Source: Paenibacillus sp. FSL R5-0766 (GTDB lineage: Bacteria; Bacillota; Bacilli; Paenibacillales; Paenibacillaceae). Taken from it: a DNA stretch of 64,000 bases. Both the position numbers and the translations under genes were made by a program. The notes beneath the pieces are model-generated. The model searched no databases, was not told the DNA's origin, and was given only the letters and a program-made list of their open reading frames with translations. Shown in pieces: positions 1-64,000 of this stretch (position 1 is the stretch's first letter; each line of letters starts with the position of its first letter). Location: assembly GCF_037971845.1 (NCBI RefSeq), contig NZ_CP150227.1, positions 2,914,001 through 2,978,000 on the forward strand. The letters run 5' to 3'.

Positions 1-338
1 GCCTGGGTTAACATTTTGCGATATCTGATGTGAGAAGTGCCATCCTGAAGGGACATCCACATTGAGAACAGACGAATAAACTCCAGAATTCCATAGAGCT
101 GTTGCTCCGAAAACTGGACTGCCCAATATTGTTGTGCCGTGTTATGGGAAATGCGTGGGTCTGCAATGTACTTGTTTACGGTTTCATATCCACCGATGTA
201 CCAAAGTCCTCCATACAGATTCACTTTGTGAATTTCGCCTTGCTGAACCAGCTGTCGATACACGTCATACGGATTACCGAAGAAGTTCTCATTATAGAAT
301 GTGGTTGGATCATTTACATCAATGACAGGCATTGACAA
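1..338 (-). CDS. Cytochrome P450, N-terminal part (gene runs off the left edge)
   Basis: Translating the minus strand from TTG at 338 gives 112 open codons with no stop to the window edge. The protein begins with a DPTTFYNENFFGNPYDVY stretch and a YIGGYETVNKYIADPRIS stretch, both typical of the N-terminal region of class I bacterial P450s. Near the visible end is W-M-S-L-Q-D-G-T-S-H-I-R-Y-R, matching the C-helix pattern W..l.D.p.H.R.R. The heme-cysteine region lies outside the window. TTG 338 is chosen because GGAGG (346-350) sits 7 nt upstream; ATG at 332 would be 13 nt away. The gene is divergent from the synthetase operon and could tailor the peptide, but adjacency is the only evidence for that. 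A P450 is not part of the classical bacitracin cluster as I know it. Confidence 0.8.
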   Translation of the reverse strand, partial: MSMPVIDVNDPTTFYNENFFGNPYDVYRQLVQQGEIHKVNLYGGLWYIGGYETVNKYIADPRISHNTAQQYWAVQFSEQQLYGILEFIRLFSMWMSLQDGTSHIRYRKMLTQ

Positions 339-384
339 GTGTTTTCCTCCTTTTATCACTCGCTTTTTTTGAAAAATAAAGGAA

Positions 385-412
385 ATTATACAAAAATAGA
401 GTAGCATGTATA
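385..412 (-). promoter_or_regulatory. Candidate promoter of the P450 gene
   Basis: On the minus strand TATAAT lies at 390-385. A weak -35 (TATACA, 412-407) is 16 bp upstream of it. The -10 match is perfect and the -35 matches 4 of 6. The leader to the TTG start would be about 40 nt. Confidence 0.35.
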
Positions 413-449
413 CTAGAATCTGTCGAGTTATGCTCAGAATATTCGCCAA

Positions 450-488
450 ATTTTACTTTCATTTTACTTAATAAAGCAAATAAGTAAA
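450..488. promoter_or_regulatory. Operator-like repeats upstream of the bacA promoter
   Basis: ATTTTACTT occurs twice as a direct repeat with an 11-bp period (450-458 and 461-469). The second copy also forms a perfect 8-bp inverted repeat, TTTACTTA (463-470) with TAAGTAAA (481-488), around a 10-bp spacer. The block ends 4 bp before the -35 box. One-turn direct repeats suit OmpR-family regulators and dyads suit dimeric repressors; the binding protein is unknown. The sequence is AT-rich, so chance contributes. Confidence 0.45.
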
Positions 489-492
489 TAGA

Positions 493-521
493 TTGACATG
501 GAAATTTTAGGATAATATAAT
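493..521 (+). promoter_or_regulatory. Consensus sigma-A promoter for the synthetase operon
   Basis: TTGACA (493-498) and TATAAT (516-521) are separated by exactly 17 bp, so both hexamers and the spacer are ideal. Transcription would start near 528, leaving a leader of about 28 nt before the ATG at 556 with AGGAAGG (541-547) as ribosome binding site. Confidence 0.8.
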
Positions 522-555
522 AAAAGTATTCTGCTTGCAAAGGAAGGATATCGTT

Positions 556-2370
556 ATGATTACTGGACATTCCAATATCAGAGAGAATCCGACAGTGAAT
601 GAGAATAGAACAGACTATCCCCGCAATCATACCATCCATCAGTTATTTCAAGAACAGGCCCGCTTGCATCCCGATGCCATTGCGGTAGCCTCAGACACCA
701 TTCAATATACGTACAAGGAAGTAGATCAGTATTCAAACCAGATTGCCGCACTTCTTCGTCAGAAGGGAGCAGACCGCGACAAAATAATCGGTATTATGTT
801 AGAGAGATCCCCTGAAATGATAATTGCTTTAATAGCCGTTCTCAAATCAGGGGCTTCTTATTTACCGATTGATTCCGAAACACCTGGGGAACGAGTGAAT
901 TATATGCTCAAGGATAGTGGGGCATGTATGCTACTGACATCTCATCCTGAAGAGAATTACATAGAATGTATCGGTTTGGAGGTTATTCATCCCACCATTG
1001 AGGATTATTGTGACCTTCCATCCGATGCATTGACGGATATTAATCAGGCAGAAGATCCGGCTTACATCATTTATACATCGGGATCAACGGGTCTCCCCAA
1101 AGGAGTGGTTATCTCTCATCGATCAGCCATTCGTGTTGTATGTAGTACCAATTACATCACCATTACGGAACAGGACCGCATGCTTCAGATGTCCAACTAT
1201 TCATTTGATGCATCGGTGTTTGAAATATTTGGAGCCCTACTGAACGGAGCAAGTTTGGTCATTATTCAGAAGGAAGAGGCACTTCACATGCCCAGCCTGG
1301 CCCGGTCCATTGAAAAAAATGGGATTACCGTTATGTTCATCACAACTGCTTTTTTTAATGCTATCGTGGAACGTGAAATATCCTGCTTCCAATCGGTTCG
1401 CAAAGTGCTCTTTGGCGGAGAAAGAGTTTCGTTAACACATGTAAAAAAAGCGCTTGATTGTATGGGGAGCGATAAGCTTATTCATGTTTATGGACCTACG
1501 GAAAGCACGGTTTTTGCCACATATTATCCTGTAAATGAAATCAAAAAGGAAGCGCTTACAGTACCAATTGGCATTCCAGTCGCTAATACCTCCGTTCTGG
1601 TATTGGATGAGCATGATCATCCCGTCCCTGTTGGAACAGCCGGGGAATTATGCATATCCGGTGATGGACTTGCGCTCGGTTATTTGAATAACGATGAACT
1701 CACAGAACAAAAATTCATTCCGCATCCCTTCTTTACATCAGAACGGATGTACCGCACGGGTGATTTGGTTCGCTGGACGCCTGAGCATACCCTTGAATTT
1801 TTGGATCGAATGGATCAACAGGTGAAGCTTCGTGGTTTTCGGATCGAGCTGGGTGAAATTGAAACCCATTTGTCCCGGCATGATGCGGTAGCAGAGGCAT
1901 TTGTCATGATGCGAACAAACGATGCAGGCCATGCCTATCTGTGTGCATATATGGTGTTGACCCAAGAAACCTCAATTGAGGAGCTGCGTCTTTTCCTGGA
2001 ACAGAGAATACCGGAGTATATGGTGCCAAGCTATTATGTCAAACTGGAGCTGCTTCCGCTGACTGCTAATGGCAAGATTAACAAAAGTGAATTACCCGAG
2101 CCGGATAGCAGCATCCATTCAGGCAGGGAATACGTTGCTCCGACAACAGAGTTGGAACAACACCTGTCCTTGATTTGGAAGGATGTACTACAAATCGAGC
2201 AATTGAGTGTAAATGACAGTTTTGCACATCTGGGGGGTCATTCCCTTAATGCCATTGAAGTGATTGCACGGATTAATGAGGATTTAAGTGCAAGTCTGCC
2301 ATTAAACCAGCTTTTTCGTCTTGGAACGATCCAAAATATAGCAACATTTTTGGAAGAAAATAATGATGAG
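556..2370 (+). other. Module 1: A(Ile)-T starter
   Basis: The A domain has core motifs YTSGSTGLPKG, YGPTES and YRTGD, then a carrier LGGHSL. Ten-residue pocket by alignment to GrsA: D-A-F-F-L-G-V-V-F-K. This is an aliphatic, Ile-type pocket (Val possible), consistent with Ile1 of bacitracin, whose amine must stay free next to the thiazoline. Confidence 0.8.
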
Positions 2371-5300
2371 GATAACACGGAGGCTTATTTTACGGATCAA
2401 GGTGATCCTGCCAATATGCTTGAGCCATTTGGTCTTACGGGTATTCAGCTGGCTTATTTGATTGGACGTGACCCTGCATTTGAGATGGGTGGAGCTGCAA
2501 CGAATTTTACGGTCGAATTCGAGGCCGAGGCGGATATGGATTTGGTTAATGCAACTTTGCAGAAATTGATCAATAGGCATCCTATATTACGAACAGTTGT
2601 GTACGAGAACGGGACACAGCAAATATTGAAAAGTCCACCGTTATACACGGTAGAAGTGATAGACGTGTCAGAATGGGATACGACATATCGTAGCTCGCAA
2701 ATGGAAGCAGAGAGACAACGAATGATGACAAAAGTGATTGTTCCAAGCGAGTGGCCATTATTTGAAATGAAAGCTTACCGAATGTCAGAGAATCAATATT
2801 ATTTTTATCTGAATCTGGACCCGCTCATCTGTGATGACAGCAGCTTGAAACTGCTCATCAAGGAATTCAAATGGCTCTATGCAAACGGGGATCAGGAGCT
2901 GCCGGAGCTTCAATATAATTTCAGGGACTACGTTCAGGCAATGGCACGTTTCAAACAGTCTGCACGTTATTTCAAGGATCAGCGCTACTGGATGGACAAG
3001 CTGGGAGACTTTCCGGGTTCTCCGGCTTTGCCGCTCAAATGTAATCCGGCAGACATAAACGTTCCCCAATTCAGCAAATTCTCGAACTTTATAACGGGTG
3101 AACATTGGAACAAGCTTAAACAGCAGGCAAGGCAGCATAACGTTACCCCAACTTCCATTTTATGCGCAGCCTATGCCTATGTACTTGCGCATTGGTCAAA
3201 CCAGGAGAGATTTGGGGTCAACCTGACCGTATTTAATCGGATTCCGTTTCATGAAGATGTGAAGAGGATGGCGGGAGACTTTACAACGCTGATGTTGCTG
3301 GATATTGATGCCCAAAAATCTCTGAATTCGTTCTGGACATTTACAGAGTCGGTGCAACATTCATTGCTGGATGCATTGGATCACAGACATTATGATGGCG
3401 TTGATTTTATAAGACAATTGGGCAAAAAACATGATATGCACAAGAGAGCAGTCATGCCAATTGTATTTACAAGTGTCTTAAATGAAAATGTGGAAGATTC
3501 ATTTGACGCTTTGTTTAACTTTGACCAGATCAAGTATTTCAGTACAAGAACCTCACAGGTTTATATTGATAATCAGGTCTATGAAATCAATGGCGGTTTG
3601 TATATCACATGGGACTTTGTGGATCAATTGTTTGAAAAAGAAGTGATTGAATCTATGTTCCAGCAGTATCTGAACATTCTGAACCAAGTGATCTCTGCAA
3701 CACAAGTTACCAAGCTTGAGTTGAGTCAAGCGAGCAGGCAACTCATCAAACAGTATAACGATACAAGCAAGCCGTTTACTCTGAAGCCTCTGCATGACCT
3801 GTTAACTGCAACAGCGATCAGATTAGGAGATCGGGTGGCGATTCAGCATCATGAACGTTCCATTTGTTACATAGAGTTGGAACGCAGATCGAATCAGATT
3901 GCCAGGTATTTGATCGATCAGGGAGTACAGCGGGGCGATTATATTGGTGTGTATGGCAAGAGATGCATTGACACCATTGTGAATATATTTGGTGTGCTCA
4001 AAGCGGGAGCAGCTTATATTCCGCTTGATCCGGACTATCCGGAGGAACGTAAGCAATATATTCGCGAAAAGGCCAACTGTAAATTTTTCATCATGCCAGA
4101 GCTATATGAGACGGAATCGTTAGAAACCTACTCTGCGGAATCCATAAACAGCGGAGTGACGAATGATGATATGGCCTATGTTATTTTTACTTCTGGCAGC
4201 ACGGGCAAGCCCAAAGGTGTGCAGATCAAGCACGGCGCAGCAGCCAATACGATCCTGGATATGAATGAAAGATTCAACGTAACCTCCAGTGATCGAATGA
4301 TGGGCATATCTTCATTATGTTTTGACTTATCCGTCTATGATATTTTCGGCGCAGTCAGCTGCGGGGCTTGTCTGGTTCTTATTGATGATCAGCGTGACAT
4401 GTTTCAGCTCAAGAACGTGATGGAACAAGAAAAAATCACCATTTGGAATTCGGTTCCTGCTCTTATGGACATGTGTGTTGATCTGTATTCACCGGGAGAA
4501 AAGAACAACGACCTTCGTCTGGTATTGCTTAGTGGTGACTGGATATCTCTACGGCTTCCTCAGAAAATAGTTGACGTATTTCCTGAATCTGAGGTGGTTA
4601 GTTTGGGAGGAGCCACTGAAGCATCGATATGGTCCATCTATTACCCAATCACGGCAGTGTCTGAGCAATGGAAGAGTATCCCTTATGGTAGACCACTAGC
4701 CAATCAACAAATTCATGTGCTGAACAGACAACTTCAACCATGCCCTCTAGATGTTGAGGGGGAATTGTACATTGGTGGAAGCGGTGTAGCAAGCGGTTAT
4801 CTTCATGACGAGGAAAAAACAAGACAGTCATTCATTGTTCATCCACAGTTCGGGTACATCTACAAGACAGGAGATTTTGGTGTCCTTCGATCCGAAGGTT
4901 ATGTGGAGTTCCTGGGCAGAAAAGATAGCCAGGTCAAAATCAAAGGTTATCGGGTAGAACTTGGTGAAATTGAGAACGTACTTTTGCAAGCTGAAGATGT
5001 GCAAAAGACAGCCGTAATTGATGTTGCTGACGAGAACGGAGTCAAAAGCCTCTTTGCCTTTGTTGTTACAGATCAGGATGTGGACACACTGCCACTGAAA
5101 GCTCTTTTGCAAAGTAAATTACCAAATTACATGGTTCCGTCCATGTTCCTGAATGTAGATGAAGTTCCGCTTACTGCCAATGGCAAGGTCAACAAAGCGA
5201 CACTTGAACAAGTGGCAAGGCAGCATCAACTCACTGTTCGTGAACATGCTGTAGTGGATACAGAGCCTGTCAATTCCATTCAGGAACAGCTGCTTCAGAT

Positions 5301-8300
5301 CTGGAGTGATGTGTTTGGCTTGAAGCAGATTGGCCTGAACGTAAGCTGTTTTGATCTCGGCGGAGATTCGCTGAAAATTATGGCAATGGTGGCTGAAGTG
5401 AAGAAGCGTCTTCATGTTGAAGTTCCCATTGGCGAAATGTTCCGAAATGATACGATATACAGCCTGGAACAATACTTGGTTACCAAAGCACATGTCAAAC
5501 CTGCTGTGATCATTGAGAAGTTAAGTCGCCGTGACCGGTATAAGGCTTCTGCAGCCCAGAGAAGCATGTATACCCTCTCGCTGCTTGAAAATAATAGGGG
5601 CGCTTATCACATTCCCATGGCGCTGCTTATGGAAGGAGAAGTACACTTCGTACGGCTTGAGAGAGCGCTTCAAACGTTTATTGAGAGGCATGAAATACTG
5701 AGAACTGGATTTGAAGTGATAGAGGATGAGCTTGTCCAGACGGTTCAAACAAACGTAGCCTTTGAACTTGAATATGATGATCTCGGAGAACTCGATACAG
5801 ATGACCATGAACTCGTTCGTTTGACAAGTAACCTGTGCAAACAGTCCACTCAAGCTTTTGATCTCCGCCAGCCTCCTTTAATGAGGGCAAAACTGGTGAG
5901 AATTGGCCATGGACGTCATTTGTTTATTATAAATTTCCACCATATTGTGGCTGACGGTACATCTCAAGGCATATTGATGAACGAATTGCTGGAGCTCTAC
6001 AGTGGCTCAATTCTGCCAGACGTTGATGTGCATTATCAGGATTATACGGCATGGCAGGAACAGTACAGTCATTCGGATGAGATGGCGAAACAGGAGGCTT
6101 ACTGGCTGGATATCTATAGTAGTACCCCGCCAACGCCTGAGCTTCCGTACGACTTCAAACGACCTGAAGTTAACAGGTATGAGGGAAACAACATTTACAA
6201 TCACTTGGGCGAGAGCCTGACCCGCGACATCAGGCAGCTTGCCAAGGATACCGGATCAACGTTGTATATGGTGATGCTTAGTGCCTATTTCCTCTTACTG
6301 CACCGGTATACACATGAGAAAGACCTGGTTGTGGGTACGGCTGCCTCTGGCCGTCTGCATGAGCCGTTACAACATATGTTTGGAGTATTTGTGAACACCA
6401 TTGCATTGCGAAACCAGATGAACGAATCGGATACGGTCAGACAGTTTATTGAGCAAATCAAACAATCAACCGTAGCAGCCTTTGAACATTCAGAGTATGC
6501 ATTTGATGAACTGGTGCGAAAAACAGGTGCGCAGCGTGAGGTCAATCGTAATCCGTTGTTTGACACGATGTTTTCGCTGGAGAACGCTTCGCTGTTTACT
6601 CGTGAAAAAGAGGGTATCCAGGTGTCGCCTGTCATGTTTAATCTGGATAATGCAAAATTTGATCTGACATTCAACATCCTTGAGTTTGAAAATGAAATCG
6701 TGCTTAACGTGGAGTACTCCACCGATTTGTTTGGTCAGGAAACCATTCAGCGCATGAGTGACAACTATATTGCCTTAGTAGGCAACATGATATCCGGTCT
6801 GGAACAGCCGCTTAGCGAGATTGAAAGTGTGTCTCCGAGAGAAAGAGATCAGTTGATTCATACCTTTAATCCACCATCCATGGAGTATCCGTTGCATCAA
6901 ACTGTGGATGAGCTCTTTGAACAGCAAGTGAGACGTACACCGGATCATGTTGCTCTGGTGATGGGCGAAAATCATGTAACCTATCGCGAGTTGAACCAAC
7001 GAAGTGAACAGCTTGCTGATCTACTACGGAAAAAAGGAGTGCGTGATAACAACATCGTCGGGGTCCTCGCAGAGCGTTCAATCGATGCGGTGATCGGAAT
7101 GCTGGCGGTTCTAAAAGCAGGCGGAGCATATTTGCCCATTGACCCGGCCTATCCAAATGATCGTATCCATTACATGCTTGAAGACAGTCAGACCCAATGG
7201 GTATTAACACCGAAGGAACGGTTTGAACATGTCGTTCAGGGAAAAGAAAGCTCGGTCCATCTCATTGATTTGCAGACTGAACTTTTGCAAACGGACGAAT
7301 TTCGGGTCTCCTCTTCCTTGCAACCAATACGGGGACAAAGCCGGGATCTGGCTTATGTCATTTACACATCAGGTTCCACAGGTCAGCCCAAGGGAGTGAT
7401 GGTTTCACACCAATCGCTTGTTCATTTGTGTACATGGCATCGTAAACGGTATCAGATCACCGATGCTGATCGCAGTGCCAGCTATGCAAGCTTGAGCTTT
7501 GATGCTTTTGTGTGGGAATTGTTCCCATACCTGTTGTCAGGAGCTTCCGTACATCTGATTCAGGATGAAATCAGGCTGGATGTGATGCGCATCAATGATT
7601 ACTTCCATCAGCATCAGATTAGTATTGCGTTCCTGCCTACAGCGATTTGCGAGCAGTTTATCCGGCAGGAGAATCGTTCCCTTCGAACATTGCTGACGGG
7701 GGGAGACAAGCTGAATTATTTCGAATCCCGAAAGTATGAAATTGTGAACAATTATGGCCCTACTGAAAATACCGTCGTCACTACCAGTTTTACCATCGAT
7801 CAGATGTATTCCAATATTCCTATAGGTCGACCACTGCCGAATACCAACGTGTTTATTCTGAGTGCCAGTGACCAGCTGTCGCCCATAGGGGTTCCGGGTG
7901 AATTGTGCATAAGTGGAGCCGGACTTGCAAAAGGGTATTTGAACAGGCCCCAGTTAACGGCAGAGAAGTTTGTTCAACATCCGTTTAATCCAGAACAACG
8001 GATGTATCGGACCGGAGATTGGGTGCGCTGGCTACCGGATGGGAATATTGAATATTTGGGTCGCATGGATGATCAGGTGAAAATACGCGGATTCCGTATT
8101 GAGCTTGGAGAAATTGAACATCTGCTGTTGCAGGACCCAAGGGTGTTAGAGGCGGCAGTTGTAGCGCAAATGGACCCGACAGACTCGACGTTTCTTTGTG
8201 GTTATGTCGTTTGTCATGAGGGGTATCCTGTGGAAGTTATCGATGAGATCAAAGAAGAATTGATTCGGCGTTTGCCTTCGTATATGGTGCCTGCCCATTT

Positions 8301-11300
8301 CGTGACGATGGATCGCTTGCCTTTAACAGCTAACGGTAAAGTGAACCGCAAAGCATTGCCGATTCCGACATTATCGGACAACCGGGCAGCTATCGGGTAT
8401 GCACCACCAAGGAATCCGGTTGAAGTTGCACTGGTCACTCTTTGGCAGGATATTCTAAAGGTTGGCAATTTGGGTGTCCATGAACGGTTCTTTGATATTG
8501 GCGGACACTCCCTGCTGGCCACCATACTAATCTCCAGATTACACAAGGAGATGCAGGTAGAAATGCCATTGGTACAGATATTCCGTACGCCTACAATCCG
8601 GGGCATGGCCCAATTCATTCTGGATCATAAAAAAAGCAAATATACATCTATTCCCCATGCGCCATTGCAGTCCTTGTATGATTTATCAGCAGCGCAGCAA
8701 AGAATTTATATTTTGAGCAATCTGGACCCTACGGGTACAGCCTATAATATGCCTCTTGCTATGAAATTGAAGGGGAGCATAAATAAAAAACAATTGAATG
8801 AGGCGTTCTCCCGCCTGATTGCAAGACATGAATCCCTTCGAACTTCATTTGTCATGAATCAGGGTAAGCCTGCTCAAAGAGTTATGCCAAGTGTCGACTT
8901 TGAAGTTCATTACAGTTCCCTCCATACCGCAGGGGAACCACCTGTTCTATCCAAGTGGGTACAACCTTTCTCATTGGAACAAGCCCCATTGATGCGGGCT
9001 GAACTTGTGCAAATCAAAGCAGATGAACATGTCCTTTTGTTTGACATGCATCATATGATTTCAGATGGGATCTCGATCGGAATTCTGTTACATGACCTGG
9101 CCGAGTTCTATAATGGCAAAAAATTGCCACCTGTAGCTGTGCAGTACAAGGATTATTCCCTCTGGGCACATGAACGGCAAACAAGCAGTGACTCGGTCCG
9201 GCATGCAAATTATTGGTCTGATGTGTTGAAGGAAGAGGTTCCGGTTCTTGACCTGCCTTTGGATTTTCCACGGCCGAAGACTAAGACGTTTAATGGTGAT
9301 CAGATTCGTTTGCATCTGGATGAAACACTGACGGTTGCGCTTGAGCAGCTGGCCAATGATCAGGGAGCCACCATGTATATGCTGTTTGTCTCTGCATTTA
9401 CAACACTGCTCTCCAGATATACCGGACAGGAAGATATCCTGATTGGTACGCCGGTATCAGGTCGGAATCATGATGATCTCAACCGTGTTGTCGGCATGTT
9501 TGTAAACACAATAGTTCTCAGAAATGCGCCGCTGGGCCATTATACCTTCCGGCAATATCTGGAACAGGTGAAGGAGAACATACTTCAGGCCTATGAGCAT
9601 CAGGAATATCCATTTGAACGTTTGGTGGAACAGGTTGATGTGAAGCGTGATCCTTCACGCAATCCACTGTTTGACGTCATGCTTGTTCAAAATACAGATC
9701 ATCTTGATCTCCAGATGAACGATGTAGAGGCCGTTTTGCTTGAAGATGGCATCCAACGTTCCAAATTTGATATGACGGCCAGAATGAACAAAACCAACCT
9801 GAGCTGGAATCTCGAACTGGAATATAACACGGATGTGTTCCGGGCGGAGCGTATTCAGCGCTTTGCTAAACATTTTGTCGAGATATTGAGACAGATCGCT
9901 GCTGCTCCAGAAGTACGACTGGATCAATTGGATATTCTGACGCAACCTGAGAAAACCGTTCTGACAGGGTTCAACCCGCCGAGACAGGCTTATGAACGGG
10001 ACAAAACATTGATCCAGATGTTTATGGAGCAGGTTGAACACAATCCGGACAACATCGCTTTAGTTTTCGAGAATGAACAGCTGACCTACCGTATGTTGAA
10101 TGAGAGGGCGAATGTCCTGGCTTGCGAGTTACGTCAGGAAGGAGCAGGACCAAATCACATTGTAGCTGTGATGGTGGAGCGCTCCATAAATATGATCGTT
10201 GCGATTGTAGGTGTGCTCAAATCAGGTGCGGCTTACATGCCGATCGATCCTGAACTTCCTACTGAGCGTAAGCGTTATATGCTGACTGACAGTGGTGCGC
10301 GTTTATTATGTACAGCAGATCATTCCATGGTGGATGACCTTGTGTTTGAAGGTACAGTTATTTTATTGGATGGATTGGATCGTTCAGGGGTACGTGAACC
10401 AGTACGTGAACCGGACATGATCAACCATTCCAACGATGCGGCTTATGTCATTTATACTTCGGGTTCTACTGGCAGACCCAAAGGAGTCGTTGTTGAACAT
10501 TACAATGTTCACAATCTGGTGGACGGATTGGTGGAGGCGATATATCAGCACTATGAGACCCCTTTGAATATTGCATTAATTGCTCCATATATCTTTGATG
10601 CATCCGTAAAGCAGATTTTTGCTGCTTTACTGCTCGGACATGCACTGCATATCGTGCCTAAGAGCACAGTCTGGGAAGCAGATCTTTTGCTGAATTATTA
10701 TGCTCATCATCATATTCATGTGTCCGATGGTACGCCTGCTCATCTGAAATTGCTCACCCTGGCCTCGGCCGGATGCAAACAGCAGTATGAACTGCAAGAG
10801 CTGATTATCGGTGGCGACGTGCTGACCTTTGACCTTCTCGATGAAGTATATACCACGCTCCCTGGAATGAGAGCAAACGTTACAAACGTATATGGACCGA
10901 CGGAATGCACGGTGGACGCGGCTTGGAACAGAATCATGTATGGGACAGGCGAGCGATCAGGAACGATTCCGATCGGCAGACCGATTCGAAATACAAGCAT
11001 CCTGATTATGGATCGTTACAATCGTCCACAGCCGGTTGGTGTACCGGGTGAGTTGTGCATTTCGGGTGAGGGAGTGGCACGCGGGTACTTGAATCAACCG
11101 GATCTTACGGGAGAGAAGTTTGTGGATTCACCTGTAGAAAGTGACCGAAAAATGTATCGTACAGGGGATACCGCCAAATGGCTGCCGGATGGAACCATTG
11201 AATTTGTTGGCAGACAGGATGATCAGGTTAAAATCCGTGGTTATCGAATCGAGCTTGGGGAAGTGGAATATCAGTTAACCCGTCTGGAGGTAATTCAAGA

Positions 11301-14300
11301 GGCGTTTGTTAACGCAGGTCAGGATGACAGCGGTAACGATTATCTCTGTGCTTATATTGTGATTACTGATCCGGGGATCTCCATTATGGACGTGCGTGAG
11401 AAACTTGAGCTACAGGTTCCTTCATATATGATACCAGCCCATTTTGTCAAAATGGACCACTTGCCGAGAACGGTAAGCGGAAAAGTGGATCGCTCCCGTC
11501 TCCCTGAACCGGGCAACAGCATACTGGATGACTCGAAGTATGAATCGCCGAGGAATGACAAAGAGCAAAAGCTTGTTCAGATATGGGAGAACATCTTGAA
11601 TCTGGATTGTATTGGAATTCATCATAACTTTTTTGTCATGGGTGGAGACTCCATTAAGGCACTCCAGACGATTTCGGGATTGTCCAAACTGGGTTTAAAA
11701 GTAGAGATGAAGGATCTTTTTGCCAATCCGACCATCCGGCAGCTTAGTCCATATGTCAAACAGTCACAGTTCCATTCTACTGGGAATGTTGAGGTGACAG
11801 GTGAGGTTTTCCTAACACCTATTCAGCAGCGCTTTTTTGCGAGAAATCATACAGAGCATAACCATTACAATCAGGCTTTTATGTTATTCAGGCAGGAAGG
11901 GTTTGATGAGAACACCATTCGACTTAGTTTCGAGAAACTGATGGAGCATCATGACGGTTTAAGAATGGTTTATGAATACAACTCTTCTGGAGAAATGACA
12001 CAGACCATTCGGAGTTATAGAGAGGGTATGTTTGAGTTCAGCGTTGTGGATGCCAGAGGCGTAGCACAACCGGAAGTATTCATTGAAGAGCAGGCATCGT
12101 TGTTGCAAAAGAAAATGCGGATTCATGAGGGACAACTTGTTAAACTCCGGCTCTTCAGGCTTGATGAAGGAGAACACCTGTTAATTACTATTCATCATTT
12201 GGTCATGGATGGTGTGTCCTGGAGAATTTTGCTCGAAGATTTTGAATGGTTATACATGCAAGGGGTTGAACAAAAGCCGTTTGATGTGGGACACAAAACC
12301 GTCTCTTACCAGCAATTTGCTGCTGCATTAAAGTCGTATTCCAAACATCACCTTTTGCAAAAGGAGCAGGCGTTCTGGAAAAACGTGTCCAGTGTGTATA
12401 CGCCATTCCTGGATTCTCAGCGCCAAACAACGGACACAGTCCATGACCATGGTCATAGCGCTACCCTTGTATCTGAGCTTGATCGTGAACAAACCGGCTG
12501 GCTTCTTCAACAGACAAACAGAGCCTACCAAACGGAGATTAATGACATTCTGTTGACTGCACTTATGCTAAGTGTAACCGAAATGACCGGTCAATCCCGA
12601 TTCAAAATCATGCTGGAGGGGCATGGCCGACAAGGACTTGAAACCGAGCTGGATGTCAGCAGAACGGTCGGATGGTTTACATCGGTATATCCGGTAGTAT
12701 TTGACCTGTGTCAAGAGCTGGAATTGCCTAAAGCAATTAAAACAGTCAAGGAAACACTGAGAACCATCCCTAATAAAGGCATCGGGTACGGAATTCTCAA
12801 GCATATGGCTGATCAGCATGGTTTTGCAGATGAAAAGGAAGCACCTATTTTGTTCAATTATATGGGTGAACTGGACAGCAGTCTGGAACGGAGCTTGTTC
12901 AGTTCGTCATATATCCCGGTAGGACAAACGGTGGGTGGGCAACTCATCAGAGCGCATGATTTTGAAATAAATGTAGTTGTAATAGATGGGAAGTTCACCA
13001 TTCATACGACTTACAGTGATGGAGTATACGAAGCTGGGATTGCTGAAAAGCTTAATCGGTTGTTCATGTATAACTTGTATCAAATCGTTCAACACTGCCG
13101 GAACAAGCAGGGCGCAGAGAGAACCCCATCTGATTATGGGAAGCATCCTGTATCCATAGCGGAGTTGGAAGCCATACAAAATAGAGTTGATCCACTTGTG
13201 ATCAGCAAAATTTATCCGTTGACCCTTATGCAATCCGGCATGTTGTACCATTCGCTGGAGCAAGAAACATCACACGCCTATTTTGAGCAGGTATTTGTGG
13301 AATTAAAGGGTAACGTTGATTTGGAGATATTGAAATACAGTTTAGGACGGGTGGTACAGCGCCACGAAGGGCTTCGTTCCATATTTGAATATCAACTTGT
13401 AGAGCGACCTCGCCAGCTTATTATTGACGAGCAACAGGTTGAATGGTTGATGCTGGATTGGAGCGGAAAGAGCCAGCATGAACAGCTTCAACGGATGGAG
13501 CAGTTCATGACTGATGATCAGGAAAGAGGGTTTGATCTCAGCCGGGAGTTATTAATTAGATTTTGTCTGATCTCCAGAGGGGCGGATGCGTTCACGCTGG
13601 TCATCAGTCATCATCATATTTTGCTGGACGGCTGGTGTCTGGATATCCTGATTCGTGAAATGTTTGAGATTTATGCCAGTCAGCAGGCTGGGCAGCCTGA
13701 AATGTTGGAAGAAACCAGGCCGCTGGGGGACTACCTCGACTGGCTTGATCAACAGAACAAGGAGGAAGCACTGGCGTATTGGAAACAGTATCTCCAAGGC
13801 TACTATGAACGAGTCTCTTTGCCCAAAACAGGGACTAACCTGGATACAGCAGCGCCAACGTTGCGGGAGCAGGAAATTCAATTCCCGCGTGAACTCACAA
13901 GTCGGCTGAAACAATTCGCTGTGAACAATCAGGTTACATTTAATGCGTTGATTCAGGCGATATGGGGCATGGTTTTGTGCAGATACAGTGGTACAGAAGA
14001 TGTCATATACGGCACAGTCATTTCCGGGCGAGACGCTGACGTTGAAGGAATAGAGAACATGGTGGGGCTATTTATTAATACCATTCCTACCCGGATTAAG
14101 CTTGAACCGGAAGAACTTTTTGCCGATGCTCTCCGCAGGGTTCAACAGGAAGGGATGGAAGGCCAAAAGTATGGCTACGTAAACCTGGCAGATATACAGG
14201 ATCAAAGTGAATTAAAAGCCGATTTGCTTGACCATGTATTGGTGTTCCAAAACTTTGGGAATGAACAGGCTGCGGGTCTAGTGGTGGAACAAGGGACAGG

Positions 14301-16386
14301 AGTCACGCTGGAGCGAGTTTATGGCAATGAGCATACACACTATGATTTGAGTGTGACTGCTGTTCTGGACGATACATTCAGACTTAAATGGTCTTATAAC
14401 AGTAACGTACTGGATTCAGATCTGATGAATGGTCTGGGTAATCATGTTCTCTATGTGGCGGAGCAAATTAGTGCAAACCAGAATATTCGTGTAAGCGAAA
14501 TTGCTCTTATTGGCGAGCAGGCCCGCCATAAGATGGAGTTGTTATCCCATGGCCCGATGACACCATTTCCCAAAGAAAAGACATTATCTCAGCTATTCGA
14601 CGAACAGGCAGAGCGAACTCCAGATGCAGTTGCACTGGTAATGCAAGAAAAACAGTTCACCTACCTGGAGCTGCAGGAGAAATCCAATCAGATGTCAGAA
14701 CGTTTACGCATGCGAGGTATTCAAAATTCATCCATCGTAGGACTGATGGTACAACGCTCTTCCGAGATGATTATAAGTATTCTTGGAATTCTCAAATCCG
14801 GAGCAGCCTATTTACCGATCGATCCCGAATGGCCAAGAGCACGAATTGTGCACATGCTGCATGACAGCGGTGCCGCCTTGTTGCTTACGGAAAAACAATG
14901 GATGGAGGATTTCACAGACGTCATTGAAGTCATGAATGTACGTGCAGATGTTGAAGAAACCATCCGATTAGAGAACTTAGGCATGAAGGAATCAGCACCA
15001 ACCTTGGCATCCGAGGATAAGGAGGGAGACGATCTGGCATATATTATCTACACCTCGGGCTCTACGGGGAAACCAAAAGGTGTAATGATCTCCCATGCCA
15101 ATGCCATTCGGGTAGTGAAAGATACGAATTATATTCAGATCTCTTCCTCTGATTCAATACTGCAGATCTCAAATTATGCTTTTGATGGCTCGATATTTGA
15201 CATCTTTGGAGCGCTATTAAACGGCGCGAGGCTGGTCATGATTGAACAGGAGACCCTGCTGGATATCAACCAATTGTCTAAAGTGATGACAGAGGAGAGA
15301 ATTACGGTCTGTTTCATGACGACTGCATTGTTTAACTTGCTGGTTGATCGTGCGCCTCATTGTTTGCTGGGACTTCGGAAACTCCTGTTTGGAGGGGAGC
15401 GGGCTTCTGTCTCCCATGCTCAGAGAGCTCTTTCCCATATGGGAGCAGATAAACTGATCCACGTATATGGTCCTACGGAAAGTACAGTATTTGCAACAAG
15501 TTACCCTGTACAAGCTATAGGTGACAATGATGGAATTCTTCCGATTGGCAAGCCCATTGCGAACACATCTGCATGGATTCTGGACGACAAACAACAGTTT
15601 GTTCCAAATGGAGTACCTGGAGAGCTCTATCTCTCAGGTGATGGATTAAGTCTCGGTTATCTGAACAATGCAGAGCTGACCGAAGCCAAATTTGTCAACA
15701 ACCCCTATCAGCTCCATGGACGAATGTACCGCACTGGAGATCGGGTGCGTCGACGGTCTGACGGAACGATTGAATTCCTGGAGCGGATGGATCATCAGGT
15801 GAAACTGAGAGGTTATCGGATCGAACTTGGGGAGATCGAACAGGTCCTGATTTCACATGAGCATGTCCGTGAAGCCATGGTTGTAGCTGTCAAAGATTCG
15901 GGTGGGCAGGATGCATTGTGTGCTTACCTTACCGTCCTGCAGGAAGTCAGCCGGATGGATATGCAATCCTTTATGGAAGCCCGTTTGCCTGGTTATATGG
16001 TCCCATCCTATTTCAAGGTATTGGAGCAGTTTCCGCTTACGCCAAACGGGAAAATAGATCGCCAAGCGTTGCCTCGACCTGAGATAGCAGTCAAATCAGA
16101 GACAACGTATGAAGCGCCTTCCAATTATGTGGAGGAACAGTTAATAAACATATGGGAAGAGGTACTGAATGTGAAGCCAATTGGCACCGCCCACCATTTC
16201 TTTGAATGCGGTGGGAATTCCCTGAAAGTGATGCATGCAGTTCAGCTGACTAACCGAAAGTTCCAAATGGAATTGAAAATCAGCCAATTTTTTGAATATC
16301 CAACGATTAAACAACAGGCCATTCATATATTGAGCGGTAGTACAGCTGGCCCTGATGTGAATGAATATGTGGAAGAAGAGATTTAA
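556..16386 (+). CDS. bacA: Bacitracin synthetase 1-like NRPS (modules 1-5)
   Basis: This 5276-residue NRPS has the order A-T / Cy-A-T / C-A-T / C-A-T-E / C-A-T, the same as BacA of Bacillus licheniformis and almost the same length. There is no condensation domain before the first A domain, as expected for a starter module. Pocket residues read from the sequence predict Ile, Cys, Leu, Glu and Ile. The cyclization domain carries DPLICDDSS, the D....D..S motif that forms thiazolines, and the epimerization domain in module 4 predicts D-Glu. All five carrier domains keep the modified Ser. The start is ATG 556, preceded by AGGAAGG with 8 nt spacing; a TTG seven codons upstream lies before that ribosome binding site and is rejected. 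The C-terminus ends soon after the last carrier domain, so the chain passes to the docking domain of the next protein. Confidence 0.95.
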   Translation: MITGHSNIRENPTVNENRTDYPRNHTIHQLFQEQARLHPDAIAVASDTIQYTYKEVDQYSNQIAALLRQKGADRDKIIGIMLERSPEMIIALIAVLKSGASYLPIDSETPGERVNYMLKDSGACMLLTSHPEENYIECIGLEVIHPTIEDYCDLPSDALTDINQAEDPAYIIYTSGSTGLPKGVVISHRSAIRVVCSTNYITITEQDRMLQMSNYSFDASVFEIFGALLNGASLVIIQKEEALHMPSLARSIEKNGITVMFITTAFFNAIVEREISCFQSVRKVLFGGERVSLTHVKKALDCMGSDKLIHVYGPTESTVFATYYPVNEIKKEALTVPIGIPVANTSVLVLDEHDHPVPVGTAGELCISGDGLALGYLNNDELTEQKFIPHPFFTSERMYRTGDLVRWTPEHTLEFLDRMDQQVKLRGFRIELGEIETHLSRHDAVAEAFVMMRTNDAGHAYLCAYMVLTQETSIEELRLFLEQRIPEYMVPSYYVKLELLPLTANGKINKSELPEPDSSIHSGREYVAPTTELEQHLSLIWKDVLQIEQLSVNDSFAHLGGHSLNAIEVIARINEDLSASLPLNQLFRLGTIQNIATFLEENNDEDNTEAYFTDQGDPANMLEPFGLTGIQLAYLIGRDPAFEMGGAATNFTVEFEAEADMDLVNATLQKLINRHPILRTVVYENGTQQILKSPPLYTVEVIDVSEWDTTYRSSQMEAERQRMMTKVIVPSEWPLFEMKAYRMSENQYYFYLNLDPLICDDSSLKLLIKEFKWLYANGDQELPELQYNFRDYVQAMARFKQSARYFKDQRYWMDKLGDFPGSPALPLKCNPADINVPQFSKFSNFITGEHWNKLKQQARQHNVTPTSILCAAYAYVLAHWSNQERFGVNLTVFNRIPFHEDVKRMAGDFTTLMLLDIDAQKSLNSFWTFTESVQHSLLDALDHRHYDGVDFIRQLGKKHDMHKRAVMPIVFTSVLNENVEDSFDALFNFDQIKYFSTRTSQVYIDNQVYEINGGLYITWDFVDQLFEKEVIESMFQQYLNILNQVISATQVTKLELSQASRQLIKQYNDTSKPFTLKPLHDLLTATAIRLGDRVAIQHHERSICYIELERRSNQIARYLIDQGVQRGDYIGVYGKRCIDTIVNIFGVLKAGAAYIPLDPDYPEERKQYIREKANCKFFIMPELYETESLETYSAESINSGVTNDDMAYVIFTSGSTGKPKGVQIKHGAAANTILDMNERFNVTSSDRMMGISSLCFDLSVYDIFGAVSCGACLVLIDDQRDMFQLKNVMEQEKITIWNSVPALMDMCVDLYSPGEKNNDLRLVLLSGDWISLRLPQKIVDVFPESEVVSLGGATEASIWSIYYPITAVSEQWKSIPYGRPLANQQIHVLNRQLQPCPLDVEGELYIGGSGVASGYLHDEEKTRQSFIVHPQFGYIYKTGDFGVLRSEGYVEFLGRKDSQVKIKGYRVELGEIENVLLQAEDVQKTAVIDVADENGVKSLFAFVVTDQDVDTLPLKALLQSKLPNYMVPSMFLNVDEVPLTANGKVNKATLEQVARQHQLTVREHAVVDTEPVNSIQEQLLQIWSDVFGLKQIGLNVSCFDLGGDSLKIMAMVAEVKKRLHVEVPIGEMFRNDTIYSLEQYLVTKAHVKPAVIIEKLSRRDRYKASAAQRSMYTLSLLENNRGAYHIPMALLMEGEVHFVRLERALQTFIERHEILRTGFEVIEDELVQTVQTNVAFELEYDDLGELDTDDHELVRLTSNLCKQSTQAFDLRQPPLMRAKLVRIGHGRHLFIINFHHIVADGTSQGILMNELLELYSGSILPDVDVHYQDYTAWQEQYSHSDEMAKQEAYWLDIYSSTPPTPELPYDFKRPEVNRYEGNNIYNHLGESLTRDIRQLAKDTGSTLYMVMLSAYFLLLHRYTHEKDLVVGTAASGRLHEPLQHMFGVFVNTIALRNQMNESDTVRQFIEQIKQSTVAAFEHSEYAFDELVRKTGAQREVNRNPLFDTMFSLENASLFTREKEGIQVSPVMFNLDNAKFDLTFNILEFENEIVLNVEYSTDLFGQETIQRMSDNYIALVGNMISGLEQPLSEIESVSPRERDQLIHTFNPPSMEYPLHQTVDELFEQQVRRTPDHVALVMGENHVTYRELNQRSEQLADLLRKKGVRDNNIVGVLAERSIDAVIGMLAVLKAGGAYLPIDPAYPNDRIHYMLEDSQTQWVLTPKERFEHVVQGKESSVHLIDLQTELLQTDEFRVSSSLQPIRGQSRDLAYVIYTSGSTGQPKGVMVSHQSLVHLCTWHRKRYQITDADRSASYASLSFDAFVWELFPYLLSGASVHLIQDEIRLDVMRINDYFHQHQISIAFLPTAICEQFIRQENRSLRTLLTGGDKLNYFESRKYEIVNNYGPTENTVVTTSFTIDQMYSNIPIGRPLPNTNVFILSASDQLSPIGVPGELCISGAGLAKGYLNRPQLTAEKFVQHPFNPEQRMYRTGDWVRWLPDGNIEYLGRMDDQVKIRGFRIELGEIEHLLLQDPRVLEAAVVAQMDPTDSTFLCGYVVCHEGYPVEVIDEIKEELIRRLPSYMVPAHFVTMDRLPLTANGKVNRKALPIPTLSDNRAAIGYAPPRNPVEVALVTLWQDILKVGNLGVHERFFDIGGHSLLATILISRLHKEMQVEMPLVQIFRTPTIRGMAQFILDHKKSKYTSIPHAPLQSLYDLSAAQQRIYILSNLDPTGTAYNMPLAMKLKGSINKKQLNEAFSRLIARHESLRTSFVMNQGKPAQRVMPSVDFEVHYSSLHTAGEPPVLSKWVQPFSLEQAPLMRAELVQIKADEHVLLFDMHHMISDGISIGILLHDLAEFYNGKKLPPVAVQYKDYSLWAHERQTSSDSVRHANYWSDVLKEEVPVLDLPLDFPRPKTKTFNGDQIRLHLDETLTVALEQLANDQGATMYMLFVSAFTTLLSRYTGQEDILIGTPVSGRNHDDLNRVVGMFVNTIVLRNAPLGHYTFRQYLEQVKENILQAYEHQEYPFERLVEQVDVKRDPSRNPLFDVMLVQNTDHLDLQMNDVEAVLLEDGIQRSKFDMTARMNKTNLSWNLELEYNTDVFRAERIQRFAKHFVEILRQIAAAPEVRLDQLDILTQPEKTVLTGFNPPRQAYERDKTLIQMFMEQVEHNPDNIALVFENEQLTYRMLNERANVLACELRQEGAGPNHIVAVMVERSINMIVAIVGVLKSGAAYMPIDPELPTERKRYMLTDSGARLLCTADHSMVDDLVFEGTVILLDGLDRSGVREPVREPDMINHSNDAAYVIYTSGSTGRPKGVVVEHYNVHNLVDGLVEAIYQHYETPLNIALIAPYIFDASVKQIFAALLLGHALHIVPKSTVWEADLLLNYYAHHHIHVSDGTPAHLKLLTLASAGCKQQYELQELIIGGDVLTFDLLDEVYTTLPGMRANVTNVYGPTECTVDAAWNRIMYGTGERSGTIPIGRPIRNTSILIMDRYNRPQPVGVPGELCISGEGVARGYLNQPDLTGEKFVDSPVESDRKMYRTGDTAKWLPDGTIEFVGRQDDQVKIRGYRIELGEVEYQLTRLEVIQEAFVNAGQDDSGNDYLCAYIVITDPGISIMDVREKLELQVPSYMIPAHFVKMDHLPRTVSGKVDRSRLPEPGNSILDDSKYESPRNDKEQKLVQIWENILNLDCIGIHHNFFVMGGDSIKALQTISGLSKLGLKVEMKDLFANPTIRQLSPYVKQSQFHSTGNVEVTGEVFLTPIQQRFFARNHTEHNHYNQAFMLFRQEGFDENTIRLSFEKLMEHHDGLRMVYEYNSSGEMTQTIRSYREGMFEFSVVDARGVAQPEVFIEEQASLLQKKMRIHEGQLVKLRLFRLDEGEHLLITIHHLVMDGVSWRILLEDFEWLYMQGVEQKPFDVGHKTVSYQQFAAALKSYSKHHLLQKEQAFWKNVSSVYTPFLDSQRQTTDTVHDHGHSATLVSELDREQTGWLLQQTNRAYQTEINDILLTALMLSVTEMTGQSRFKIMLEGHGRQGLETELDVSRTVGWFTSVYPVVFDLCQELELPKAIKTVKETLRTIPNKGIGYGILKHMADQHGFADEKEAPILFNYMGELDSSLERSLFSSSYIPVGQTVGGQLIRAHDFEINVVVIDGKFTIHTTYSDGVYEAGIAEKLNRLFMYNLYQIVQHCRNKQGAERTPSDYGKHPVSIAELEAIQNRVDPLVISKIYPLTLMQSGMLYHSLEQETSHAYFEQVFVELKGNVDLEILKYSLGRVVQRHEGLRSIFEYQLVERPRQLIIDEQQVEWLMLDWSGKSQHEQLQRMEQFMTDDQERGFDLSRELLIRFCLISRGADAFTLVISHHHILLDGWCLDILIREMFEIYASQQAGQPEMLEETRPLGDYLDWLDQQNKEEALAYWKQYLQGYYERVSLPKTGTNLDTAAPTLREQEIQFPRELTSRLKQFAVNNQVTFNALIQAIWGMVLCRYSGTEDVIYGTVISGRDADVEGIENMVGLFINTIPTRIKLEPEELFADALRRVQQEGMEGQKYGYVNLADIQDQSELKADLLDHVLVFQNFGNEQAAGLVVEQGTGVTLERVYGNEHTHYDLSVTAVLDDTFRLKWSYNSNVLDSDLMNGLGNHVLYVAEQISANQNIRVSEIALIGEQARHKMELLSHGPMTPFPKEKTLSQLFDEQAERTPDAVALVMQEKQFTYLELQEKSNQMSERLRMRGIQNSSIVGLMVQRSSEMIISILGILKSGAAYLPIDPEWPRARIVHMLHDSGAALLLTEKQWMEDFTDVIEVMNVRADVEETIRLENLGMKESAPTLASEDKEGDDLAYIIYTSGSTGKPKGVMISHANAIRVVKDTNYIQISSSDSILQISNYAFDGSIFDIFGALLNGARLVMIEQETLLDINQLSKVMTEERITVCFMTTALFNLLVDRAPHCLLGLRKLLFGGERASVSHAQRALSHMGADKLIHVYGPTESTVFATSYPVQAIGDNDGILPIGKPIANTSAWILDDKQQFVPNGVPGELYLSGDGLSLGYLNNAELTEAKFVNNPYQLHGRMYRTGDRVRRRSDGTIEFLERMDHQVKLRGYRIELGEIEQVLISHEHVREAMVVAVKDSGGQDALCAYLTVLQEVSRMDMQSFMEARLPGYMVPSYFKVLEQFPLTPNGKIDRQALPRPEIAVKSETTYEAPSNYVEEQLINIWEEVLNVKPIGTAHHFFECGGNSLKVMHAVQLTNRKFQMELKISQFFEYPTIKQQAIHILSGSTAGPDVNEYVEEEI
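2400..5500 (+). other. Module 2: Cy-A(Cys)-T
   Basis: A heterocyclization domain (about 2419-3760) replaces a normal C domain; D....D..S is at 2818-2844. The A-domain pocket is D-L-Y-N-L-S-L-I-W-K, the classic cysteine code. The carrier motif is LGGDSL. Together they condense Ile with Cys and cyclize it to the N-terminal aminothiazoline typical of bacitracin. Confidence 0.9.
5521..8640 (+). other. Module 3: C-A(Leu)-T
   Basis: The C domain is the L-to-L type with HHIVADG (about 5938). The pocket D-A-W-F-L-G-N-V-V-K is the classic Leu code. The carrier motif is IGGHSL. This matches Leu3 of bacitracin. Confidence 0.88.
8641..13140 (+). other. Module 4: C-A(Glu)-T-E
   Basis: The C domain has HHMISDG. 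The pocket D-A-K-D-I-G-V-V-D-K is the Glu/Gln-type code known from BacA-like Glu domains. The carrier motif is MGGDSI, the form typical of carriers preceding E domains. The E domain (about 11790-13110) has HHLVMDG, RTVGWFT and FNYMGE. This predicts D-Glu4. Confidence 0.85.
13180..16386 (+). other. Module 5: C-A(Ile)-T
   Basis: The C domain follows an E domain and is of the D-to-L type (YPLTLMQSGML, HHILLDG). The pocket D-G-F-F-L-G-V-V-F-K is an Ile code. The carrier motif is CGGNSL. This matches Ile5 of bacitracin. Confidence 0.85.
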
Positions 16387-16538
16387 CAGTTCGTTCTTTA
16401 AGTTCAATAAATGACTCAATGATCCGAGAGAGACTGCATCACGTATTGATTGCCCCTTAATTAGACGAGATGTAAAGGTGCAGTTTCTCCCGGAATTCCA
16501 TGTCTTAGGCGTCATACTGAAAGGAATGGTGAATTCCT
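16387..16538 (+). other. bacA-bacB junction with a long RNA stem-loop
   Basis: The 152-bp gap holds a 13-bp stem (16428-16440 with 16477-16489, including two G-T pairs) around a 36-nt loop. No T-run follows, so it is not a standard terminator. Nearer the start codon, GGAAT (16523-16527) can pair with ATTCC (16533-16537) and would cover the AAGGA ribosome binding site of bacB. The gap could tune the ratio of the two synthetases or protect mRNA ends. Confidence 0.4.
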
Positions 16539-16700
16539 ATGAACATTGCGGAGTTTATGAATCTTTTACAGAGAAGAAATGTGAAATTGTACCATCAAGA
16601 CGGGAAAATCAAAATGATTGGACCGCGTGAGGAAATCAATGCTGATCTTAAATCACAGATTAAAGAACACAAACAGGCTCTAATTCAGTTTCTGGTCCAT
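16539..16700 (+). other. TubC-type N-terminal docking domain
   Basis: About 50 residues before the first C-domain motif (YPLSRAQKRM) form a short helix, a beta-rich segment KLYHQDGKIKMIGP and a second helix (LKSQIKEHKQALIQFL). This is the pattern of TubC-type docking domains at NRPS subunit junctions. It sets subunit order by binding the C-terminal tail of the preceding synthetase. Confidence 0.75.
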
Positions 16701-19700
16701 CAGGAAGAAGTATGGAATGCGCCTATTCCAAAGGCTCAAGAATCGACCAACGAGATGTACCCCCTGTCCAGAGCTCAGAAAAGAATGTATATTCTGCATC
16801 AAATGGACGATCAGGGAATTGCTTATAACATTCCAATGGCGGTGAAGCTGACGGGTCATCTCGAACTGGATTTACTTGAAGAAGCGATTGGGCGCGTGAT
16901 GGAGAGACATGAAGCATTTCGAACGTCATTTGTGGATGATCGGGGTGAGCCTGCTCAGAAGATTCACCCTAAAATTCGGTTTAAGCTTGATTTCAGTGAA
17001 CGGAATGATTTAGATATTTTGGTCAAGATCAAACAATTTATTCGACCTTTTGATCTAACGCAGGCTCCGCTGCTGCGGGCGGAACTGGTTCGCTTGGATC
17101 AAGATCAGCATGTACTGCTCATGGATATGCATCATATTGTATCCGATGGGATGTCATTTGCGTTGTTTTTGAATGAACTGGCTGAACTATACAGTGGAAA
17201 ACCGTTGACACCTGTTTCCATCCAGTACAAGGACTATGTAGCATGGGAGAAAACCAAAGAACGTTCAGGTGATCTGAAGAAGCAGGAGACCTATTGGCTG
17301 GATACGCTGAGTGGGGAACTGCCACAACTTCAAATGCCTCTGGATTATGCTCGCCCCCCAGAGCAAAATTACGCCGGTCAACGATTGGTTACCGAATTGG
17401 ATCAGGCATTAACGAGAAATTTGCAGCGGCTTGCCGATGAGCATGACGTAACGATGTACATGATGCTTTTATCAGCCTACGCAGTCCTTTTATCTAAATA
17501 TACTGGACAGAAAGACATTATCGTGGGTACCCCGATCGCAGGCAGGTCGCATGATCATCTCAAATCAGTAATCGGTTTGTTCACCAATACAATAGCAACA
17601 AGACATAACATCGACCCGGAGCAGACATTCGTCGCGTTTTTGAATCAGGTGAGAAGGCATACCTTATCTGCATATGAGAATCAGGATTATCCTTTTGATG
17701 AACTGATTGAAAAACTGAACTTACCTATGGATCGGAGCAGACACACACTGTTTGATACAATGTTTGATTTGCAGCACGCCGAGGATTATGTGTTCCAACT
17801 TGGTCAGCTTCAAGCGGAAATGTGTGAATTCGATCTACCGGTCTCCAAATTTGATCTCAGTCTCACCGTAATTCATTACGGAAGTCACATGAAACTGGAT
17901 CTGCAGTATGCTTCCGAATTGTTTGCCAAAAATAGCATGGAACGTTTTTTAAGTCACTTGATGAATGTATTGAATGAGATTGCGTTGAACGTCACGCAAA
18001 AGGTAAGTCAGCTTCGCATGTTGTCCAGTCAGGAAGAGGATCAGGTGCTGGTTCAGTTTAACAGCAAGCGAGTGGATTCGTACCAGGGTACCTTAAATGA
18101 TTGGTTTGAAGAACGCGCTGCATCTACACCTGAACGGATCGCAGTAGTCCACGGGGAAAAATCCATGTCGTATAAGCATCTTAATGAACGAGTAAACAAG
18201 CTGGCACGCCTGCTTCGAATGAGAGGGGTAAAGCCCAATTCGATCATCGGTGTTATGGTGGAGCGATCCTTGGACATGATTGTTGGAATACTGGCAGTTC
18301 TCAAGGCAGGGGCTGCTTATCTGCCCATTGATCCTGAATTGCCTGATGACCGGGTATCATACATGCTCAGGGATAGCGGGGCTGTGTTGCTTTTGAACGG
18401 GTGTCCTTTGAGAGACAAGCTCCACGTCACATCCGAGCTGGCGATGGACAATCCGGAGATTGAACATATGGAGCCAGGCAACCCGGAACGAGTGAATCAC
18501 CAAGGTGATTTGGCCTACGTGATCTATACTTCAGGTTCGACAGGTGCGCCGAAGGGAGTTATGACGACTCATGGAAATGTATTGAACTATATCTCTACAT
18601 TTTTGGACAGAGTACCGCTAACAGAGGAGGATGCGGTTCTTCAGGTGGTGTCCTTTTCTTTCGATGCGTTCACTGAGGAAGTATTTCCGTTGCTGGCTGT
18701 ATCCGGGCGTATTGTCCTGAGTGACAAGTTAAACGAAACGCATGTGGATGACCTGGTTATGCAGATTGAAAAAGAGAACATCACTGTCTTAAGCTGTTCC
18801 CCGCTCCTTCTAAACGAGTTGGACAAAAACAGGCATCTGCGTCCACATGCCAACATGAAATTTATCAGTGGCGGGGATGTCCTGAAATACGAATATATCC
18901 GGAATATGGTCGGTTCGGCTCAGGTGTACAATTCATATGGACCTACCGAAGCAACGGTATGTGCTACATATTATCGTGTGATGCCACAGGACGAAGGAAG
19001 AGTATCAATTCCCATTGGCAGTCCTCTTGGTAACTATGAGGTGTTTATACTTGATGAACATCAACAACCCGTTCCGATTGGTGTAGCAGGGGAATTATAT
19101 ATCGGCGGAGCAGGGGTCGCTAAGGGATATCTCAACCTTGCCGAGCTCACACAATCCCGTTTTGTAGATCATCTGCTTGCATCGGGGAACAAAATGTACC
19201 GTACCGGGGATATGGGGAGATGGCTTCCGGATGGAAATATCGAGTTTCTTGGAAGAAATGATGAACAGATTAAAATCAGAGGATATCGCGTTGAAATTCG
19301 GGAAGTGGAGCATCATCTGGCAGATCATCCCGATGTAAGCGACGCTGTGGTTATAACTCAAAAAGACCAACAGGGTCAGCTCTGCCTATGCGCGTATATT
19401 GTCTGGAATTCGCCAGAACATGGGCATGGCTTTGATGAACTGAAAACACATGCGAGAGAACGATTGCCAGCTTACATGATTCCTTCATGGTTTATGAGCT
19501 TGGAGCAAATTCCGCGTACCCTCAATGGTAAAGCAGACCTTAACGTTTTGCCCCATCCCGATGTGGACAGCATGACCAATACGACGTATGTGGCCCCAAG
19601 CAATGAGCTGGAATGTATATTGGCATCCATCTGGGAAGAGATATTGGAACTTCGGCCGATTGGTGTAGATCATAGCTTTTTTGAACTGGGTGGTCAGTCT

Positions 19701-22700
19701 TTGAGAGCATTTGCGATGATGTCAGCCATTCAGAGAAAGTTAGAGCTTCGGATTACACTCAAGGATATCTTTAACATGCCTACAATCAGGCAGCTGGCTG
19801 CATGGCTTCTAACAGTGGAGACACAGCGCACTTGCCCAATCCAAAAGGCAAACGAAAAGCCGTATTATCCATTGTCCGCAGCACAGCGCAGACTTTACAT
19901 TCTGGATCGGGTGCAGCAAACGGGTTTGATGTATAACATGCCACTTATTATCCGTTTGTCCAAAGAAGCTGAACAGGTACGAATGGAGCAGACATTGCTT
20001 GAAATGATTCATAGACATGAAGGGCTGAGAACTTCTTTTACAGAAATCGATGGTGAGCCCGTGCAGCGTATTCATGCCCAAGTGAACTTCAATCTTCTTG
20101 TAGGTAACGGGTTGCAAAAGGATTTCGATCCGTTCATACATTCATTTATCCAACCCTTTGATCTGGAGAAAGCCCCTTTGTTCAGAGCTGCATTATGGCG
20201 AACAGAGACCAGCCAATATTTATGTCTTGATATGCATCATTTGATTTCAGACGCGGTGTCCATGGATAACCTTATCCAGGAAATAGGGCAAATCTATGAA
20301 CATAAACAATTGGCACCATTAACCCTTCAATATAAAGATTATGCTGAATGGTCTCTGGCCCCGGAACAACAAGAACAAAGGCAAGAGCACCAGCAATACT
20401 GGACAGACATGCTTAAAGGTGAATTGCCCGTGTTAAATTTGCCGCTCGATTTCTCACGACCTGCGATTCAGAGTCATGAAGGAAACCGGCTTCAATTTGC
20501 AGTGGATTCCGAACTGACACAAAAACTGCGTTTGCTGGCTGCCGAAAACGGTGTAACGCTGTTTGTTTTGCTGTTAACCGCATATACGATACTTCTTGCC
20601 AGGTACACTTCCCAGGATGACATCATTATAGGGACTACGGTGGCAGGACGAGAGCATCCGGAATTGGAAGATATGGTGGGTATGTTTGTTAATACGCTGG
20701 CATTACGCTTCTATCCTGAACCCGATATGTCCTTGCAGCAGTTGCTTCATCATATTAAGGATACTACGCTTGAGGGCTTTGCCCATCAGGACTATCCGTT
20801 TGATGAACTGGTAAGCAAACTTGAAGTGAACAGGGATGCAAGCCGGAGTGCGCTATTCGATACACTGTTTACTCTTCAGGCTGAGCAGACAACGGGAATG
20901 GACGCTAATGATTTGCTGGTTGAATACTATCCGTTCAGTCATCCCACAGCCAAGTTTGATCTGAGCGTAACCGCGTTGGAGACAGCGGAGGGTATAGAGA
21001 TGTTTTACGGGTATGCCTCCAGGCTGTTCAAAGAAGAGACCATTGAGAAACTGGCCGGGCATTATAACGAAATTTTGAAAGAGATTGTAAAAGATACTCA
21101 ACGCACCATTGGTGAGATCAACCTGGTGACGGAAAAGGAAAGGGAGCTGCTGCTGTACCAGTTCAACAACAATGTTCGGGACTACGCCCAACGAAAGTCC
21201 GTTCCGGAACAGATTGCAGACCATGCAATTCATTTTCCCAATAAAGTAGCTGTTGTATATGACGGGCAACAACTAACCTATAGCGAACTGAATGAACGGG
21301 CTACCGATGTTGCGGAAGCTCTGCTGGATCTTGGATTGCATAAAGAAATGCCTGTAGGCATTATGATGGATCGTTCATTGGAAATGATGGTTGGTTTACT
21401 CGGTATTCTCAAATCGGGTGGGGCATATATGCCTTTGGACCCTGCCTTTCCCGAGGAACGTATTCGCTACATGCTGGAGGATAGCGGTGCCAGCGTGGTT
21501 GTAACTCAAGCACACTTGTTATCCCAAGTGAACAGAGTCGGGGTTTCCTGTGAAACCTTGGTGGTTGACGATCATTGCTCCCCAATACAGAGCATTCGGG
21601 AGAAGGGTGGAAGATTGGCTCGGCATGGCGTGTCAAAAATAAAACATGATGAACATGATCTGGCCTATATCATCTATACCTCAGGCTCAACCGGATTGCC
21701 CAAAGGTGTATTGATTGAGCATGGATCATTCGCCAATTTCTGTTATGGCTTCATTGAAGCTCAGCAGATCACGGAACGAGATCGTGCAGCTAATTATTTG
21801 CAAATTACTTTTGATGGGTCTATTATCGATATTTTTCCGACATTGGTGGTGGGGGCCGAGCTGCACATCATCCCATCTCAGCTGCGCCTGGATATGTCAC
21901 GGCTAAATGCATATTTGAATGCACACTCCATTACATTGATCACGTTGCCGCCTAAGGTGTGTGAAGTTTTTATCCATCAACCTAATACCTCATTGCGTTT
22001 GCTAATTGCTGGAGGAGAACAGCTGAAACTTTCGTTTCTTCCTGACTACCCGCTGATTAATGCATATGGGCCTACCGAGAACACAGTCGCTACCACCTAC
22101 CAACGGGTAGATCAGGTTCACGGCAATATACCGATCGGCAAGCCGCTCCCCAACATTTGGACGTACGTGATGAATAGTGATCATCAACTATGTCCAGTTG
22201 GTGTAGCAGGAGAGTTATACATTGCCGGCAACAGTGTAGCCCGGGGCTACCTTAATAATCCGGACATGACTTCGGAGAAATTTGTGGACAACCCGCATGA
22301 ACCTGGCAGCAAAATGTACCGGACAGGTGATCTGGTACGCTGGCTGCCTGGTGGCAACCTGCAATTTATGGGGCGTACCGATCAACAGGTGAAAATCCGT
22401 GGATACCGGATTGAGCTTGGCGAGATCGAGCAACAACTGCTGAAACATCCGGCCATCCGGGAAACAGCGGTTCTGGCTCATCAGGACCCGCAGGGAAATG
22501 GGGCACTGTGCGCCTATGTTGTAGCCGAAGGTGAAACAGTGTGGACAGCTGCTACTGTTCGGGATTGGCTGGAAGCGGAACTGCCGGATTATATGATCCC
22601 GGCCTATGTGGTGCAACTGGATCAGCTGCCGTTGACGTCCCATGGCAAGCTGGACCGTAAGGCGTTGCCGGAGCCGGACCACCACCTGCCTGCCGGGCCG

Positions 22701-24377
22701 GAGACGGAAGCACCGCGTAGCGAGGTGGAGCGCATACTGGTGGAAGTTTGGCGTGATGTGCTGAACATGGAGGAGCTGGGCATCAATCACCAGTTCTTTG
22801 TCTCCGGGGGAGACTCCATCAAGGCACTCCAGATCGGATCACGTCTGGCCCGAGCGGGACTGCGGATGGAGGTTCGGGATTTGTTTGCCTATCCAAAGAT
22901 TCGGGATCTCTCCCCGTATGTGAAATGGGATCAACGTGAGCGCCAGAGCCAGGAGCCTGTGGAAGGAGAAGTGCAGCTGACCCCGATTCAGCAGTGGTTT
23001 TTTGCGAACAACACGACGGAACGAAATCACTTCACGCAGTCCTTCATGCTGCATCGGGCGACCGGGTTCAAGCCGGACGTGCTGGAACAGGTGCTGGATC
23101 GGTTGCTGGAGCATCATGATGCGCTGCGCATGAGATATGAGCTACAACCAGATGGGAGTATCCGCCAATTCAACCGTCCGGTTCACACTGGAGAGCGGAT
23201 GTATACCTTGCACCGATTTGATATACGGGACTGGAATGAATCGGAGCGTCAGGTCTATGAGGCGGCTACCCGGGTGCAGCAGGCATGTAACCTGGAAGAG
23301 GGCAAGCTGGTGCAGGTCGGGTGGTTTGAAGCCGAGGACGGAGACCATCTGTTGCTGGCGATTCATCACCTGGTCGTGGACGGGGTGTCCTGGCGAATCC
23401 TGCTGGAAGACCTGGAAGTGCTGTATCAGCAAGCGGAGCGGGGAGAAGCGCTGGATGTGGGCGAGAAGACTGACTCTTACCAGCGTTTCGCAGAAGCCGT
23501 GCAGGATTACGCGAAGAGCCCGCATGCCGCCAAGGAGCGAGCCTACTGGGGTAGACTTGCAGCGGAAGGGGCTGGACTGAACCTGGGAGAGCGAGAGGAA
23601 GCGGCGGAACCGGATCGATTTGCGGACAGCCATACCCTGCAAAGCACCCTGAGTGCGGAAGTCACCCAACAGTTGCTGCGGGAGAGCAATCGGGCCTACC
23701 AGACGGAGATCAATGATCTGTTACTCAGTGCGCTGTACCTTGCGGTGCGTAAGCTGACGGGTGAGCTGAAGCTGAAGGTGAACCTGGAAGGCCATGGCCG
23801 GGAGGATGTGCTGGAGGGTATCGATCTCAGCCGCACCGTGGGCTGGTTTACGACCCTGTACCCGGTTCTGTTGGAGGGAGAAGCGGAGGACGAACTTTCG
23901 ACCACCATCAAACGGGTGAAAGAGGGATTAAGGAAGGTACCGCATAAAGGCTTTAGCTATGGAGCGCTGAAATATGTGGCCCAGATACCGGAGTTACAGG
24001 CGGAGAAGAAGGCTCCAATTCTATTTAACTATTTGGGAGAGATCGGAGCATCCGCAAATTCCGGGTGGGTTCATGCTTCGCATTTTAAACCGGGAGAAAG
24101 CATGGGCGAGCACATTGCACGCATGAACCCGATTGAGCTGAATGTAGCCATCTATAACGGAAGCCTGGCCCTTAGCACAACCTATACCAAGTCTGCGTTT
24201 TCAGAAGAAATGATTCTTAATTTAAACCATTATTATATCGAAGCAATTGAACAAGTGATTAATCACTGTATCAGCAAAGAACATACGGAGAAGACATCTA
24301 CCGACTATGGATTTAGTGACTTGTCATTAGAGGATCTTGAAGATTTATTAAGCGAATATGAGCTGATTGAGGATTAA
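16539..24377 (+). CDS. bacB: Bacitracin synthetase 2-like NRPS (modules 6-7)
   Basis: This 2612-residue protein has the order docking-C-A-T-C-A-T-E, matching BacB in size and layout. The first 50 or so residues (MNIAEFMNLLQRRNVKLYHQ onward) resemble the TubC N-terminal docking domain, which accepts the peptide from the BacA C-terminus. Module 6 predicts Lys with a code identical to that known for BacB. Module 7 departs from bacitracin: its pocket is D-G-I-T-I-G-A-V-A-K, which lacks the acidic residues expected for Orn. The C domain of module 7 has HHLISDA instead of HHxxxDG. The second half of module 7 is nearly identical to module 9 of the next protein. The acidic C-terminal helix (LEDLEDLLSEYELIED) is a plausible donor docking helix for BacC. 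The start is ATG 16539; its upstream AAGGA is distant (13 nt), with GGTG closer. Confidence 0.95.
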   Translation: MNIAEFMNLLQRRNVKLYHQDGKIKMIGPREEINADLKSQIKEHKQALIQFLVHQEEVWNAPIPKAQESTNEMYPLSRAQKRMYILHQMDDQGIAYNIPMAVKLTGHLELDLLEEAIGRVMERHEAFRTSFVDDRGEPAQKIHPKIRFKLDFSERNDLDILVKIKQFIRPFDLTQAPLLRAELVRLDQDQHVLLMDMHHIVSDGMSFALFLNELAELYSGKPLTPVSIQYKDYVAWEKTKERSGDLKKQETYWLDTLSGELPQLQMPLDYARPPEQNYAGQRLVTELDQALTRNLQRLADEHDVTMYMMLLSAYAVLLSKYTGQKDIIVGTPIAGRSHDHLKSVIGLFTNTIATRHNIDPEQTFVAFLNQVRRHTLSAYENQDYPFDELIEKLNLPMDRSRHTLFDTMFDLQHAEDYVFQLGQLQAEMCEFDLPVSKFDLSLTVIHYGSHMKLDLQYASELFAKNSMERFLSHLMNVLNEIALNVTQKVSQLRMLSSQEEDQVLVQFNSKRVDSYQGTLNDWFEERAASTPERIAVVHGEKSMSYKHLNERVNKLARLLRMRGVKPNSIIGVMVERSLDMIVGILAVLKAGAAYLPIDPELPDDRVSYMLRDSGAVLLLNGCPLRDKLHVTSELAMDNPEIEHMEPGNPERVNHQGDLAYVIYTSGSTGAPKGVMTTHGNVLNYISTFLDRVPLTEEDAVLQVVSFSFDAFTEEVFPLLAVSGRIVLSDKLNETHVDDLVMQIEKENITVLSCSPLLLNELDKNRHLRPHANMKFISGGDVLKYEYIRNMVGSAQVYNSYGPTEATVCATYYRVMPQDEGRVSIPIGSPLGNYEVFILDEHQQPVPIGVAGELYIGGAGVAKGYLNLAELTQSRFVDHLLASGNKMYRTGDMGRWLPDGNIEFLGRNDEQIKIRGYRVEIREVEHHLADHPDVSDAVVITQKDQQGQLCLCAYIVWNSPEHGHGFDELKTHARERLPAYMIPSWFMSLEQIPRTLNGKADLNVLPHPDVDSMTNTTYVAPSNELECILASIWEEILELRPIGVDHSFFELGGQSLRAFAMMSAIQRKLELRITLKDIFNMPTIRQLAAWLLTVETQRTCPIQKANEKPYYPLSAAQRRLYILDRVQQTGLMYNMPLIIRLSKEAEQVRMEQTLLEMIHRHEGLRTSFTEIDGEPVQRIHAQVNFNLLVGNGLQKDFDPFIHSFIQPFDLEKAPLFRAALWRTETSQYLCLDMHHLISDAVSMDNLIQEIGQIYEHKQLAPLTLQYKDYAEWSLAPEQQEQRQEHQQYWTDMLKGELPVLNLPLDFSRPAIQSHEGNRLQFAVDSELTQKLRLLAAENGVTLFVLLLTAYTILLARYTSQDDIIIGTTVAGREHPELEDMVGMFVNTLALRFYPEPDMSLQQLLHHIKDTTLEGFAHQDYPFDELVSKLEVNRDASRSALFDTLFTLQAEQTTGMDANDLLVEYYPFSHPTAKFDLSVTALETAEGIEMFYGYASRLFKEETIEKLAGHYNEILKEIVKDTQRTIGEINLVTEKERELLLYQFNNNVRDYAQRKSVPEQIADHAIHFPNKVAVVYDGQQLTYSELNERATDVAEALLDLGLHKEMPVGIMMDRSLEMMVGLLGILKSGGAYMPLDPAFPEERIRYMLEDSGASVVVTQAHLLSQVNRVGVSCETLVVDDHCSPIQSIREKGGRLARHGVSKIKHDEHDLAYIIYTSGSTGLPKGVLIEHGSFANFCYGFIEAQQITERDRAANYLQITFDGSIIDIFPTLVVGAELHIIPSQLRLDMSRLNAYLNAHSITLITLPPKVCEVFIHQPNTSLRLLIAGGEQLKLSFLPDYPLINAYGPTENTVATTYQRVDQVHGNIPIGKPLPNIWTYVMNSDHQLCPVGVAGELYIAGNSVARGYLNNPDMTSEKFVDNPHEPGSKMYRTGDLVRWLPGGNLQFMGRTDQQVKIRGYRIELGEIEQQLLKHPAIRETAVLAHQDPQGNGALCAYVVAEGETVWTAATVRDWLEAELPDYMIPAYVVQLDQLPLTSHGKLDRKALPEPDHHLPAGPETEAPRSEVERILVEVWRDVLNMEELGINHQFFVSGGDSIKALQIGSRLARAGLRMEVRDLFAYPKIRDLSPYVKWDQRERQSQEPVEGEVQLTPIQQWFFANNTTERNHFTQSFMLHRATGFKPDVLEQVLDRLLEHHDALRMRYELQPDGSIRQFNRPVHTGERMYTLHRFDIRDWNESERQVYEAATRVQQACNLEEGKLVQVGWFEAEDGDHLLLAIHHLVVDGVSWRILLEDLEVLYQQAERGEALDVGEKTDSYQRFAEAVQDYAKSPHAAKERAYWGRLAAEGAGLNLGEREEAAEPDRFADSHTLQSTLSAEVTQQLLRESNRAYQTEINDLLLSALYLAVRKLTGELKLKVNLEGHGREDVLEGIDLSRTVGWFTTLYPVLLEGEAEDELSTTIKRVKEGLRKVPHKGFSYGALKYVAQIPELQAEKKAPILFNYLGEIGASANSGWVHASHFKPGESMGEHIARMNPIELNVAIYNGSLALSTTYTKSAFSEEMILNLNHYYIEAIEQVINHCISKEHTEKTSTDYGFSDLSLEDLEDLLSEYELIED
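16730..19830 (+). other. Module 6: C-A(Lys)-T
   Basis: The C domain has HHIVSDG. The pocket D-A-E-S-I-G-S-V-C-K is the Lys code I associate with BacB. The A8 core reads RVEIREVE rather than RIELGEIE, a Gly-to-Arg change worth noting. The carrier motif is LGGQSL. In bacitracin the side-chain amine of Lys6 attacks the C-terminal Asn to close the ring. Confidence 0.85.
19850..24377 (+). other. Module 7: C-A(aromatic-like)-T-E
   Basis: Pocket residues read D-G-I-T-I-G-A-V-A-K (FDGSIID, then ITLITLPP, LLIAGGE, INAYGPTENTVA). The T..GAV.K pattern resembles aromatic codes such as Phe/Tyr, and no Asp/Glu faces a basic side chain, so Orn is unlikely. The C domain carries HHLISDA (20235-20255). The E domain has HHLVVDG and predicts a D residue. 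From 22275 onward the DNA is almost identical to module 9. Confidence 0.75.
22275..24005 (+). repeat. 1731-bp A(C-term)-T-E block, copy in module 7
   Basis: This block aligns without gaps to 30072-31802. By hand alignment about 26 of 577 encoded residues differ (roughly 95% identity), and the DNA is nearly identical over long runs. Identity falls off sharply on both sides (A-domain core upstream, E-domain C-terminus downstream). The block is visibly more GC-rich than the E domains of modules 4 and 11. Confidence 0.95.
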
Positions 24378-24446
24378 TATTTGTCTATTTTCATCCCATG
24401 TTTAGGACAGCTTAGGTACGATCCAATAAGGAGATGATATCGGTCC
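24378..24446 (+). promoter_or_regulatory. bacB-bacC spacer with ribosome binding site
   Basis: The 69-bp gap shows no hairpin or promoter. AAGGAG (24428-24433) lies 13 nt before the ATG of bacC, an unusually long spacing. The in-frame codon just upstream is a stop, so no earlier start is available. Confidence 0.5.
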
Positions 24447-27400
24447 ATGAAGGCAAAAGTCGAGAAAATATACCCATTATCCCCGATGCAAAAAGGAATG
24501 CTGTTTCATGCGCTCCAAAATCCGTCTGAAGATGCCTATTTTGAACAAACGGTACTGGATATACGCGGGGAGATTGATCCCGAAATTCTGGAGCAAAGCT
24601 TCAATCAGTTGCTTGAACGACATGAAATATTGAGAGCCTCGGTTCATACCAAATTGGAGGAACCCGTTCATGTTGTTCTTGCGAGGCGGACGATCGGGTT
24701 TACCTTTCACGATCTGAGGGGCAGGTCAGACGATGAAGTCGCTGCCTTAATGCAAGATTTTATGGAGAAGGATCGTGCAAAAGGGTTTAATTTGTCCAAG
24801 GATAACCTGCTTCGAATCGCTCTTGTTTGTAATGGTGAACAGCATTTCCAGATGATCTGGACGTTTCACCATATGATACTGGATGGGTGGAGCATGGGCA
24901 TTCTCTTCAATGAATTGCTGGATATATATGCTGATAGATCCAATGGCCTACCGTCTAAAATGGCAGATACCCGTCCTTATAGCAATTACATGAAGTGGCT
25001 CCAGCAGCAGGAACAGGAATCGGGCCTTGGGTACTGGGAGCATTATCTGTCAGGATACAGTGAGAAGACCGGCTTGCCTTCGATAAACCGATCAACAAGT
25101 GAGATGTCGTTCTCCAGAAGAGAGAAGAAAATAGAGTTTTCTCAAGCTCTCACCACAAAAATAAAAGAGATGGCGCAGAAACATGCCGTGACACTCCACA
25201 CCGTCATTCAAGCGATATGGGGGTTTCTGCTCGCTAAATATAATGATAACGAAGATGCTGTCTTTGGGACCGTTGTATCCGGGAGGGATGCAGCCGTTGA
25301 TGGCATTGAAAATATGGTTGGTTTGTTTATCAATACCATTCCTACACGTGTTACCTTTTGTGGAGAGCAGCCATTTGTGGAGCTTATGAAAAAGATTCAG
25401 TCGGACGCATTGAACAGTCAGGCGTATCAATATTTAAGTCTGGCTGAGGTGCAGGCCCGCACTGAACTCAAACATGATCTGCTTGATCATGTCGTTGTTT
25501 TCGAAAATTATGCTCTGGATACGAGGAAGATGGCAGAGCGGTCCAATCTGGGTTTTGAAATCAACGAGATTACTGGAGAGGAACGAACCAACTATCCGTT
25601 TACAATGGCTGCTGGACTTGGAGAGAAATTGACGCTGCTGCTCATTTATGATGAACATGTTTATGAACCGGCTCTGATGGATCAGATTGAGATGCATATG
25701 AAAGCGATTATCCATCAAATTACGTCAGATGAGAGGATTCATATTCAGGATATTACTCTCGTCTTGAACGATGAACTTCCGATACTTGAGCAGCATTCCA
25801 TGGGGGTTGTGACTAATTATCCTCAATGGAAAACCATATCCCAGCTTTTTGATGAACAAGTCCAGAAAACGCCTCATGCCACCGCCCTTATTATGGATGA
25901 CGTGCATATCACCTACCGTGAATTGCAGGAAAAAGCGGATCAAATGGCATCCCGGTTATACGAATTTGGGCTACCCAAGCAGGCAGTGGTAGGACTGCTG
26001 GCAGACCGCTCGATAGAGATGATTGCGGGCATACTCGGGATTCTGAAAGCAGGGGCGGCTTATCTTCCCATGGACCCGGGTTGGCCGGAAGAAAGAATAA
26101 GTCATATGCTTCAGGATAGCAGGGCTGCGGTGCTCTTGACACAGCCCGAATGGATCAGCCAGGCACCGCTGAATTTTCCAATGTTACCGCTGTATGTGGA
26201 CTACATGGATCATATGCCTGCGGTCATGGAGATGGCGGCTGCCACACAGGTAATGGAAGTGAAACCTGACAAGGAGAGCCGCATGGATGATCTGGCCTAC
26301 ATGATCTACACTTCTGGTTCTACCGGATTGCCCAAAGGAGTGATGATCTCTCATGCAAACGTAATTCGGGTTGTATGTGAGACGGATTACATCGATATTT
26401 GCCCGGAAGACCGGATTTTGCAGCTTTCGAATTATGCGTTTGACGGATCTGTCTTTGATATTTTTGGCGCACTATTGAACGGAGCCAGTCTGGTTCTGCT
26501 CAAGCAGGATACGGTTCTGGACACCCAAGCGCTCGCCGAAGTTATCGTTCGTGAGAAAGTCACGGTTTCTTTCATGACGACCGCACTGTTTAATCTGCTT
26601 GTTGATCGTGAGCCTGAATGTCTCCGTGGCTTCCGCAAAATATTGTTTGGGGGCGAGCGGGCATCCGTGGCCCAGGCCAGGAAAGGACTGGATATTCTCG
26701 GAGCGGATCGCCTGATTCACGTATACGGACCCACAGAAAGCACGGTTTTTGCTACAGCTTATCCCATCAGGTCCATCGAAGCAGCGGTTACCAATCTTCC
26801 CATCGGAAAACCAATTGCCAATACTTCGGTCTGGGTTATGGACCGGTACCAGAATCCCGTTCCAGCTGGTATTCCAGGAGAGTTATGTATCTCCGGAGAT
26901 GGTTTGAGCTTGGGGTATTTGAATAACAAGGAACTAACCGATTCCCGATTCGTTCCACATCCCTTGCTTGAGGGAACACGGATGTATCGAACAGGTGATC
27001 GGGTACGCCGGCTCCCAAACGGAGATATTGAGTTTCTCGAACGCTTGGACCACCAGGTTAAATTGCGCGGTTACCGCATTGAGCTGGGAGAGATTGAGCA
27101 TGTTCTGCTGGAGCATGAAGGGATTCGTGAAGGGGTCGTAGTGACGAGAAAAGATGCAGCCGATCAGGACATATTGATTGCATATCTAAAGGCTGATCCA
27201 GCGCTGACAATCACTGGAATTCGTACGTATGTATCGGAGCGCCTGCCGGACTACATGGTTCCTTCCTATTTTATCCTGCTCAATGAGCTTCCCTTAACAG
27301 GAAATGGGAAGGTTGATCGCAGGGCGCTGCCTGAACCGGCAGAATGCATAGAACATTTGAAGCATGACCAATATGAAGCACCAAGTACGGTGCTGGAGAA

Positions 27401-27610
27401 TCGCATTTGCACCATATGGAAAGAAATTTTGGGAGTGCAGATTGCGGGGGTTCATGATCACTTCTTTGAGTCCGGCGGTCATTCACTCAAAGCGACAGCA
27501 CTGACATCACGAATTCACAAAGAGATTCAGGTGATGGTGCCGATCCGACAGCTTTTCCTTGCTCCAACCATCCGAGGTATTGCCAATTACATTGAATCTG
27601 CTGCCAAAGA
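24447..27610 (+). other. Module 8: C-A(Ile)-T
   Basis: The D-to-L type C domain (FHHMILDGWS) fits receipt of a D residue from module 7. The pocket D-G-F-F-L-G-V-V-F-K is identical to that of module 5 and predicts Ile. The carrier motif is SGGHSL. Confidence 0.85.
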
Positions 27611-30600
27611 GGACTATCTTTCCATCCAACCGGCCGAATCAAAGCCCTATTATGCACTTTCGTCTGCTCAACGCAGACTTCATATGCTGCATCAGATTTC
27701 GGATACCGGAACTTCATACAATATGCCTGCAGTGATGAGAGTATCTGGAAAACTGGACGTGGCGCGATTTGAAGAGGCATTCCGGCAATTGGTACAGAGA
27801 CATGAGTCATTCAGGACGTCCTTTGTCATTGTGGATGGCGAACCCGTCCAACGGATTCATTCACATGTTCCGTTTGCTGTTGAACATATTGAACCGGGAA
27901 GCCGATCATTGGAAGAAACGCTTTCGGATCGAATTCGTCCATTTGAGCTGGGCAAGGCCCCATTAATGCGGATCGAACTTGTGAAAATCAGTGAACAGGA
28001 ACATGTAGTCGTGATGGACATGCACCATATTATCGCAGATGGTGTGTCAACAGGTGTGCTTGTTCAGGAGTTTCATGAATTGTATGCGGGGAAATCTCTG
28101 CCTGAGCTGAAGTTACAGTACAAGGATTACTCCGAGTGGCAAAAGGATTGGTTTAATAGCGAAGGACTGAAGACACAGGAAACCTACTGGCTTAATCGAT
28201 TTGAGGGAGAAATTCCGGTTCTTCAATTGCCAACAGACTGGCCAAGACCGCAAGTGTACTCTTTTAAAGGAAACCGGGTGCGATTTGTTTGTGACGAACA
28301 GCTCACACATGAACTGCATCAATTGGCCAGAGATCATGAAGCGACATTATATATGGTACTGCTGGCGGCTTATACAACTTTACTTTCCAGATATTCAGGA
28401 CAAGATGACATTGTCGTGGGATCTCCGATTGCGGGGCGCAAACACGCAGATCTCCAACAGGTGATCGGTATGTTTGTTAATACACTTGCCATGCGGAATT
28501 ATCCTGTAGCGGAACGGTCCTTTAATGATTTCCTTGGAGAAGTGAAGGAGAATGCATTACAGGCTTACGAAAATCAGGATTATCCCCTTGATGAGCTCAT
28601 CAACAAACTTCATGTTTCAAGAGACAGAAGCAGAAACGCATTGGTGGATACGATGTTTGTGTTGCAAAATCTGGAGCTTGAGCGTGCATACGGACAACAA
28701 TGGGGTGATTTACACGTTGAGCCTTATGAGACGGAGCTACCCATTGCCAAATTTGATCTGACTCTTGCTGCTGTTGAACAGAATGGCCAACTTGAGTTTG
28801 AACTGGAATATTGCAGTGATCTATTTTCCCTTCAAACGGTTGAAAACATGGGCAATCACTTTATTCAATTATTAAAAGGGATATTAAGCAATCCCCAAGG
28901 CAAGCTGGGTGAGTTTGAAGTCGTATCTGAGGAAGAGAAGCAGACGCTGCAGTATGTCTATAATGATAACACCTGCTCTTATCCGCTGCACCAGCGGGTA
29001 TACGAGTGGATTGAGCAAAATGCTCTGCGGACACCTGATCAGGTTGCTGTTGTGCATAACGGCAGAAGCATGAGCTATCATGAGCTGAATGAAGCGGCGG
29101 ATTTACTCGCAGCTCGTCTGCGTCAGCGTGGTGTAACCAGAGAAATGGTCGTTGGTATTATGATGGATCGGTCTGTAGAAATGATTGCGGGCATTCTCGG
29201 TATTATGAAATCAGGAGGGGCTTATTTACCACTGGACCCATCAACTCCGGTTGAGCGAATCCGGTATATGCTTCGGGACAGCGGAGCAAGGTTGATAGTG
29301 ACCCAGAACCATTGGTCAGATCGGCTCAGGGCTGCTGATTCCGAATGTGTGACACTCATACTGGATGAGGCAGCATTGAAGGATTGGAATGCTGCGGCAT
29401 CACTCCTAATTCCGTCTGTGGCTGATTCGGCAACGATGACAACAAACCCTGATGATTTGGCCTATATCATCTACACGTCAGGCTCTACAGGTATGCCAAA
29501 GGGGGTACAGGTTGAGCAATGCGCCTTGACCAACTTCTGTTGTGGATATATAGATGCTCTACAGTTAACAGAGAGAGACCGGGTGGCAAACTATCTCCAA
29601 ATGACCTTTGACGCTTCGATTAGTGAAATTTTCCCTGCACTAATGTCAGGGGCTACACTTCATATCATTCCGACCGAGCTGAGATTGGATGTATCGAGGC
29701 TAAATGAATACTTATCGGAGTATGGAATAACGGCTGCAACGTTCTCTTCCAAAGTATGTGAATCATTTGTTGAACTGCCAAATTCCTCTTTGCGTTTGCT
29801 AGTTTCGGGGGGAGAGCAGCTTAAACTTCATGCCCTTCCGAATTACAGGCTGATCAATGCATACGGGCCAACGGAAAATACGGTGGTTACCACTCTGCAT
29901 GAAGTTGATTCCATAGACGGTGTCATTCCTATAGGGAAACCTTTCACGAATACAAGAATTTTTATTCTGAATGATCATCTTCAATTCTGTCCGACAGGTG
30001 TGACCGGGGAGATGTACATTACCGGTCAAAGTCTGGCACGGGGTTATTTGAATAATCCAGAACTGACAGCCGAGAAATTTGTAGACAACCCGCATGAACC
30101 CGGCGGCAAAATGTACCGGACAGGTGATCTGGTGCGCTGGCTGCCTGGTGGCAACCTGCAATTTATGGGGCGTACCGATCAACAGGTGAAAATCCGTGGA
30201 TACCGGATTGAGCTTGGCGAGATCGAGCAACAACTGCTGAAACATCCGGTCATCCGGGAAACAGCGGTTCTGGCTCATCAGGACCCGCAGGGAAATGGGG
30301 CGTTATGCGCCTATGTTGTAGCCGAAGGCGAAGCAGTGTGGACAGCTGCTACTGTTCGGGACTGGCTGGAAGCGGAACTGCCGGATTATATGATCCCGGC
30401 CTATGTGGTGCAGCTGGATCAGCTGCCGCTGACGTCCCATGGCAAGCTGGACCGCAAGGCGTTGCCAGAGCCGGACCACCATCTGCCTGCCGGGCCGGAG
30501 ACGGAAGCACCGCGCAACGAGGTGGAGCGCCTACTGGTGGAAGTTTGGCGTGACGTGTTAAACATGGAGGAGCTGGGCATCAATCACCAGTTCTTTGTCT

Positions 30601-33600
30601 CCGGGGGAGACTCCATCAAGGCACTCCAGATCGGATCACGTCTGGCCCGAGCGGGACTGCGGATGGAGGTCCGGGATTTGTTTGCCTATCCAAAGATTCG
30701 GGATCTCTCCCCGTATGTGAAATGGGATCAGCGTGAGCGCCGGAGCCAGGAGCCTGTGGAAGGAGAAGTGCGACTGACCCCGATTCAGCAGTGGTTTTTT
30801 GCGAACAACACGACGGAACGAAATCACTTCACGCAGTCCTTCATGCTGCATCGGGCGGCCGGGTTCAAGCCGGACGTGCTGGAACAGGTGCTGGATCGGT
30901 TGCTGGAGCATCATGATGCGCTGCGCATGAGGTATGAGATACAACCAGACGGTAGCATCCGCCAATTCAACCGTCCGGTTCACACTGGAGAGCGGATGTA
31001 TACCCTGCACCGATTTGATACACGGGGCTGGGATGAACCGGAGCGTCAGGTCTATGAGGCGGCTACCCGGGTGCAGCAGGCATGTAACCTGGAAGAGGGC
31101 AAGCTGGTGCAGGTCGGGTGGTTTGAAGCCGAGGACGGAGACCATCTGCTGCTGGCGATTCATCACTTGGTCGTGGACGGGGTGTCCTGGCGAATCCTGC
31201 TGGAGGACCTGGAAGTGCTGTATCAGCAGGCGGAGCGGGGAGAAGCGCTGGATGCGGGCGAGAAGACCGACTCTTACCAGCACTTCGCAGAAGCTGTGCA
31301 GGATTACGCAAACAGCCCGCAGGCCGCGAAGGAGCGAGCCTACTGGAGTAGGCTTGCAGCGGAGGGGGCTGGACTGAACCTGGGAGAACGGGAGGAAGCG
31401 GCAGGCCCGGATCGATTTGCGGACAGCCATACCGTGCAAAACACCCTGAGTGCGGAGGTCACCCGGCATTTGCTGCGGGAGAGCAACCGGGCATACCAGA
31501 CGGAGATCAATGATCTGCTGCTTAGTGCGCTGTACCTCTCCGTGCGTAAGCTGACGGGTGAGCTGAAGCTGAAGGTGAACCTGGAAGGCCATGGACGGGA
31601 GGATGTGCTGGAAGGCATCGATCTCAGCCGCACCGTGGGCTGGTTTACGACCCTGTACCCTGTTCTGTTGGAGGGAGAAGCGGAGGACGAACTTTCGACG
31701 ACCATCAAACGGGTGAAAGAGGGATTAAGAAAGGTACCGCATAAAGGCTTTAGCTATGGAGCGCTGAAATATGTGGCCCGGATGCCAGAGTTGCAGGCGG
31801 AGCGTCCAGCATCCATTTCGTTTAACTATCTCGGTGAGATGGATGGAGGCATGATTGGGGAAGCCATGTTCCGGGAGTCCCGTTTCTCCACGGGACAAAC
31901 GATTGGTGGCCATATCGCCCGAAATAACCCGATTGAACTGAACACCTTCGTATCTGGTGGGAAGTTACATCTCAACGTAACAGCAAACCAAACTGCGGTG
32001 GACATGCCGCTTGTAAGTCGATTTGCAGAGACGTTTTTGAAGCAATTAACGGAAATTGTGGACCATTGCTTGTGTCAGCGTGAAACGACATATACGCCTT
32101 CCGACTATGGTGATCCAAGTCTGGCACTTGAGGAGCTGGATCTTATCAAATCTGCCTGTCCGGGCGTGATCATTGAAAGGATTTATCCGTTAACCAATAT
32201 GCAGCAAGGCATGCTCTTTCACGCAATGGAAGATGAGACATCAACTGCGTATTTTCAGCAAACGGTCATGGAGATTCGCGGGGAAGTGAACCCGGATTAC
32301 TTGCAATCCAGTTTCAATGAGCTCATGAACAGACATGAAGCATTGAGAGCTTCATTTATGCATCATGATTTGGAAGAACCGAGACAGGTCATTATGCAAA
32401 ACCTCACCATTGAATTTGAATTTCAAGACTGGACAGCTTTGGAAGCACATCATTCAGCAGCTCAGTTGGAAACTTTTACTCAGCAGGATAAGGCTCGCAG
32501 TTTCCGTCTGGATACACAGCCGCTTATGCGTGCAGCTCTGTTTCGCACCACAGATGAATCCTACACCCTTGTATGGAGCCATCATCATATTTTGCTGGAT
32601 GGATGGTGTCTGGGAATTATATTATCGGAGCTGTTCCAGATCTATAAGGCCAAACTTGAGAATAAAGCGCACAACCTGAAGGAGCCGAAACGATATCATC
32701 ATTACATTGAATGGCTCATTCGTCAGGACAAGGATGAGGCCCAAGCGTATTGGAGACGTTATCTGGAGAATTATGATACACAGTCGAGTGTTCCAGGTTT
32801 GCTTCTTACAGAGCATGATGTTCCGTATTTGCGAAAAGAACAGACGATATCTTTGGGTCAGGAGTTAACCCGCCAATTAAATGAAATAGGTGCTCGTAAT
32901 GGGGTGACGTTGAATACCGTCATTCAATGTATCTGGGGTCTGGTGCTGGCCAGATACAATGATACGGAGGACGTCATATTTGGAACCGTAGTCTCTGGCA
33001 GAGAAGCGCCAGTTGAAGGCATAGAAGAGATGATAGGGTTGTTCATCAATACGATTCCCGTTCGGATTGGTTACCAGCATCAAAAGCATTTTGGCGACGT
33101 ACTCCAGGCCGTTCAGAAACAAGCCGTTGAAAGTCAGCGATTCAATTATTTGAATCTGGCTGAGGTTCAGGCATTGAGTGATCTCAATAAGGAATTAATG
33201 GATCATGTCTTTGTATTTGAGAACTATGCCCTGGATCATGGAGCCGTTCAACAATCCAGTACTGGGGTTGGTTTTGAAATTACCGGACTGCATGCGGAGG
33301 AACAGAGCAACTACGGATTCCTGATTTCGGCAACACCTGGTGACAGCCTGACCCTTGTGATTACGTATGATGGTAATAAATATGATTCATCCATCATCGA
33401 GCGTATGGATCAACATTTTAGGAGTGTGGCAGAACAAGTTACTTCAGCGGATCATCATCAGCTTGCTGACATTCAACTTGTGGGTGGTCAAGAGTGTGAG
33501 GTGCTCCTGAATTCTTTCAATAACTCTGATGCGGATTACCCGCGAAATATGACCATTCATGAGCTGTTCCAGCAGCAAGTTCGACGTACGCCTGATCGAA

Positions 33601-36600
33601 TTGCTGTCCGGGATGAGCATCGTCATATGACGTACATGGAGCTGAATGAGCGTTCCAATCAACTGGCCCGTACGTTGTTTTCTCTTACAGGAGGAACAGA
33701 GCAATTCATTGGGATTATGGCGGATCGGTCAGTCGATATGATCGTTGGCATTATGGCAGTGTTAAAAGCGGGAGCCGCATATATACCTGTTGATCCCACC
33801 TATCCGGATGACCGTATTAGCTATATGCTGGAGGATTCGGGCATCCGCCTGCTGGTGGTTTCTGAAAAAGGAATGGATCGCGGACTTCACCGGGGTTTAT
33901 GCGTTGTCTTGGAGGAAGAGAACTCGTATCACCTGGATGCAGGAAATCTGGAGATATCCGTTCAGTCACATGATCTCGCCTATGTCATTTATACCTCAGG
34001 TACGACTGGGAATCCGAAGGGAACGCTGATTGAGCATAAAAATGTCGTGCGTTTGTTGATCAATGACCGTAATCGATTTAATTTCAGCGAGAATGATGTA
34101 TGGACGATGTTCCATTCCTTCTGTTTTGATTTTTCGGTGTGGGAGATGTATGGAGCACTGTTGTACGGAGGGACCTTACTTATCGTTCCACATCTGGTCG
34201 CCCAACAGCCTGGAGAATTCCTGCAATTATTAATCCGTGAAAAGGTAACCATTCTGAATCAGACGCCATCTTACTTCTACCGATTGATGCATGAGGAGGC
34301 AAAACGTCCGAGGAAGGAATTGAGTTTGCGAAAAGTCATTTTTGGCGGAGAAGCGTTAAGTCCGTCATTATTGACAGCATGGCATAAGCGTTATCCATCT
34401 ACAAAATTAATTAATATGTACGGCATTACGGAGACTACGGTTCATGTTACCTATAAGGAGATTACCCTGTCTGATATGCAAATGGGCAGAAGTAATATAG
34501 GTCAGCCTATCCCTACACTCAGGGCATATATTCTGAACCAGTATCGCCAATTGCAGCCTGTAGGATGTGCAGGTGAGCTATACGTTGCAGGAGAAGGGCT
34601 TGCCAGAGGATACCTCAATCGATCCAGTCTTACGGAAGAACGATTTGTCGAAGATCCGTTCTATCCTGGTGAGAAAATGTATCGTTCAGGCGACTTGGCC
34701 AGATGGCGTGCAGATGGCAACATGGAGTACTTGGGCCGAATGGATCATCAGGTCAAAATTCGGGGATATCGAATTGAATTGGGTGAAATCGAACATCAAT
34801 TGCTTCAGCTTTATATCGTAAAGGATGCATTCGTTGTAGCCAGGGCGGATGAAGAGCATACACAATTTATATGTGCATATATCACCCTGAATGAGGCAGC
34901 AGATGATGCGGTTACGCAACAGATCAGACAACAGTTGTCTCTTCAATTGCCGGATTATATGATGCCAGCCTACATTGTAAAGATGGATCAATTGCCACTG
35001 ACCTCCAACGGGAAAGTGGATCGTAAAGCGCTACCAGCCCCGGAAGCGGGCATGTCTGCACTTGGGGGTTATGAAGCTCCGGGAAGCAGGGTGGAAGCGG
35101 AATTACTTGCACTCTGGCATCAGCTTCTAAATAATGACCGTATTGGCGTAAACCACAATTTCTTTGAAGTTGGAGGACACTCGCTGAAGGCTTCGGCTCT
35201 CGTATCTCGCGTCCACAAGGCATTCGGTGTGGCCATACCATTGAGACAAGTATTTGCAACGCCTACGGTCAGAGCCTTGTCCAAGTGGATCGATTCCGCT
35301 CGTTCCAGCAAATATGTGACCATAACCAAAGCGGAAAGCAAGGAGTACTACCCGCTCTCGTCAGCACAAAAAAGACTTTTTATTATGCATCAGCTGGAAG
35401 ATTCGAGCTTGGCCTACAATATGCCTTATGCTATGAAAATATCTGGCAATCTGGATGTACGCCAATTGGAAAGAGCCTTTCAGGATCTGATCAAGCGTCA
35501 TGAATCATTCAGGACTTCCTTCCATATGGTTGATGGACAGCCTGTTCAACGAATTGATCAACAGGTGGAATTCAGGATCACATCTCTCGAGCTGGGTGAC
35601 CAGACTTTAGGAGCGTGGCAGGCGAGATTTGTACGTCCATTCAATCTGACTCAGGCTCCGTTACTGCGGGTGGAACTTGTGCAAATGGGACCGGCTGAAT
35701 ACAGTCTGATTATGGATATGCATCACATTATTGCGGACGGTGCATCCATGGGCGTCTTGACCAGGGAGCTGAGCGCCCTGTATGAAGGACAAACGCTTGA
35801 ACCACTCCAATTGCAATACAGAGATTATGCCGAGTGGCAGGCACTATCCAGAACAACGGAAGTGATGCAGGCACAGAAGGACTACTGGCTCAGTGCTTAT
35901 CAAGAGGAAGTCCCGCTCCTGGATCTGCCTATCGATTATGCAAGACCACAACACCGTAATTATGAAGGCGAACTGTTTCCGTTCGAGTTATCTGAGGGTG
36001 TGTCGCAACGGCTGTCTCAATTGGCTCATCAAGAGGGCGTAACCTTATTTATGCTTCTGCTTGCTGGTTATACAACACTGTTACATCGATACACCGGGCA
36101 AGAGGATATCATCGTGGGGACACCGGTAGCAGGTAATTCACAGCCGGAACTGGAAAATGTAATCGGTTTGTTCATTAATACACTGGCACTTCGGAATCGT
36201 CCGGTAGGCACGTTTACGTTCAAGGAGTATCTTAACGAGATCAAAGAGAATACACTTCAGGCCTATGAAAACCAGGATTATGCATTTGATGAACTGGTTG
36301 AACAGCTTGCCTTGACAAGAGATATGAGCCGAAGTGCCTTGTTTGATACGATGCTGGTATTCCAGAATTATGACAGTGAGGAGCTTGCAATAGAGGGTGT
36401 GCAATTCAGTTCACTTCCTCCAAGCAACATCCGATCCAAATTTGATATCACTTTAACCGCAATGGAAGCTGAGGGCCGGATCAAATGTGTGTTTACGTAC
36501 TCTACGGAGTTGTTTAAGCCTGAAACAATAGAGCGTATGGCAGGCCACCTGACGGAGTTGCTGGATAATATCAGTAACGATGCCGCGTTGCGGTTGCAGG

Positions 36601-39600
36601 ATATTCAATTCATCACATCAGAAGAGACAAAGTCCATTATGCAGGTATCCTGTGGTCAGCCTGTGCAATTCAGAACAGATGCAGCCCTGATCGAACTGTT
36701 CGAGGAGCAAGTAAGGAAGTCATCCGGGCAACGGGCAGTGGTGTCAGGGGAAAACGAATTATCTTATGAAGAGTTGAATCGTAGAGCTAATCAACTGGCT
36801 CGCTCGCTAAGATCAAGAGGGGCTGCACCGAATTCGGTTATCGCAGTAAGCATGAATCCATCTGTGGACTTGATTATAAGCATGCTGGCCGTTCTTAAAA
36901 CGGGAGCCATCTATTTACCGATTGATCCTGAGCAGACTGTGAACAGGACCAATGTTATTTTGAATGATAGCCAGGCTATCCTTGTGTTGACGGATCATCC
37001 GTTGTCCAAGGAGTTATCTTTCAGTGGGGATGTGTGTCAGGTTAACGACAGCAGTATCGAAAGCTTTGACTACACGGATCTATCTCTGCCGATTTCGCCT
37101 GAACAGCAGGTCTATATGATCTATACTTCAGGTTCGACAGGTACTCCGAAAGGGGTAATGGTTCGCAACCGAAATATTGTTAATTACACACAATGGTTCA
37201 TCCGCGAAGCGGGAGTTTCTGCGGCAGATCGAACGATGTTGATGTCTTCCAGTGCTTTTGATCTGGGATACACAGGTGTATTTTCATCCTTGTTGCAAGG
37301 CGGTGAGCTTCACGTTCCAAGCAAGGAAGACTACACCAATCCGGCTAGAATATTACAAATAATGGCTCAACAGCGTATCACATTCATCAAACTGACCCCT
37401 TCATTATTCAATCTGCTGCTCCATGATGCTGCATTTGCAGAATGGCAGCCTGTGCTGAGGCTGGTTGTGCTTGGTGGGGAGAAGACAAATACAACGGATG
37501 TGGAAAAGTACCTTCAAGAGTTTCCAAACAGCCGGATCATGAATCATTATGGTCCAACTGAAACGACGATTGGTGTAGTTTTTCATAACATATCGTCTGT
37601 GAATGTTCGTTCCTTTATAGATCATCCGGTTATTGGCAGACCGATTGATAACACTGTGGTATACGTGCTAGATAAGCATAACCATCTGGTGCCCCGGGGT
37701 GTATTCGGTGAAATTTGTGTTTCGGGTGAAGCAGTGTCTAGCGGGTATTTCAATCAGGTTGAAATGACCCGGGAGAAGTTTGTTGAAGATCCATTCCAGC
37801 CGGGGCAGATCATGTACAAAACAGGAGATCTTGCCCGTTGGACACATGATGATGAGCTGGAACTGGCAGGTCGGAAGGATAATCAGGTGAAAGTGCGTGG
37901 TTATCGGATTGAGCTGGATGAAATCAAAAAACAAATGCTGCTTCTGGAAGGTGTACGGGAGGCCGTTATCGTACCTGGAGCAAACCAGGAACGGGCTACC
38001 GTGCTCTGTGCCTATTTCACCGCAAACAGATCGATACCATTGGACGAAATTCGCGTTCATCTAGGTGTCGAATTGCCTGAATATATGATTCCTACGCATT
38101 TTATGCAATTGGATACCCTGCCGCTGACCGGCAATGGGAAATTGGATGTACGTGCACTTCCCGAACCGGATGCAAGCATGGGTGGAGAGATGGTCTATGA
38201 GCCCCCGAGAAACGAGGCAGAGAGCCTGCTCGTTTCCATCTGGGAAGAGGTGCTTGGCTTCAAGCCAATCGGCATCAACCATCACTTCTTTGCTTCCGGT
38301 GGTGATTCCATTAAAGCATTGCAAATTATATCCAGACTGTCCAGAGCTGGCAAAAAGCTGACCATGAAAGAGCTATTTGCTAATCCACAGATCAAGTTGC
38401 TGGGGCGTTATGTTAGAGAAGATTCCCATGTAGACCGGATGAAGCAGCGTGTGACGGGTCCGGTTGATCTTACACCCATCCAGAAGTCTTATTTCTTGCA
38501 GCATCAACGTACAGGAATGAACCACTTTAATCAGTCCTTGATGTTGTACCGCGAGGAGGGATTCAATCCAGAGATAGTCCGGCAGATCATGGAAGGGTTA
38601 ATGATGCATCACGATGTCTTGCGGATGTCCTATCGTGAGGAACAAGGTAAGGTGGTGCAGACCCATCTCGATTATGAAGCAGGTCTTTTCCAGTTGGATG
38701 TACAGGACATGAACGCTCTTGATGAGCAGGAACTGTACACAAGGGTGCAGCAGGCAGCCTCCAAGATACAAGAATCCATCGAAATTTTCGAGGGACCTCT
38801 GGTGCGAGCCGTCATTTTCAGGACCGATCAGGGAGATCATCTGGTCATTGTAATCCATCATATGCTGATTGATGGGGTATCTTGGAAAATTCTATTGGAA
38901 GACTTGGCCATAGGATACCAGCAGCTTCTGGAAGGACAAGATCTTTCTTTTTATCCGGTTACAGATTCGTACCCCTACTATGCAGCTTTCCTGAGCGACT
39001 ATGCGAAGGGAGGTCGTCTCGCCAAGGAGCGTGCGTATTGGATCAAGACGGATCAAGAAGAAGCCGGCTTTCTTCCTCGGAATGAAGTTCATCTGAGCGA
39101 ATATCGATACGGAGACAATCGAATGAGCAGCGTATCGCTGGACCGAGAGATGACAACTCAGCTTTTGAGAGAGACAAACCAGGCCTACTATACTGAAATT
39201 AATGACATTCTGCTGGCTGCTCTAGCTCTCTCCATCAAGGAATGTGCAGGAGCGAGCAAAGTTAAGGTAACGATGGAAGGTCACGGTCGCGAGCTTATGG
39301 GAGACGAATTGGATATCAGTCGTACGGTTGGCTGGTTTACAAGCAAATATCCGGTATGTATCCATCTCGGGAATGAGGAAGGGCTTGGTACAACGATCAA
39401 GGAGGTAAAAGAGCAGCTAAGAAGGGTTCCTGCGAAAGGAATTGGTTACGGAATATTGAAATATATGACTACTGAATTGCCAAAGTTGAAAGAGCAGACA
39501 CCACTCCTGTTGTTTAATTATTTGGGACAAATGGATCAGGATATTAACAGTGGTCTGTTTCGTTCGTCCTGGTTGCCAGCGGGCAATTCGGTTGGTGATG

Positions 39601-42600
39601 ATGTCATTCGTGCCAATCCAATGGAAGTTATTGCCTATGTGGCTGAAGGTCAATTGATGATTAACATCACCTATAACCACAAGTTGTTTGATAACTCCAT
39701 CGTAGAGAACTTTGCGACATCCTACCAAAAAATGCTCCAGCTGATCATTGAACATTGCGCGCAGCAACAGCAGGCCGAAAAAACGCCATCCGATTATGGA
39801 GATCCATATGTAACGCTGCAAAATTTGAAAGTGATTACGCAAAAGTTCGGCCCAGAGCGAATTGAGAAAATATATCCTTTGGCCAACATGCAGCGCGGGA
39901 TGCTGTACCATGCACTTGAGAATCGCGGAGACAGGGTTTATTTTGAGCAGCTGATCATGAACATCAGAGGAAATCTTGACATTGATCGGTTTCAGGAGAG
40001 TCTGAACCTGTTGATGCAACGTCACGAAATGCTTCGTGCTTCCATTGAATACCAAGTTACGGAAGAGCCACGGAATATTATTTGTCAAAACCGAGGGGCT
40101 GCTTTTGTATACCGGGATCTTCGAGGATTACCAGAACAGGACAGAGACACTCGTGTATTGTCAATTGCTATGGAGGACAAAAGAAAAGGTTTTGATCTTG
40201 GAAAAGATACACTGGTTCGATTTGAATTGTTGCAGACCAATGAGGAGCAATACTCGTTAATCTGGAGTAACCATCATATCTTGCTTGATGGCTGGGCAAG
40301 AGGCATCATTCTTGCAGAGCTGGTCCATCTGTATGAATGCAAACGTACTGGGAAAAACATTCAGCTCCACGAGCCTGTACCTTACAGTGAATATGTGGAA
40401 TGGTTGCAGGCGTTGAACAAGGATGAAGCCATCTCGTACTGGAAGAATGTTCTGGGCGGATATGAGAACAAGGTTCAGTTGCCAGCAGGAATTTCTCGTT
40501 CATTGAACGATGGGGTCACTCCACAGGAGCATCAATTCCGCATTTCCAGACAGCTCACGAAGCAAATGAATGACCTTGCCAACCGGAACCATGTCACATT
40601 TTATACGGTTATGCAGTGTGTCTGGGGAATCATGCTTGCCAAGTACAACGATACTTCCGATGTCGTATTTGGAACGGTGGTATCCGGGAGAGAAGCGCAG
40701 GTAAGCGGGATCGAAAACATGGTTGGTTTATTTATCAACACCATTCCTGCACGGATTCAATGGGATGAGGGACATACCTTCAAACAACTGGTTGGAGATA
40801 TGCAGGCCTTATCGATTGAAGGAAGTCAGCATCACCATCTGGGTCTGGCTGAAATTGCATCTTTGAGCAGTCTAAAAAGAGATTTGATCGATCATATCAT
40901 GGTTTTTGAAAATTACTCGGTGGATTCAAGTCTCGTTGAACAAGGCGCGAATGATATTGGGTTTGTCATTGAGGACGTCCATAGTCAGGAACAGACGAAT
41001 TATGGATTCAATCTGATTGCAATACCTGGTGAAGAGCTAGTAATCAAGTTTGCCTATGATTCCGGCAAGTATGATGAATCCTTGATGAAAGTCATGGAAA
41101 ACCATATGCTGACTCTGTTGAAACGAATAGTGACAGATGAAAACATGCGGGTCGATGACATTCAAATCATGACGAAACAAGAGCAGATCATCCTGTTGGA
41201 TCAGTACAACGATACGGGTTCAGCCTATCCGAAGGGCAAAACGATGCATCAGTTGGTCAGTGAACAAGTCCTCAAAACCCCTGAACATGTCGCCGTAGCG
41301 TTGGGCTCAGATGTGCTGACCTACAGACATCTTGAAATAAAATCGAATCAGTTGGCAAGACATTTAAAAGCTATCGGTGTTGGTTACAATTCCATGGTGG
41401 GCATTATGGTTGAACGCTCACCCGAGATGATTGTTGGCATTCTGGCTATTATGAAGGCGGGCGGAGCGTATGTGCCCATTGACCCGGAATATCCCGCAGA
41501 ACGGATTGCATTTATTCTGGAGGATAGCGGTTCATCGATCATATTGGAAAGGGAAGAAGGCCATACCGTGTCGGGCAGAACATCCGTAGCGATTGATGCG
41601 GATTATAGCCATTATTCAGCAGAACCATTGGAGCAGCATGCTGGACCAGAGGATGTAGCGTATGTGATCTATACCTCAGGATCGACCGGGAAACCAAAAG
41701 GCACAATGATTCCGCACAGCGGTCTGATCAACTATATTTTCTGGGCGAAGGACGTTTATTTGCAGAATCGGGAGCTTGATTTTGCCCTGTACTCCTCGTT
41801 TGCGTTTGATTTGACGATCACTTCCATCTTTACACCGCTGGTTACTGGAAATAAAATAGTGGTATATCCAACCAGCGGAGATGAACCAGTGATCCTGAAT
41901 GTATTCAGGGATCGGCAAGCAGGCGTAGTTAAATTGACACCATCACATCTGAATCTAATTAAGGATATGGACAACACTCGATCTAGTATCAAGTGCCTGA
42001 TTGTAGGCGGTGAGGACCTGAAATCGGAATTGGCTCGGGAAGTATATGAGAGTTTTGGAGGCAAGGTTCAGATCTTTAATGAATACGGGCCAACGGAAAC
42101 AGTTGTAGGCTGCATGATCCATCCGTATAATCCCGAGACGGACACGAGAATCTCAGTACCTATTGGGAAACCTGCTGCAAATGTGCAGTTATATGTGCTG
42201 AATAAACATCAGCAACTGCTTCCGGCTGGTTCGCCAGGGGAACTATACATTGGAGGTGACGGAGTATCCCGAGGATACTTCGGACGTCCGGAACTAACGA
42301 TGCAGAAGTTTGTACCCAATCCGTTCAAAGAAGGGACTATCCTATACCGGACAGGTGATCTGGTGCAATGGTTGCCAAACGGAGACATGGAGTTCCTCGG
42401 TCGAATTGATCATCAGGTGAAAATTAGGGGATACCGTATTGAGCCGGGAGAGATTGAACATCGTTTGCTGCAACAACCGGAAGTTAAGGATGCAATTGTG
42501 ACCTCGCGGCAAGACGATTCTCAGCAAAGCTATCTCTGTGCGTACATCGTACCTGTGGACCTGAGTAAAAAGATGGACATCGTTCAACTGAAACAGGGAT

Positions 42601-43679
42601 TGCTTGACGAGCTTCCCGCATATATGATACCTGCATTCTTTGTTGTGATGGATCAGCTCCCATTGACGGTGAACGGAAAAGTGGACTTGAAGGCATTGCC
42701 TGAGCCTGAGGGTAGTGTGACAGCTCTGCAATCCTACACACCACCGGAAACGGAACTGGAACGACACATGACAGATATTTGGGAGGACGTTCTTCCAGTG
42801 AAGCCGATTAGCATACATGCAAATCTGTTTGAACTGGGTGCGAATTCGTTAAATGTGATGTCTTTTGTATCCCGATTGTACAGTCTGTTGAATTTTAGAA
42901 TTCCGTTTAAGGATATTTTTGAAAAACCGACCATTGCTGATCTGGCGGCCTTTGTTGAGAAAGCCAAAGATCTGCTGGAGGACTACACCGAAGATTGCAT
43001 GCAGCTAACCCGGACAAGCGAGAATAATCGGATCGTTTTCTGTTTTCCTCCCGCTGCTTCCATGGGGATTGCCTACATGACACTTGCTCAGCATCTGGAC
43101 TCGTTCGGAGTTTACAGCTTTAATTTCATCACTTCAGAAGATCGGATTGCTCGTTACGCTCAAATGATGATTGATATTCAAAAGGAGGGCCCATTCACGC
43201 TGATGGGTTACTCCTCGGGTGGAGTGCTGGCCTTCGATGTAGCCAAAGAGCTTAACCGCAGAGGATATGAAGTGCGTGACCTGATTATACTGGACTCAAA
43301 ATACCGAACAGAAGTGGAAGAGCATCGTCTGACTGAAGAAGAAATCAGGCAGGAGATTCAGCAAAAGTTCAACATGAGTCAATATCAGGACCTTGAGAAA
43401 TTGGCGAATGACTATTTGCTGGAGCTGATTACGAAGTCTTACCTGTATGTTCATGAAGCCATAACCTTTGGTACGATTGATGGTAACATCAGTTATGTGA
43501 CTTCAGGACTTTTGGATGCCAATGCTTCGATTGCATTGTGGGCCCAATCCACCACAGGACAATTCAGACAAGTGAAAGGTTACGGCAAACATATGGAGAT
43601 GATTGACAAAAATTATCCGGAGATTGTGAAACAGAATGCAACGCTCATCAACGAACTCTTGCTGACAAGCACTAAATAA
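24447..43679 (+). CDS. bacC: Bacitracin synthetase 3-like NRPS (modules 8-12, TE)
   Basis: This 6410-residue protein has the order C-A-T / C-A-T-E / C-A-T / C-A-T-E / C-A-T-TE, matching BacC. Pocket codes predict Ile8, an aromatic residue at 9, Thr10, Asp11 and Asn12; E domains make residues 9 and 11 D. Thr10 differs from the His of bacitracin. There is no separate N-terminal docking domain: the first C domain begins within about 9 residues (KIYPLSPMQKGMLF). The terminal thioesterase has GYSSGG (nucleophile Ser codon 43212-43214) and the later LILDS segment. By analogy it releases the peptide by joining Asn12 to the Lys6 side chain. The last carrier domain reads LGANSL rather than LGGxS. A terminator follows at once. 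Confidence 0.95.
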   Translation: MKAKVEKIYPLSPMQKGMLFHALQNPSEDAYFEQTVLDIRGEIDPEILEQSFNQLLERHEILRASVHTKLEEPVHVVLARRTIGFTFHDLRGRSDDEVAALMQDFMEKDRAKGFNLSKDNLLRIALVCNGEQHFQMIWTFHHMILDGWSMGILFNELLDIYADRSNGLPSKMADTRPYSNYMKWLQQQEQESGLGYWEHYLSGYSEKTGLPSINRSTSEMSFSRREKKIEFSQALTTKIKEMAQKHAVTLHTVIQAIWGFLLAKYNDNEDAVFGTVVSGRDAAVDGIENMVGLFINTIPTRVTFCGEQPFVELMKKIQSDALNSQAYQYLSLAEVQARTELKHDLLDHVVVFENYALDTRKMAERSNLGFEINEITGEERTNYPFTMAAGLGEKLTLLLIYDEHVYEPALMDQIEMHMKAIIHQITSDERIHIQDITLVLNDELPILEQHSMGVVTNYPQWKTISQLFDEQVQKTPHATALIMDDVHITYRELQEKADQMASRLYEFGLPKQAVVGLLADRSIEMIAGILGILKAGAAYLPMDPGWPEERISHMLQDSRAAVLLTQPEWISQAPLNFPMLPLYVDYMDHMPAVMEMAAATQVMEVKPDKESRMDDLAYMIYTSGSTGLPKGVMISHANVIRVVCETDYIDICPEDRILQLSNYAFDGSVFDIFGALLNGASLVLLKQDTVLDTQALAEVIVREKVTVSFMTTALFNLLVDREPECLRGFRKILFGGERASVAQARKGLDILGADRLIHVYGPTESTVFATAYPIRSIEAAVTNLPIGKPIANTSVWVMDRYQNPVPAGIPGELCISGDGLSLGYLNNKELTDSRFVPHPLLEGTRMYRTGDRVRRLPNGDIEFLERLDHQVKLRGYRIELGEIEHVLLEHEGIREGVVVTRKDAADQDILIAYLKADPALTITGIRTYVSERLPDYMVPSYFILLNELPLTGNGKVDRRALPEPAECIEHLKHDQYEAPSTVLENRICTIWKEILGVQIAGVHDHFFESGGHSLKATALTSRIHKEIQVMVPIRQLFLAPTIRGIANYIESAAKEDYLSIQPAESKPYYALSSAQRRLHMLHQISDTGTSYNMPAVMRVSGKLDVARFEEAFRQLVQRHESFRTSFVIVDGEPVQRIHSHVPFAVEHIEPGSRSLEETLSDRIRPFELGKAPLMRIELVKISEQEHVVVMDMHHIIADGVSTGVLVQEFHELYAGKSLPELKLQYKDYSEWQKDWFNSEGLKTQETYWLNRFEGEIPVLQLPTDWPRPQVYSFKGNRVRFVCDEQLTHELHQLARDHEATLYMVLLAAYTTLLSRYSGQDDIVVGSPIAGRKHADLQQVIGMFVNTLAMRNYPVAERSFNDFLGEVKENALQAYENQDYPLDELINKLHVSRDRSRNALVDTMFVLQNLELERAYGQQWGDLHVEPYETELPIAKFDLTLAAVEQNGQLEFELEYCSDLFSLQTVENMGNHFIQLLKGILSNPQGKLGEFEVVSEEEKQTLQYVYNDNTCSYPLHQRVYEWIEQNALRTPDQVAVVHNGRSMSYHELNEAADLLAARLRQRGVTREMVVGIMMDRSVEMIAGILGIMKSGGAYLPLDPSTPVERIRYMLRDSGARLIVTQNHWSDRLRAADSECVTLILDEAALKDWNAAASLLIPSVADSATMTTNPDDLAYIIYTSGSTGMPKGVQVEQCALTNFCCGYIDALQLTERDRVANYLQMTFDASISEIFPALMSGATLHIIPTELRLDVSRLNEYLSEYGITAATFSSKVCESFVELPNSSLRLLVSGGEQLKLHALPNYRLINAYGPTENTVVTTLHEVDSIDGVIPIGKPFTNTRIFILNDHLQFCPTGVTGEMYITGQSLARGYLNNPELTAEKFVDNPHEPGGKMYRTGDLVRWLPGGNLQFMGRTDQQVKIRGYRIELGEIEQQLLKHPVIRETAVLAHQDPQGNGALCAYVVAEGEAVWTAATVRDWLEAELPDYMIPAYVVQLDQLPLTSHGKLDRKALPEPDHHLPAGPETEAPRNEVERLLVEVWRDVLNMEELGINHQFFVSGGDSIKALQIGSRLARAGLRMEVRDLFAYPKIRDLSPYVKWDQRERRSQEPVEGEVRLTPIQQWFFANNTTERNHFTQSFMLHRAAGFKPDVLEQVLDRLLEHHDALRMRYEIQPDGSIRQFNRPVHTGERMYTLHRFDTRGWDEPERQVYEAATRVQQACNLEEGKLVQVGWFEAEDGDHLLLAIHHLVVDGVSWRILLEDLEVLYQQAERGEALDAGEKTDSYQHFAEAVQDYANSPQAAKERAYWSRLAAEGAGLNLGEREEAAGPDRFADSHTVQNTLSAEVTRHLLRESNRAYQTEINDLLLSALYLSVRKLTGELKLKVNLEGHGREDVLEGIDLSRTVGWFTTLYPVLLEGEAEDELSTTIKRVKEGLRKVPHKGFSYGALKYVARMPELQAERPASISFNYLGEMDGGMIGEAMFRESRFSTGQTIGGHIARNNPIELNTFVSGGKLHLNVTANQTAVDMPLVSRFAETFLKQLTEIVDHCLCQRETTYTPSDYGDPSLALEELDLIKSACPGVIIERIYPLTNMQQGMLFHAMEDETSTAYFQQTVMEIRGEVNPDYLQSSFNELMNRHEALRASFMHHDLEEPRQVIMQNLTIEFEFQDWTALEAHHSAAQLETFTQQDKARSFRLDTQPLMRAALFRTTDESYTLVWSHHHILLDGWCLGIILSELFQIYKAKLENKAHNLKEPKRYHHYIEWLIRQDKDEAQAYWRRYLENYDTQSSVPGLLLTEHDVPYLRKEQTISLGQELTRQLNEIGARNGVTLNTVIQCIWGLVLARYNDTEDVIFGTVVSGREAPVEGIEEMIGLFINTIPVRIGYQHQKHFGDVLQAVQKQAVESQRFNYLNLAEVQALSDLNKELMDHVFVFENYALDHGAVQQSSTGVGFEITGLHAEEQSNYGFLISATPGDSLTLVITYDGNKYDSSIIERMDQHFRSVAEQVTSADHHQLADIQLVGGQECEVLLNSFNNSDADYPRNMTIHELFQQQVRRTPDRIAVRDEHRHMTYMELNERSNQLARTLFSLTGGTEQFIGIMADRSVDMIVGIMAVLKAGAAYIPVDPTYPDDRISYMLEDSGIRLLVVSEKGMDRGLHRGLCVVLEEENSYHLDAGNLEISVQSHDLAYVIYTSGTTGNPKGTLIEHKNVVRLLINDRNRFNFSENDVWTMFHSFCFDFSVWEMYGALLYGGTLLIVPHLVAQQPGEFLQLLIREKVTILNQTPSYFYRLMHEEAKRPRKELSLRKVIFGGEALSPSLLTAWHKRYPSTKLINMYGITETTVHVTYKEITLSDMQMGRSNIGQPIPTLRAYILNQYRQLQPVGCAGELYVAGEGLARGYLNRSSLTEERFVEDPFYPGEKMYRSGDLARWRADGNMEYLGRMDHQVKIRGYRIELGEIEHQLLQLYIVKDAFVVARADEEHTQFICAYITLNEAADDAVTQQIRQQLSLQLPDYMMPAYIVKMDQLPLTSNGKVDRKALPAPEAGMSALGGYEAPGSRVEAELLALWHQLLNNDRIGVNHNFFEVGGHSLKASALVSRVHKAFGVAIPLRQVFATPTVRALSKWIDSARSSKYVTITKAESKEYYPLSSAQKRLFIMHQLEDSSLAYNMPYAMKISGNLDVRQLERAFQDLIKRHESFRTSFHMVDGQPVQRIDQQVEFRITSLELGDQTLGAWQARFVRPFNLTQAPLLRVELVQMGPAEYSLIMDMHHIIADGASMGVLTRELSALYEGQTLEPLQLQYRDYAEWQALSRTTEVMQAQKDYWLSAYQEEVPLLDLPIDYARPQHRNYEGELFPFELSEGVSQRLSQLAHQEGVTLFMLLLAGYTTLLHRYTGQEDIIVGTPVAGNSQPELENVIGLFINTLALRNRPVGTFTFKEYLNEIKENTLQAYENQDYAFDELVEQLALTRDMSRSALFDTMLVFQNYDSEELAIEGVQFSSLPPSNIRSKFDITLTAMEAEGRIKCVFTYSTELFKPETIERMAGHLTELLDNISNDAALRLQDIQFITSEETKSIMQVSCGQPVQFRTDAALIELFEEQVRKSSGQRAVVSGENELSYEELNRRANQLARSLRSRGAAPNSVIAVSMNPSVDLIISMLAVLKTGAIYLPIDPEQTVNRTNVILNDSQAILVLTDHPLSKELSFSGDVCQVNDSSIESFDYTDLSLPISPEQQVYMIYTSGSTGTPKGVMVRNRNIVNYTQWFIREAGVSAADRTMLMSSSAFDLGYTGVFSSLLQGGELHVPSKEDYTNPARILQIMAQQRITFIKLTPSLFNLLLHDAAFAEWQPVLRLVVLGGEKTNTTDVEKYLQEFPNSRIMNHYGPTETTIGVVFHNISSVNVRSFIDHPVIGRPIDNTVVYVLDKHNHLVPRGVFGEICVSGEAVSSGYFNQVEMTREKFVEDPFQPGQIMYKTGDLARWTHDDELELAGRKDNQVKVRGYRIELDEIKKQMLLLEGVREAVIVPGANQERATVLCAYFTANRSIPLDEIRVHLGVELPEYMIPTHFMQLDTLPLTGNGKLDVRALPEPDASMGGEMVYEPPRNEAESLLVSIWEEVLGFKPIGINHHFFASGGDSIKALQIISRLSRAGKKLTMKELFANPQIKLLGRYVREDSHVDRMKQRVTGPVDLTPIQKSYFLQHQRTGMNHFNQSLMLYREEGFNPEIVRQIMEGLMMHHDVLRMSYREEQGKVVQTHLDYEAGLFQLDVQDMNALDEQELYTRVQQAASKIQESIEIFEGPLVRAVIFRTDQGDHLVIVIHHMLIDGVSWKILLEDLAIGYQQLLEGQDLSFYPVTDSYPYYAAFLSDYAKGGRLAKERAYWIKTDQEEAGFLPRNEVHLSEYRYGDNRMSSVSLDREMTTQLLRETNQAYYTEINDILLAALALSIKECAGASKVKVTMEGHGRELMGDELDISRTVGWFTSKYPVCIHLGNEEGLGTTIKEVKEQLRRVPAKGIGYGILKYMTTELPKLKEQTPLLLFNYLGQMDQDINSGLFRSSWLPAGNSVGDDVIRANPMEVIAYVAEGQLMINITYNHKLFDNSIVENFATSYQKMLQLIIEHCAQQQQAEKTPSDYGDPYVTLQNLKVITQKFGPERIEKIYPLANMQRGMLYHALENRGDRVYFEQLIMNIRGNLDIDRFQESLNLLMQRHEMLRASIEYQVTEEPRNIICQNRGAAFVYRDLRGLPEQDRDTRVLSIAMEDKRKGFDLGKDTLVRFELLQTNEEQYSLIWSNHHILLDGWARGIILAELVHLYECKRTGKNIQLHEPVPYSEYVEWLQALNKDEAISYWKNVLGGYENKVQLPAGISRSLNDGVTPQEHQFRISRQLTKQMNDLANRNHVTFYTVMQCVWGIMLAKYNDTSDVVFGTVVSGREAQVSGIENMVGLFINTIPARIQWDEGHTFKQLVGDMQALSIEGSQHHHLGLAEIASLSSLKRDLIDHIMVFENYSVDSSLVEQGANDIGFVIEDVHSQEQTNYGFNLIAIPGEELVIKFAYDSGKYDESLMKVMENHMLTLLKRIVTDENMRVDDIQIMTKQEQIILLDQYNDTGSAYPKGKTMHQLVSEQVLKTPEHVAVALGSDVLTYRHLEIKSNQLARHLKAIGVGYNSMVGIMVERSPEMIVGILAIMKAGGAYVPIDPEYPAERIAFILEDSGSSIILEREEGHTVSGRTSVAIDADYSHYSAEPLEQHAGPEDVAYVIYTSGSTGKPKGTMIPHSGLINYIFWAKDVYLQNRELDFALYSSFAFDLTITSIFTPLVTGNKIVVYPTSGDEPVILNVFRDRQAGVVKLTPSHLNLIKDMDNTRSSIKCLIVGGEDLKSELAREVYESFGGKVQIFNEYGPTETVVGCMIHPYNPETDTRISVPIGKPAANVQLYVLNKHQQLLPAGSPGELYIGGDGVSRGYFGRPELTMQKFVPNPFKEGTILYRTGDLVQWLPNGDMEFLGRIDHQVKIRGYRIEPGEIEHRLLQQPEVKDAIVTSRQDDSQQSYLCAYIVPVDLSKKMDIVQLKQGLLDELPAYMIPAFFVVMDQLPLTVNGKVDLKALPEPEGSVTALQSYTPPETELERHMTDIWEDVLPVKPISIHANLFELGANSLNVMSFVSRLYSLLNFRIPFKDIFEKPTIADLAAFVEKAKDLLEDYTEDCMQLTRTSENNRIVFCFPPAASMGIAYMTLAQHLDSFGVYSFNFITSEDRIARYAQMMIDIQKEGPFTLMGYSSGGVLAFDVAKELNRRGYEVRDLIILDSKYRTEVEEHRLTEEEIRQEIQQKFNMSQYQDLEKLANDYLLELITKSYLYVHEAITFGTIDGNISYVTSGLLDANASIALWAQSTTGQFRQVKGYGKHMEMIDKNYPEIVKQNATLINELLLTSTK
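27630..32140 (+). other. Module 9: C-A(Phe/Tyr)-T-E
   Basis: The C domain has HHIIADG. The pocket D-A-S-T-V-G-A-V-V-K is an aromatic-type code. Ser at the third position, as in one known Tyr code, leaves Phe against Tyr open; bacitracin has D-Phe9. The E domain has HHLVVDG and RTVGWFT. The second half shares the near-identical block with module 7. Confidence 0.75.
30072..31802 (+). repeat. 1731-bp A(C-term)-T-E block, copy in module 9
   Basis: Ungapped partner of 22275-24005 and in the same reading frame. Flanking sequence diverges on both sides within a few codons. The equal length and lack of indels point to recent duplication or gene conversion between the two synthetase genes. Confidence 0.95.
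32150..35300 (+). other. Module 10: C-A(Thr)-T
   Basis: The D-to-L type C domain has HHILLDG. The pocket D-F-W-N-I-G-M-V-H-K is identical to the textbook threonine code (FDFSVWE, VTILNQTP, VIFGGE, INMYGITETTVH). The carrier motif is VGGHSL and no E domain follows. Bacitracin has His at this position. Confidence 0.88.
35320..39830 (+). other. Module 11: C-A(Asp)-T-E
   Basis: The C domain has HHIIADG. The pocket D-L-T-K-V-G-H-I-G-K is a classic Asp code. The A8 core reads RIELDEIK rather than RIELGEIE. The carrier motif is SGGDSI. The E domain has HHMLIDG and RTVGWFT. This predicts D-Asp11 as in bacitracin. Confidence 0.85.
39840..43679 (+). other. Module 12: C-A(Asn)-T-TE
   Basis: The D-to-L C domain has HHILLDG. 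The pocket D-L-T-K-I-G-E-V-G-K is a classic Asn code. The carrier motif is LGANSL (about 42829), with Ala in place of the second Gly. The thioesterase (about 43000-43679) has the GxSxG elbow at 43206-43220. Confidence 0.85.
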
Positions 43680-43685
43680 TATTTC

Positions 43686-43727
43686 AAGGTTGGCGTTTCG
43701 TGAGTCAGAAACGCCAACCTTTTTTTT
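43686..43727 (+). terminator. Strong intrinsic terminator after bacC
   Basis: A perfect 14-bp stem (43686-43699 with 43708-43721) encloses an 8-nt loop and runs into eight T residues. It ends only 18 bp before the bacR start codon, leaving no room for a promoter between them. Confidence 0.9.
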
Positions 43728-43745
43728 AGAAAGAAGGTTGAAATC

Positions 43746-44453
43746 ATGCAAAATATTCGTGTACTCATTGCGGATGACGATAAGGAGATTCGAGACCTGA
43801 TCCGAAAATACCTGGAGCGGGAGATGTACACCGTAGATACTGCCGCAGATGGTGAACAAGCGCTGCAGCTGTTTCAACAGCACAAATATAATATGGTCAT
43901 TCTTGACCTGATGATGCCTCAGATGGACGGTATGGAGGCTTGTCGAAGAATTCGCAGTATCAGTAATGTACCCATCATGATGGTGACAGCCAAAGACCAC
44001 GAAACAGATAAAATTATAGGTCTTGGCATCGGTGCAGATGATTACATTACCAAACCATTTAGCATTCATGAACTGGTTGCTAGAATTAAGGCACTCATGC
44101 GTAGATTTATGGTTCTTGGGACGGAGGTTCCTGACCATAGTGAGGTCATTCGCTTCAAAGGATTGATGATGAATTTGAAAACATACACAGTTGATGTCCA
44201 GGGAAAAGAGACCGATCTGACTGGCAAAGAAACAGAATTGCTCAAATTTATGATGTCCAATCCTGGCCAGGTGTTCACCAAAGCCCAATTATTCAGGAAT
44301 GTATGGGATAATGGGTATTTGGATGATGACAATACCGTCATGGTACATATCCGAAAGCTACGAATGAAGATTGAATCCGATCCTTCGAATCCACAGTTTA
44401 TAAAAACCGTTTGGGGTATCGGTTATAAATTTGTAGGTGAACGGGATGAATAG
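43746..44453 (+). CDS. bacR: OmpR-family response regulator BacR
   Basis: This 235-residue protein has a receiver domain with the acidic cluster DDD10-12, the phospho-acceptor Asp54 (VILDLMMP) and the conserved Lys in ITKPF. It is followed by a winged-helix DNA-binding domain (about 135-230, ending VHIRKLRMKIE..VWGIGYKF). AGAAGG lies about 8 nt before the ATG. The gene overlaps the kinase gene by 8 bp. Position between the synthetases and the exporter matches bacR of B. licheniformis, where the system responds to bacitracin and controls the bcr transporter. Likely targets here are the TAAG repeats upstream of bcrA. Confidence 0.9.
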   Translation: MQNIRVLIADDDKEIRDLIRKYLEREMYTVDTAADGEQALQLFQQHKYNMVILDLMMPQMDGMEACRRIRSISNVPIMMVTAKDHETDKIIGLGIGADDYITKPFSIHELVARIKALMRRFMVLGTEVPDHSEVIRFKGLMMNLKTYTVDVQGKETDLTGKETELLKFMMSNPGQVFTKAQLFRNVWDNGYLDDDNTVMVHIRKLRMKIESDPSNPQFIKTVWGIGYKFVGERDE

Positions 44454-45486
44454 AGATGCCATCTTGATTTTATCCGGTCTACAGTTGATCATCGGAGCTG
44501 GGGCACTTGCTCTGGAATACTACACGAGCTTGACGCATGGTTCACGAATGTGGTTGTTTGCAGCGTTTGTTTTCACCAGCATCTGCGTACTCGTTAATCA
44601 ATATCAGATTCGAAGCAAGCAGCAATCGATTGCTTCTGAACTGCATCGGGCGGTCAATGGAGAAGGAAAAAGAAGAATATTAAGCAAAGGGAATGTACTG
44701 CTGGATGAGATCGTTTTTGCAGCAAATGACCTGATGGAGCAGCTTGAAAGCGTAAATATCGAGGCCCAGCGCTCTCAGGCAGTAAGAAAGAGTCTGCTTT
44801 CCAGCATTTCTCATGATATTCGCACACCTCTAACTTCGATGATTGGTTATGTGGATGCGCTCAAGGATGACATTGCTTCGACAGAAGAAGAGAGAAGAGA
44901 CTATATGGATATTTTGTCGCGAAAATCGAAGGACTTGAAAAAAATGATAGATGAGATGTTCACCATGGCCAAACTGGATGCAGACGAGATGCCCATGCAG
45001 GCTGAGCCGTTGGATCTGGCCGAATTGACCAGGGAGATTTTGATTGAATTTATACCCAGTCTCAAAAAAGCAGAGATGGATCTAAAAATTCAGATCCCGG
45101 ATTATCCTTGTTTCGTTATGGCAGACAGGCTGAGTATCAATCGCCTCATCAGTAATCTGATTCAAAATTCTATCCAGTATGGACATGAAGGGGGCGTTCT
45201 GGGAATTGAGATAACATGTTATCATCTTAATTTCCAATTAACCGTATGGGATCAGGGACCAGGGATATCAGAGAAAGAGCTAAATCTGGTGTTTGAACGT
45301 ATGTATCGCAGTGACCACTCACGTAGCCCTGTCTTTGGGGCAAGCGGGCTTGGGCTTTCAATTGCCCGGACATTGGCTGAGAAAAATGAGGGGTATTTGC
45401 AGGCAGAGAGCAAACCTGGCGTGAAAACATCCTTTATATTCACAATCCCCAAGTATAAGCGGCTGTCAAAGTCACAGCACAATTAA
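44446..45486 (+). CDS. bacS: Short-sensor histidine kinase BacS
   Basis: This 346-residue kinase has two N-terminal membrane helices joined by only a few external residues (LTHGSR), the intramembrane-sensing layout of kinases that watch peptide-antibiotic transporters. The phospho-acceptor is His123 (SISHDIRTPLTSM). The ATPase domain has NLIQNSIQYG, DQGPGIS and GASGLGLSIA. ATG 44446 is preferred because AGGTGA lies 5 nt upstream; a GTG three codons earlier is possible. The ATGAATAG overlap with bacR indicates translational coupling. Confidence 0.9.
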   Translation: MNRDAILILSGLQLIIGAGALALEYYTSLTHGSRMWLFAAFVFTSICVLVNQYQIRSKQQSIASELHRAVNGEGKRRILSKGNVLLDEIVFAANDLMEQLESVNIEAQRSQAVRKSLLSSISHDIRTPLTSMIGYVDALKDDIASTEEERRDYMDILSRKSKDLKKMIDEMFTMAKLDADEMPMQAEPLDLAELTREILIEFIPSLKKAEMDLKIQIPDYPCFVMADRLSINRLISNLIQNSIQYGHEGGVLGIEITCYHLNFQLTVWDQGPGISEKELNLVFERMYRSDHSRSPVFGASGLGLSIARTLAEKNEGYLQAESKPGVKTSFIFTIPKYKRLSKSQHN

Positions 45487-45536
45487 GAGATAGTTAAGAT
45501 TTGGATAAGCGCTATTTAAAATCTGAAACCTAGAAT
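45483..45536 (+). promoter_or_regulatory. Candidate BacR-controlled promoter of bcrAB
   Basis: TTAAGA occurs at 45483-45488 and 45494-45499, and the core TAAG recurs at 45506-45509, giving three repeats with an exact 11-bp period (TAAG at 45484, 45495 and 45506). A TAGAAT -10 candidate lies at 45531-45536 with no good -35; the repeats end where the -35 would be. This is the usual layout for activation by an OmpR-family regulator. Confidence 0.5.
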
Positions 45537-45572
45537 GAAATTATCAGTTCTTGGAAGGAAGGTGCGCTAGAC

Positions 45573-46490
45573 GTGAGTGTAATTATCAAAACAACAAATC
45601 TTACCAAACAATACGGGACTCAAAAATCAGTTAATTCACTGAACATGACCGTTCAACAAGGTGGGATATACGGCTTTCTTGGACGCAACGGGGCAGGGAA
45701 AACGACGACAATCCGTATGCTGCTCGGTCTAATCAAACCAACGCATGGTGAGATTGAGATATTTGGAGAGAACCTATTTACCAATCAAAAAGAAATATTA
45801 AGAAGAACCGGCTCGATTGTAGAAGTACCCGGGTTTTATGAGAACCTGACTGCCCGCGAAAATTTATCCATCAACGCTCGAATTATGGGGATATACAAAA
45901 AGAATGCAATTGAGGACTCGCTCGAAATCGTAGGTCTGCAAAATGAAACCAAAAAATTGGTTGGCAAATATTCTTTGGGAATGAAACAAAGGTTAGGCAT
46001 TGCCCGAGCCCTGTTGCACTATCCAGAATTACTGATTCTTGATGAACCTACCAATGGACTTGATCCGATTGGGATCAAAGAAATTCGCAGGCTGATTAAA
46101 AATTTGGCCACGGAGAGAAATATTACCATCTTGATCTCAAGCCATATTTTATCGGAAATTGAACAACTGGTTGATTACATGGGCATTATTCATGAAGGGA
46201 ACCTGCTGGAGGAAATTTCATTTGAGCAGCTTCGGAAAAGGAACCGTAAATACACCGAATTTCAAGTTTCAGATGATAATAAGGCTGCGGTCATTCTCGA
46301 CGGTTTGGATCAGGCTGAATATGAAATTCATGATGAACGCAATATCCGGGTGTATTCCCATTTGGGACAACAAGGTAAGTTAAACAGAATCTTTATGGAG
46401 AATGACATCAATGTAACCAAAATTATGGTGAGTGAGGATCGTTTGGAAGATTATTTCACCAAGCTGGTTGGAGGTGGAACCATTGGTTAA
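45573..46490 (+). CDS. bcrA: ABC transporter ATPase BcrA (bacitracin export/immunity)
   Basis: This 305-residue ATPase has Walker A GRNGAGKT (residues 37-44), signature YSLGMKQR, Walker B LLILDEPTNGLD and the switch His in SSHILSE, followed by the C-terminal extension usual in drug-export ATPases of this group. Length and context match BcrA of B. licheniformis. The start is GTG 45573 with GGAAGGAAGG about 8-10 nt upstream. It energizes the BcrB permease and protects the producer. The 3' end overlaps bcrB by 8 bp. Confidence 0.9.
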   Translation: MSVIIKTTNLTKQYGTQKSVNSLNMTVQQGGIYGFLGRNGAGKTTTIRMLLGLIKPTHGEIEIFGENLFTNQKEILRRTGSIVEVPGFYENLTARENLSINARIMGIYKKNAIEDSLEIVGLQNETKKLVGKYSLGMKQRLGIARALLHYPELLILDEPTNGLDPIGIKEIRRLIKNLATERNITILISSHILSEIEQLVDYMGIIHEGNLLEEISFEQLRKRNRKYTEFQVSDDNKAAVILDGLDQAEYEIHDERNIRVYSHLGQQGKLNRIFMENDINVTKIMVSEDRLEDYFTKLVGGGTIG

Positions 46491-47220
46491 TTTGCTTTAC
46501 ACTGAACTTCTCAAGCTGAAACGCTCCAAAATGTTTCTGCTTAGTATCATCGGAGCGGCCGTTGCCCCTTTGATGGTAGCTGCTGCCATGTTTGTACAAA
46601 TGAAAACAAAGGAGCCTTATCTTGTCGCACAATTCAGTGTGCTTATGTCCAACACAAGCATATATGCTGTACTGGTCATTGGAGTTCCGTTGTATGGTGT
46701 CATTACCGCTTATCTGTATAACAGGGAATATGCGGAGGATACAATGAAGAATCTGCTGACCATTCCGGTTTCCAGAGTCGCTCTGCTAATGTCCAAATGG
46801 ATTATGTTGCTGGGATGGATTATGTTGCTTACATTATCAGCGTGGGCGCTGGCGATCATTTTTGGTTCACTGGGTCAATTTGCAGGTCTTACTCCACAGT
46901 TTGTGCTTAACTCGCTCAGCAATTATGTAGTGGCAGGACTGCTGTTGTTTCTGTTGTCCACCCCGATCATTCTGATTACGCTCGTATTAAAAAGTTTTGT
47001 GCCAGCGATTATCGTAACCATTATTATTACACTGGTGAATGTGATGCTGGCTACAAGTGAACATCGCGGACTATTTCCATGGACCGCAGCACTGGATATC
47101 GCGAATGGAACACTGGAAGCCAAATATCCTCCAGAGTATTCTTATATTTCGATCGCTGCGACGTTCATCATCTGTCTTGGACTGGCCATTGGTTATTTTA
47201 AGAAAATAGATATTCATTAG
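46483..47220 (+). CDS. bcrB: ABC-2 type permease BcrB
   Basis: This 245-residue membrane protein has about six hydrophobic helices and an N-terminal LLYTELLKLKRSK segment typical of ABC-2 export permeases. TTG 46483 is chosen as start because GGAGGTGG (46470-46477) precedes it by about 6 nt; the open frame extends further upstream but inside bcrA. The overlap with bcrA implies coupled translation. The partner phosphatase gene bcrC is not found downstream. Confidence 0.85.
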   Translation: MVNLLYTELLKLKRSKMFLLSIIGAAVAPLMVAAAMFVQMKTKEPYLVAQFSVLMSNTSIYAVLVIGVPLYGVITAYLYNREYAEDTMKNLLTIPVSRVALLMSKWIMLLGWIMLLTLSAWALAIIFGSLGQFAGLTPQFVLNSLSNYVVAGLLLFLLSTPIILITLVLKSFVPAIIVTIIITLVNVMLATSEHRGLFPWTAALDIANGTLEAKYPPEYSYISIAATFIICLGLAIGYFKKIDIH

Positions 47221-47308
47221 ATCTTGTCTTCAAACTTATCCAAACCTTCTCCGAAACATACAAAATCCTAATCAAGTCGGTCGCATATGACTGCGAAAAA
47301 CATAATGG

Positions 47309-47345
47309 AGAAGCCCTGATCAGTATGGATCAGGGCTTCTTTTTC
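47309..47345 (+). terminator. Terminator after bcrB
   Basis: A 13-bp perfect stem (47309-47321 with 47328-47340) and a 6-nt loop run into a T stretch. It closes the bac/bcr cluster. Confidence 0.85.
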
Positions 47346-47385
47346 AATGATCAGTATGGATCAGGGCTTCTTTTTCAATGATCAG
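47317..47385 (+). repeat. 31-bp tandem repeat (2.2 copies) duplicating the terminator arm
   Basis: The unit 47317-47347 is repeated exactly at 47348-47378, followed by seven bases of a third copy. Each unit carries the terminator loop, 3' arm and T-run. Confidence 0.9.
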
Positions 47386-47388
47386 GTT

Positions 47389-47416
47389 AACCCGTAGTTA
47401 CGGGTTGGCCTTTTTT
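47389..47416 (+). terminator. Second weak terminator-like hairpin
   Basis: AACCCG (47389-47394) pairs with CGGGTT (47401-47406) around TAGTTA (which can add two A-T pairs), then GGCC and six T residues. It may back up the stronger terminator upstream. Confidence 0.5.
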
Positions 47417-47507
47417 GTTCTCGTTTTACGAAAGCGGATGGAAAGCATAACGTCCACTGCCTGTTCCCCAATATCACTTAATGATATATACTTACCTGAT
47501 GGAATAT

Positions 47508-47526
47508 GATATTGATTATCAATATC
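47508..47526 (+). promoter_or_regulatory. Fur box
   Basis: GATATTGATTATCAATATC matches 16 of 19 positions of the Fur consensus and is a near-perfect palindrome. It lies about 50 bp before the regulator/binding-protein gene, so the unit is probably derepressed by iron starvation. A convincing -35/-10 pair could not be picked. Confidence 0.8.
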
Positions 47527-47578
47527 AATTATTGAGTGATGTATACATTGGAAAAAGTGAAACGAGGGGCGCGTATAG

Positions 47579-49546
47579 ATGCAAGAGAAAGAAGCGACAC
47601 AAGGATTTACACCGGAGATGATTGATACAATGGCCAGTATCTGGACACGTTCGATCATTACATTAATAGATGTACGCTTACAGAATATAGCGTCACAATA
47701 CCCGTTGGAGCATTACAAAATGCCTAGTAGCATGTTTATCTATGCATATGGGGGAGAAGCGCAAATTCAACTGAATGAAACTACATTTGCAATGGAACGT
47801 TTCGGTTTAGTTCACGGCGGGAAGGGGAGCCTGCTCAGTATTACGCCTAAAGGGGAGATTGTGAAAACCTTTATGGTGTTTTATAGAGCAGAATCACCTC
47901 TCTTTTTCAAGAAACATCTGCAGCAATTACTAGAGCAAGTAAATCCATTTGTTCAACAGTTTGGTTATACGCCAAGTAATCCCATCTTGCTACGCGATTG
48001 GTTCCAACGGCTGATGAATGGCTGGAAACGTGGCAAAGCGATGGATCAGCTACAGGCCAAAAGTTTTCTATATCAATTGATTCATGAGGTGTTCAGGGAT
48101 TTGGAGGGTGGTGAGATTCGGTATCTCCAGCCAGATCCAGCCTGTTCTGCCAAGGTATATCTCGATAAACATTACAGGGAGCCGATCATGTTTCAGCAAA
48201 TTGCTGATATGTTTGGGATCAGTGGTGGACAATTGACGCGGTTGTTCAAAAAAAGGGAAGGGATGAACTTACAGGAGTATCTCATTCAGAGAAGGATTGA
48301 AGCAGCCTGTCATGACTTGAAACATACAGAGGCGACGGTTAAAGAAATCGCAACTGGAGCTGGTTTCACAGATGAGAAAAACCTGTTCCGCATGTTTAAG
48401 AAGCATTACAAGATGACGCCAAGTGATTATCGGAAAATAAACGCACTATCCATGCAGGTTGATGGTATTGATAATGATTCTCATCTCCCTTACGATGAGA
48501 GGGAACTAGCGAGTCTAGTCAAGTCTTATAGAGATGGGGAATCAATGATGTTTGGAACATTAAGAAGTAAAGAAATGATTTTGGCGGCGGCGATAAGCAT
48601 GATGCTGTTATTAACGGCATGTACGTCAGAGACGCCAGCGAATAATGGGGGAACGGCAAATACAACACCTGCGCAGACACAGCAAACGACACAACAGGAA
48701 GGGTCGGAGACAAAAGCTTCAGAAGCAGTCTCGCAGACCAGAACGATATCCACAGTTAAGGGTGATGTTGAGGTACCTAACAACCCTCAGCGAGTTGTAG
48801 TTGATTATTTGGTTGGTGATGTGGTAGCCCTAGGTGTAACTCCTTTAGGTGTGGCTAGAGCTGCACGGGGAGAGACAGAGCCTGTTTATGCTAACCAGAT
48901 TACAGACTCCATAAAAGTAGCCATGGAGCCGGAAGATATCATGACGCTTGAGCCGGATCTTATCATTTTGGCATGGAGTGATGAGTCGTATGATGATTTA
49001 TCCAAAATTGCCCCGACCATTTATGTTCCCTATGGTGATATGACTACAGAAGAGCGGATACAATTTATTAGCGATGTTTTGAACAAACAGGAAGAGGCTA
49101 AGGATGTTTTGAATGCGTATAACGGAAAAATCGAAGAAGCAAAGTTAGCCTTTCAGAATGCGGGCCTATCCGATGTAACGATTACGGTTGGAGAATTCAG
49201 TGATAAAAGTAACTACATAGCTGGAGCCAAGCATGCCGTTGGCGAGCTTGTTTATGATGAACTTCAATTGCAGGCACCTTCAAAAGTCCAAACGGATATT
49301 ATCGATGCAGATAAATATTGGGGCGATGTCTCCATGGAAGTATTACCCGCTTACTCTGGGGATTATATGATCTTCTTAGGAGATGGAAAAGTTGCTGCTG
49401 ATAATGCAGTGTGGAACTCCATACCTGCTGTGCAACATGATCGGATCGTGAAGGTGGATTCTTCGCTATCTTGGTCTACGGACGTAATGACTTCCAGTGC
49501 ATTGATTGATTATATTGTTAGTCAATTGCTGGCATTAGCTAAATAA
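47579..49546 (+). CDS. AraC regulator fused to siderophore-binding lipoprotein domain
   Basis: The frame encodes 655 residues. Residues 1 to about 190 form a sensor-like region and about 195-292 two AraC helix-turn-helices (FQQIADMFGISGGQLTRLF and VKEIATGAGFTDEKNLFRMF). After a linker comes ILAAAISMMLLLTAC, a lipobox with Cys348, then a Thr/Gln/Ser-rich spacer and a FeuA/FecB-type binding domain (about 395-655: NPQRVVVDY, VTPLGV, EPDLIILAW). Fusions of AraC and binding domains exist in Btr of B. subtilis, but there the binding domain is cytoplasmic. Here it would be outside the membrane. GGGGA (48536-48540) lies 7 nt before an in-frame ATG at 48548, so a separate lipoprotein could also be made. 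Both readings are open. The iron context comes from the Fur box and the downstream permeases. Confidence 0.85.
   Translation: MQEKEATQGFTPEMIDTMASIWTRSIITLIDVRLQNIASQYPLEHYKMPSSMFIYAYGGEAQIQLNETTFAMERFGLVHGGKGSLLSITPKGEIVKTFMVFYRAESPLFFKKHLQQLLEQVNPFVQQFGYTPSNPILLRDWFQRLMNGWKRGKAMDQLQAKSFLYQLIHEVFRDLEGGEIRYLQPDPACSAKVYLDKHYREPIMFQQIADMFGISGGQLTRLFKKREGMNLQEYLIQRRIEAACHDLKHTEATVKEIATGAGFTDEKNLFRMFKKHYKMTPSDYRKINALSMQVDGIDNDSHLPYDERELASLVKSYRDGESMMFGTLRSKEMILAAAISMMLLLTACTSETPANNGGTANTTPAQTQQTTQQEGSETKASEAVSQTRTISTVKGDVEVPNNPQRVVVDYLVGDVVALGVTPLGVARAARGETEPVYANQITDSIKVAMEPEDIMTLEPDLIILAWSDESYDDLSKIAPTIYVPYGDMTTEERIQFISDVLNKQEEAKDVLNAYNGKIEEAKLAFQNAGLSDVTITVGEFSDKSNYIAGAKHAVGELVYDELQLQAPSKVQTDIIDADKYWGDVSMEVLPAYSGDYMIFLGDGKVAADNAVWNSIPAVQHDRIVKVDSSLSWSTDVMTSSALIDYIVSQLLALAK
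48548..49546 (+). CDS. Possible separately translated siderophore-binding lipoprotein
   Basis: An internal ATG pair (48545, 48548) in the same frame as the AraC fusion follows a plausible ribosome binding site. The product from 48548 would be a 332-residue lipoprotein with a normal signal peptide (FGTLRSKEMILAAAISMM) and lipobox LTAC. Such an N-terminus looks exactly like a free substrate-binding protein, suggesting the fusion came from joining two genes. No experimental support can be read from the sequence. Confidence 0.45.
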   Translation: MFGTLRSKEMILAAAISMMLLLTACTSETPANNGGTANTTPAQTQQTTQQEGSETKASEAVSQTRTISTVKGDVEVPNNPQRVVVDYLVGDVVALGVTPLGVARAARGETEPVYANQITDSIKVAMEPEDIMTLEPDLIILAWSDESYDDLSKIAPTIYVPYGDMTTEERIQFISDVLNKQEEAKDVLNAYNGKIEEAKLAFQNAGLSDVTITVGEFSDKSNYIAGAKHAVGELVYDELQLQAPSKVQTDIIDADKYWGDVSMEVLPAYSGDYMIFLGDGKVAADNAVWNSIPAVQHDRIVKVDSSLSWSTDVMTSSALIDYIVSQLLALAK

Positions 49547-49663
49547 GAGTTGGAACGAAGTTTTAATTGAGAACTCCAAATTTTCAAACATGACCAGTCG
49601 AATTTATGGACGTTAATATCCATATGCGTTTGGATTGTAAATAGGTGATGAAAGGGAAACGAG
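49547..49663 (+). other. Spacer before the permease genes
   Basis: No clear terminator or promoter is visible in this 117-bp gap. The three iron genes are probably one transcript. Confidence 0.4.
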
Positions 49664-50689
49664 ATGAAAAGCAAGCCTGAACAAAAACGCCGTGGGGCGA
49701 TGAACTTCACCATGTACATGCTAGTAGGGCTTGGATTAACGGTTCTCATGTCGGCGGCATCTATTATGTTTGGTGCTGCTGATATGAGGTTAGCGACGGT
49801 ATGGGAGGCTATTTTCCGATTTGATCCAATGCGCACTGAACATCAAATTATTCAAACCATGCGTCTTCCGCGTACCGTAGCTGATCTGATCGTTGGGTGC
49901 AGCCTTGCGGTATGTGGCGCTATCATGCAGGGGACAACGCGCAATCCGCTGGCCGACTCCGGGCTCATGGGGATTAGCTCTGGCGCAGCATTTGCAATTG
50001 CACTTTGCCTGGCCTTTCTGCCGGGTTATTCGTATTGGCAGATGATGTTGTTTGCATGTCTGGGAGCAGCGATCGCTACCGGTATGACTTACTTTACCGC
50101 ATCACTGGGCAATCGTGGAATGACGCCTCAGCGACTTGTACTGGCAGGTCTGTCTATTTCAATGTTGTTTGGCGCACTCAGTCAGTACTTGGCGATCAAT
50201 TATGATTTGGGGCGAGCGTTGACATTCTGGACGGCGGGTAGCACAGCGGGGGTCAAATGGGGAGAATTGCTGATTATCTCACCGCTCTTTGTTGGTGGTA
50301 TACTGCTGTCCCTAGCGCTGTCCCCTTCCGTTACATTGCTCAGTTTGGGAGATGATGTGGCAAGTGGACTCGGCATTCGTAGCGGACTGGTCAAGATTTT
50401 GTCGACAATTATTGTACTTGTGCTGACTGGATTGGCTGTTGTTGTGGTTGGCCCGGTTGGTTTTGTGGGTCTGATCACTCCGCATATTGTGCGATATATG
50501 GTAGGTGTCGACTATCGATACATTATTCCGGCAGCTGCGTTATATGGTGCGTTGCTGACCGTATCGGCCGATTTGGCTGGACGTTTGATCAATAAACCGT
50601 TTGAAACGCCGATTGCCATTATATTTTCTATCATTGGTGTGCCGTATTTTCTCTTCTTGGCTCGAAGACAAAGGAGGGAATACGAATGA
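49664..50689 (+). CDS. FecCD-family siderophore ABC permease (first subunit)
   Basis: This 341-residue protein has about nine to ten membrane helices and typical FecCD motifs: RLPRTVADLIVG, GAIMQGTTRNPLADSGLMGISSGAA and VGFVGLITPHIVR. It forms a heterodimer with the next gene to move a ferric siderophore delivered by the binding domain encoded upstream. Its stop codon overlaps the next start (ATGA). The ATPase is not in the window; many Bacillota share one such ATPase among several systems. Confidence 0.92.
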   Translation: MKSKPEQKRRGAMNFTMYMLVGLGLTVLMSAASIMFGAADMRLATVWEAIFRFDPMRTEHQIIQTMRLPRTVADLIVGCSLAVCGAIMQGTTRNPLADSGLMGISSGAAFAIALCLAFLPGYSYWQMMLFACLGAAIATGMTYFTASLGNRGMTPQRLVLAGLSISMLFGALSQYLAINYDLGRALTFWTAGSTAGVKWGELLIISPLFVGGILLSLALSPSVTLLSLGDDVASGLGIRSGLVKILSTIIVLVLTGLAVVVVGPVGFVGLITPHIVRYMVGVDYRYIIPAAALYGALLTVSADLAGRLINKPFETPIAIIFSIIGVPYFLFLARRQRREYE

Positions 50690-51699
50690 TCAAGCGGCGT
50701 TATACGATGAAACGAGGCATTATCATCAATGTAGTGCTTATGGTGCTCATCCTTGTGTTTGCGATCATTAGCATGAATTCTGGCAAAATGAATCTTTCAC
50801 CGCTGGAAGTGCTGAACGTTCTCATAGGAAACGGTACCGATAAGCAAAATCTGATTGTGTTTGATTTTCGTTTGCCACGAATTGTACTTTCGATTTTGGT
50901 AGGTCTGGGAATGGGAGCGGCGGGGGTCGTGATGCAGAGTTTGCTGCGTAATGACATGGCTAGTCCGGGGACACTGGGAATTAGTTCGGGATCGGGTTTG
51001 TTTGTCCTGTTCTTCGTTGTATTCTTTGCATCCACAGGCAAGAGTTCCTTCATTGCTCTGCCTCTGTTGGCTTTTGTTGGCGGACTATTGGCGGCGGGTT
51101 TGATCTTCTTATTATCGTATCGCCGCGGACGAGACATCTCACCAATCGGTTTGATTTTGACCGGGGTCGCGCTAGGAAGCGGATATGGGGCGCTGACGAC
51201 CTTCTTGACACTGAAGCTGGATGATTCACAGATGAACTTCATGCTGTATTGGCTGGCGGGGAGCCTATGGGGCGATGATTGGGGCTATATTTCCATACTG
51301 ACACCATGGGTCTTGATCTTACTCGGCTATATTTTTTACAAGGCTCGCATACTGAATGCCCTCCATCTGGGCAATCAGACAGCACAGGGGCTTGGTGTTT
51401 CCGTGAAACGACAGTTCTTGGGGTTGTCAATCGCTGCTGTTGCTTTATCCTCTGGAAGTGTGGCCGTGGGAGGCAGCTTCTTTTTCGTTGGATTGATCGC
51501 TCCGCATATGGCCAGAAAACTGGTCGGTCCCGATCACAAATTGCTCATTCCGGCTGCCAGCTTGGCCGGAGGACTAGTCGTGGTGTTGGCAGACACGATT
51601 ACGCGCACGGTTAGCCTCGCAGGAGATGTGCCGACAGGAATCGTAATTACAGTCATTAGTGTTCCGTATTTTCTTTATTTACTAGCAAAAGCCAAATAA
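50686..51699 (+). CDS. FecCD-family siderophore ABC permease (second subunit)
   Basis: This 337-residue protein has the same fold as its neighbour: RLPRIVLSILVGLGMG, GVVMQSLLRNDMASPGTLGISSG and FVGLIAPHMAR. It starts at ATG 50686, overlapping the preceding stop, with AGGAGGG (50672-50678) 7 nt upstream. The two permease halves are only moderately similar, as usual for FecC/FecD-like pairs. Confidence 0.92.
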   Translation: MIKRRYTMKRGIIINVVLMVLILVFAIISMNSGKMNLSPLEVLNVLIGNGTDKQNLIVFDFRLPRIVLSILVGLGMGAAGVVMQSLLRNDMASPGTLGISSGSGLFVLFFVVFFASTGKSSFIALPLLAFVGGLLAAGLIFLLSYRRGRDISPIGLILTGVALGSGYGALTTFLTLKLDDSQMNFMLYWLAGSLWGDDWGYISILTPWVLILLGYIFYKARILNALHLGNQTAQGLGVSVKRQFLGLSIAAVALSSGSVAVGGSFFFVGLIAPHMARKLVGPDHKLLIPAASLAGGLVVVLADTITRTVSLAGDVPTGIVITVISVPYFLYLLAKAK

Positions 51700-51846
51700 C
51701 ACAATCAATGATATAGTCTGAATTTTTTGTGGAAAACGGCTTGGCAGGACTGTGCGCTGCATTTTAAAGCAGAATGCACGATATCAAAAGTTCAAACATC
51801 GAAGTTACGCTGTGTTACCGTTATGCTTCTTAAGCAATAGCTATAG

Positions 51847-51886
51847 AAAAAGATGCCATTACGAGGATATCGTATTGGCATCTTTT
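51847..51886. terminator. Bidirectional terminator
   Basis: The arms AAAAGATGCCA and TGGCATCTTTT flank a loop of about 17 nt, with A-rich sequence on the left and T-rich on the right, so the hairpin can end transcripts from both the permease operon and the convergent regulator gene. The remaining bases of the 51700-51939 gap show nothing else. Confidence 0.7.
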
Positions 51887-51939
51887 GATTTTTTCTCATT
51901 ATTTGATAGTCAAGTGGATTACTAGGAAATTACTGGGGA

Positions 51940-53052
51940 TTATATGGCAGGTTCATCCGATAGCTGGAACCGGGAAACGAAATACCAGATGAGCTCGCGA
52001 CGTGAGGATACCTTAGTTTTGGCAAAAATGGATTTTAAATGATCCTGAACCGTGTAGACAGAAATATGCATCGCAGCAGCAATTTCCTTGGACGAATAAC
52101 TGCGGAGCACATATCCGAGCAGTTCCCGCTCTCGACTGGATAATCCATGGCTTTCAGCGAGCAAGGGCAGTAAATCCTGTGGCATCGCCTGCTCCAAACG
52201 GATAGCAATCTGATCCGGCCCTGTAAGCTGTTGCATAATACTGGCATGAAGTATGAGGTAACGCCCATCCGGAAGTTGGATACAAACTTTGGAGGGTGAG
52301 TCGGTTGCAATCTGAGCACCCACGACCAGTTCTGCCCGATTCTTGCGCTGCAAGTGGGAACTCACTGCACGTACCGGACGGGGCAGAATGTCTGGCCCTA
52401 CATGTTCCAGCATGCGCAATTGGGACAGCCAATATTGAGCGGAGGCGTTCAGGGATAAGAGCTGGAACGTGTCTGAGGTGATCAAAATTCCGGGTTCCTC
52501 GGGACTTTCACTCGTGATCTCATCGATCAGTGTCAAGCTCGTGGACCGCAGCATCGATGCAATAGAAGCGGTCCAGGACTGAATCATCATCCGCTCCTCT
52601 TCTGTAAAGACAGCACATTCTGTCTTACGATATAGGGTCAGATATCCCCAGCAAGCGTCTCCATTGACCAATACAGCACGTAGTTCATCACCGAACCCCG
52701 CTGGCTGAAGAATGTTGATATAACGTGGGCTTTGTTCAGGCTGTGCGTTTACGGATGTGTGGAGTGTAGCTGTATGTTCACCGCTGCGAACTAATTCAGC
52801 GTATTTATGTATATCTTCTTCCATATATTCATTGATGAATAACCGATCATGAATGGCCTCAATGCCATCTTCTGTCACAGCTCCTGTGGAGAGAAGAGTC
52901 AGAGGATCAACGGTAGTGAAACAGTATGCGTCGTAAGGTATAACCGTATGGATCTGCTTGAGAACAGCTTCCCGATAGGTACGTGAGGTCCAGGTTCCTT
53001 TTTCAAGAGAAGTGATAAGTCTGTGGTTCCGATCAATACGTGATGTCAACAA
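51940..53052 (-). CDS. LuxR-type transcriptional regulator with GAF-like sensor domain
   Basis: From TTG 53052 the protein has 370 residues. The N-terminal half (WTSRTYREAVLKQIHTVIPYDAY onward, with GFGDELRAVLVNGDACWGYL) looks like a GAF-type ligand-sensing domain, and a PAS-like segment may follow. The C-terminus is a LuxR helix-turn-helix (LSSRERELLGYVLRSYSSKE, then IHVYTVQDHL-like ISVYTVQDHLKSIFAK). The frame is open to 53187, but that start would lie upstream of the inferred promoter and inside the divergent gene. TTG 53052 is preceded by AGAGGAG at about 5 nt; ATG 53076 is an alternative. It probably controls the divergent methyltransferase operon. The ligand is unknown. Confidence 0.8.
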   Translation of the reverse strand: MLTSRIDRNHRLITSLEKGTWTSRTYREAVLKQIHTVIPYDAYCFTTVDPLTLLSTGAVTEDGIEAIHDRLFINEYMEEDIHKYAELVRSGEHTATLHTSVNAQPEQSPRYINILQPAGFGDELRAVLVNGDACWGYLTLYRKTECAVFTEEERMMIQSWTASIASMLRSTSLTLIDEITSESPEEPGILITSDTFQLLSLNASAQYWLSQLRMLEHVGPDILPRPVRAVSSHLQRKNRAELVVGAQIATDSPSKVCIQLPDGRYLILHASIMQQLTGPDQIAIRLEQAMPQDLLPLLAESHGLSSRERELLGYVLRSYSSKEIAAAMHISVYTVQDHLKSIFAKTKVSSRRELIWYFVSRFQLSDEPAI

Positions 53053-53093
53053 GATTACTCCTCTCTCTGTGCGCATATCCCAATGTTCTGGGA

Positions 53094-53121
53094 TTGTAGG
53101 CTCGCCGTATCCTTCTATAAT
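53094..53121 (+). promoter_or_regulatory. Promoter of the methyltransferase operon
   Basis: TTGTAG (53094-53099), a 16-bp spacer and TATAAT (53116-53121). The leader would be about 50 nt. Confidence 0.55.
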
Positions 53122-53145
53122 GAAATTAGACGAACAACGAGTCAA
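53117..53145 (-). promoter_or_regulatory. Promoter of the LuxR-type regulator
   Basis: On the minus strand TTGACT (53145-53140), a 17-bp spacer and CATTAT (53122-53117). Its -10 box is superimposed on that of the opposite promoter, so the two cannot be occupied at once. Confidence 0.5.
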
Positions 53146-53178
53146 GTCTAACTTCAATTCAAGAGGAGTGCGGTGTCC

Positions 53179-53886
53179 ATGAATCACAATCTATCACCGA
53201 TGAGCTGGGAAACAGCAGATGTTCATCGTTACGAACAATCGATAGCCCTGAAAATTCCGGGTTATTCTCATATGCATGATCTAATGGAACGGCTGCTTGC
53301 AGCATCTTTTGCGAATAACAACGATATTCATATCCTTGTTGCCGGAGCGGGAGGGGGAAAAGAGATTGCTCTGCTCGGATCACGTCATGCCGGTTGGACA
53401 TTGACTGGAGTAGATCCTTCACAGCCCATGCTGCAACTTGCTGAGAAACGAGTCGCGGAAGCAGGCATCGGTTCCAGAGTGAAGCTGCAACCTGTCACGG
53501 TTGAAGAATTGCCGGAGGATATTGTATATGATGGGGCGACAAGCATGCTCATGTTACATTTCCTTCAGGGTATGGAGGCCAAGAGAACGTTTCTGACCAG
53601 CCTCGCAACGAGACTTAAACCGGGTGCACCACTGATCATTGCGGCTGTGAATGCCGATCTTCGTTCACCTGCACATCCAATCATGATGCAAGCTTGGAAG
53701 GATCACATGTTGAGTGTGGGCGTCCTTCCTGAAGAGTGGGAGCGCTTTGCTGCTTCCCTGGGCCGTGAATCCGATCCAATATCCTCTGAAGAGATGACTC
53801 AGCTACTGACCGAATGCGGTTTCTCACATATTACACGTTACTTCGGGGCGTTCTGGGTGGAGGGGTATTATGCAATTCGAAACTAA
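53179..53886 (+). CDS. Class I SAM-dependent methyltransferase
   Basis: This 235-residue protein has the SAM-binding loop ILVAGAGGGKEIALLG, the acidic motif LTGVDPSQPMLQLAEKR and a post-motif region SMLMLHFL. The substrate cannot be read from the sequence. ATG 53179 (AGAGGAG 10 nt upstream) is preferred to GTG 53173, which is only 4 nt from the same site. The 3' end overlaps the next gene by 17 bp, so the two are cotranscribed and probably act in one pathway, under the divergent LuxR-type regulator. Confidence 0.85.
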   Translation: MNHNLSPMSWETADVHRYEQSIALKIPGYSHMHDLMERLLAASFANNNDIHILVAGAGGGKEIALLGSRHAGWTLTGVDPSQPMLQLAEKRVAEAGIGSRVKLQPVTVEELPEDIVYDGATSMLMLHFLQGMEAKRTFLTSLATRLKPGAPLIIAAVNADLRSPAHPIMMQAWKDHMLSVGVLPEEWERFAASLGRESDPISSEEMTQLLTECGFSHITRYFGAFWVEGYYAIRN

Positions 53887-54967
53887 CGTGAAGCCTATGA
53901 AAGATCAGATCTGGGTGGTTGGCGGTTATGGTCAAGTGGGGCAGATGATATGTACTCAACTTGGGAAATTGTTCCCGGGTAAAGTATGGGCTGCGGGTAC
54001 ACGCATGAACCGTGCGGAAGAATTCAGCAGGTCTACTGGTGGTGCTGTGCTGCCACTTCAACTGGATGTAACACGACCTGTAGAGCCATCCATGTTAAGG
54101 CCTGTGAAGCTGGTCATTATGTGTGTGGATCAGAGCGATACACGGTTTGTTGAAGCTTGCGCACAAGCCGGAACGGATTATATTGATATTTCTGCAAAAT
54201 ATGATTTTCTCGCTCAGGTTGAACAGCTGCACACCAAAATGCAACGTTCCCAATCGACCGCGATCCTCAGCGTTGGCTTATCACCCGGAGTGACTAATTT
54301 GCTTGTACGCGAAGCGACCATGCATATGGATCAGGTGGAGGAAGCAGACATTACCGTCATGCTGGGACTTGGTGAGAAGCACGGAAAAGCTGCCGTGGAG
54401 TGGACCGTTGATCAGATGAATGCCACTTACCAAGTGATGCAAAAGGGCAAACCTGCTGAGGTACAAAGTTTCGGTGATGGCAAAAGGATTGATTTTGGAG
54501 CAAAACTTGGGCAGCGGAAGGCCTATCGATTTAACTTTTCGGATCAGCATGTGGTTGCTCGGACGTTACGTATTCCAACCGTATCTACCAGACTCTGTCT
54601 GGACTCCCGCTGGATCACAGGATCCATGGCGCTTTCCAAAAGTATAGGATTGTTTTCCTTGCTGCGTATCCCGTCTATTCGGAATGGAACGGTTAAGGCA
54701 TTTGGCCTTATTCCTGGGGGAGAGCCAATGTATGCGGTCAAGGTCGATGCCGCAGGATGGGAAAATGGTGAGCAAATCCGCGTCGAACAACTACTGGTCG
54801 GCGCAAAGGAAGCAGATGCAACAGCAGCGGTAGCTGCAGCCGTGGCAGAACGTGTGTATAAAACAGAGTTGCCTCATGGTGTATTTCATATTGAACAGTG
54901 TCTCTCTTTGCAGGACATTCAGGATGCACTTCATACGCCACTAAAGGTGACGACCAAGATCACCTAG
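53870..54967 (+). CDS. Saccharopine dehydrogenase-like NAD(P)-binding oxidoreductase
   Basis: This 365-residue protein opens with a Rossmann fold (IWVVGGYGQVGQMICTQLG) and continues with VDQSDTRFVEACAQAGTDYI and ILSVGLSPGVTNLLVRE, motifs of the saccharopine dehydrogenase-like family. Members range from lysine metabolism to poorly known oxidoreductases, so the substrate stays open. ATG 53870 has GGAGGGG 4 nt upstream and overlaps the methyltransferase stop. Confidence 0.85.
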   Translation: MQFETNVKPMKDQIWVVGGYGQVGQMICTQLGKLFPGKVWAAGTRMNRAEEFSRSTGGAVLPLQLDVTRPVEPSMLRPVKLVIMCVDQSDTRFVEACAQAGTDYIDISAKYDFLAQVEQLHTKMQRSQSTAILSVGLSPGVTNLLVREATMHMDQVEEADITVMLGLGEKHGKAAVEWTVDQMNATYQVMQKGKPAEVQSFGDGKRIDFGAKLGQRKAYRFNFSDQHVVARTLRIPTVSTRLCLDSRWITGSMALSKSIGLFSLLRIPSIRNGTVKAFGLIPGGEPMYAVKVDAAGWENGEQIRVEQLLVGAKEADATAAVAAAVAERVYKTELPHGVFHIEQCLSLQDIQDALHTPLKVTTKIT

Positions 54968-54979
54968 TTTCATGTTCTT

Positions 54980-55007
54980 TTGCTGGGAACCTCCGATCTG
55001 CTATGAT
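54980..55007 (+). promoter_or_regulatory. Weak candidate promoter of the small gene
   Basis: TTGCTG (54980-54985), a 16-bp spacer and TATGAT (55002-55007), about 35 bp before the start codon of the 97-residue gene. Confidence 0.35.
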
Positions 55008-55041
55008 GGAACAATAATCATGGCATGAATGGAGGGAGATC

Positions 55042-55335
55042 ATGAACTGCGTTGCTGTATTACCTTATTACAAAGTGCAGAGAGAAGTGACGGGTCTCGC
55101 CCAAGAGATTGAGATGAATGCCCGTTCCATGATTCTGTATTCCGATAAAATCGTGACCAAATACCGCGAGTTCAACATCACGGAAGTGTTTGATATGTCA
55201 TTTCGCCGTATGGGTGATGAAGGTGGATTTTTCTATCTGCACACAAGCACAGGAGTATATCCCTATATGGTCGAAATCGATCCTAAACCGTTTATACAAA
55301 GTTTCAGAAAGATGACGATCCAAAAATTAAAATGA
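55042..55335 (+). CDS. Small protein of unknown function (97 aa)
   Basis: A clear GGAGGGAG ribosome binding site about 5 nt before the ATG supports this gene. The protein has no signal peptide or membrane segment. It alternates short beta-like stretches (KIVTKYREFNITEVFDMSFR, GFFYLHTSTGVYPYMV) and ends in a helix (KPFIQSFRKM), which could be a small PH-like or mixed alpha/beta fold. I do not recognise a family with confidence. It stands alone between two operons. Confidence 0.65.
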   Translation: MNCVAVLPYYKVQREVTGLAQEIEMNARSMILYSDKIVTKYREFNITEVFDMSFRRMGDEGGFFYLHTSTGVYPYMVEIDPKPFIQSFRKMTIQKLK

Positions 55336-55413
55336 CTTGACCTTGCCGTTACGTAAAGGCTTACCCTCGGATATGGAAAGAACGACAACCAATTCAGAGG
55401 AGCCGTGAACGTC

Positions 55414-56706
55414 ATGAGTATATTGATTCAGCAAGCTACGATTCTAACGATGAAAGATGCCGATGCCCCCTTTATGGGGGATATTCGTGTTGAGGGAGAT
55501 CGCATTGTACAGATTGCGAACCACATTCCTCCTCAACCTGAAGATGAGATTATCGATGGCCGCAATAAGGTTGCCATGCCGGGCCTAATCAATGCACACC
55601 AACATACACCAATGAGCCTGCTCCGGGGATTCTCGGATGATCTGAAGCTGATGGACTGGCTCGAACGTAAAATGCTGCCTGCCGAAGCACGAATGAACCC
55701 GGAAGACATCTATTGGGGTGCCAAGTTATCCATCGCCGAGATGATCCGTTCGGGTACCACTGCTTTTGCGGATATGTATATCCATATGAATGAGATAGCA
55801 GAAGCGGTTAAGCAAACAGGTATGCGGGCATCGCTTACACGTGGGATGGTATTCATGGAGGATGATGGGGGACGCAGGTTGCAAGAGGCGATCGATCTTG
55901 TGCAACGCTGGTCTGGAGCGGCCGATGGGCGGATTACAACGATGTATGGACCCCACTCACCCTACACTTGTCCCATGGAGCCGCTACGTGAAGTCATTGC
56001 TCTGGCTGTCACGGAGGATATTCCGCTACATATTCATCTGGCTGAGACAAAGGAAGAAGTTGTGAAGATTGGTGAGCGCTATGACATGACACCGACAGAG
56101 TATCTGGAAGAGGCGGGGATGTTCGAACAGGCACATGTGTTGCTTGCGCATGGTGTACACCTCAATCGCAGGGACATCGGCAGATTGAAGGGCATGCGCG
56201 GCGGTGTAGCACACAATCCGGTCAGTAATCTGAAGCTGGGGTGTGGAATTGCTCCAATTACCGAGATGTTGGCTCAGGGAATTAATGTGGGAATCGGAAC
56301 GGATGGAGCGGGAAGTGCCACAACCGTCGATATGTTCGAGGAGATCAAAGCCGCGACCTGGCTGCAAAAGCTGGATTATGGCGATCCCACTCGCTTGCCA
56401 GCCAAGGACGTACTAAGCATGGCTACACGCGGAAGTGCCAGTCTGCTTGGTCTACAGGATGAAGTAGGGATGCTTGAGGTGGGGCGCAAAGCTGATCTGA
56501 TCCTGATCGATCTGGCGAAACCACATCTTCAACCGGTACATGAGGTGGAATCCTTATTGGCCTACAGTGTAAATGGGGCGGATGTGGACACCACGATCGT
56601 GAATGGTCAGATCCTCATGAGAGGCAGAAAGCTGCTCACGATCGATGAGGATGAACTTTACCGTGAGGTGAAGGTTAGAGCCAAACGAATTGTAGAAGGA
56701 ATTTAA
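55414..56706 (+). CDS. mtaD: 5-methylthioadenosine/S-adenosylhomocysteine deaminase
   Basis: This 430-residue amidohydrolase has the metal site of the TrzA/ATZ group: H62-x-H64 in NAHQHTPMSLLRG, HIHLAET, LLAHGVHL and GTDGAGS. The C-terminal VGRKADLILIDL segment is also typical. It deaminates methylthioadenosine or SAH, recycling by-products of SAM-using enzymes; a role for the nearby methyltransferase is only suggestive. Specificity within the family is hard to fix by sequence. ATG 55414 is chosen because AGAGGAG is 11 nt upstream; GTG 55405 would be only 2 nt from it. Confidence 0.85.
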   Translation: MSILIQQATILTMKDADAPFMGDIRVEGDRIVQIANHIPPQPEDEIIDGRNKVAMPGLINAHQHTPMSLLRGFSDDLKLMDWLERKMLPAEARMNPEDIYWGAKLSIAEMIRSGTTAFADMYIHMNEIAEAVKQTGMRASLTRGMVFMEDDGGRRLQEAIDLVQRWSGAADGRITTMYGPHSPYTCPMEPLREVIALAVTEDIPLHIHLAETKEEVVKIGERYDMTPTEYLEEAGMFEQAHVLLAHGVHLNRRDIGRLKGMRGGVAHNPVSNLKLGCGIAPITEMLAQGINVGIGTDGAGSATTVDMFEEIKAATWLQKLDYGDPTRLPAKDVLSMATRGSASLLGLQDEVGMLEVGRKADLILIDLAKPHLQPVHEVESLLAYSVNGADVDTTIVNGQILMRGRKLLTIDEDELYREVKVRAKRIVEGI

Positions 56707-56748
56707 TTTTAGCTGAATTTGATCCAAACTGGAAAATGATTTGTGTTC

Positions 56749-56783
56749 AAAACGCTATGGAGGCATACTCCATGGCGTTTTTT
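56749..56783 (+). terminator. Terminator after mtaD
   Basis: A 13-bp stem (56749-56761 with 56769-56781, one G-T pair) and a 7-nt loop, followed by T residues. Confidence 0.85.
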
Positions 56784-56817
56784 GTCGAATTACAACTGGG
56801 AATAGTTCCACGGTCCT

Positions 56818-56850
56818 GTTCAGAATCGGTTCAGAATGGCTCGTTATACT
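56818..56850 (+). promoter_or_regulatory. Promoter with tandem GTTCA repeats (dockerin gene)
   Basis: GTTCAGAAT occurs at 56818-56826 and 56829-56837, 11 bp apart. TATACT (56845-56850) serves as -10, 27 bp from the first repeat, and there is no good -35. This geometry is exactly the same as upstream of the ABC/two-component operon at 60081. Confidence 0.6.
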
Positions 56851-56898
56851 GAGCATGTAGTTGTTCAAATTTGAAATGTACACGAGGAGGAACATGAA

Positions 56899-57927
56899 TT
56901 GAAGGGGAAACAAAACAAAAAACGGCTTAAGCCGATATTGAAAAAAAGCATGTTGACTGCACTCGGGTTGGGCATTGCGTTGCCTATAGGTGGAGCGCTT
57001 CCTCAAGCTAACGCAGGAGAAATTGGCCCAGAGATTAACATTTCACGGCCTGTGCTCAACGACGGCATCCATTGGTTAAATTATTCATCGGAACAAAACG
57101 ATCCTTCTTTTGTGTCCGGTGTACCCATCGAGGTAACGAACAATAGAGTTAGAATTGATTTGAGTACCCATTTACGATCTGATGAGTTTAGTATGCTCAC
57201 AGCCAACTCAAGTGATAACAGTATAGCTAGGGTGTATGTAGAAACGATAGAAAATGAAAATATATTGGTTGTTATTCCTTACAAGAGCGGCAAAATCAAC
57301 ATCGAATTGAAAGCTCAATATACTGTATCTGATGTACCGGAAACGGTTACGGATAACTTTGAACTTAACATTAGTAAAAAAGGGGATGTAAATGCAGACG
57401 GAAAAGTGAATTCTGCGGATGCAGCAGAACTTTTGACTTATCTTCGTAATATGGTCAGTCGCCGCGGTTATTCTTATGTAGAGATGAACCGAATGGACGT
57501 GGATCGTAATGCGGAACCCACTTTGGGGGATATGAATGCGTTGTTAAACGGATATGCCAATAAAACACTTGGCGCAAAAAACAATGACTATGTGTTGACC
57601 TTTCAACAAGTGGACGATGCACCGTATGTGCTGAATGGTCAATTGAAGAATTACATGGAGAACGCAATTGCCACAGATTATGATTTAATGGATGTTGATG
57701 GTGATGTTATTGCTACTCCTTCTTATCAGTGGTATCGCGCAACAGACCCTTCAGGAGAAGATATGGTTCCAATAGAAGGGGAGACACTAGAACAGCATAC
57801 CGTTACATCTGAGGACGAGGATCATTATCTTGTGCTCGAAGTGACTGCTCATTCCACTTCGGACGCGAATACGAAACCTAGACGAGTATACATTGTTGGA
57901 AAAGAAAAAATACAACGCCCTGATTAA
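56899..57927 (+). CDS. Secreted dockerin-domain protein
   Basis: This 342-residue protein has an N-terminal signal peptide (KKRLKPILKKSMLTALGLGI, cleavage near ANA-GE). Residues about 163-215 form a type I dockerin-like unit: DVNADGKVNSAD (Asp163 start) and DVDRNAEPTLGD (Asp200 start), two calcium-loop repeats. A C-terminal region with PSYQWYRATDPSGED and VLEVTAHS resembles an Ig-like surface domain. No catalytic domain is visible. The start is TTG 56899, 8 nt after GAGGAGG; the ATG at 56894 is in another frame and stops at once. The next gene carries a cohesin domain, the natural partner of a dockerin. Confidence 0.8.
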   Translation: MKGKQNKKRLKPILKKSMLTALGLGIALPIGGALPQANAGEIGPEINISRPVLNDGIHWLNYSSEQNDPSFVSGVPIEVTNNRVRIDLSTHLRSDEFSMLTANSSDNSIARVYVETIENENILVVIPYKSGKINIELKAQYTVSDVPETVTDNFELNISKKGDVNADGKVNSADAAELLTYLRNMVSRRGYSYVEMNRMDVDRNAEPTLGDMNALLNGYANKTLGAKNNDYVLTFQQVDDAPYVLNGQLKNYMENAIATDYDLMDVDGDVIATPSYQWYRATDPSGEDMVPIEGETLEQHTVTSEDEDHYLVLEVTAHSTSDANTKPRRVYIVGKEKIQRPD

Positions 57928-58018
57928 TTCATATTTCTTAATTTAGATAACGAATAACAATATTTTTTCTATCGTTACCAAACGATCTATCAATTGATAC
58001 AGACATGGAGGCTAATAC
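57928..58018 (+). other. Spacer between dockerin and cohesin-SLH genes
   Basis: AT-rich 91-bp gap with a short hairpin (ATCGTT/AACGAT, 57971-57986) and a perfect 12-bp palindrome TATCAATTGATA (57988-57999). No clear terminator or promoter; cotranscription is possible. Confidence 0.4.
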
Positions 58019-59968
58019 ATGTTTCAACCGAAAAAGAAACGTCCAAGAATCAGAAGAACAATGTCAGGTCTCATCGCACTGACGCTACTCTCGTCTCTCG
58101 TATTCCCGAGTATTGCTGGGGCAGAGCCGGCAGAACCATCACAGGTTCAATTTGCAAATGTAAGTGTACAGGCGGGGCAGACGGTTCATGTCCCTGTTAC
58201 ATTAAAGCAGTCCTATTCTCAGGTTAGCGCTTATAATATGCAGATTGATTATGATACATCTGCACTGGAAGTTATCCGTATCACGCCTAAATCTGTCAGT
58301 ACCATTAGCACATCCCCAGAAGAAACCGGTACAGGGGACTTCCAGTACGTAATTAATAACGAAGAAGGCTGGGTACGGATCATCTGGGTTGATTTTAATG
58401 CAGGTGAACGTCTGATTTCAGACGAACAGCAATTATTTGATATTGAGGTCAAAGCCAAAAGTAATGCTTCTCCTGGAACAAAACAGCTCACTGTGGTACA
58501 AAGCGATTCAGAACATTGGCTTTTTACAAATGTAGAACACAATAGTGGTGCTCAGTTGTCCGGTGGAACCATCACAATTACAGCAGCAAACTCAGGTGGC
58601 GACAATTCTGGCTCGACACCTACACCGAATCCTGGTAACTCTTCAGGTGGAGGGGGAAGTGTATCTCCAACTACACCCGTGGTTACCCCAGTTCCATCGA
58701 CTCCGGCGGTAACCAAAGGTGTAGACATCTATGTGAACGGTCAGAAACAGGAACAATCTGCAACGGCCACCACATCAACGGTAAACAATCAGGTTACCAC
58801 CACGGTTCATGTGGATAATGACAAAGTCATCAATCAGATTGGAAGTGGACTAAAAACGTTACTGTTGCCTATTACAGGTACTGGTAAAGGTGCAGTTGTT
58901 GGTGAACTGAACGGCAAGTTGGTCAAAACGATGGAAGGAAGTAATGCCGAAGTTGTCATTCAGACTGATAGCGGTACGTACACACTTCCAGCTAACCAGA
59001 TTCAAGTGGATCAGATTCTGAACCAATTCGGAAGCACGGTTCCATTGGAAGATATCACATTCCAAATCGCTATTGCGCCTAGTGCCACATCCAAGCAAAC
59101 AGCAATTCAGGCCGCAGCGGATAAGCTGGAGAACACAACGGTGATCGCAGCTCCGATTGATTTTGAGGTAAAAGCGATCTGGAATGGACAGCAAGTTAAT
59201 GTAGATCGTTTCAACTCTTATGTAGAGCGCTCCATTACTTTGCCAGAGGGTGTCGATGGTTCAAAGATCACGACAGGGGTTGTGCTTCAGCCAGATGGCA
59301 GCCTTCTGCATGTACCGACCAAGGTTATCAAAGGTAACGTGCAAGATTCTGCTATTATTAACAGCTTGACGAACAGTACTTATGCGCTGATCTATCATCC
59401 GGCAACATTCAGTGACGTATCAAGTCACTGGAGTCGTGATGACGTACAGGATCTGGCATCCCGTCTGATCGTACAAGGTACTGGTGAGAACGTGTTTGCG
59501 CCAGACCGGAGTATTACGCGGGCGGAGTTTACGGCTGTTTTGTTAAGAGGCTTGGGTCTGCACGCACCGCGCAGTGCAGAATCGGCATCGTTCACGGATG
59601 TGAAGACAGGCAGCTGGTATGAGGATGAGGTTGAGACGGCAGTGTCCTACGGATTGATCTCAGGTTATACTGACGAGAGCTTCCGTCCGAACAGCGAAAT
59701 TTCTCGTGCTGAAGCGCTGACCATTGTGTCACGTGCGATGAAACTGGTCGGTCTGGCACAGGCCGACGCGTCAGAGACAACAAGTCTGCTGAGCACATAC
59801 AGCGATAGCGCTAAAGTACAGGCATGGGCAGCAGAGCCGGTTGCATCGGCGATTAAACAAGAGCTGGTACAAGGTGCTGATGGCAAACTGATGTCAGATG
59901 CAGACATTAGTCGTGCACAGTCGGCGGCGATTGTGAAAAGGTTACTTGCAAAAGCTGGACTAATCTAA
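58019..59968 (+). CDS. Cohesin- and SLH-domain cell-surface protein
   Basis: This 649-residue protein has a signal peptide (ending SIAGAEP). A cohesin-like domain follows at about 40-190 (VSVQAGQTVHVPVTLKQ, MQIDYDTSALEVIRI), then a Gly/Ser/Thr/Pro linker, a beta-rich middle region and three SLH domains in the last 190 residues (TFSDVSSHWSRDDV, SFTDVKTGSWYEDEV, TYSDSAKVQAWAAE). SLH domains bind pyruvylated cell-wall polymer, so the protein would display its cohesin on the surface and could hold dockerin proteins such as its neighbour. GGAGG lies about 10 nt before the ATG. Confidence 0.88.
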   Translation: MFQPKKKRPRIRRTMSGLIALTLLSSLVFPSIAGAEPAEPSQVQFANVSVQAGQTVHVPVTLKQSYSQVSAYNMQIDYDTSALEVIRITPKSVSTISTSPEETGTGDFQYVINNEEGWVRIIWVDFNAGERLISDEQQLFDIEVKAKSNASPGTKQLTVVQSDSEHWLFTNVEHNSGAQLSGGTITITAANSGGDNSGSTPTPNPGNSSGGGGSVSPTTPVVTPVPSTPAVTKGVDIYVNGQKQEQSATATTSTVNNQVTTTVHVDNDKVINQIGSGLKTLLLPITGTGKGAVVGELNGKLVKTMEGSNAEVVIQTDSGTYTLPANQIQVDQILNQFGSTVPLEDITFQIAIAPSATSKQTAIQAAADKLENTTVIAAPIDFEVKAIWNGQQVNVDRFNSYVERSITLPEGVDGSKITTGVVLQPDGSLLHVPTKVIKGNVQDSAIINSLTNSTYALIYHPATFSDVSSHWSRDDVQDLASRLIVQGTGENVFAPDRSITRAEFTAVLLRGLGLHAPRSAESASFTDVKTGSWYEDEVETAVSYGLISGYTDESFRPNSEISRAEALTIVSRAMKLVGLAQADASETTSLLSTYSDSAKVQAWAAEPVASAIKQELVQGADGKLMSDADISRAQSAAIVKRLLAKAGLI

Positions 59969-59980
59969 TCAAATTTCTGG

Positions 59981-60034
59981 ACACCTACACTTACTTGAAA
60001 TGATTTATTTCAAGCAAGCTGTAGGTGTTTTTTT
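59981..60034 (+). terminator. Terminator after the cohesin-SLH gene
   Basis: ACACCTACA pairs with TGTAGGTGT, and an inner CTTGAAA/TTTCAAG stem extends the hairpin; seven T residues follow. Confidence 0.8.
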
Positions 60035-60080
60035 ACATATAACTTGTGTTCGAACTTCCTCTTATAGGTACAATGGTCCA

Positions 60081-60113
60081 GTTCATTATCAGTTCATACT
60101 GATTTGTTACAAT
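60081..60113 (+). promoter_or_regulatory. Promoter with tandem GTTCA repeats (ABC/two-component operon)
   Basis: CAGTTCAT occurs at 60079-60086 and 60090-60097, 11 bp apart. A TACAAT -10 lies at 60108-60113, 27 bp from the first GTTCA, with no -35 match. This suggests activation by an OmpR-family regulator, most simply the one encoded two genes downstream. Confidence 0.65.
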
Positions 60114-60166
60114 ATGAACATCAAATAGATAGATATTGTGCATGATCAGGAGAGGAAGAGATCCAT

Positions 60167-62131
60167 ATGAAAATACTTGAAGTTAAAAATGTGAAGAAAT
60201 CATACACGTTATATGGAAAAGAAAAAGTTCCGGTACTCCACGGTTTGAATCTGAGTTTTGAGACGGGAGAGTTTGTCTCGATCCTTGGCGAATCTGGGTG
60301 CGGTAAGTCGACCCTGATGAATATCATTGGTGGCATGGACTCCGACTATGAAGGGGACGTCCTTGTTCGTGGCAAGAACTTAAGTTCCATGACGGAGAAG
60401 GAAATGGATGATTATCGGAAGAATAATATCGGCTTTGTCTTTCAAAATTTCAATCTGATCCCGCATCTGTCTGTCCTCGAAAATGTGACGATTGCGATGC
60501 AAATGACAGATACCAATGAGAAGGATCGCAATAAACGTGCAGTTGATATATTAACAGAAGTCGGACTGAAAGATCATCTGAACAAACGTCCCAACCAGTT
60601 ATCCGGGGGGCAGAAGCAACGGGTTTCCATCGCACGGGCTTTGTCCAACAATCCGGATATTATTCTCGCGGATGAACCGACGGGTGCTCTGGATAGGGAG
60701 AACGGAGATCAAATCCTCGCTCTGCTCGATAGCATTGCTAAAAAGGGAATGCTGGTGATTGCCGTAACTCACTCGCAGAAAGTCGCTGACTCCGGTACAC
60801 GTATTGTGAAGGTTGAAGAGGGGCGCATTAGTGACGATATTCACCTGAAAGATCCTTCTGCGGCTGTTTACGAGAGTGGTCAGGATTCTTCCCGGAGCCT
60901 GAGCCTGCTTGCTTCATTCAAGATGGCACTTAAAAATATGAAACTCAACGGCAAGCGTAATGTATTGGTCGCTTTAGGTGGATCTATAGGTATATTAAGT
61001 GTACTCCTGATGCTCTCCTTGGGGAATGGAATAACGACGTATATGAATGACGAAATCAATTCAAGTATGGACCCTTTGCTCGTGGATATAACAAAGCCCA
61101 GTGAAGAAGCCAAGGACATGCAAGGTCCTGAGGCCTTGATGGCACCTGGTGAACCGTTCACCGAAGCTGATATTGAGACGATTCGCAATTTTCCCAATGT
61201 GGATTATGTAGAGACGATCACGACCATTACAGGCAAATCCACGATGGTGAATGAAAAACAAAGTGTAGGACTCACACAGTTAACAACGTTAACGGATGCT
61301 TTTGATCCAGCACTGATGACAACTGGTGTTCTGCCGTTAGAAAATCAGATGCTGTTACCTCTCGATACGGCGAAACAATTAAGCGGAAATGACCAAGCTG
61401 AATCCATGATCGGCAAGTCCGTGTTTCTATATATCAATGAGATGGATGGCAATAATAAACCAGTGACTTTGGAGAAAGAAGTAACGATCTCAGGGATCTA
61501 CGAAGCGGCAGATCCGCAATCTCCAATGCAACAATCCCCGGGGTACATTTCATCAGAGACGCTGGAGCAAATGTATACAGACAAGGGAATAACAATCGGG
61601 CCGATTCAGGTTAACGCCTATGCAACCGATATGAAATATGTAAATGATATCAATGAAGCTGCTGTTGACGCTGGTTTCGCAGGCTCCCAAATGGCCAAGG
61701 TCATGGAGAATATCACGACATATGTAAGTATGGCTTCCATTGTACTCGCGGGTATTGCAGGCATTTCGTTGATCGTATCCGGTATTATGATATTGGTTGT
61801 ACTCTATATTAGTGTCGTGGAACGGACAAAGGAGATCGGAATTCTCCGGGCGATTGGAGCAAGAAAAAAAGATATCAAGCGAATATTCTTCTCCGAATCT
61901 GCCTTATTAGGCGTATTTAGTGGTATTATTGCGGTAATCTTTGCAGTGATCATCAGTTATGTATTAAACATTCTTTTGGACAATGCGTTTGGAGCCAAAC
62001 TCATTAATCTCTCGGGATATTATATCTTGTTTGGTATCGTGGTAAGTACAGCGATTAGTATTGTTGCGGGTTTGATGCCATCATCAAAAGCGGCGAAGCT
62101 GGACCCGATGGAATCCTTACGATACGAATAA
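60167..62131 (+). CDS. Fused ATPase-permease ABC transporter (MacB-like)
   Basis: This 654-residue protein begins with an ATPase domain: Walker [10 protein letters not shown] (41-49), [15 protein letters not shown] and [11 protein letters not shown]. After a linker comes one membrane helix (about 260-285), an extracytoplasmic domain of about 230 residues and three C-terminal helices ending [20 protein letters not shown] ([14 protein letters not shown]), the FtsX/MacB permease pattern. Such transporters export or sense peptides and envelope stress. It is not a BceAB system, because the ATPase is fused and there are only four helices. It forms an operon with the regulator and kinase that follow. 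Confidence 0.9.
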
Positions 62132-62159
62132 AACCAATTGCGGAAAGGATAATGGCTAC

Positions 62160-62828
62160 ATGAACACAATTCTGGTGGTGGACGATGATTCCCATATCCG
62201 CAAATTAATCCGAATCTATCTTGAAAAGAATCAATTCTCCGTGCTGGAAGCACCAGACGGTCAAGAGGCGTTAGATATCCTCTCGCATACGAAAGTTGAT
62301 CTGGCGATTGTGGATGTGATGATGCCACGAATAGACGGTATTGAACTGACGGAAGATATTCGGTCTTATCTGGATATCCCAATTCTGATGGTGACTGCCA
62401 AGGGAGAATCCAAGGACAAAGTCAGAGGATTTAATGCCGGGTCAGACGATTACCTGGTTAAACCGTTTGATCCTGTGGAGTTAATCCTGCGTGTAAAATC
62501 ATTACTGAAACGATATAACAAAAGTTCATCAAACATGATTCAGGTCAGCGGTGTAACGATTGATTTGGGCAATCTGATGGTCATTGCGGACGGACAAACT
62601 ATCGAATTGAAAAAGAAGGAATGTGAATTGTTATTTTCTCTGGCGAGTTCGCCAGGGAAAATATTCACACGTACACAGCTTATAGATGACATATGGGGCA
62701 TCGATTACGAAGGAGATGAGCGTACGGTTGATGTACATATCAAGCGGTTAAGGGAGCGACTTGAACCTGTACCTGAGTTAGTGATCTCAACTATCAGAGG
62801 ACTCGGTTATCGCCTGGAGCGGGCATGA
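62160..62828 (+). CDS. OmpR-family response regulator
   Basis: This 222-residue protein has a receiver domain with DDD8-10, phospho-acceptor Asp52 (AIVDVMMP) and LVKPF, then a winged-helix domain (about 125-220, ending VHIKRLRERLE..IRGLGYRLE). It starts 28 bp after the transporter gene and overlaps the kinase by 4 bp (ATGA). It is the best candidate to bind the GTTCA repeats at 60081 and 56818. Confidence 0.92.
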   Translation: MNTILVVDDDSHIRKLIRIYLEKNQFSVLEAPDGQEALDILSHTKVDLAIVDVMMPRIDGIELTEDIRSYLDIPILMVTAKGESKDKVRGFNAGSDDYLVKPFDPVELILRVKSLLKRYNKSSSNMIQVSGVTIDLGNLMVIADGQTIELKKKECELLFSLASSPGKIFTRTQLIDDIWGIDYEGDERTVDVHIKRLRERLEPVPELVISTIRGLGYRLERA

Positions 62829-64000
62829 AAATGTTTAGGAAGAGCCTGCGACTTCGCATCGTAGCTACGTTTATCGGGATTGTTCTGGTTAGTTTAATTC
62901 TTTCCTTTATGATAAATAACGGGTCCCAGGAAAAGACACCGAATCGTTTTATGGTTACTTTTGCTGAAGACCTCGCTACACTGATTAACCTGATCGATGA
63001 TCCGGAAAAAGTGAAATCAAGCTTGGATATTTTTGCTCGCTACGGCTTAAATATCACTCCCGTGAATGAACAAAGTGAAGTGTTATCTTCCTTGCCAGAG
63101 GACAAAGTTCATTCGTTATTTGATTCGGGTACAACCGATGCTATGTTTCTATCGAGTAAAGATGGCATCGCGACCATAGGTGTTCCCGGAACAAACGAGG
63201 GGATAGGCACATTTCTGATTCAAAGCGATTTTTCCTCTCTTTTTCATACGCTGCGAAACACGCTCTTAACCTCATTGTTAACGGTTCTGATCATTGGGAG
63301 TTTATTAATCCTGTTCATGTCAGGGTTCATTGTGAAACCGATTAAGAGGTTAACCGTTGCTGCGAAGGAGATGTCATCAGGGGATCTTTCGGTGCGGTTA
63401 AAACATAATAACCAGGATGAGTTCGGCGAACTGATGGAGAGCTTTAATCATATGGCCAGTGAGTTGCAAAAAATCGATTCGGTTCGTGATGACTTTGTCA
63501 GTAACGTTTCTCATGAAATGCAGTCTCCACTGACATCGATTAGAGGGTTTACCAGAGCGCTGCAAGACGGCGTTATTCCACTAGAAGAGCAGAAAGAGCA
63601 TCTGGATATCATCTATGAGGAAACGCTGCGCTTATCGAGGCTCAGTGATAATCTGCTTCGGCTAGCCTCGCTGGATTCGGAGCATCATCCGGTTCATTTC
63701 ACCACATTCCAGTTGGATGAACAATTAAGAAGGGCGATTTTACTGGCAGAGCCGCAGTGGTCACAGAAGGACATACAGATCGAACTGGATTTGTTGCCCT
63801 GCGAGATCACAGTGGACAAAGATTTGTTTGATCAGGTCTGGCAAAATTTAATAAACAATGCGATCAAATACACAGGTCCTAAAGGTACCATTCATGTCGA
63901 AATTGAGACGTCTTCTACACATGTGAAGATATTGATTAGAGATTCAGGACAAGGTATACCTGAGGACGCCCTTCCGTATATCTTTGATCGATTCTACATG
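62825..64000 (+). CDS. Sensor histidine kinase (3' end outside window)
   Basis: The frame is open from ATG 62825 to the window edge: 392 residues. A membrane helix (about 10-30), an extracytoplasmic segment of about 115 residues, a second helix (146-168) and a HAMP domain (from VKPIKRLTVAAKEM) precede the phospho-acceptor His230 in NVSHEMQSPLTSIRGF. The ATPase domain shows NLINNAIKYTG and IRDSGQGIPEDALPYIFDRF before the edge cuts it. The partner is the regulator just upstream, and the likely signal is related to the transporter. Confidence 0.92.
   Translation, partial: MKMFRKSLRLRIVATFIGIVLVSLILSFMINNGSQEKTPNRFMVTFAEDLATLINLIDDPEKVKSSLDIFARYGLNITPVNEQSEVLSSLPEDKVHSLFDSGTTDAMFLSSKDGIATIGVPGTNEGIGTFLIQSDFSSLFHTLRNTLLTSLLTVLIIGSLLILFMSGFIVKPIKRLTVAAKEMSSGDLSVRLKHNNQDEFGELMESFNHMASELQKIDSVRDDFVSNVSHEMQSPLTSIRGFTRALQDGVIPLEEQKEHLDIIYEETLRLSRLSDNLLRLASLDSEHHPVHFTTFQLDEQLRRAILLAEPQWSQKDIQIELDLLPCEITVDKDLFDQVWQNLINNAIKYTGPKGTIHVEIETSSTHVKILIRDSGQGIPEDALPYIFDRFYM

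What the first reader, a model, noticed from the sequence alone, without database searches (positions are those of the whole stretch)
1..47220. Bacitracin-type assembly line in a Paenibacillus-like genome
The three synthetases match BacA/B/C in size, order of all domains and position of the four E domains, the Cy domain and the TE. They are followed by bacRS and bcrAB in the B. licheniformis order. The predicted product is a ring-closed dodecapeptide with an N-terminal thiazoline: Ile-Cys-Leu-D-Glu-Ile-Lys-D-X-Ile-D-(Phe/Tyr)-Thr-D-Asp-Asn. Two positions differ from bacitracin, so it would be a new or little-known congener. I cannot tell whether it has been reported.
Basis: partly seen in the sequence, partly recalled or inferred. 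Interest (0 to 1): 0.85.

Follow-up and report, generated by a model that had tools for sequence, protein, structure and literature searches.

The report
Paenitracin-type (bacitracin-like) antibiotic gene cluster
This stretch of a Paenibacillus-type genome encodes a complete assembly line for a bacitracin-like antibiotic that very probably is the recently published paenitracin, and it sits beside a second, uncharacterised assembly line with which it seems to be inherited as one block.

Summary
Three synthetases (5+2+5 modules; E in modules 4, 7, 9, 11; Cy in module 2; terminal TE) precede a two-component system and a BcrAB-type transporter. Codes predict Ile-Cys-Leu-D-Glu-Ile-Lys-D-X7-Ile-D-X9-Thr-D-Asp-Asn: three positions (7, 9, 10), not two, differ from bacitracin. 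Paenitracins (Leu7, Trp9, Thr10; PMC13011432, February 2026) fit, also in computed mass, so the product is almost certainly known. The window's strain cannot be tied to the published one, and Leu7/Trp9 are not proven by codes. Three features were not in the text I saw. (1) Modules 7 and 9 share a 1.7-kb tract homogenised within genomes (95.2% here, 99.7% in a relative, 62.0% in B. paralicheniformis): gene conversion. (2) A ~75-kb trans-AT polyketide synthase lies upstream, also in P. durus (same order) and Brevibacillus dissolubilis (same ends). Its AT reaches 72% or more in exactly the 6 of 394 family genomes with BacB; the next full-length hit is 60%. (3) Residue 10 changes by A-core replacement: B. 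paralicheniformis and B. haynesii BacC are 95.0% identical outside, 32.9% inside. bacT and bcrC of B. paralicheniformis are absent here.

The parts
3..449 (-). N-terminal part of a cytochrome P450 gene that continues outside the window (L084:13100-14449); junction gene between the upstream polyketide synthase and bacA
   Evidence: ORF lists; PF00067 E 7.8e-36 on the whole ORF; 62.5% identical P450 at the same place in Brevibacillus dissolubilis
493..521 (+). perfect sigma-A-type promoter hexamers TTGACA-17-TATAAT before bacA (consensus match only)
   Evidence: 12 of 12 matches; the scan of 1-1500 gave 12 sites of 9 or more matches, 4.5 expected
535..16386 (+). BacA-type synthetase (ORF from TTG 535; likely start ATG 556): A1(Ile)-T-Cy-A2(Cys)-T-C-A3(Leu)-T-C-A4(Glu)-T-E-C-A5(Ile)-T
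16539..24377 (+). BacB-type synthetase: TubC_N docking - C-A6(Lys)-T-C-A7(DGITIGAVAK, Leu expected)-T-E
   Evidence: 91% P0001, 61% P. durus, 46-47% Bacillus BacB
22268..23963 (+). module 7 copy of the 1.7-kb tract (C-terminal part of A, T, E) that is homogenised with module 9; limits approximate
   Evidence: within-window DNA identity 95.2% over 1660 aligned bases, 53.6% before A and 47.8% after E; spacing 7797; trees
24447..43679 (+). BacC-type synthetase: C-A8(Ile)-T-C-A9(DASTVGAVVK, Trp expected)-T-E-C-A10(Thr)-T-C-A11(Asp)-T-E-C-A12(Asn)-T-TE
30065..31760 (+). module 9 copy of the homogenised tract; limits approximate
33999..34496 (+). module 10 adenylation core (code DFWNIGMVHK, Thr); approximate limits. 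The homologous core is the one exchanged between Thr and His types in Bacillus
43032..43631 (+). C-terminal thioesterase domain, expected to close the Lys6-Asn12 lactam (GYSSGG at 43206)
   Evidence: PF00975 E 1.2e-24
43746..44453 (+). BacR-type response regulator
   Evidence: PF00072+PF00486; best matches 68-70% in three Bacillus, 75% in B. dissolubilis
44437..45486 (+). BacS-type histidine kinase
   Evidence: PF00512+PF02518
45573..46490 (+). BcrA-type ABC transporter ATPase
   Evidence: PF00005; best NCBIfam model TIGR03740, below its cut-off
46432..47220 (+). BcrB-type ABC permease
   Evidence: PF12730; found in 6 of 75 same-genus genomes, own included

Best explanation
A complete paenitracin-type member of the bacitracin family. 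The 12-module line builds Ile-Cys-Leu-D-Glu-Ile-Lys-D-Leu-Ile-D-Trp-Thr-D-Asp-Asn. The Cy domain condenses Ile1-Cys2 into an aminothiazoline and the TE closes a ring from Lys6 to Asn12. The product is expected to bind undecaprenyl pyrophosphate with zinc, and BacRS to sense it and induce the BcrAB exporter for self-protection. Shown here: module order, E/Cy/TE placement, signature codes, gene neighbourhood. Inferred: Leu7 and Trp9 (codes alone do not settle them), ring closure, target, sensing and self-protection. The new residue at 7 goes with a module whose A-T-E part is homologous to, and repeatedly converted with, that of module 9.
For: 12 of 12 codes were extracted. Against B. paralicheniformis, 6 of 12 are identical (2, 3, 4, 6, 11, 12), 3 of 12 differ by one or two residues and stay Ile-like (1, 5, 8), and 3 of 12 differ (7, 9, 10). 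The meaning of the standard codes is recalled. The same extraction on P. terrae NRRL B-30644 gave an order consistent with tridecaptin as I recall it. The four complete pabuli-group clusters (window, G051, G003, P. pabuli) share all 12 codes; fragmented G066 gives 11 readable codes, all the same. Computed [M+H]+ for Leu7/Trp9/Thr10 is 1424.7606 and [M+2H]2+ 712.8839; the paper reports 1424.7584 found, 1424.7611 calculated, and 712.8836. Phe9 or Tyr9 would give 1385.75 or 1401.74. The four C domains that follow an E domain carry HH[IM][LI]LDGW, the six other C domains do not, as D-accepting C domains do (recalled).
Against: The published codes and sequence of strain JJ-778 (CP194855) were not in the collections I searched, so identity with that cluster is untested. 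Codes 7 (DGITIGAVAK) and 9 (DASTVGAVVK) had no exact match among the other A domains compared here outside the pabuli group, nor in paper texts. The aromatic codes of the tridecaptin locus (DAWAFAGVAK, DAWTFAGVAK) do not resemble code 9 closely. bacT and bcrC of the B. paralicheniformis cluster are missing.
Confidence: 0.92

Rival explanations
1. A distinct, unreported bacitracin congener: same scaffold and Thr10, but other residues at 7 and/or 9 (for example Phe/Tyr at 9), or a mixture from relaxed A domains.
For: Codes 7 and 9 cannot be read with certainty; P. durus and B. dissolubilis show that these two positions drift.
Against: The pabuli-group genomes found share the codes, and the one characterised Paenibacillus peptide found has Leu7/Trp9/Thr10. 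The paper's own prediction saw differences at 7, 9 and 10.
Confidence: 0.07
2. Ordinary bacitracin A, or another NRPS family that only resembles BacABC.
For: Overall order, E/Cy/TE positions and neighbours are those of bacitracin.
Against: A7, A9 and A10 codes differ from B. paralicheniformis. A7 core identity falls to 27% (BacB 1753-1854) and A10 core to 26% (BacC 3203-3322), while the whole proteins are at 47-51%. The five ~2,600-aa TubC_N proteins in the best 120 come from taxa in which I then found bac clusters.
Confidence: 0.01
3. Homogeneity of modules 7 and 9 is an assembly artefact (repeat collapse), not gene conversion.
For: G003 and P. durus copies are 99.7 and 99.6% identical, and repeats of this kind are hard for assemblers. 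I could not see reads.
Against: Window, G051 and P. pabuli copies still differ by 2-7%. Flanks are unique, reading frames are open, and the pocket part is less alike than the tract in 8 of 8 genomes.
Confidence: 0.08

Closest known systems
Paenitracin A/B (Paenibacillus sp. JJ-778; Machushynets et al., mSystems 2026, PMC13011432; parts 1-3 of 6 of the text, two sections and found passages seen; supplement not seen)
   Same: 12 modules, E in modules 4, 7, 9, 11, differences from bacitracin at 7, 9 and 10, Thr10; computed mass for Leu7/Trp9/Thr10 equals the reported one
   Different: No sequence of JJ-778 was available to me. The main text has no 'PKS', 'transporter' or 'bcrA', and 'polyketide' only in references.
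Bacitracin synthetase cluster of Bacillus (B. paralicheniformis KJ-16, L017/G080)
   Same: 5-2-5 modules, Cy in module 2, E in 4, 7, 9, 11, then RR-HK-BcrA-BcrB-sized ORFs; 6 of 12 codes identical and 3 of 12 near-identical
   Different: A7 Orn-, A9 Phe-, A10 His-type codes; has bacT (TEII) upstream and a PAP2 (BcrC) gene after bcrB, both absent here; no polyketide-synthase-sized ORF in the 7.8 kb upstream
Bacitracin-type cluster of P. durus (G179/P0007)
   Same: same layout, 9 of 12 codes identical; same upstream polyketide synthase gene order and uppP
   Different: single-residue code changes at 1, 7 and 9; no P450 gene between PKS and bacA
Bacitracin-type cluster of Brevibacillus dissolubilis CHY01 (L012/G079)
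   Same: same layout, Thr10 code, ORFs of bacRS-bcrAB size, polyketide synthase and P450 upstream
   Different: codes at 1 (DAWLVGAILK), 7 (DVATEGAIWK) and 9 (DACTIGSVVK) differ

Membership tests
Bacitracin family synthetases | 12 modules in three proteins, 5-2-5, in the order A, B, C | tested here: met
Bacitracin family synthetases | heterocyclisation (Cy) domain in module 2 with Ile-Cys codes in modules 1-2 | tested here: met
   DPLICDDSS at BacA 762, same motif in B. paralicheniformis; codes
Bacitracin family synthetases | E domains in modules 4, 7, 9, 11 | tested here: met
Bacitracin family synthetases | C-terminal TE for the Lys6-Asn12 ring | tested here: met
   TE domain present; ring closure itself not tested
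Bacitracin family synthetases | bacRS two-component system and bcrAB transporter downstream | tested here: met
Bacitracin family synthetases | bcrC (PAP2) next to bcrAB and bacT (TEII) upstream, as in B. paralicheniformis | tested here: not met
   no such ORF in window 47100-47700 or among the ORFs upstream. These are accessory genes, so this does not exclude membership.
Bacitracin family synthetases | zinc-dependent binding of undecaprenyl pyrophosphate | not testable with these tools
   the paper reports zinc-dependent antagonism by C10PP for paenitracin
Paenitracin branch | Thr at position 10 | tested here: met
   code DFWNIGMVHK (specificity recalled)
Paenitracin branch | Leu at 7 and Trp at 9 | tested here: inconclusive
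   codes differ from the Orn and Phe types of B. paralicheniformis, but no characterised reference with the same code was found
Paenitracin branch | product mass 1424.76 [M+H]+ | not testable with these tools
   computed 1424.7606 if Leu7/Trp9/Thr10; not measured
Paenitracin branch | sequence identity with the JJ-778 cluster (CP194855) | not testable with these tools

The most novel reading that the evidence does not exclude
The window holds one half of a ~125-kb two-antibiotic supercluster: a 15-KS trans-AT polyketide synthase (with AT-PfaD, an MBL-fold hydrolase, a P450, a probable membrane protein of no known family and an extra UppP) plus a bacitracin-type line. The two halves were co-inherited in three lineages (P. 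pabuli group, P. durus, Brevibacillus dissolubilis) because the two products act together on the lipid-carrier/cell-wall cycle, in the manner of streptogramin pairs. Within it, module 7 is repeatedly rewritten from module 9, with the substrate pocket kept apart by selection, so that peptide diversification by gene conversion is under way.
Probability: 0.3. Interest if true: 0.82.

Novelty: new member of a known kind. Interest (0 to 1): 0.5.

Why it matters
The peptide itself is a known kind (paenitracin, 2026). What the locus adds can be tested at once. (1) A natural record of how nonribosomal peptides change: internal gene conversion between modules 7 and 9, and exchange of the A10 core between Thr and His types in Bacillus synthetases that are otherwise 95% identical. 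The P. durus A7 and A9 domains are near-identical outside the pocket, yet are expected to load different residues. (2) A conserved coupling with an uncharacterised trans-AT polyketide synthase predicts a partner compound and perhaps synergy, which would explain why the two occur together in the Paenibacillus and Brevibacillus genomes examined.

Tried and rejected
Ordinary bacitracin A: rejected on codes 7, 9 and 10 and core identities. A chance match to a generic NRPS: rejected; ~2,600-aa hits with TubC_N are few and distinct. bcrC elsewhere: the best genomic match of B. paralicheniformis BcrC is 33% over 136 residues (with one TAA inside the match), so no clear orthologue was found; seven PAP2 hits and three UppP genes exist in the genome. 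A paper search with code strings found no paper for codes 7 and 9. I tried to name the upstream polyketide synthase through paenimacrolidin (listing; passages only). Aleti 2015 (PMC4397504) reports a paenimacrolidin-like PKS in P. durus DSM 1735 with 9 KS and says such machineries may work without a TE. The one found here has 15 KS and a TE, so I did not equate them; P. durus also has a second AT, 58% identical, at 2577290. The ~260-aa protein next to uppP matched no Pfam or NCBIfam family at a meaningful level; by eye it recalls polyprenol/dolichol-kinase-like proteins, untested. In one search the row with G434 aligned only 3465 residues outside the core and was dropped from the argument. The 'KS0' labels come from a crude motif and are not used; only the KS total is. 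TycB was not used as a Trp standard because its third module gave a Leu-like code. Signature positions were placed by PheA landmarks that I recalled; one search printed alignments to LgrA, not to PheA itself. Fetched but not analysed: L108, L135, L157-L166, so the polyketide genes of G051, G003 and P. pabuli rest on the AT hits and on the short upstream stretches and, for P. pabuli.
Full report
WHAT IS THERE. The window is G000:C1:2914001-2978000 of a 7.0-Mb single-contig genome. ORFs 535-16386, 16539-24377 and 24447-43679 encode synthetases of 5283, 2612 and 6410 aa. Pfam finds Condensation, AMP-binding, AMP-binding_C, PP-binding, one TubC_N docking domain (BacB) and one Thioesterase (BacC end); a weak PapA_C match in BacC is below its cut-off. 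The domain order is A-T-Cy-A-T-C-A-T-C-A-T-E-C-A-T / C-A-T-C-A-T-E / C-A-T-C-A-T-E-C-A-T-C-A-T-E-C-A-T-TE. It is supported by the Cy motif DPLICDDSS at BacA 762, E motifs at modules 4, 7, 9 and 11, GGDSI carriers before each E, and HH[IM][LI]LDGW in the four C domains that follow an E. The first gene probably starts at ATG 556, behind a perfect TTGACA-17-TATAAT at 493-521; that is a consensus match, not proof of a promoter. A response regulator, a histidine kinase, an ABC ATPase and an ABC permease follow.

WHAT IT MAKES. Signature codes were read from an alignment anchored on conserved motifs: 1 DAFFLGVVFK, 2 DLYNLSLIWK, 3 DAWFLGNVVK, 4 DAKDIGVVDK, 5 DGFFLGVVFK, 6 DAESIGSVCK, 7 DGITIGAVAK, 8 DGFFLGVVFK, 9 DASTVGAVVK, 10 DFWNIGMVHK, 11 DLTKVGHIGK, 12 DLTKIGEVGK (the last K is assumed, not read; positions by recalled PheA landmarks). 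Against B. paralicheniformis 6 of 12 are identical, 3 of 12 differ by one or two residues and stay Ile-type, and 3 of 12 (7, 9, 10) differ. The amino-acid meaning of the standard codes is recalled. As a check on the method, the P. terrae NRRL B-30644 locus gave an order (Ser, aromatic, Ser, Dab/Orn-type twice, aromatic, Glu, then Val-type) consistent with tridecaptin as I recall it. Thus the product is Ile-Cys-Leu-D-Glu-Ile-Lys-D-X7-Ile-D-X9-Thr-D-Asp-Asn.

IT IS PUBLISHED. Paenitracins A and B from Paenibacillus sp. [quoted passage not shown] I read parts 1-3 of 6 of the text, two sections and found passages; the supplement was not seen). My computed ions for that peptide, 1424.7606 and 712.8839, fit the reported 1424.7584 and 712.8836. 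Codes 7 and 9 alone do not prove Leu and Trp; no paper text in the library holds the two strings searched. The strain's sequence (CP194855) was not available, so I cannot say whether the window is that strain, a relative, or neither.

RELATIVES. The BcrB permease is found in 6 of 75 same-genus genomes, own included: five at 98-100% and one at 53%. The 53% case (G074) lies beside ORFs of regulator and kinase size (no family search made), and no ORF over 230 aa in the 80 kb fetched shows the A3 motif; it is probably a resistance-only operon. Matches to the N-terminal 520 residues of BacB that start at residue 1 occur in 6 of 394 family genomes (G000, G051, G003, G020, G066, G179) among the rows listed; only the top 3 candidates per genome were scored and the row list was cut. 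A match starting at residue 1 occurs in 1 of 39 genomes of the family of B. dissolubilis, and full-length BacB in 5 of 44 Bacillus genomes (G078, G077, G080, G409, G434). Identity of window BacA/B/C: G051 97-98%, G003 95-96%, P. pabuli 91-94%, P. durus 62-65%, B. dissolubilis 55-58%, B. paralicheniformis 47-51%.

HOW POSITIONS 7 AND 9 CHANGED. Within the window, modules 7 and 9 are 95.2% identical in DNA over 1660 aligned bases from behind the substrate pocket to the end of E. They are 53.6% identical before A, 64.3% in the pocket part and 47.8% after E. The spacing is 7797 (that tool lists a 300-nt family with a third copy at 61%). Within-genome values for the same tract are G051 97.8, G003 99.7, P. 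pabuli 92.7, P. durus 99.6, B. dissolubilis 75.0, B. paralicheniformis 62.0 and B. swezeyi 63.8. Orthologues of window vs G003 are only 93.9 (module 7) and 95.3 (module 9). In a FastTree tree of the tract, the two modules of G003 and of P. durus pair with each other (support 1.000 each); in the tree of the region before A, module 7 and module 9 copies of Paenibacillus and Brevibacillus form separate groups (1.000 and 0.998). This is the pattern of gene conversion. Against a simple picture: the window and P. pabuli copies do not pair in the tract tree, the B. dissolubilis pair has support 0.000 there, and the B. paralicheniformis modules pair in all three trees. In P. durus the converted part covers nearly the whole A domain, with a dip to 75-89% over the pocket, and the A7/A9 codes there differ at two residues (DGITIGAVVK, DASTIGAVVK). 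The likely account is that the A-T-E of module 7 was overwritten from module 9, intermittently, and that the pocket then changed or was kept apart by selection; the direction is inferred.

HOW POSITION 10 CHANGES IN BACILLUS. BacC of B. paralicheniformis and B. haynesii (a 3786-aa fragment in the stretch fetched) is 95.0% identical over 3429 aligned residues outside the A10 region and 32.9% over 155 residues inside the core; the codes are DSELTAEVCK (His-type) and DFWNIGMVHK (Thr-type). B. haynesii is 88.2% identical to B. swezeyi in that core, more than in the rest (77.6%). Thr10 is also coded in P. durus, the pabuli group and B. dissolubilis; His10-type codes occur in B. paralicheniformis, B. 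sonorensis and G434. So a Thr10 bacitracin is predicted for B. haynesii and B. swezeyi. The papers listed for these names were not opened, so I make no claim that it is unreported.

THE NEIGHBOUR. Directly upstream of bacA, mostly outside the window, lie a P450 gene (its N-terminal part at window 3-449) and a ~75-kb trans-AT polyketide synthase. It comprises an AT-PfaD protein (a 99% relative is named trans-AT polyketide synthase/acyltransferase/oxidoreductase by its source), six further large ORFs and a last one with TE, 15 KS domains by a profile built here. Gene order is the same in P. durus (51-58% identity in the large ORFs, 15 KS), without the P450. In B. dissolubilis (14 KS) the two ends agree: AT-PfaD 64%, first ORF KS-DH, last ORF with TE, P450 62.5%. 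The middle ORFs hit each other at 40-49% but not strictly in order. 47 of 394 family genomes have an AT-PfaD hit at E <= 1e-200 (top 2 candidates per genome scored). The six with 72-100% identity are exactly the six genomes with BacB; the next full-length hit is 60%, and one partial hit (G275, 443 residues) is 67%. In the four genomes where both lie on one contig, the AT ends 88.2-88.6 kb before bacB; in G020 and G066 they lie on different contigs. Five of the six are close relatives, so there are two lineages in this family, plus Brevibacillus; counting genomes overstates the independence. In the protein search, hits above 62% that cover 95% or more of the query are only the pabuli-group-like entries (90-99%), P. 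durus (72%) and B. dissolubilis (64%), in the best 120 of 1937; shorter matches reach 64%. At the far end stands an UppP gene: 89.7% identical to the one at the same place in P. durus, 48.6% and 31.2% to the two other UppP of the same genome, and not found in the 28 kb of B. dissolubilis checked. Since the window cluster lacks bcrC, UppP may take its role; this is inference. The paenitracin paper's main text has no 'PKS' and 'polyketide' only in references. Two searches for such a pairing listed 8 and 2 papers, none with such a title; of these I saw only passages of PMC5100339.

VERDICT. A real, complete bacitracin-type cluster whose product is very probably the published paenitracin: little surprise in the peptide. 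The value lies in the module 7/9 conversion, the A10 core exchange and the conserved coupling with an uncharacterised polyketide synthase. Whether the two products act together is open.

Noticed in passing
window 3-449 (-) and upstream: L084, L144-L147, L156: A ~75-kb trans-AT polyketide synthase plus P450 directly upstream of bacA, also beside the bacitracin-type genes in P. durus and Brevibacillus dissolubilis; its AT (72% or more) occurs in the same 6 genomes as BacB among 394.
   Followed up: partly
L144:16350-17189 (G000:C1:2836350-2837189): Extra uppP (undecaprenyl-diphosphatase) at the far end of the polyketide genes, 89.7% identical to the one at the same place in P. durus; two other uppP in the genome are only 49% and 31% identical to it.
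   Followed up: partly
L144:17315-18103; homologues L152:11912-12691, L148:12200-12958 (-): Probable membrane protein of about 255 aa, 61-83% conserved at the edge of the three polyketide clusters, with no significant Pfam or NCBIfam match; by eye like a polyprenol kinase.
   Followed up: partly
window 22268-23963 and 30065-31760: 1.7-kb tract shared by modules 7 and 9, homogenised within genomes (concerted evolution).
   Followed up: yes
L141 (B. haynesii BacC), L105-L107 (B. swezeyi), L102-L104 (B. paralicheniformis): A10 core replacement: 95.0% identity outside, 32.9% inside; predicts a Thr10 bacitracin in B. haynesii and B. swezeyi.
   Followed up: partly
L136-L138 (G434, a Bacillus): Divergent bacitracin-type cluster with Asp-type code at 4 and the unusual code DATTIGACVK at both 5 and 9, His-type at 10.
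   Followed up: no
L099-L101 (Brevibacillus dissolubilis): Bacitracin-type cluster with different codes at 1, 7 and 9, and Thr10; apparently another congener.
   Followed up: partly
L095-L098 (G074, about 58503-62001 of the reversed stretch): BcrB homologue (53%) next to regulator- and kinase-sized ORFs, with no A3 motif in the ORFs over 230 aa of the 80 kb fetched: probably a resistance-only operon.
   Followed up: no
window 47579-51699: AraC-type regulator fused to a periplasmic-binding-protein domain followed by two FecCD permeases: probably a siderophore-uptake operon next to the cluster; ORFs of matching size follow the cluster in G051 and G003.
   Followed up: no
window 51940-54967: LuxR-type regulator (weakly BagY/FevT-like) divergent from a methyltransferase and a saccharopine-dehydrogenase-like protein; function unknown.
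   Followed up: no
window 56899-59968: Dockerin-like protein next to a cohesin + SLH-domain protein: perhaps a two-gene cell-surface pair.
   Followed up: no
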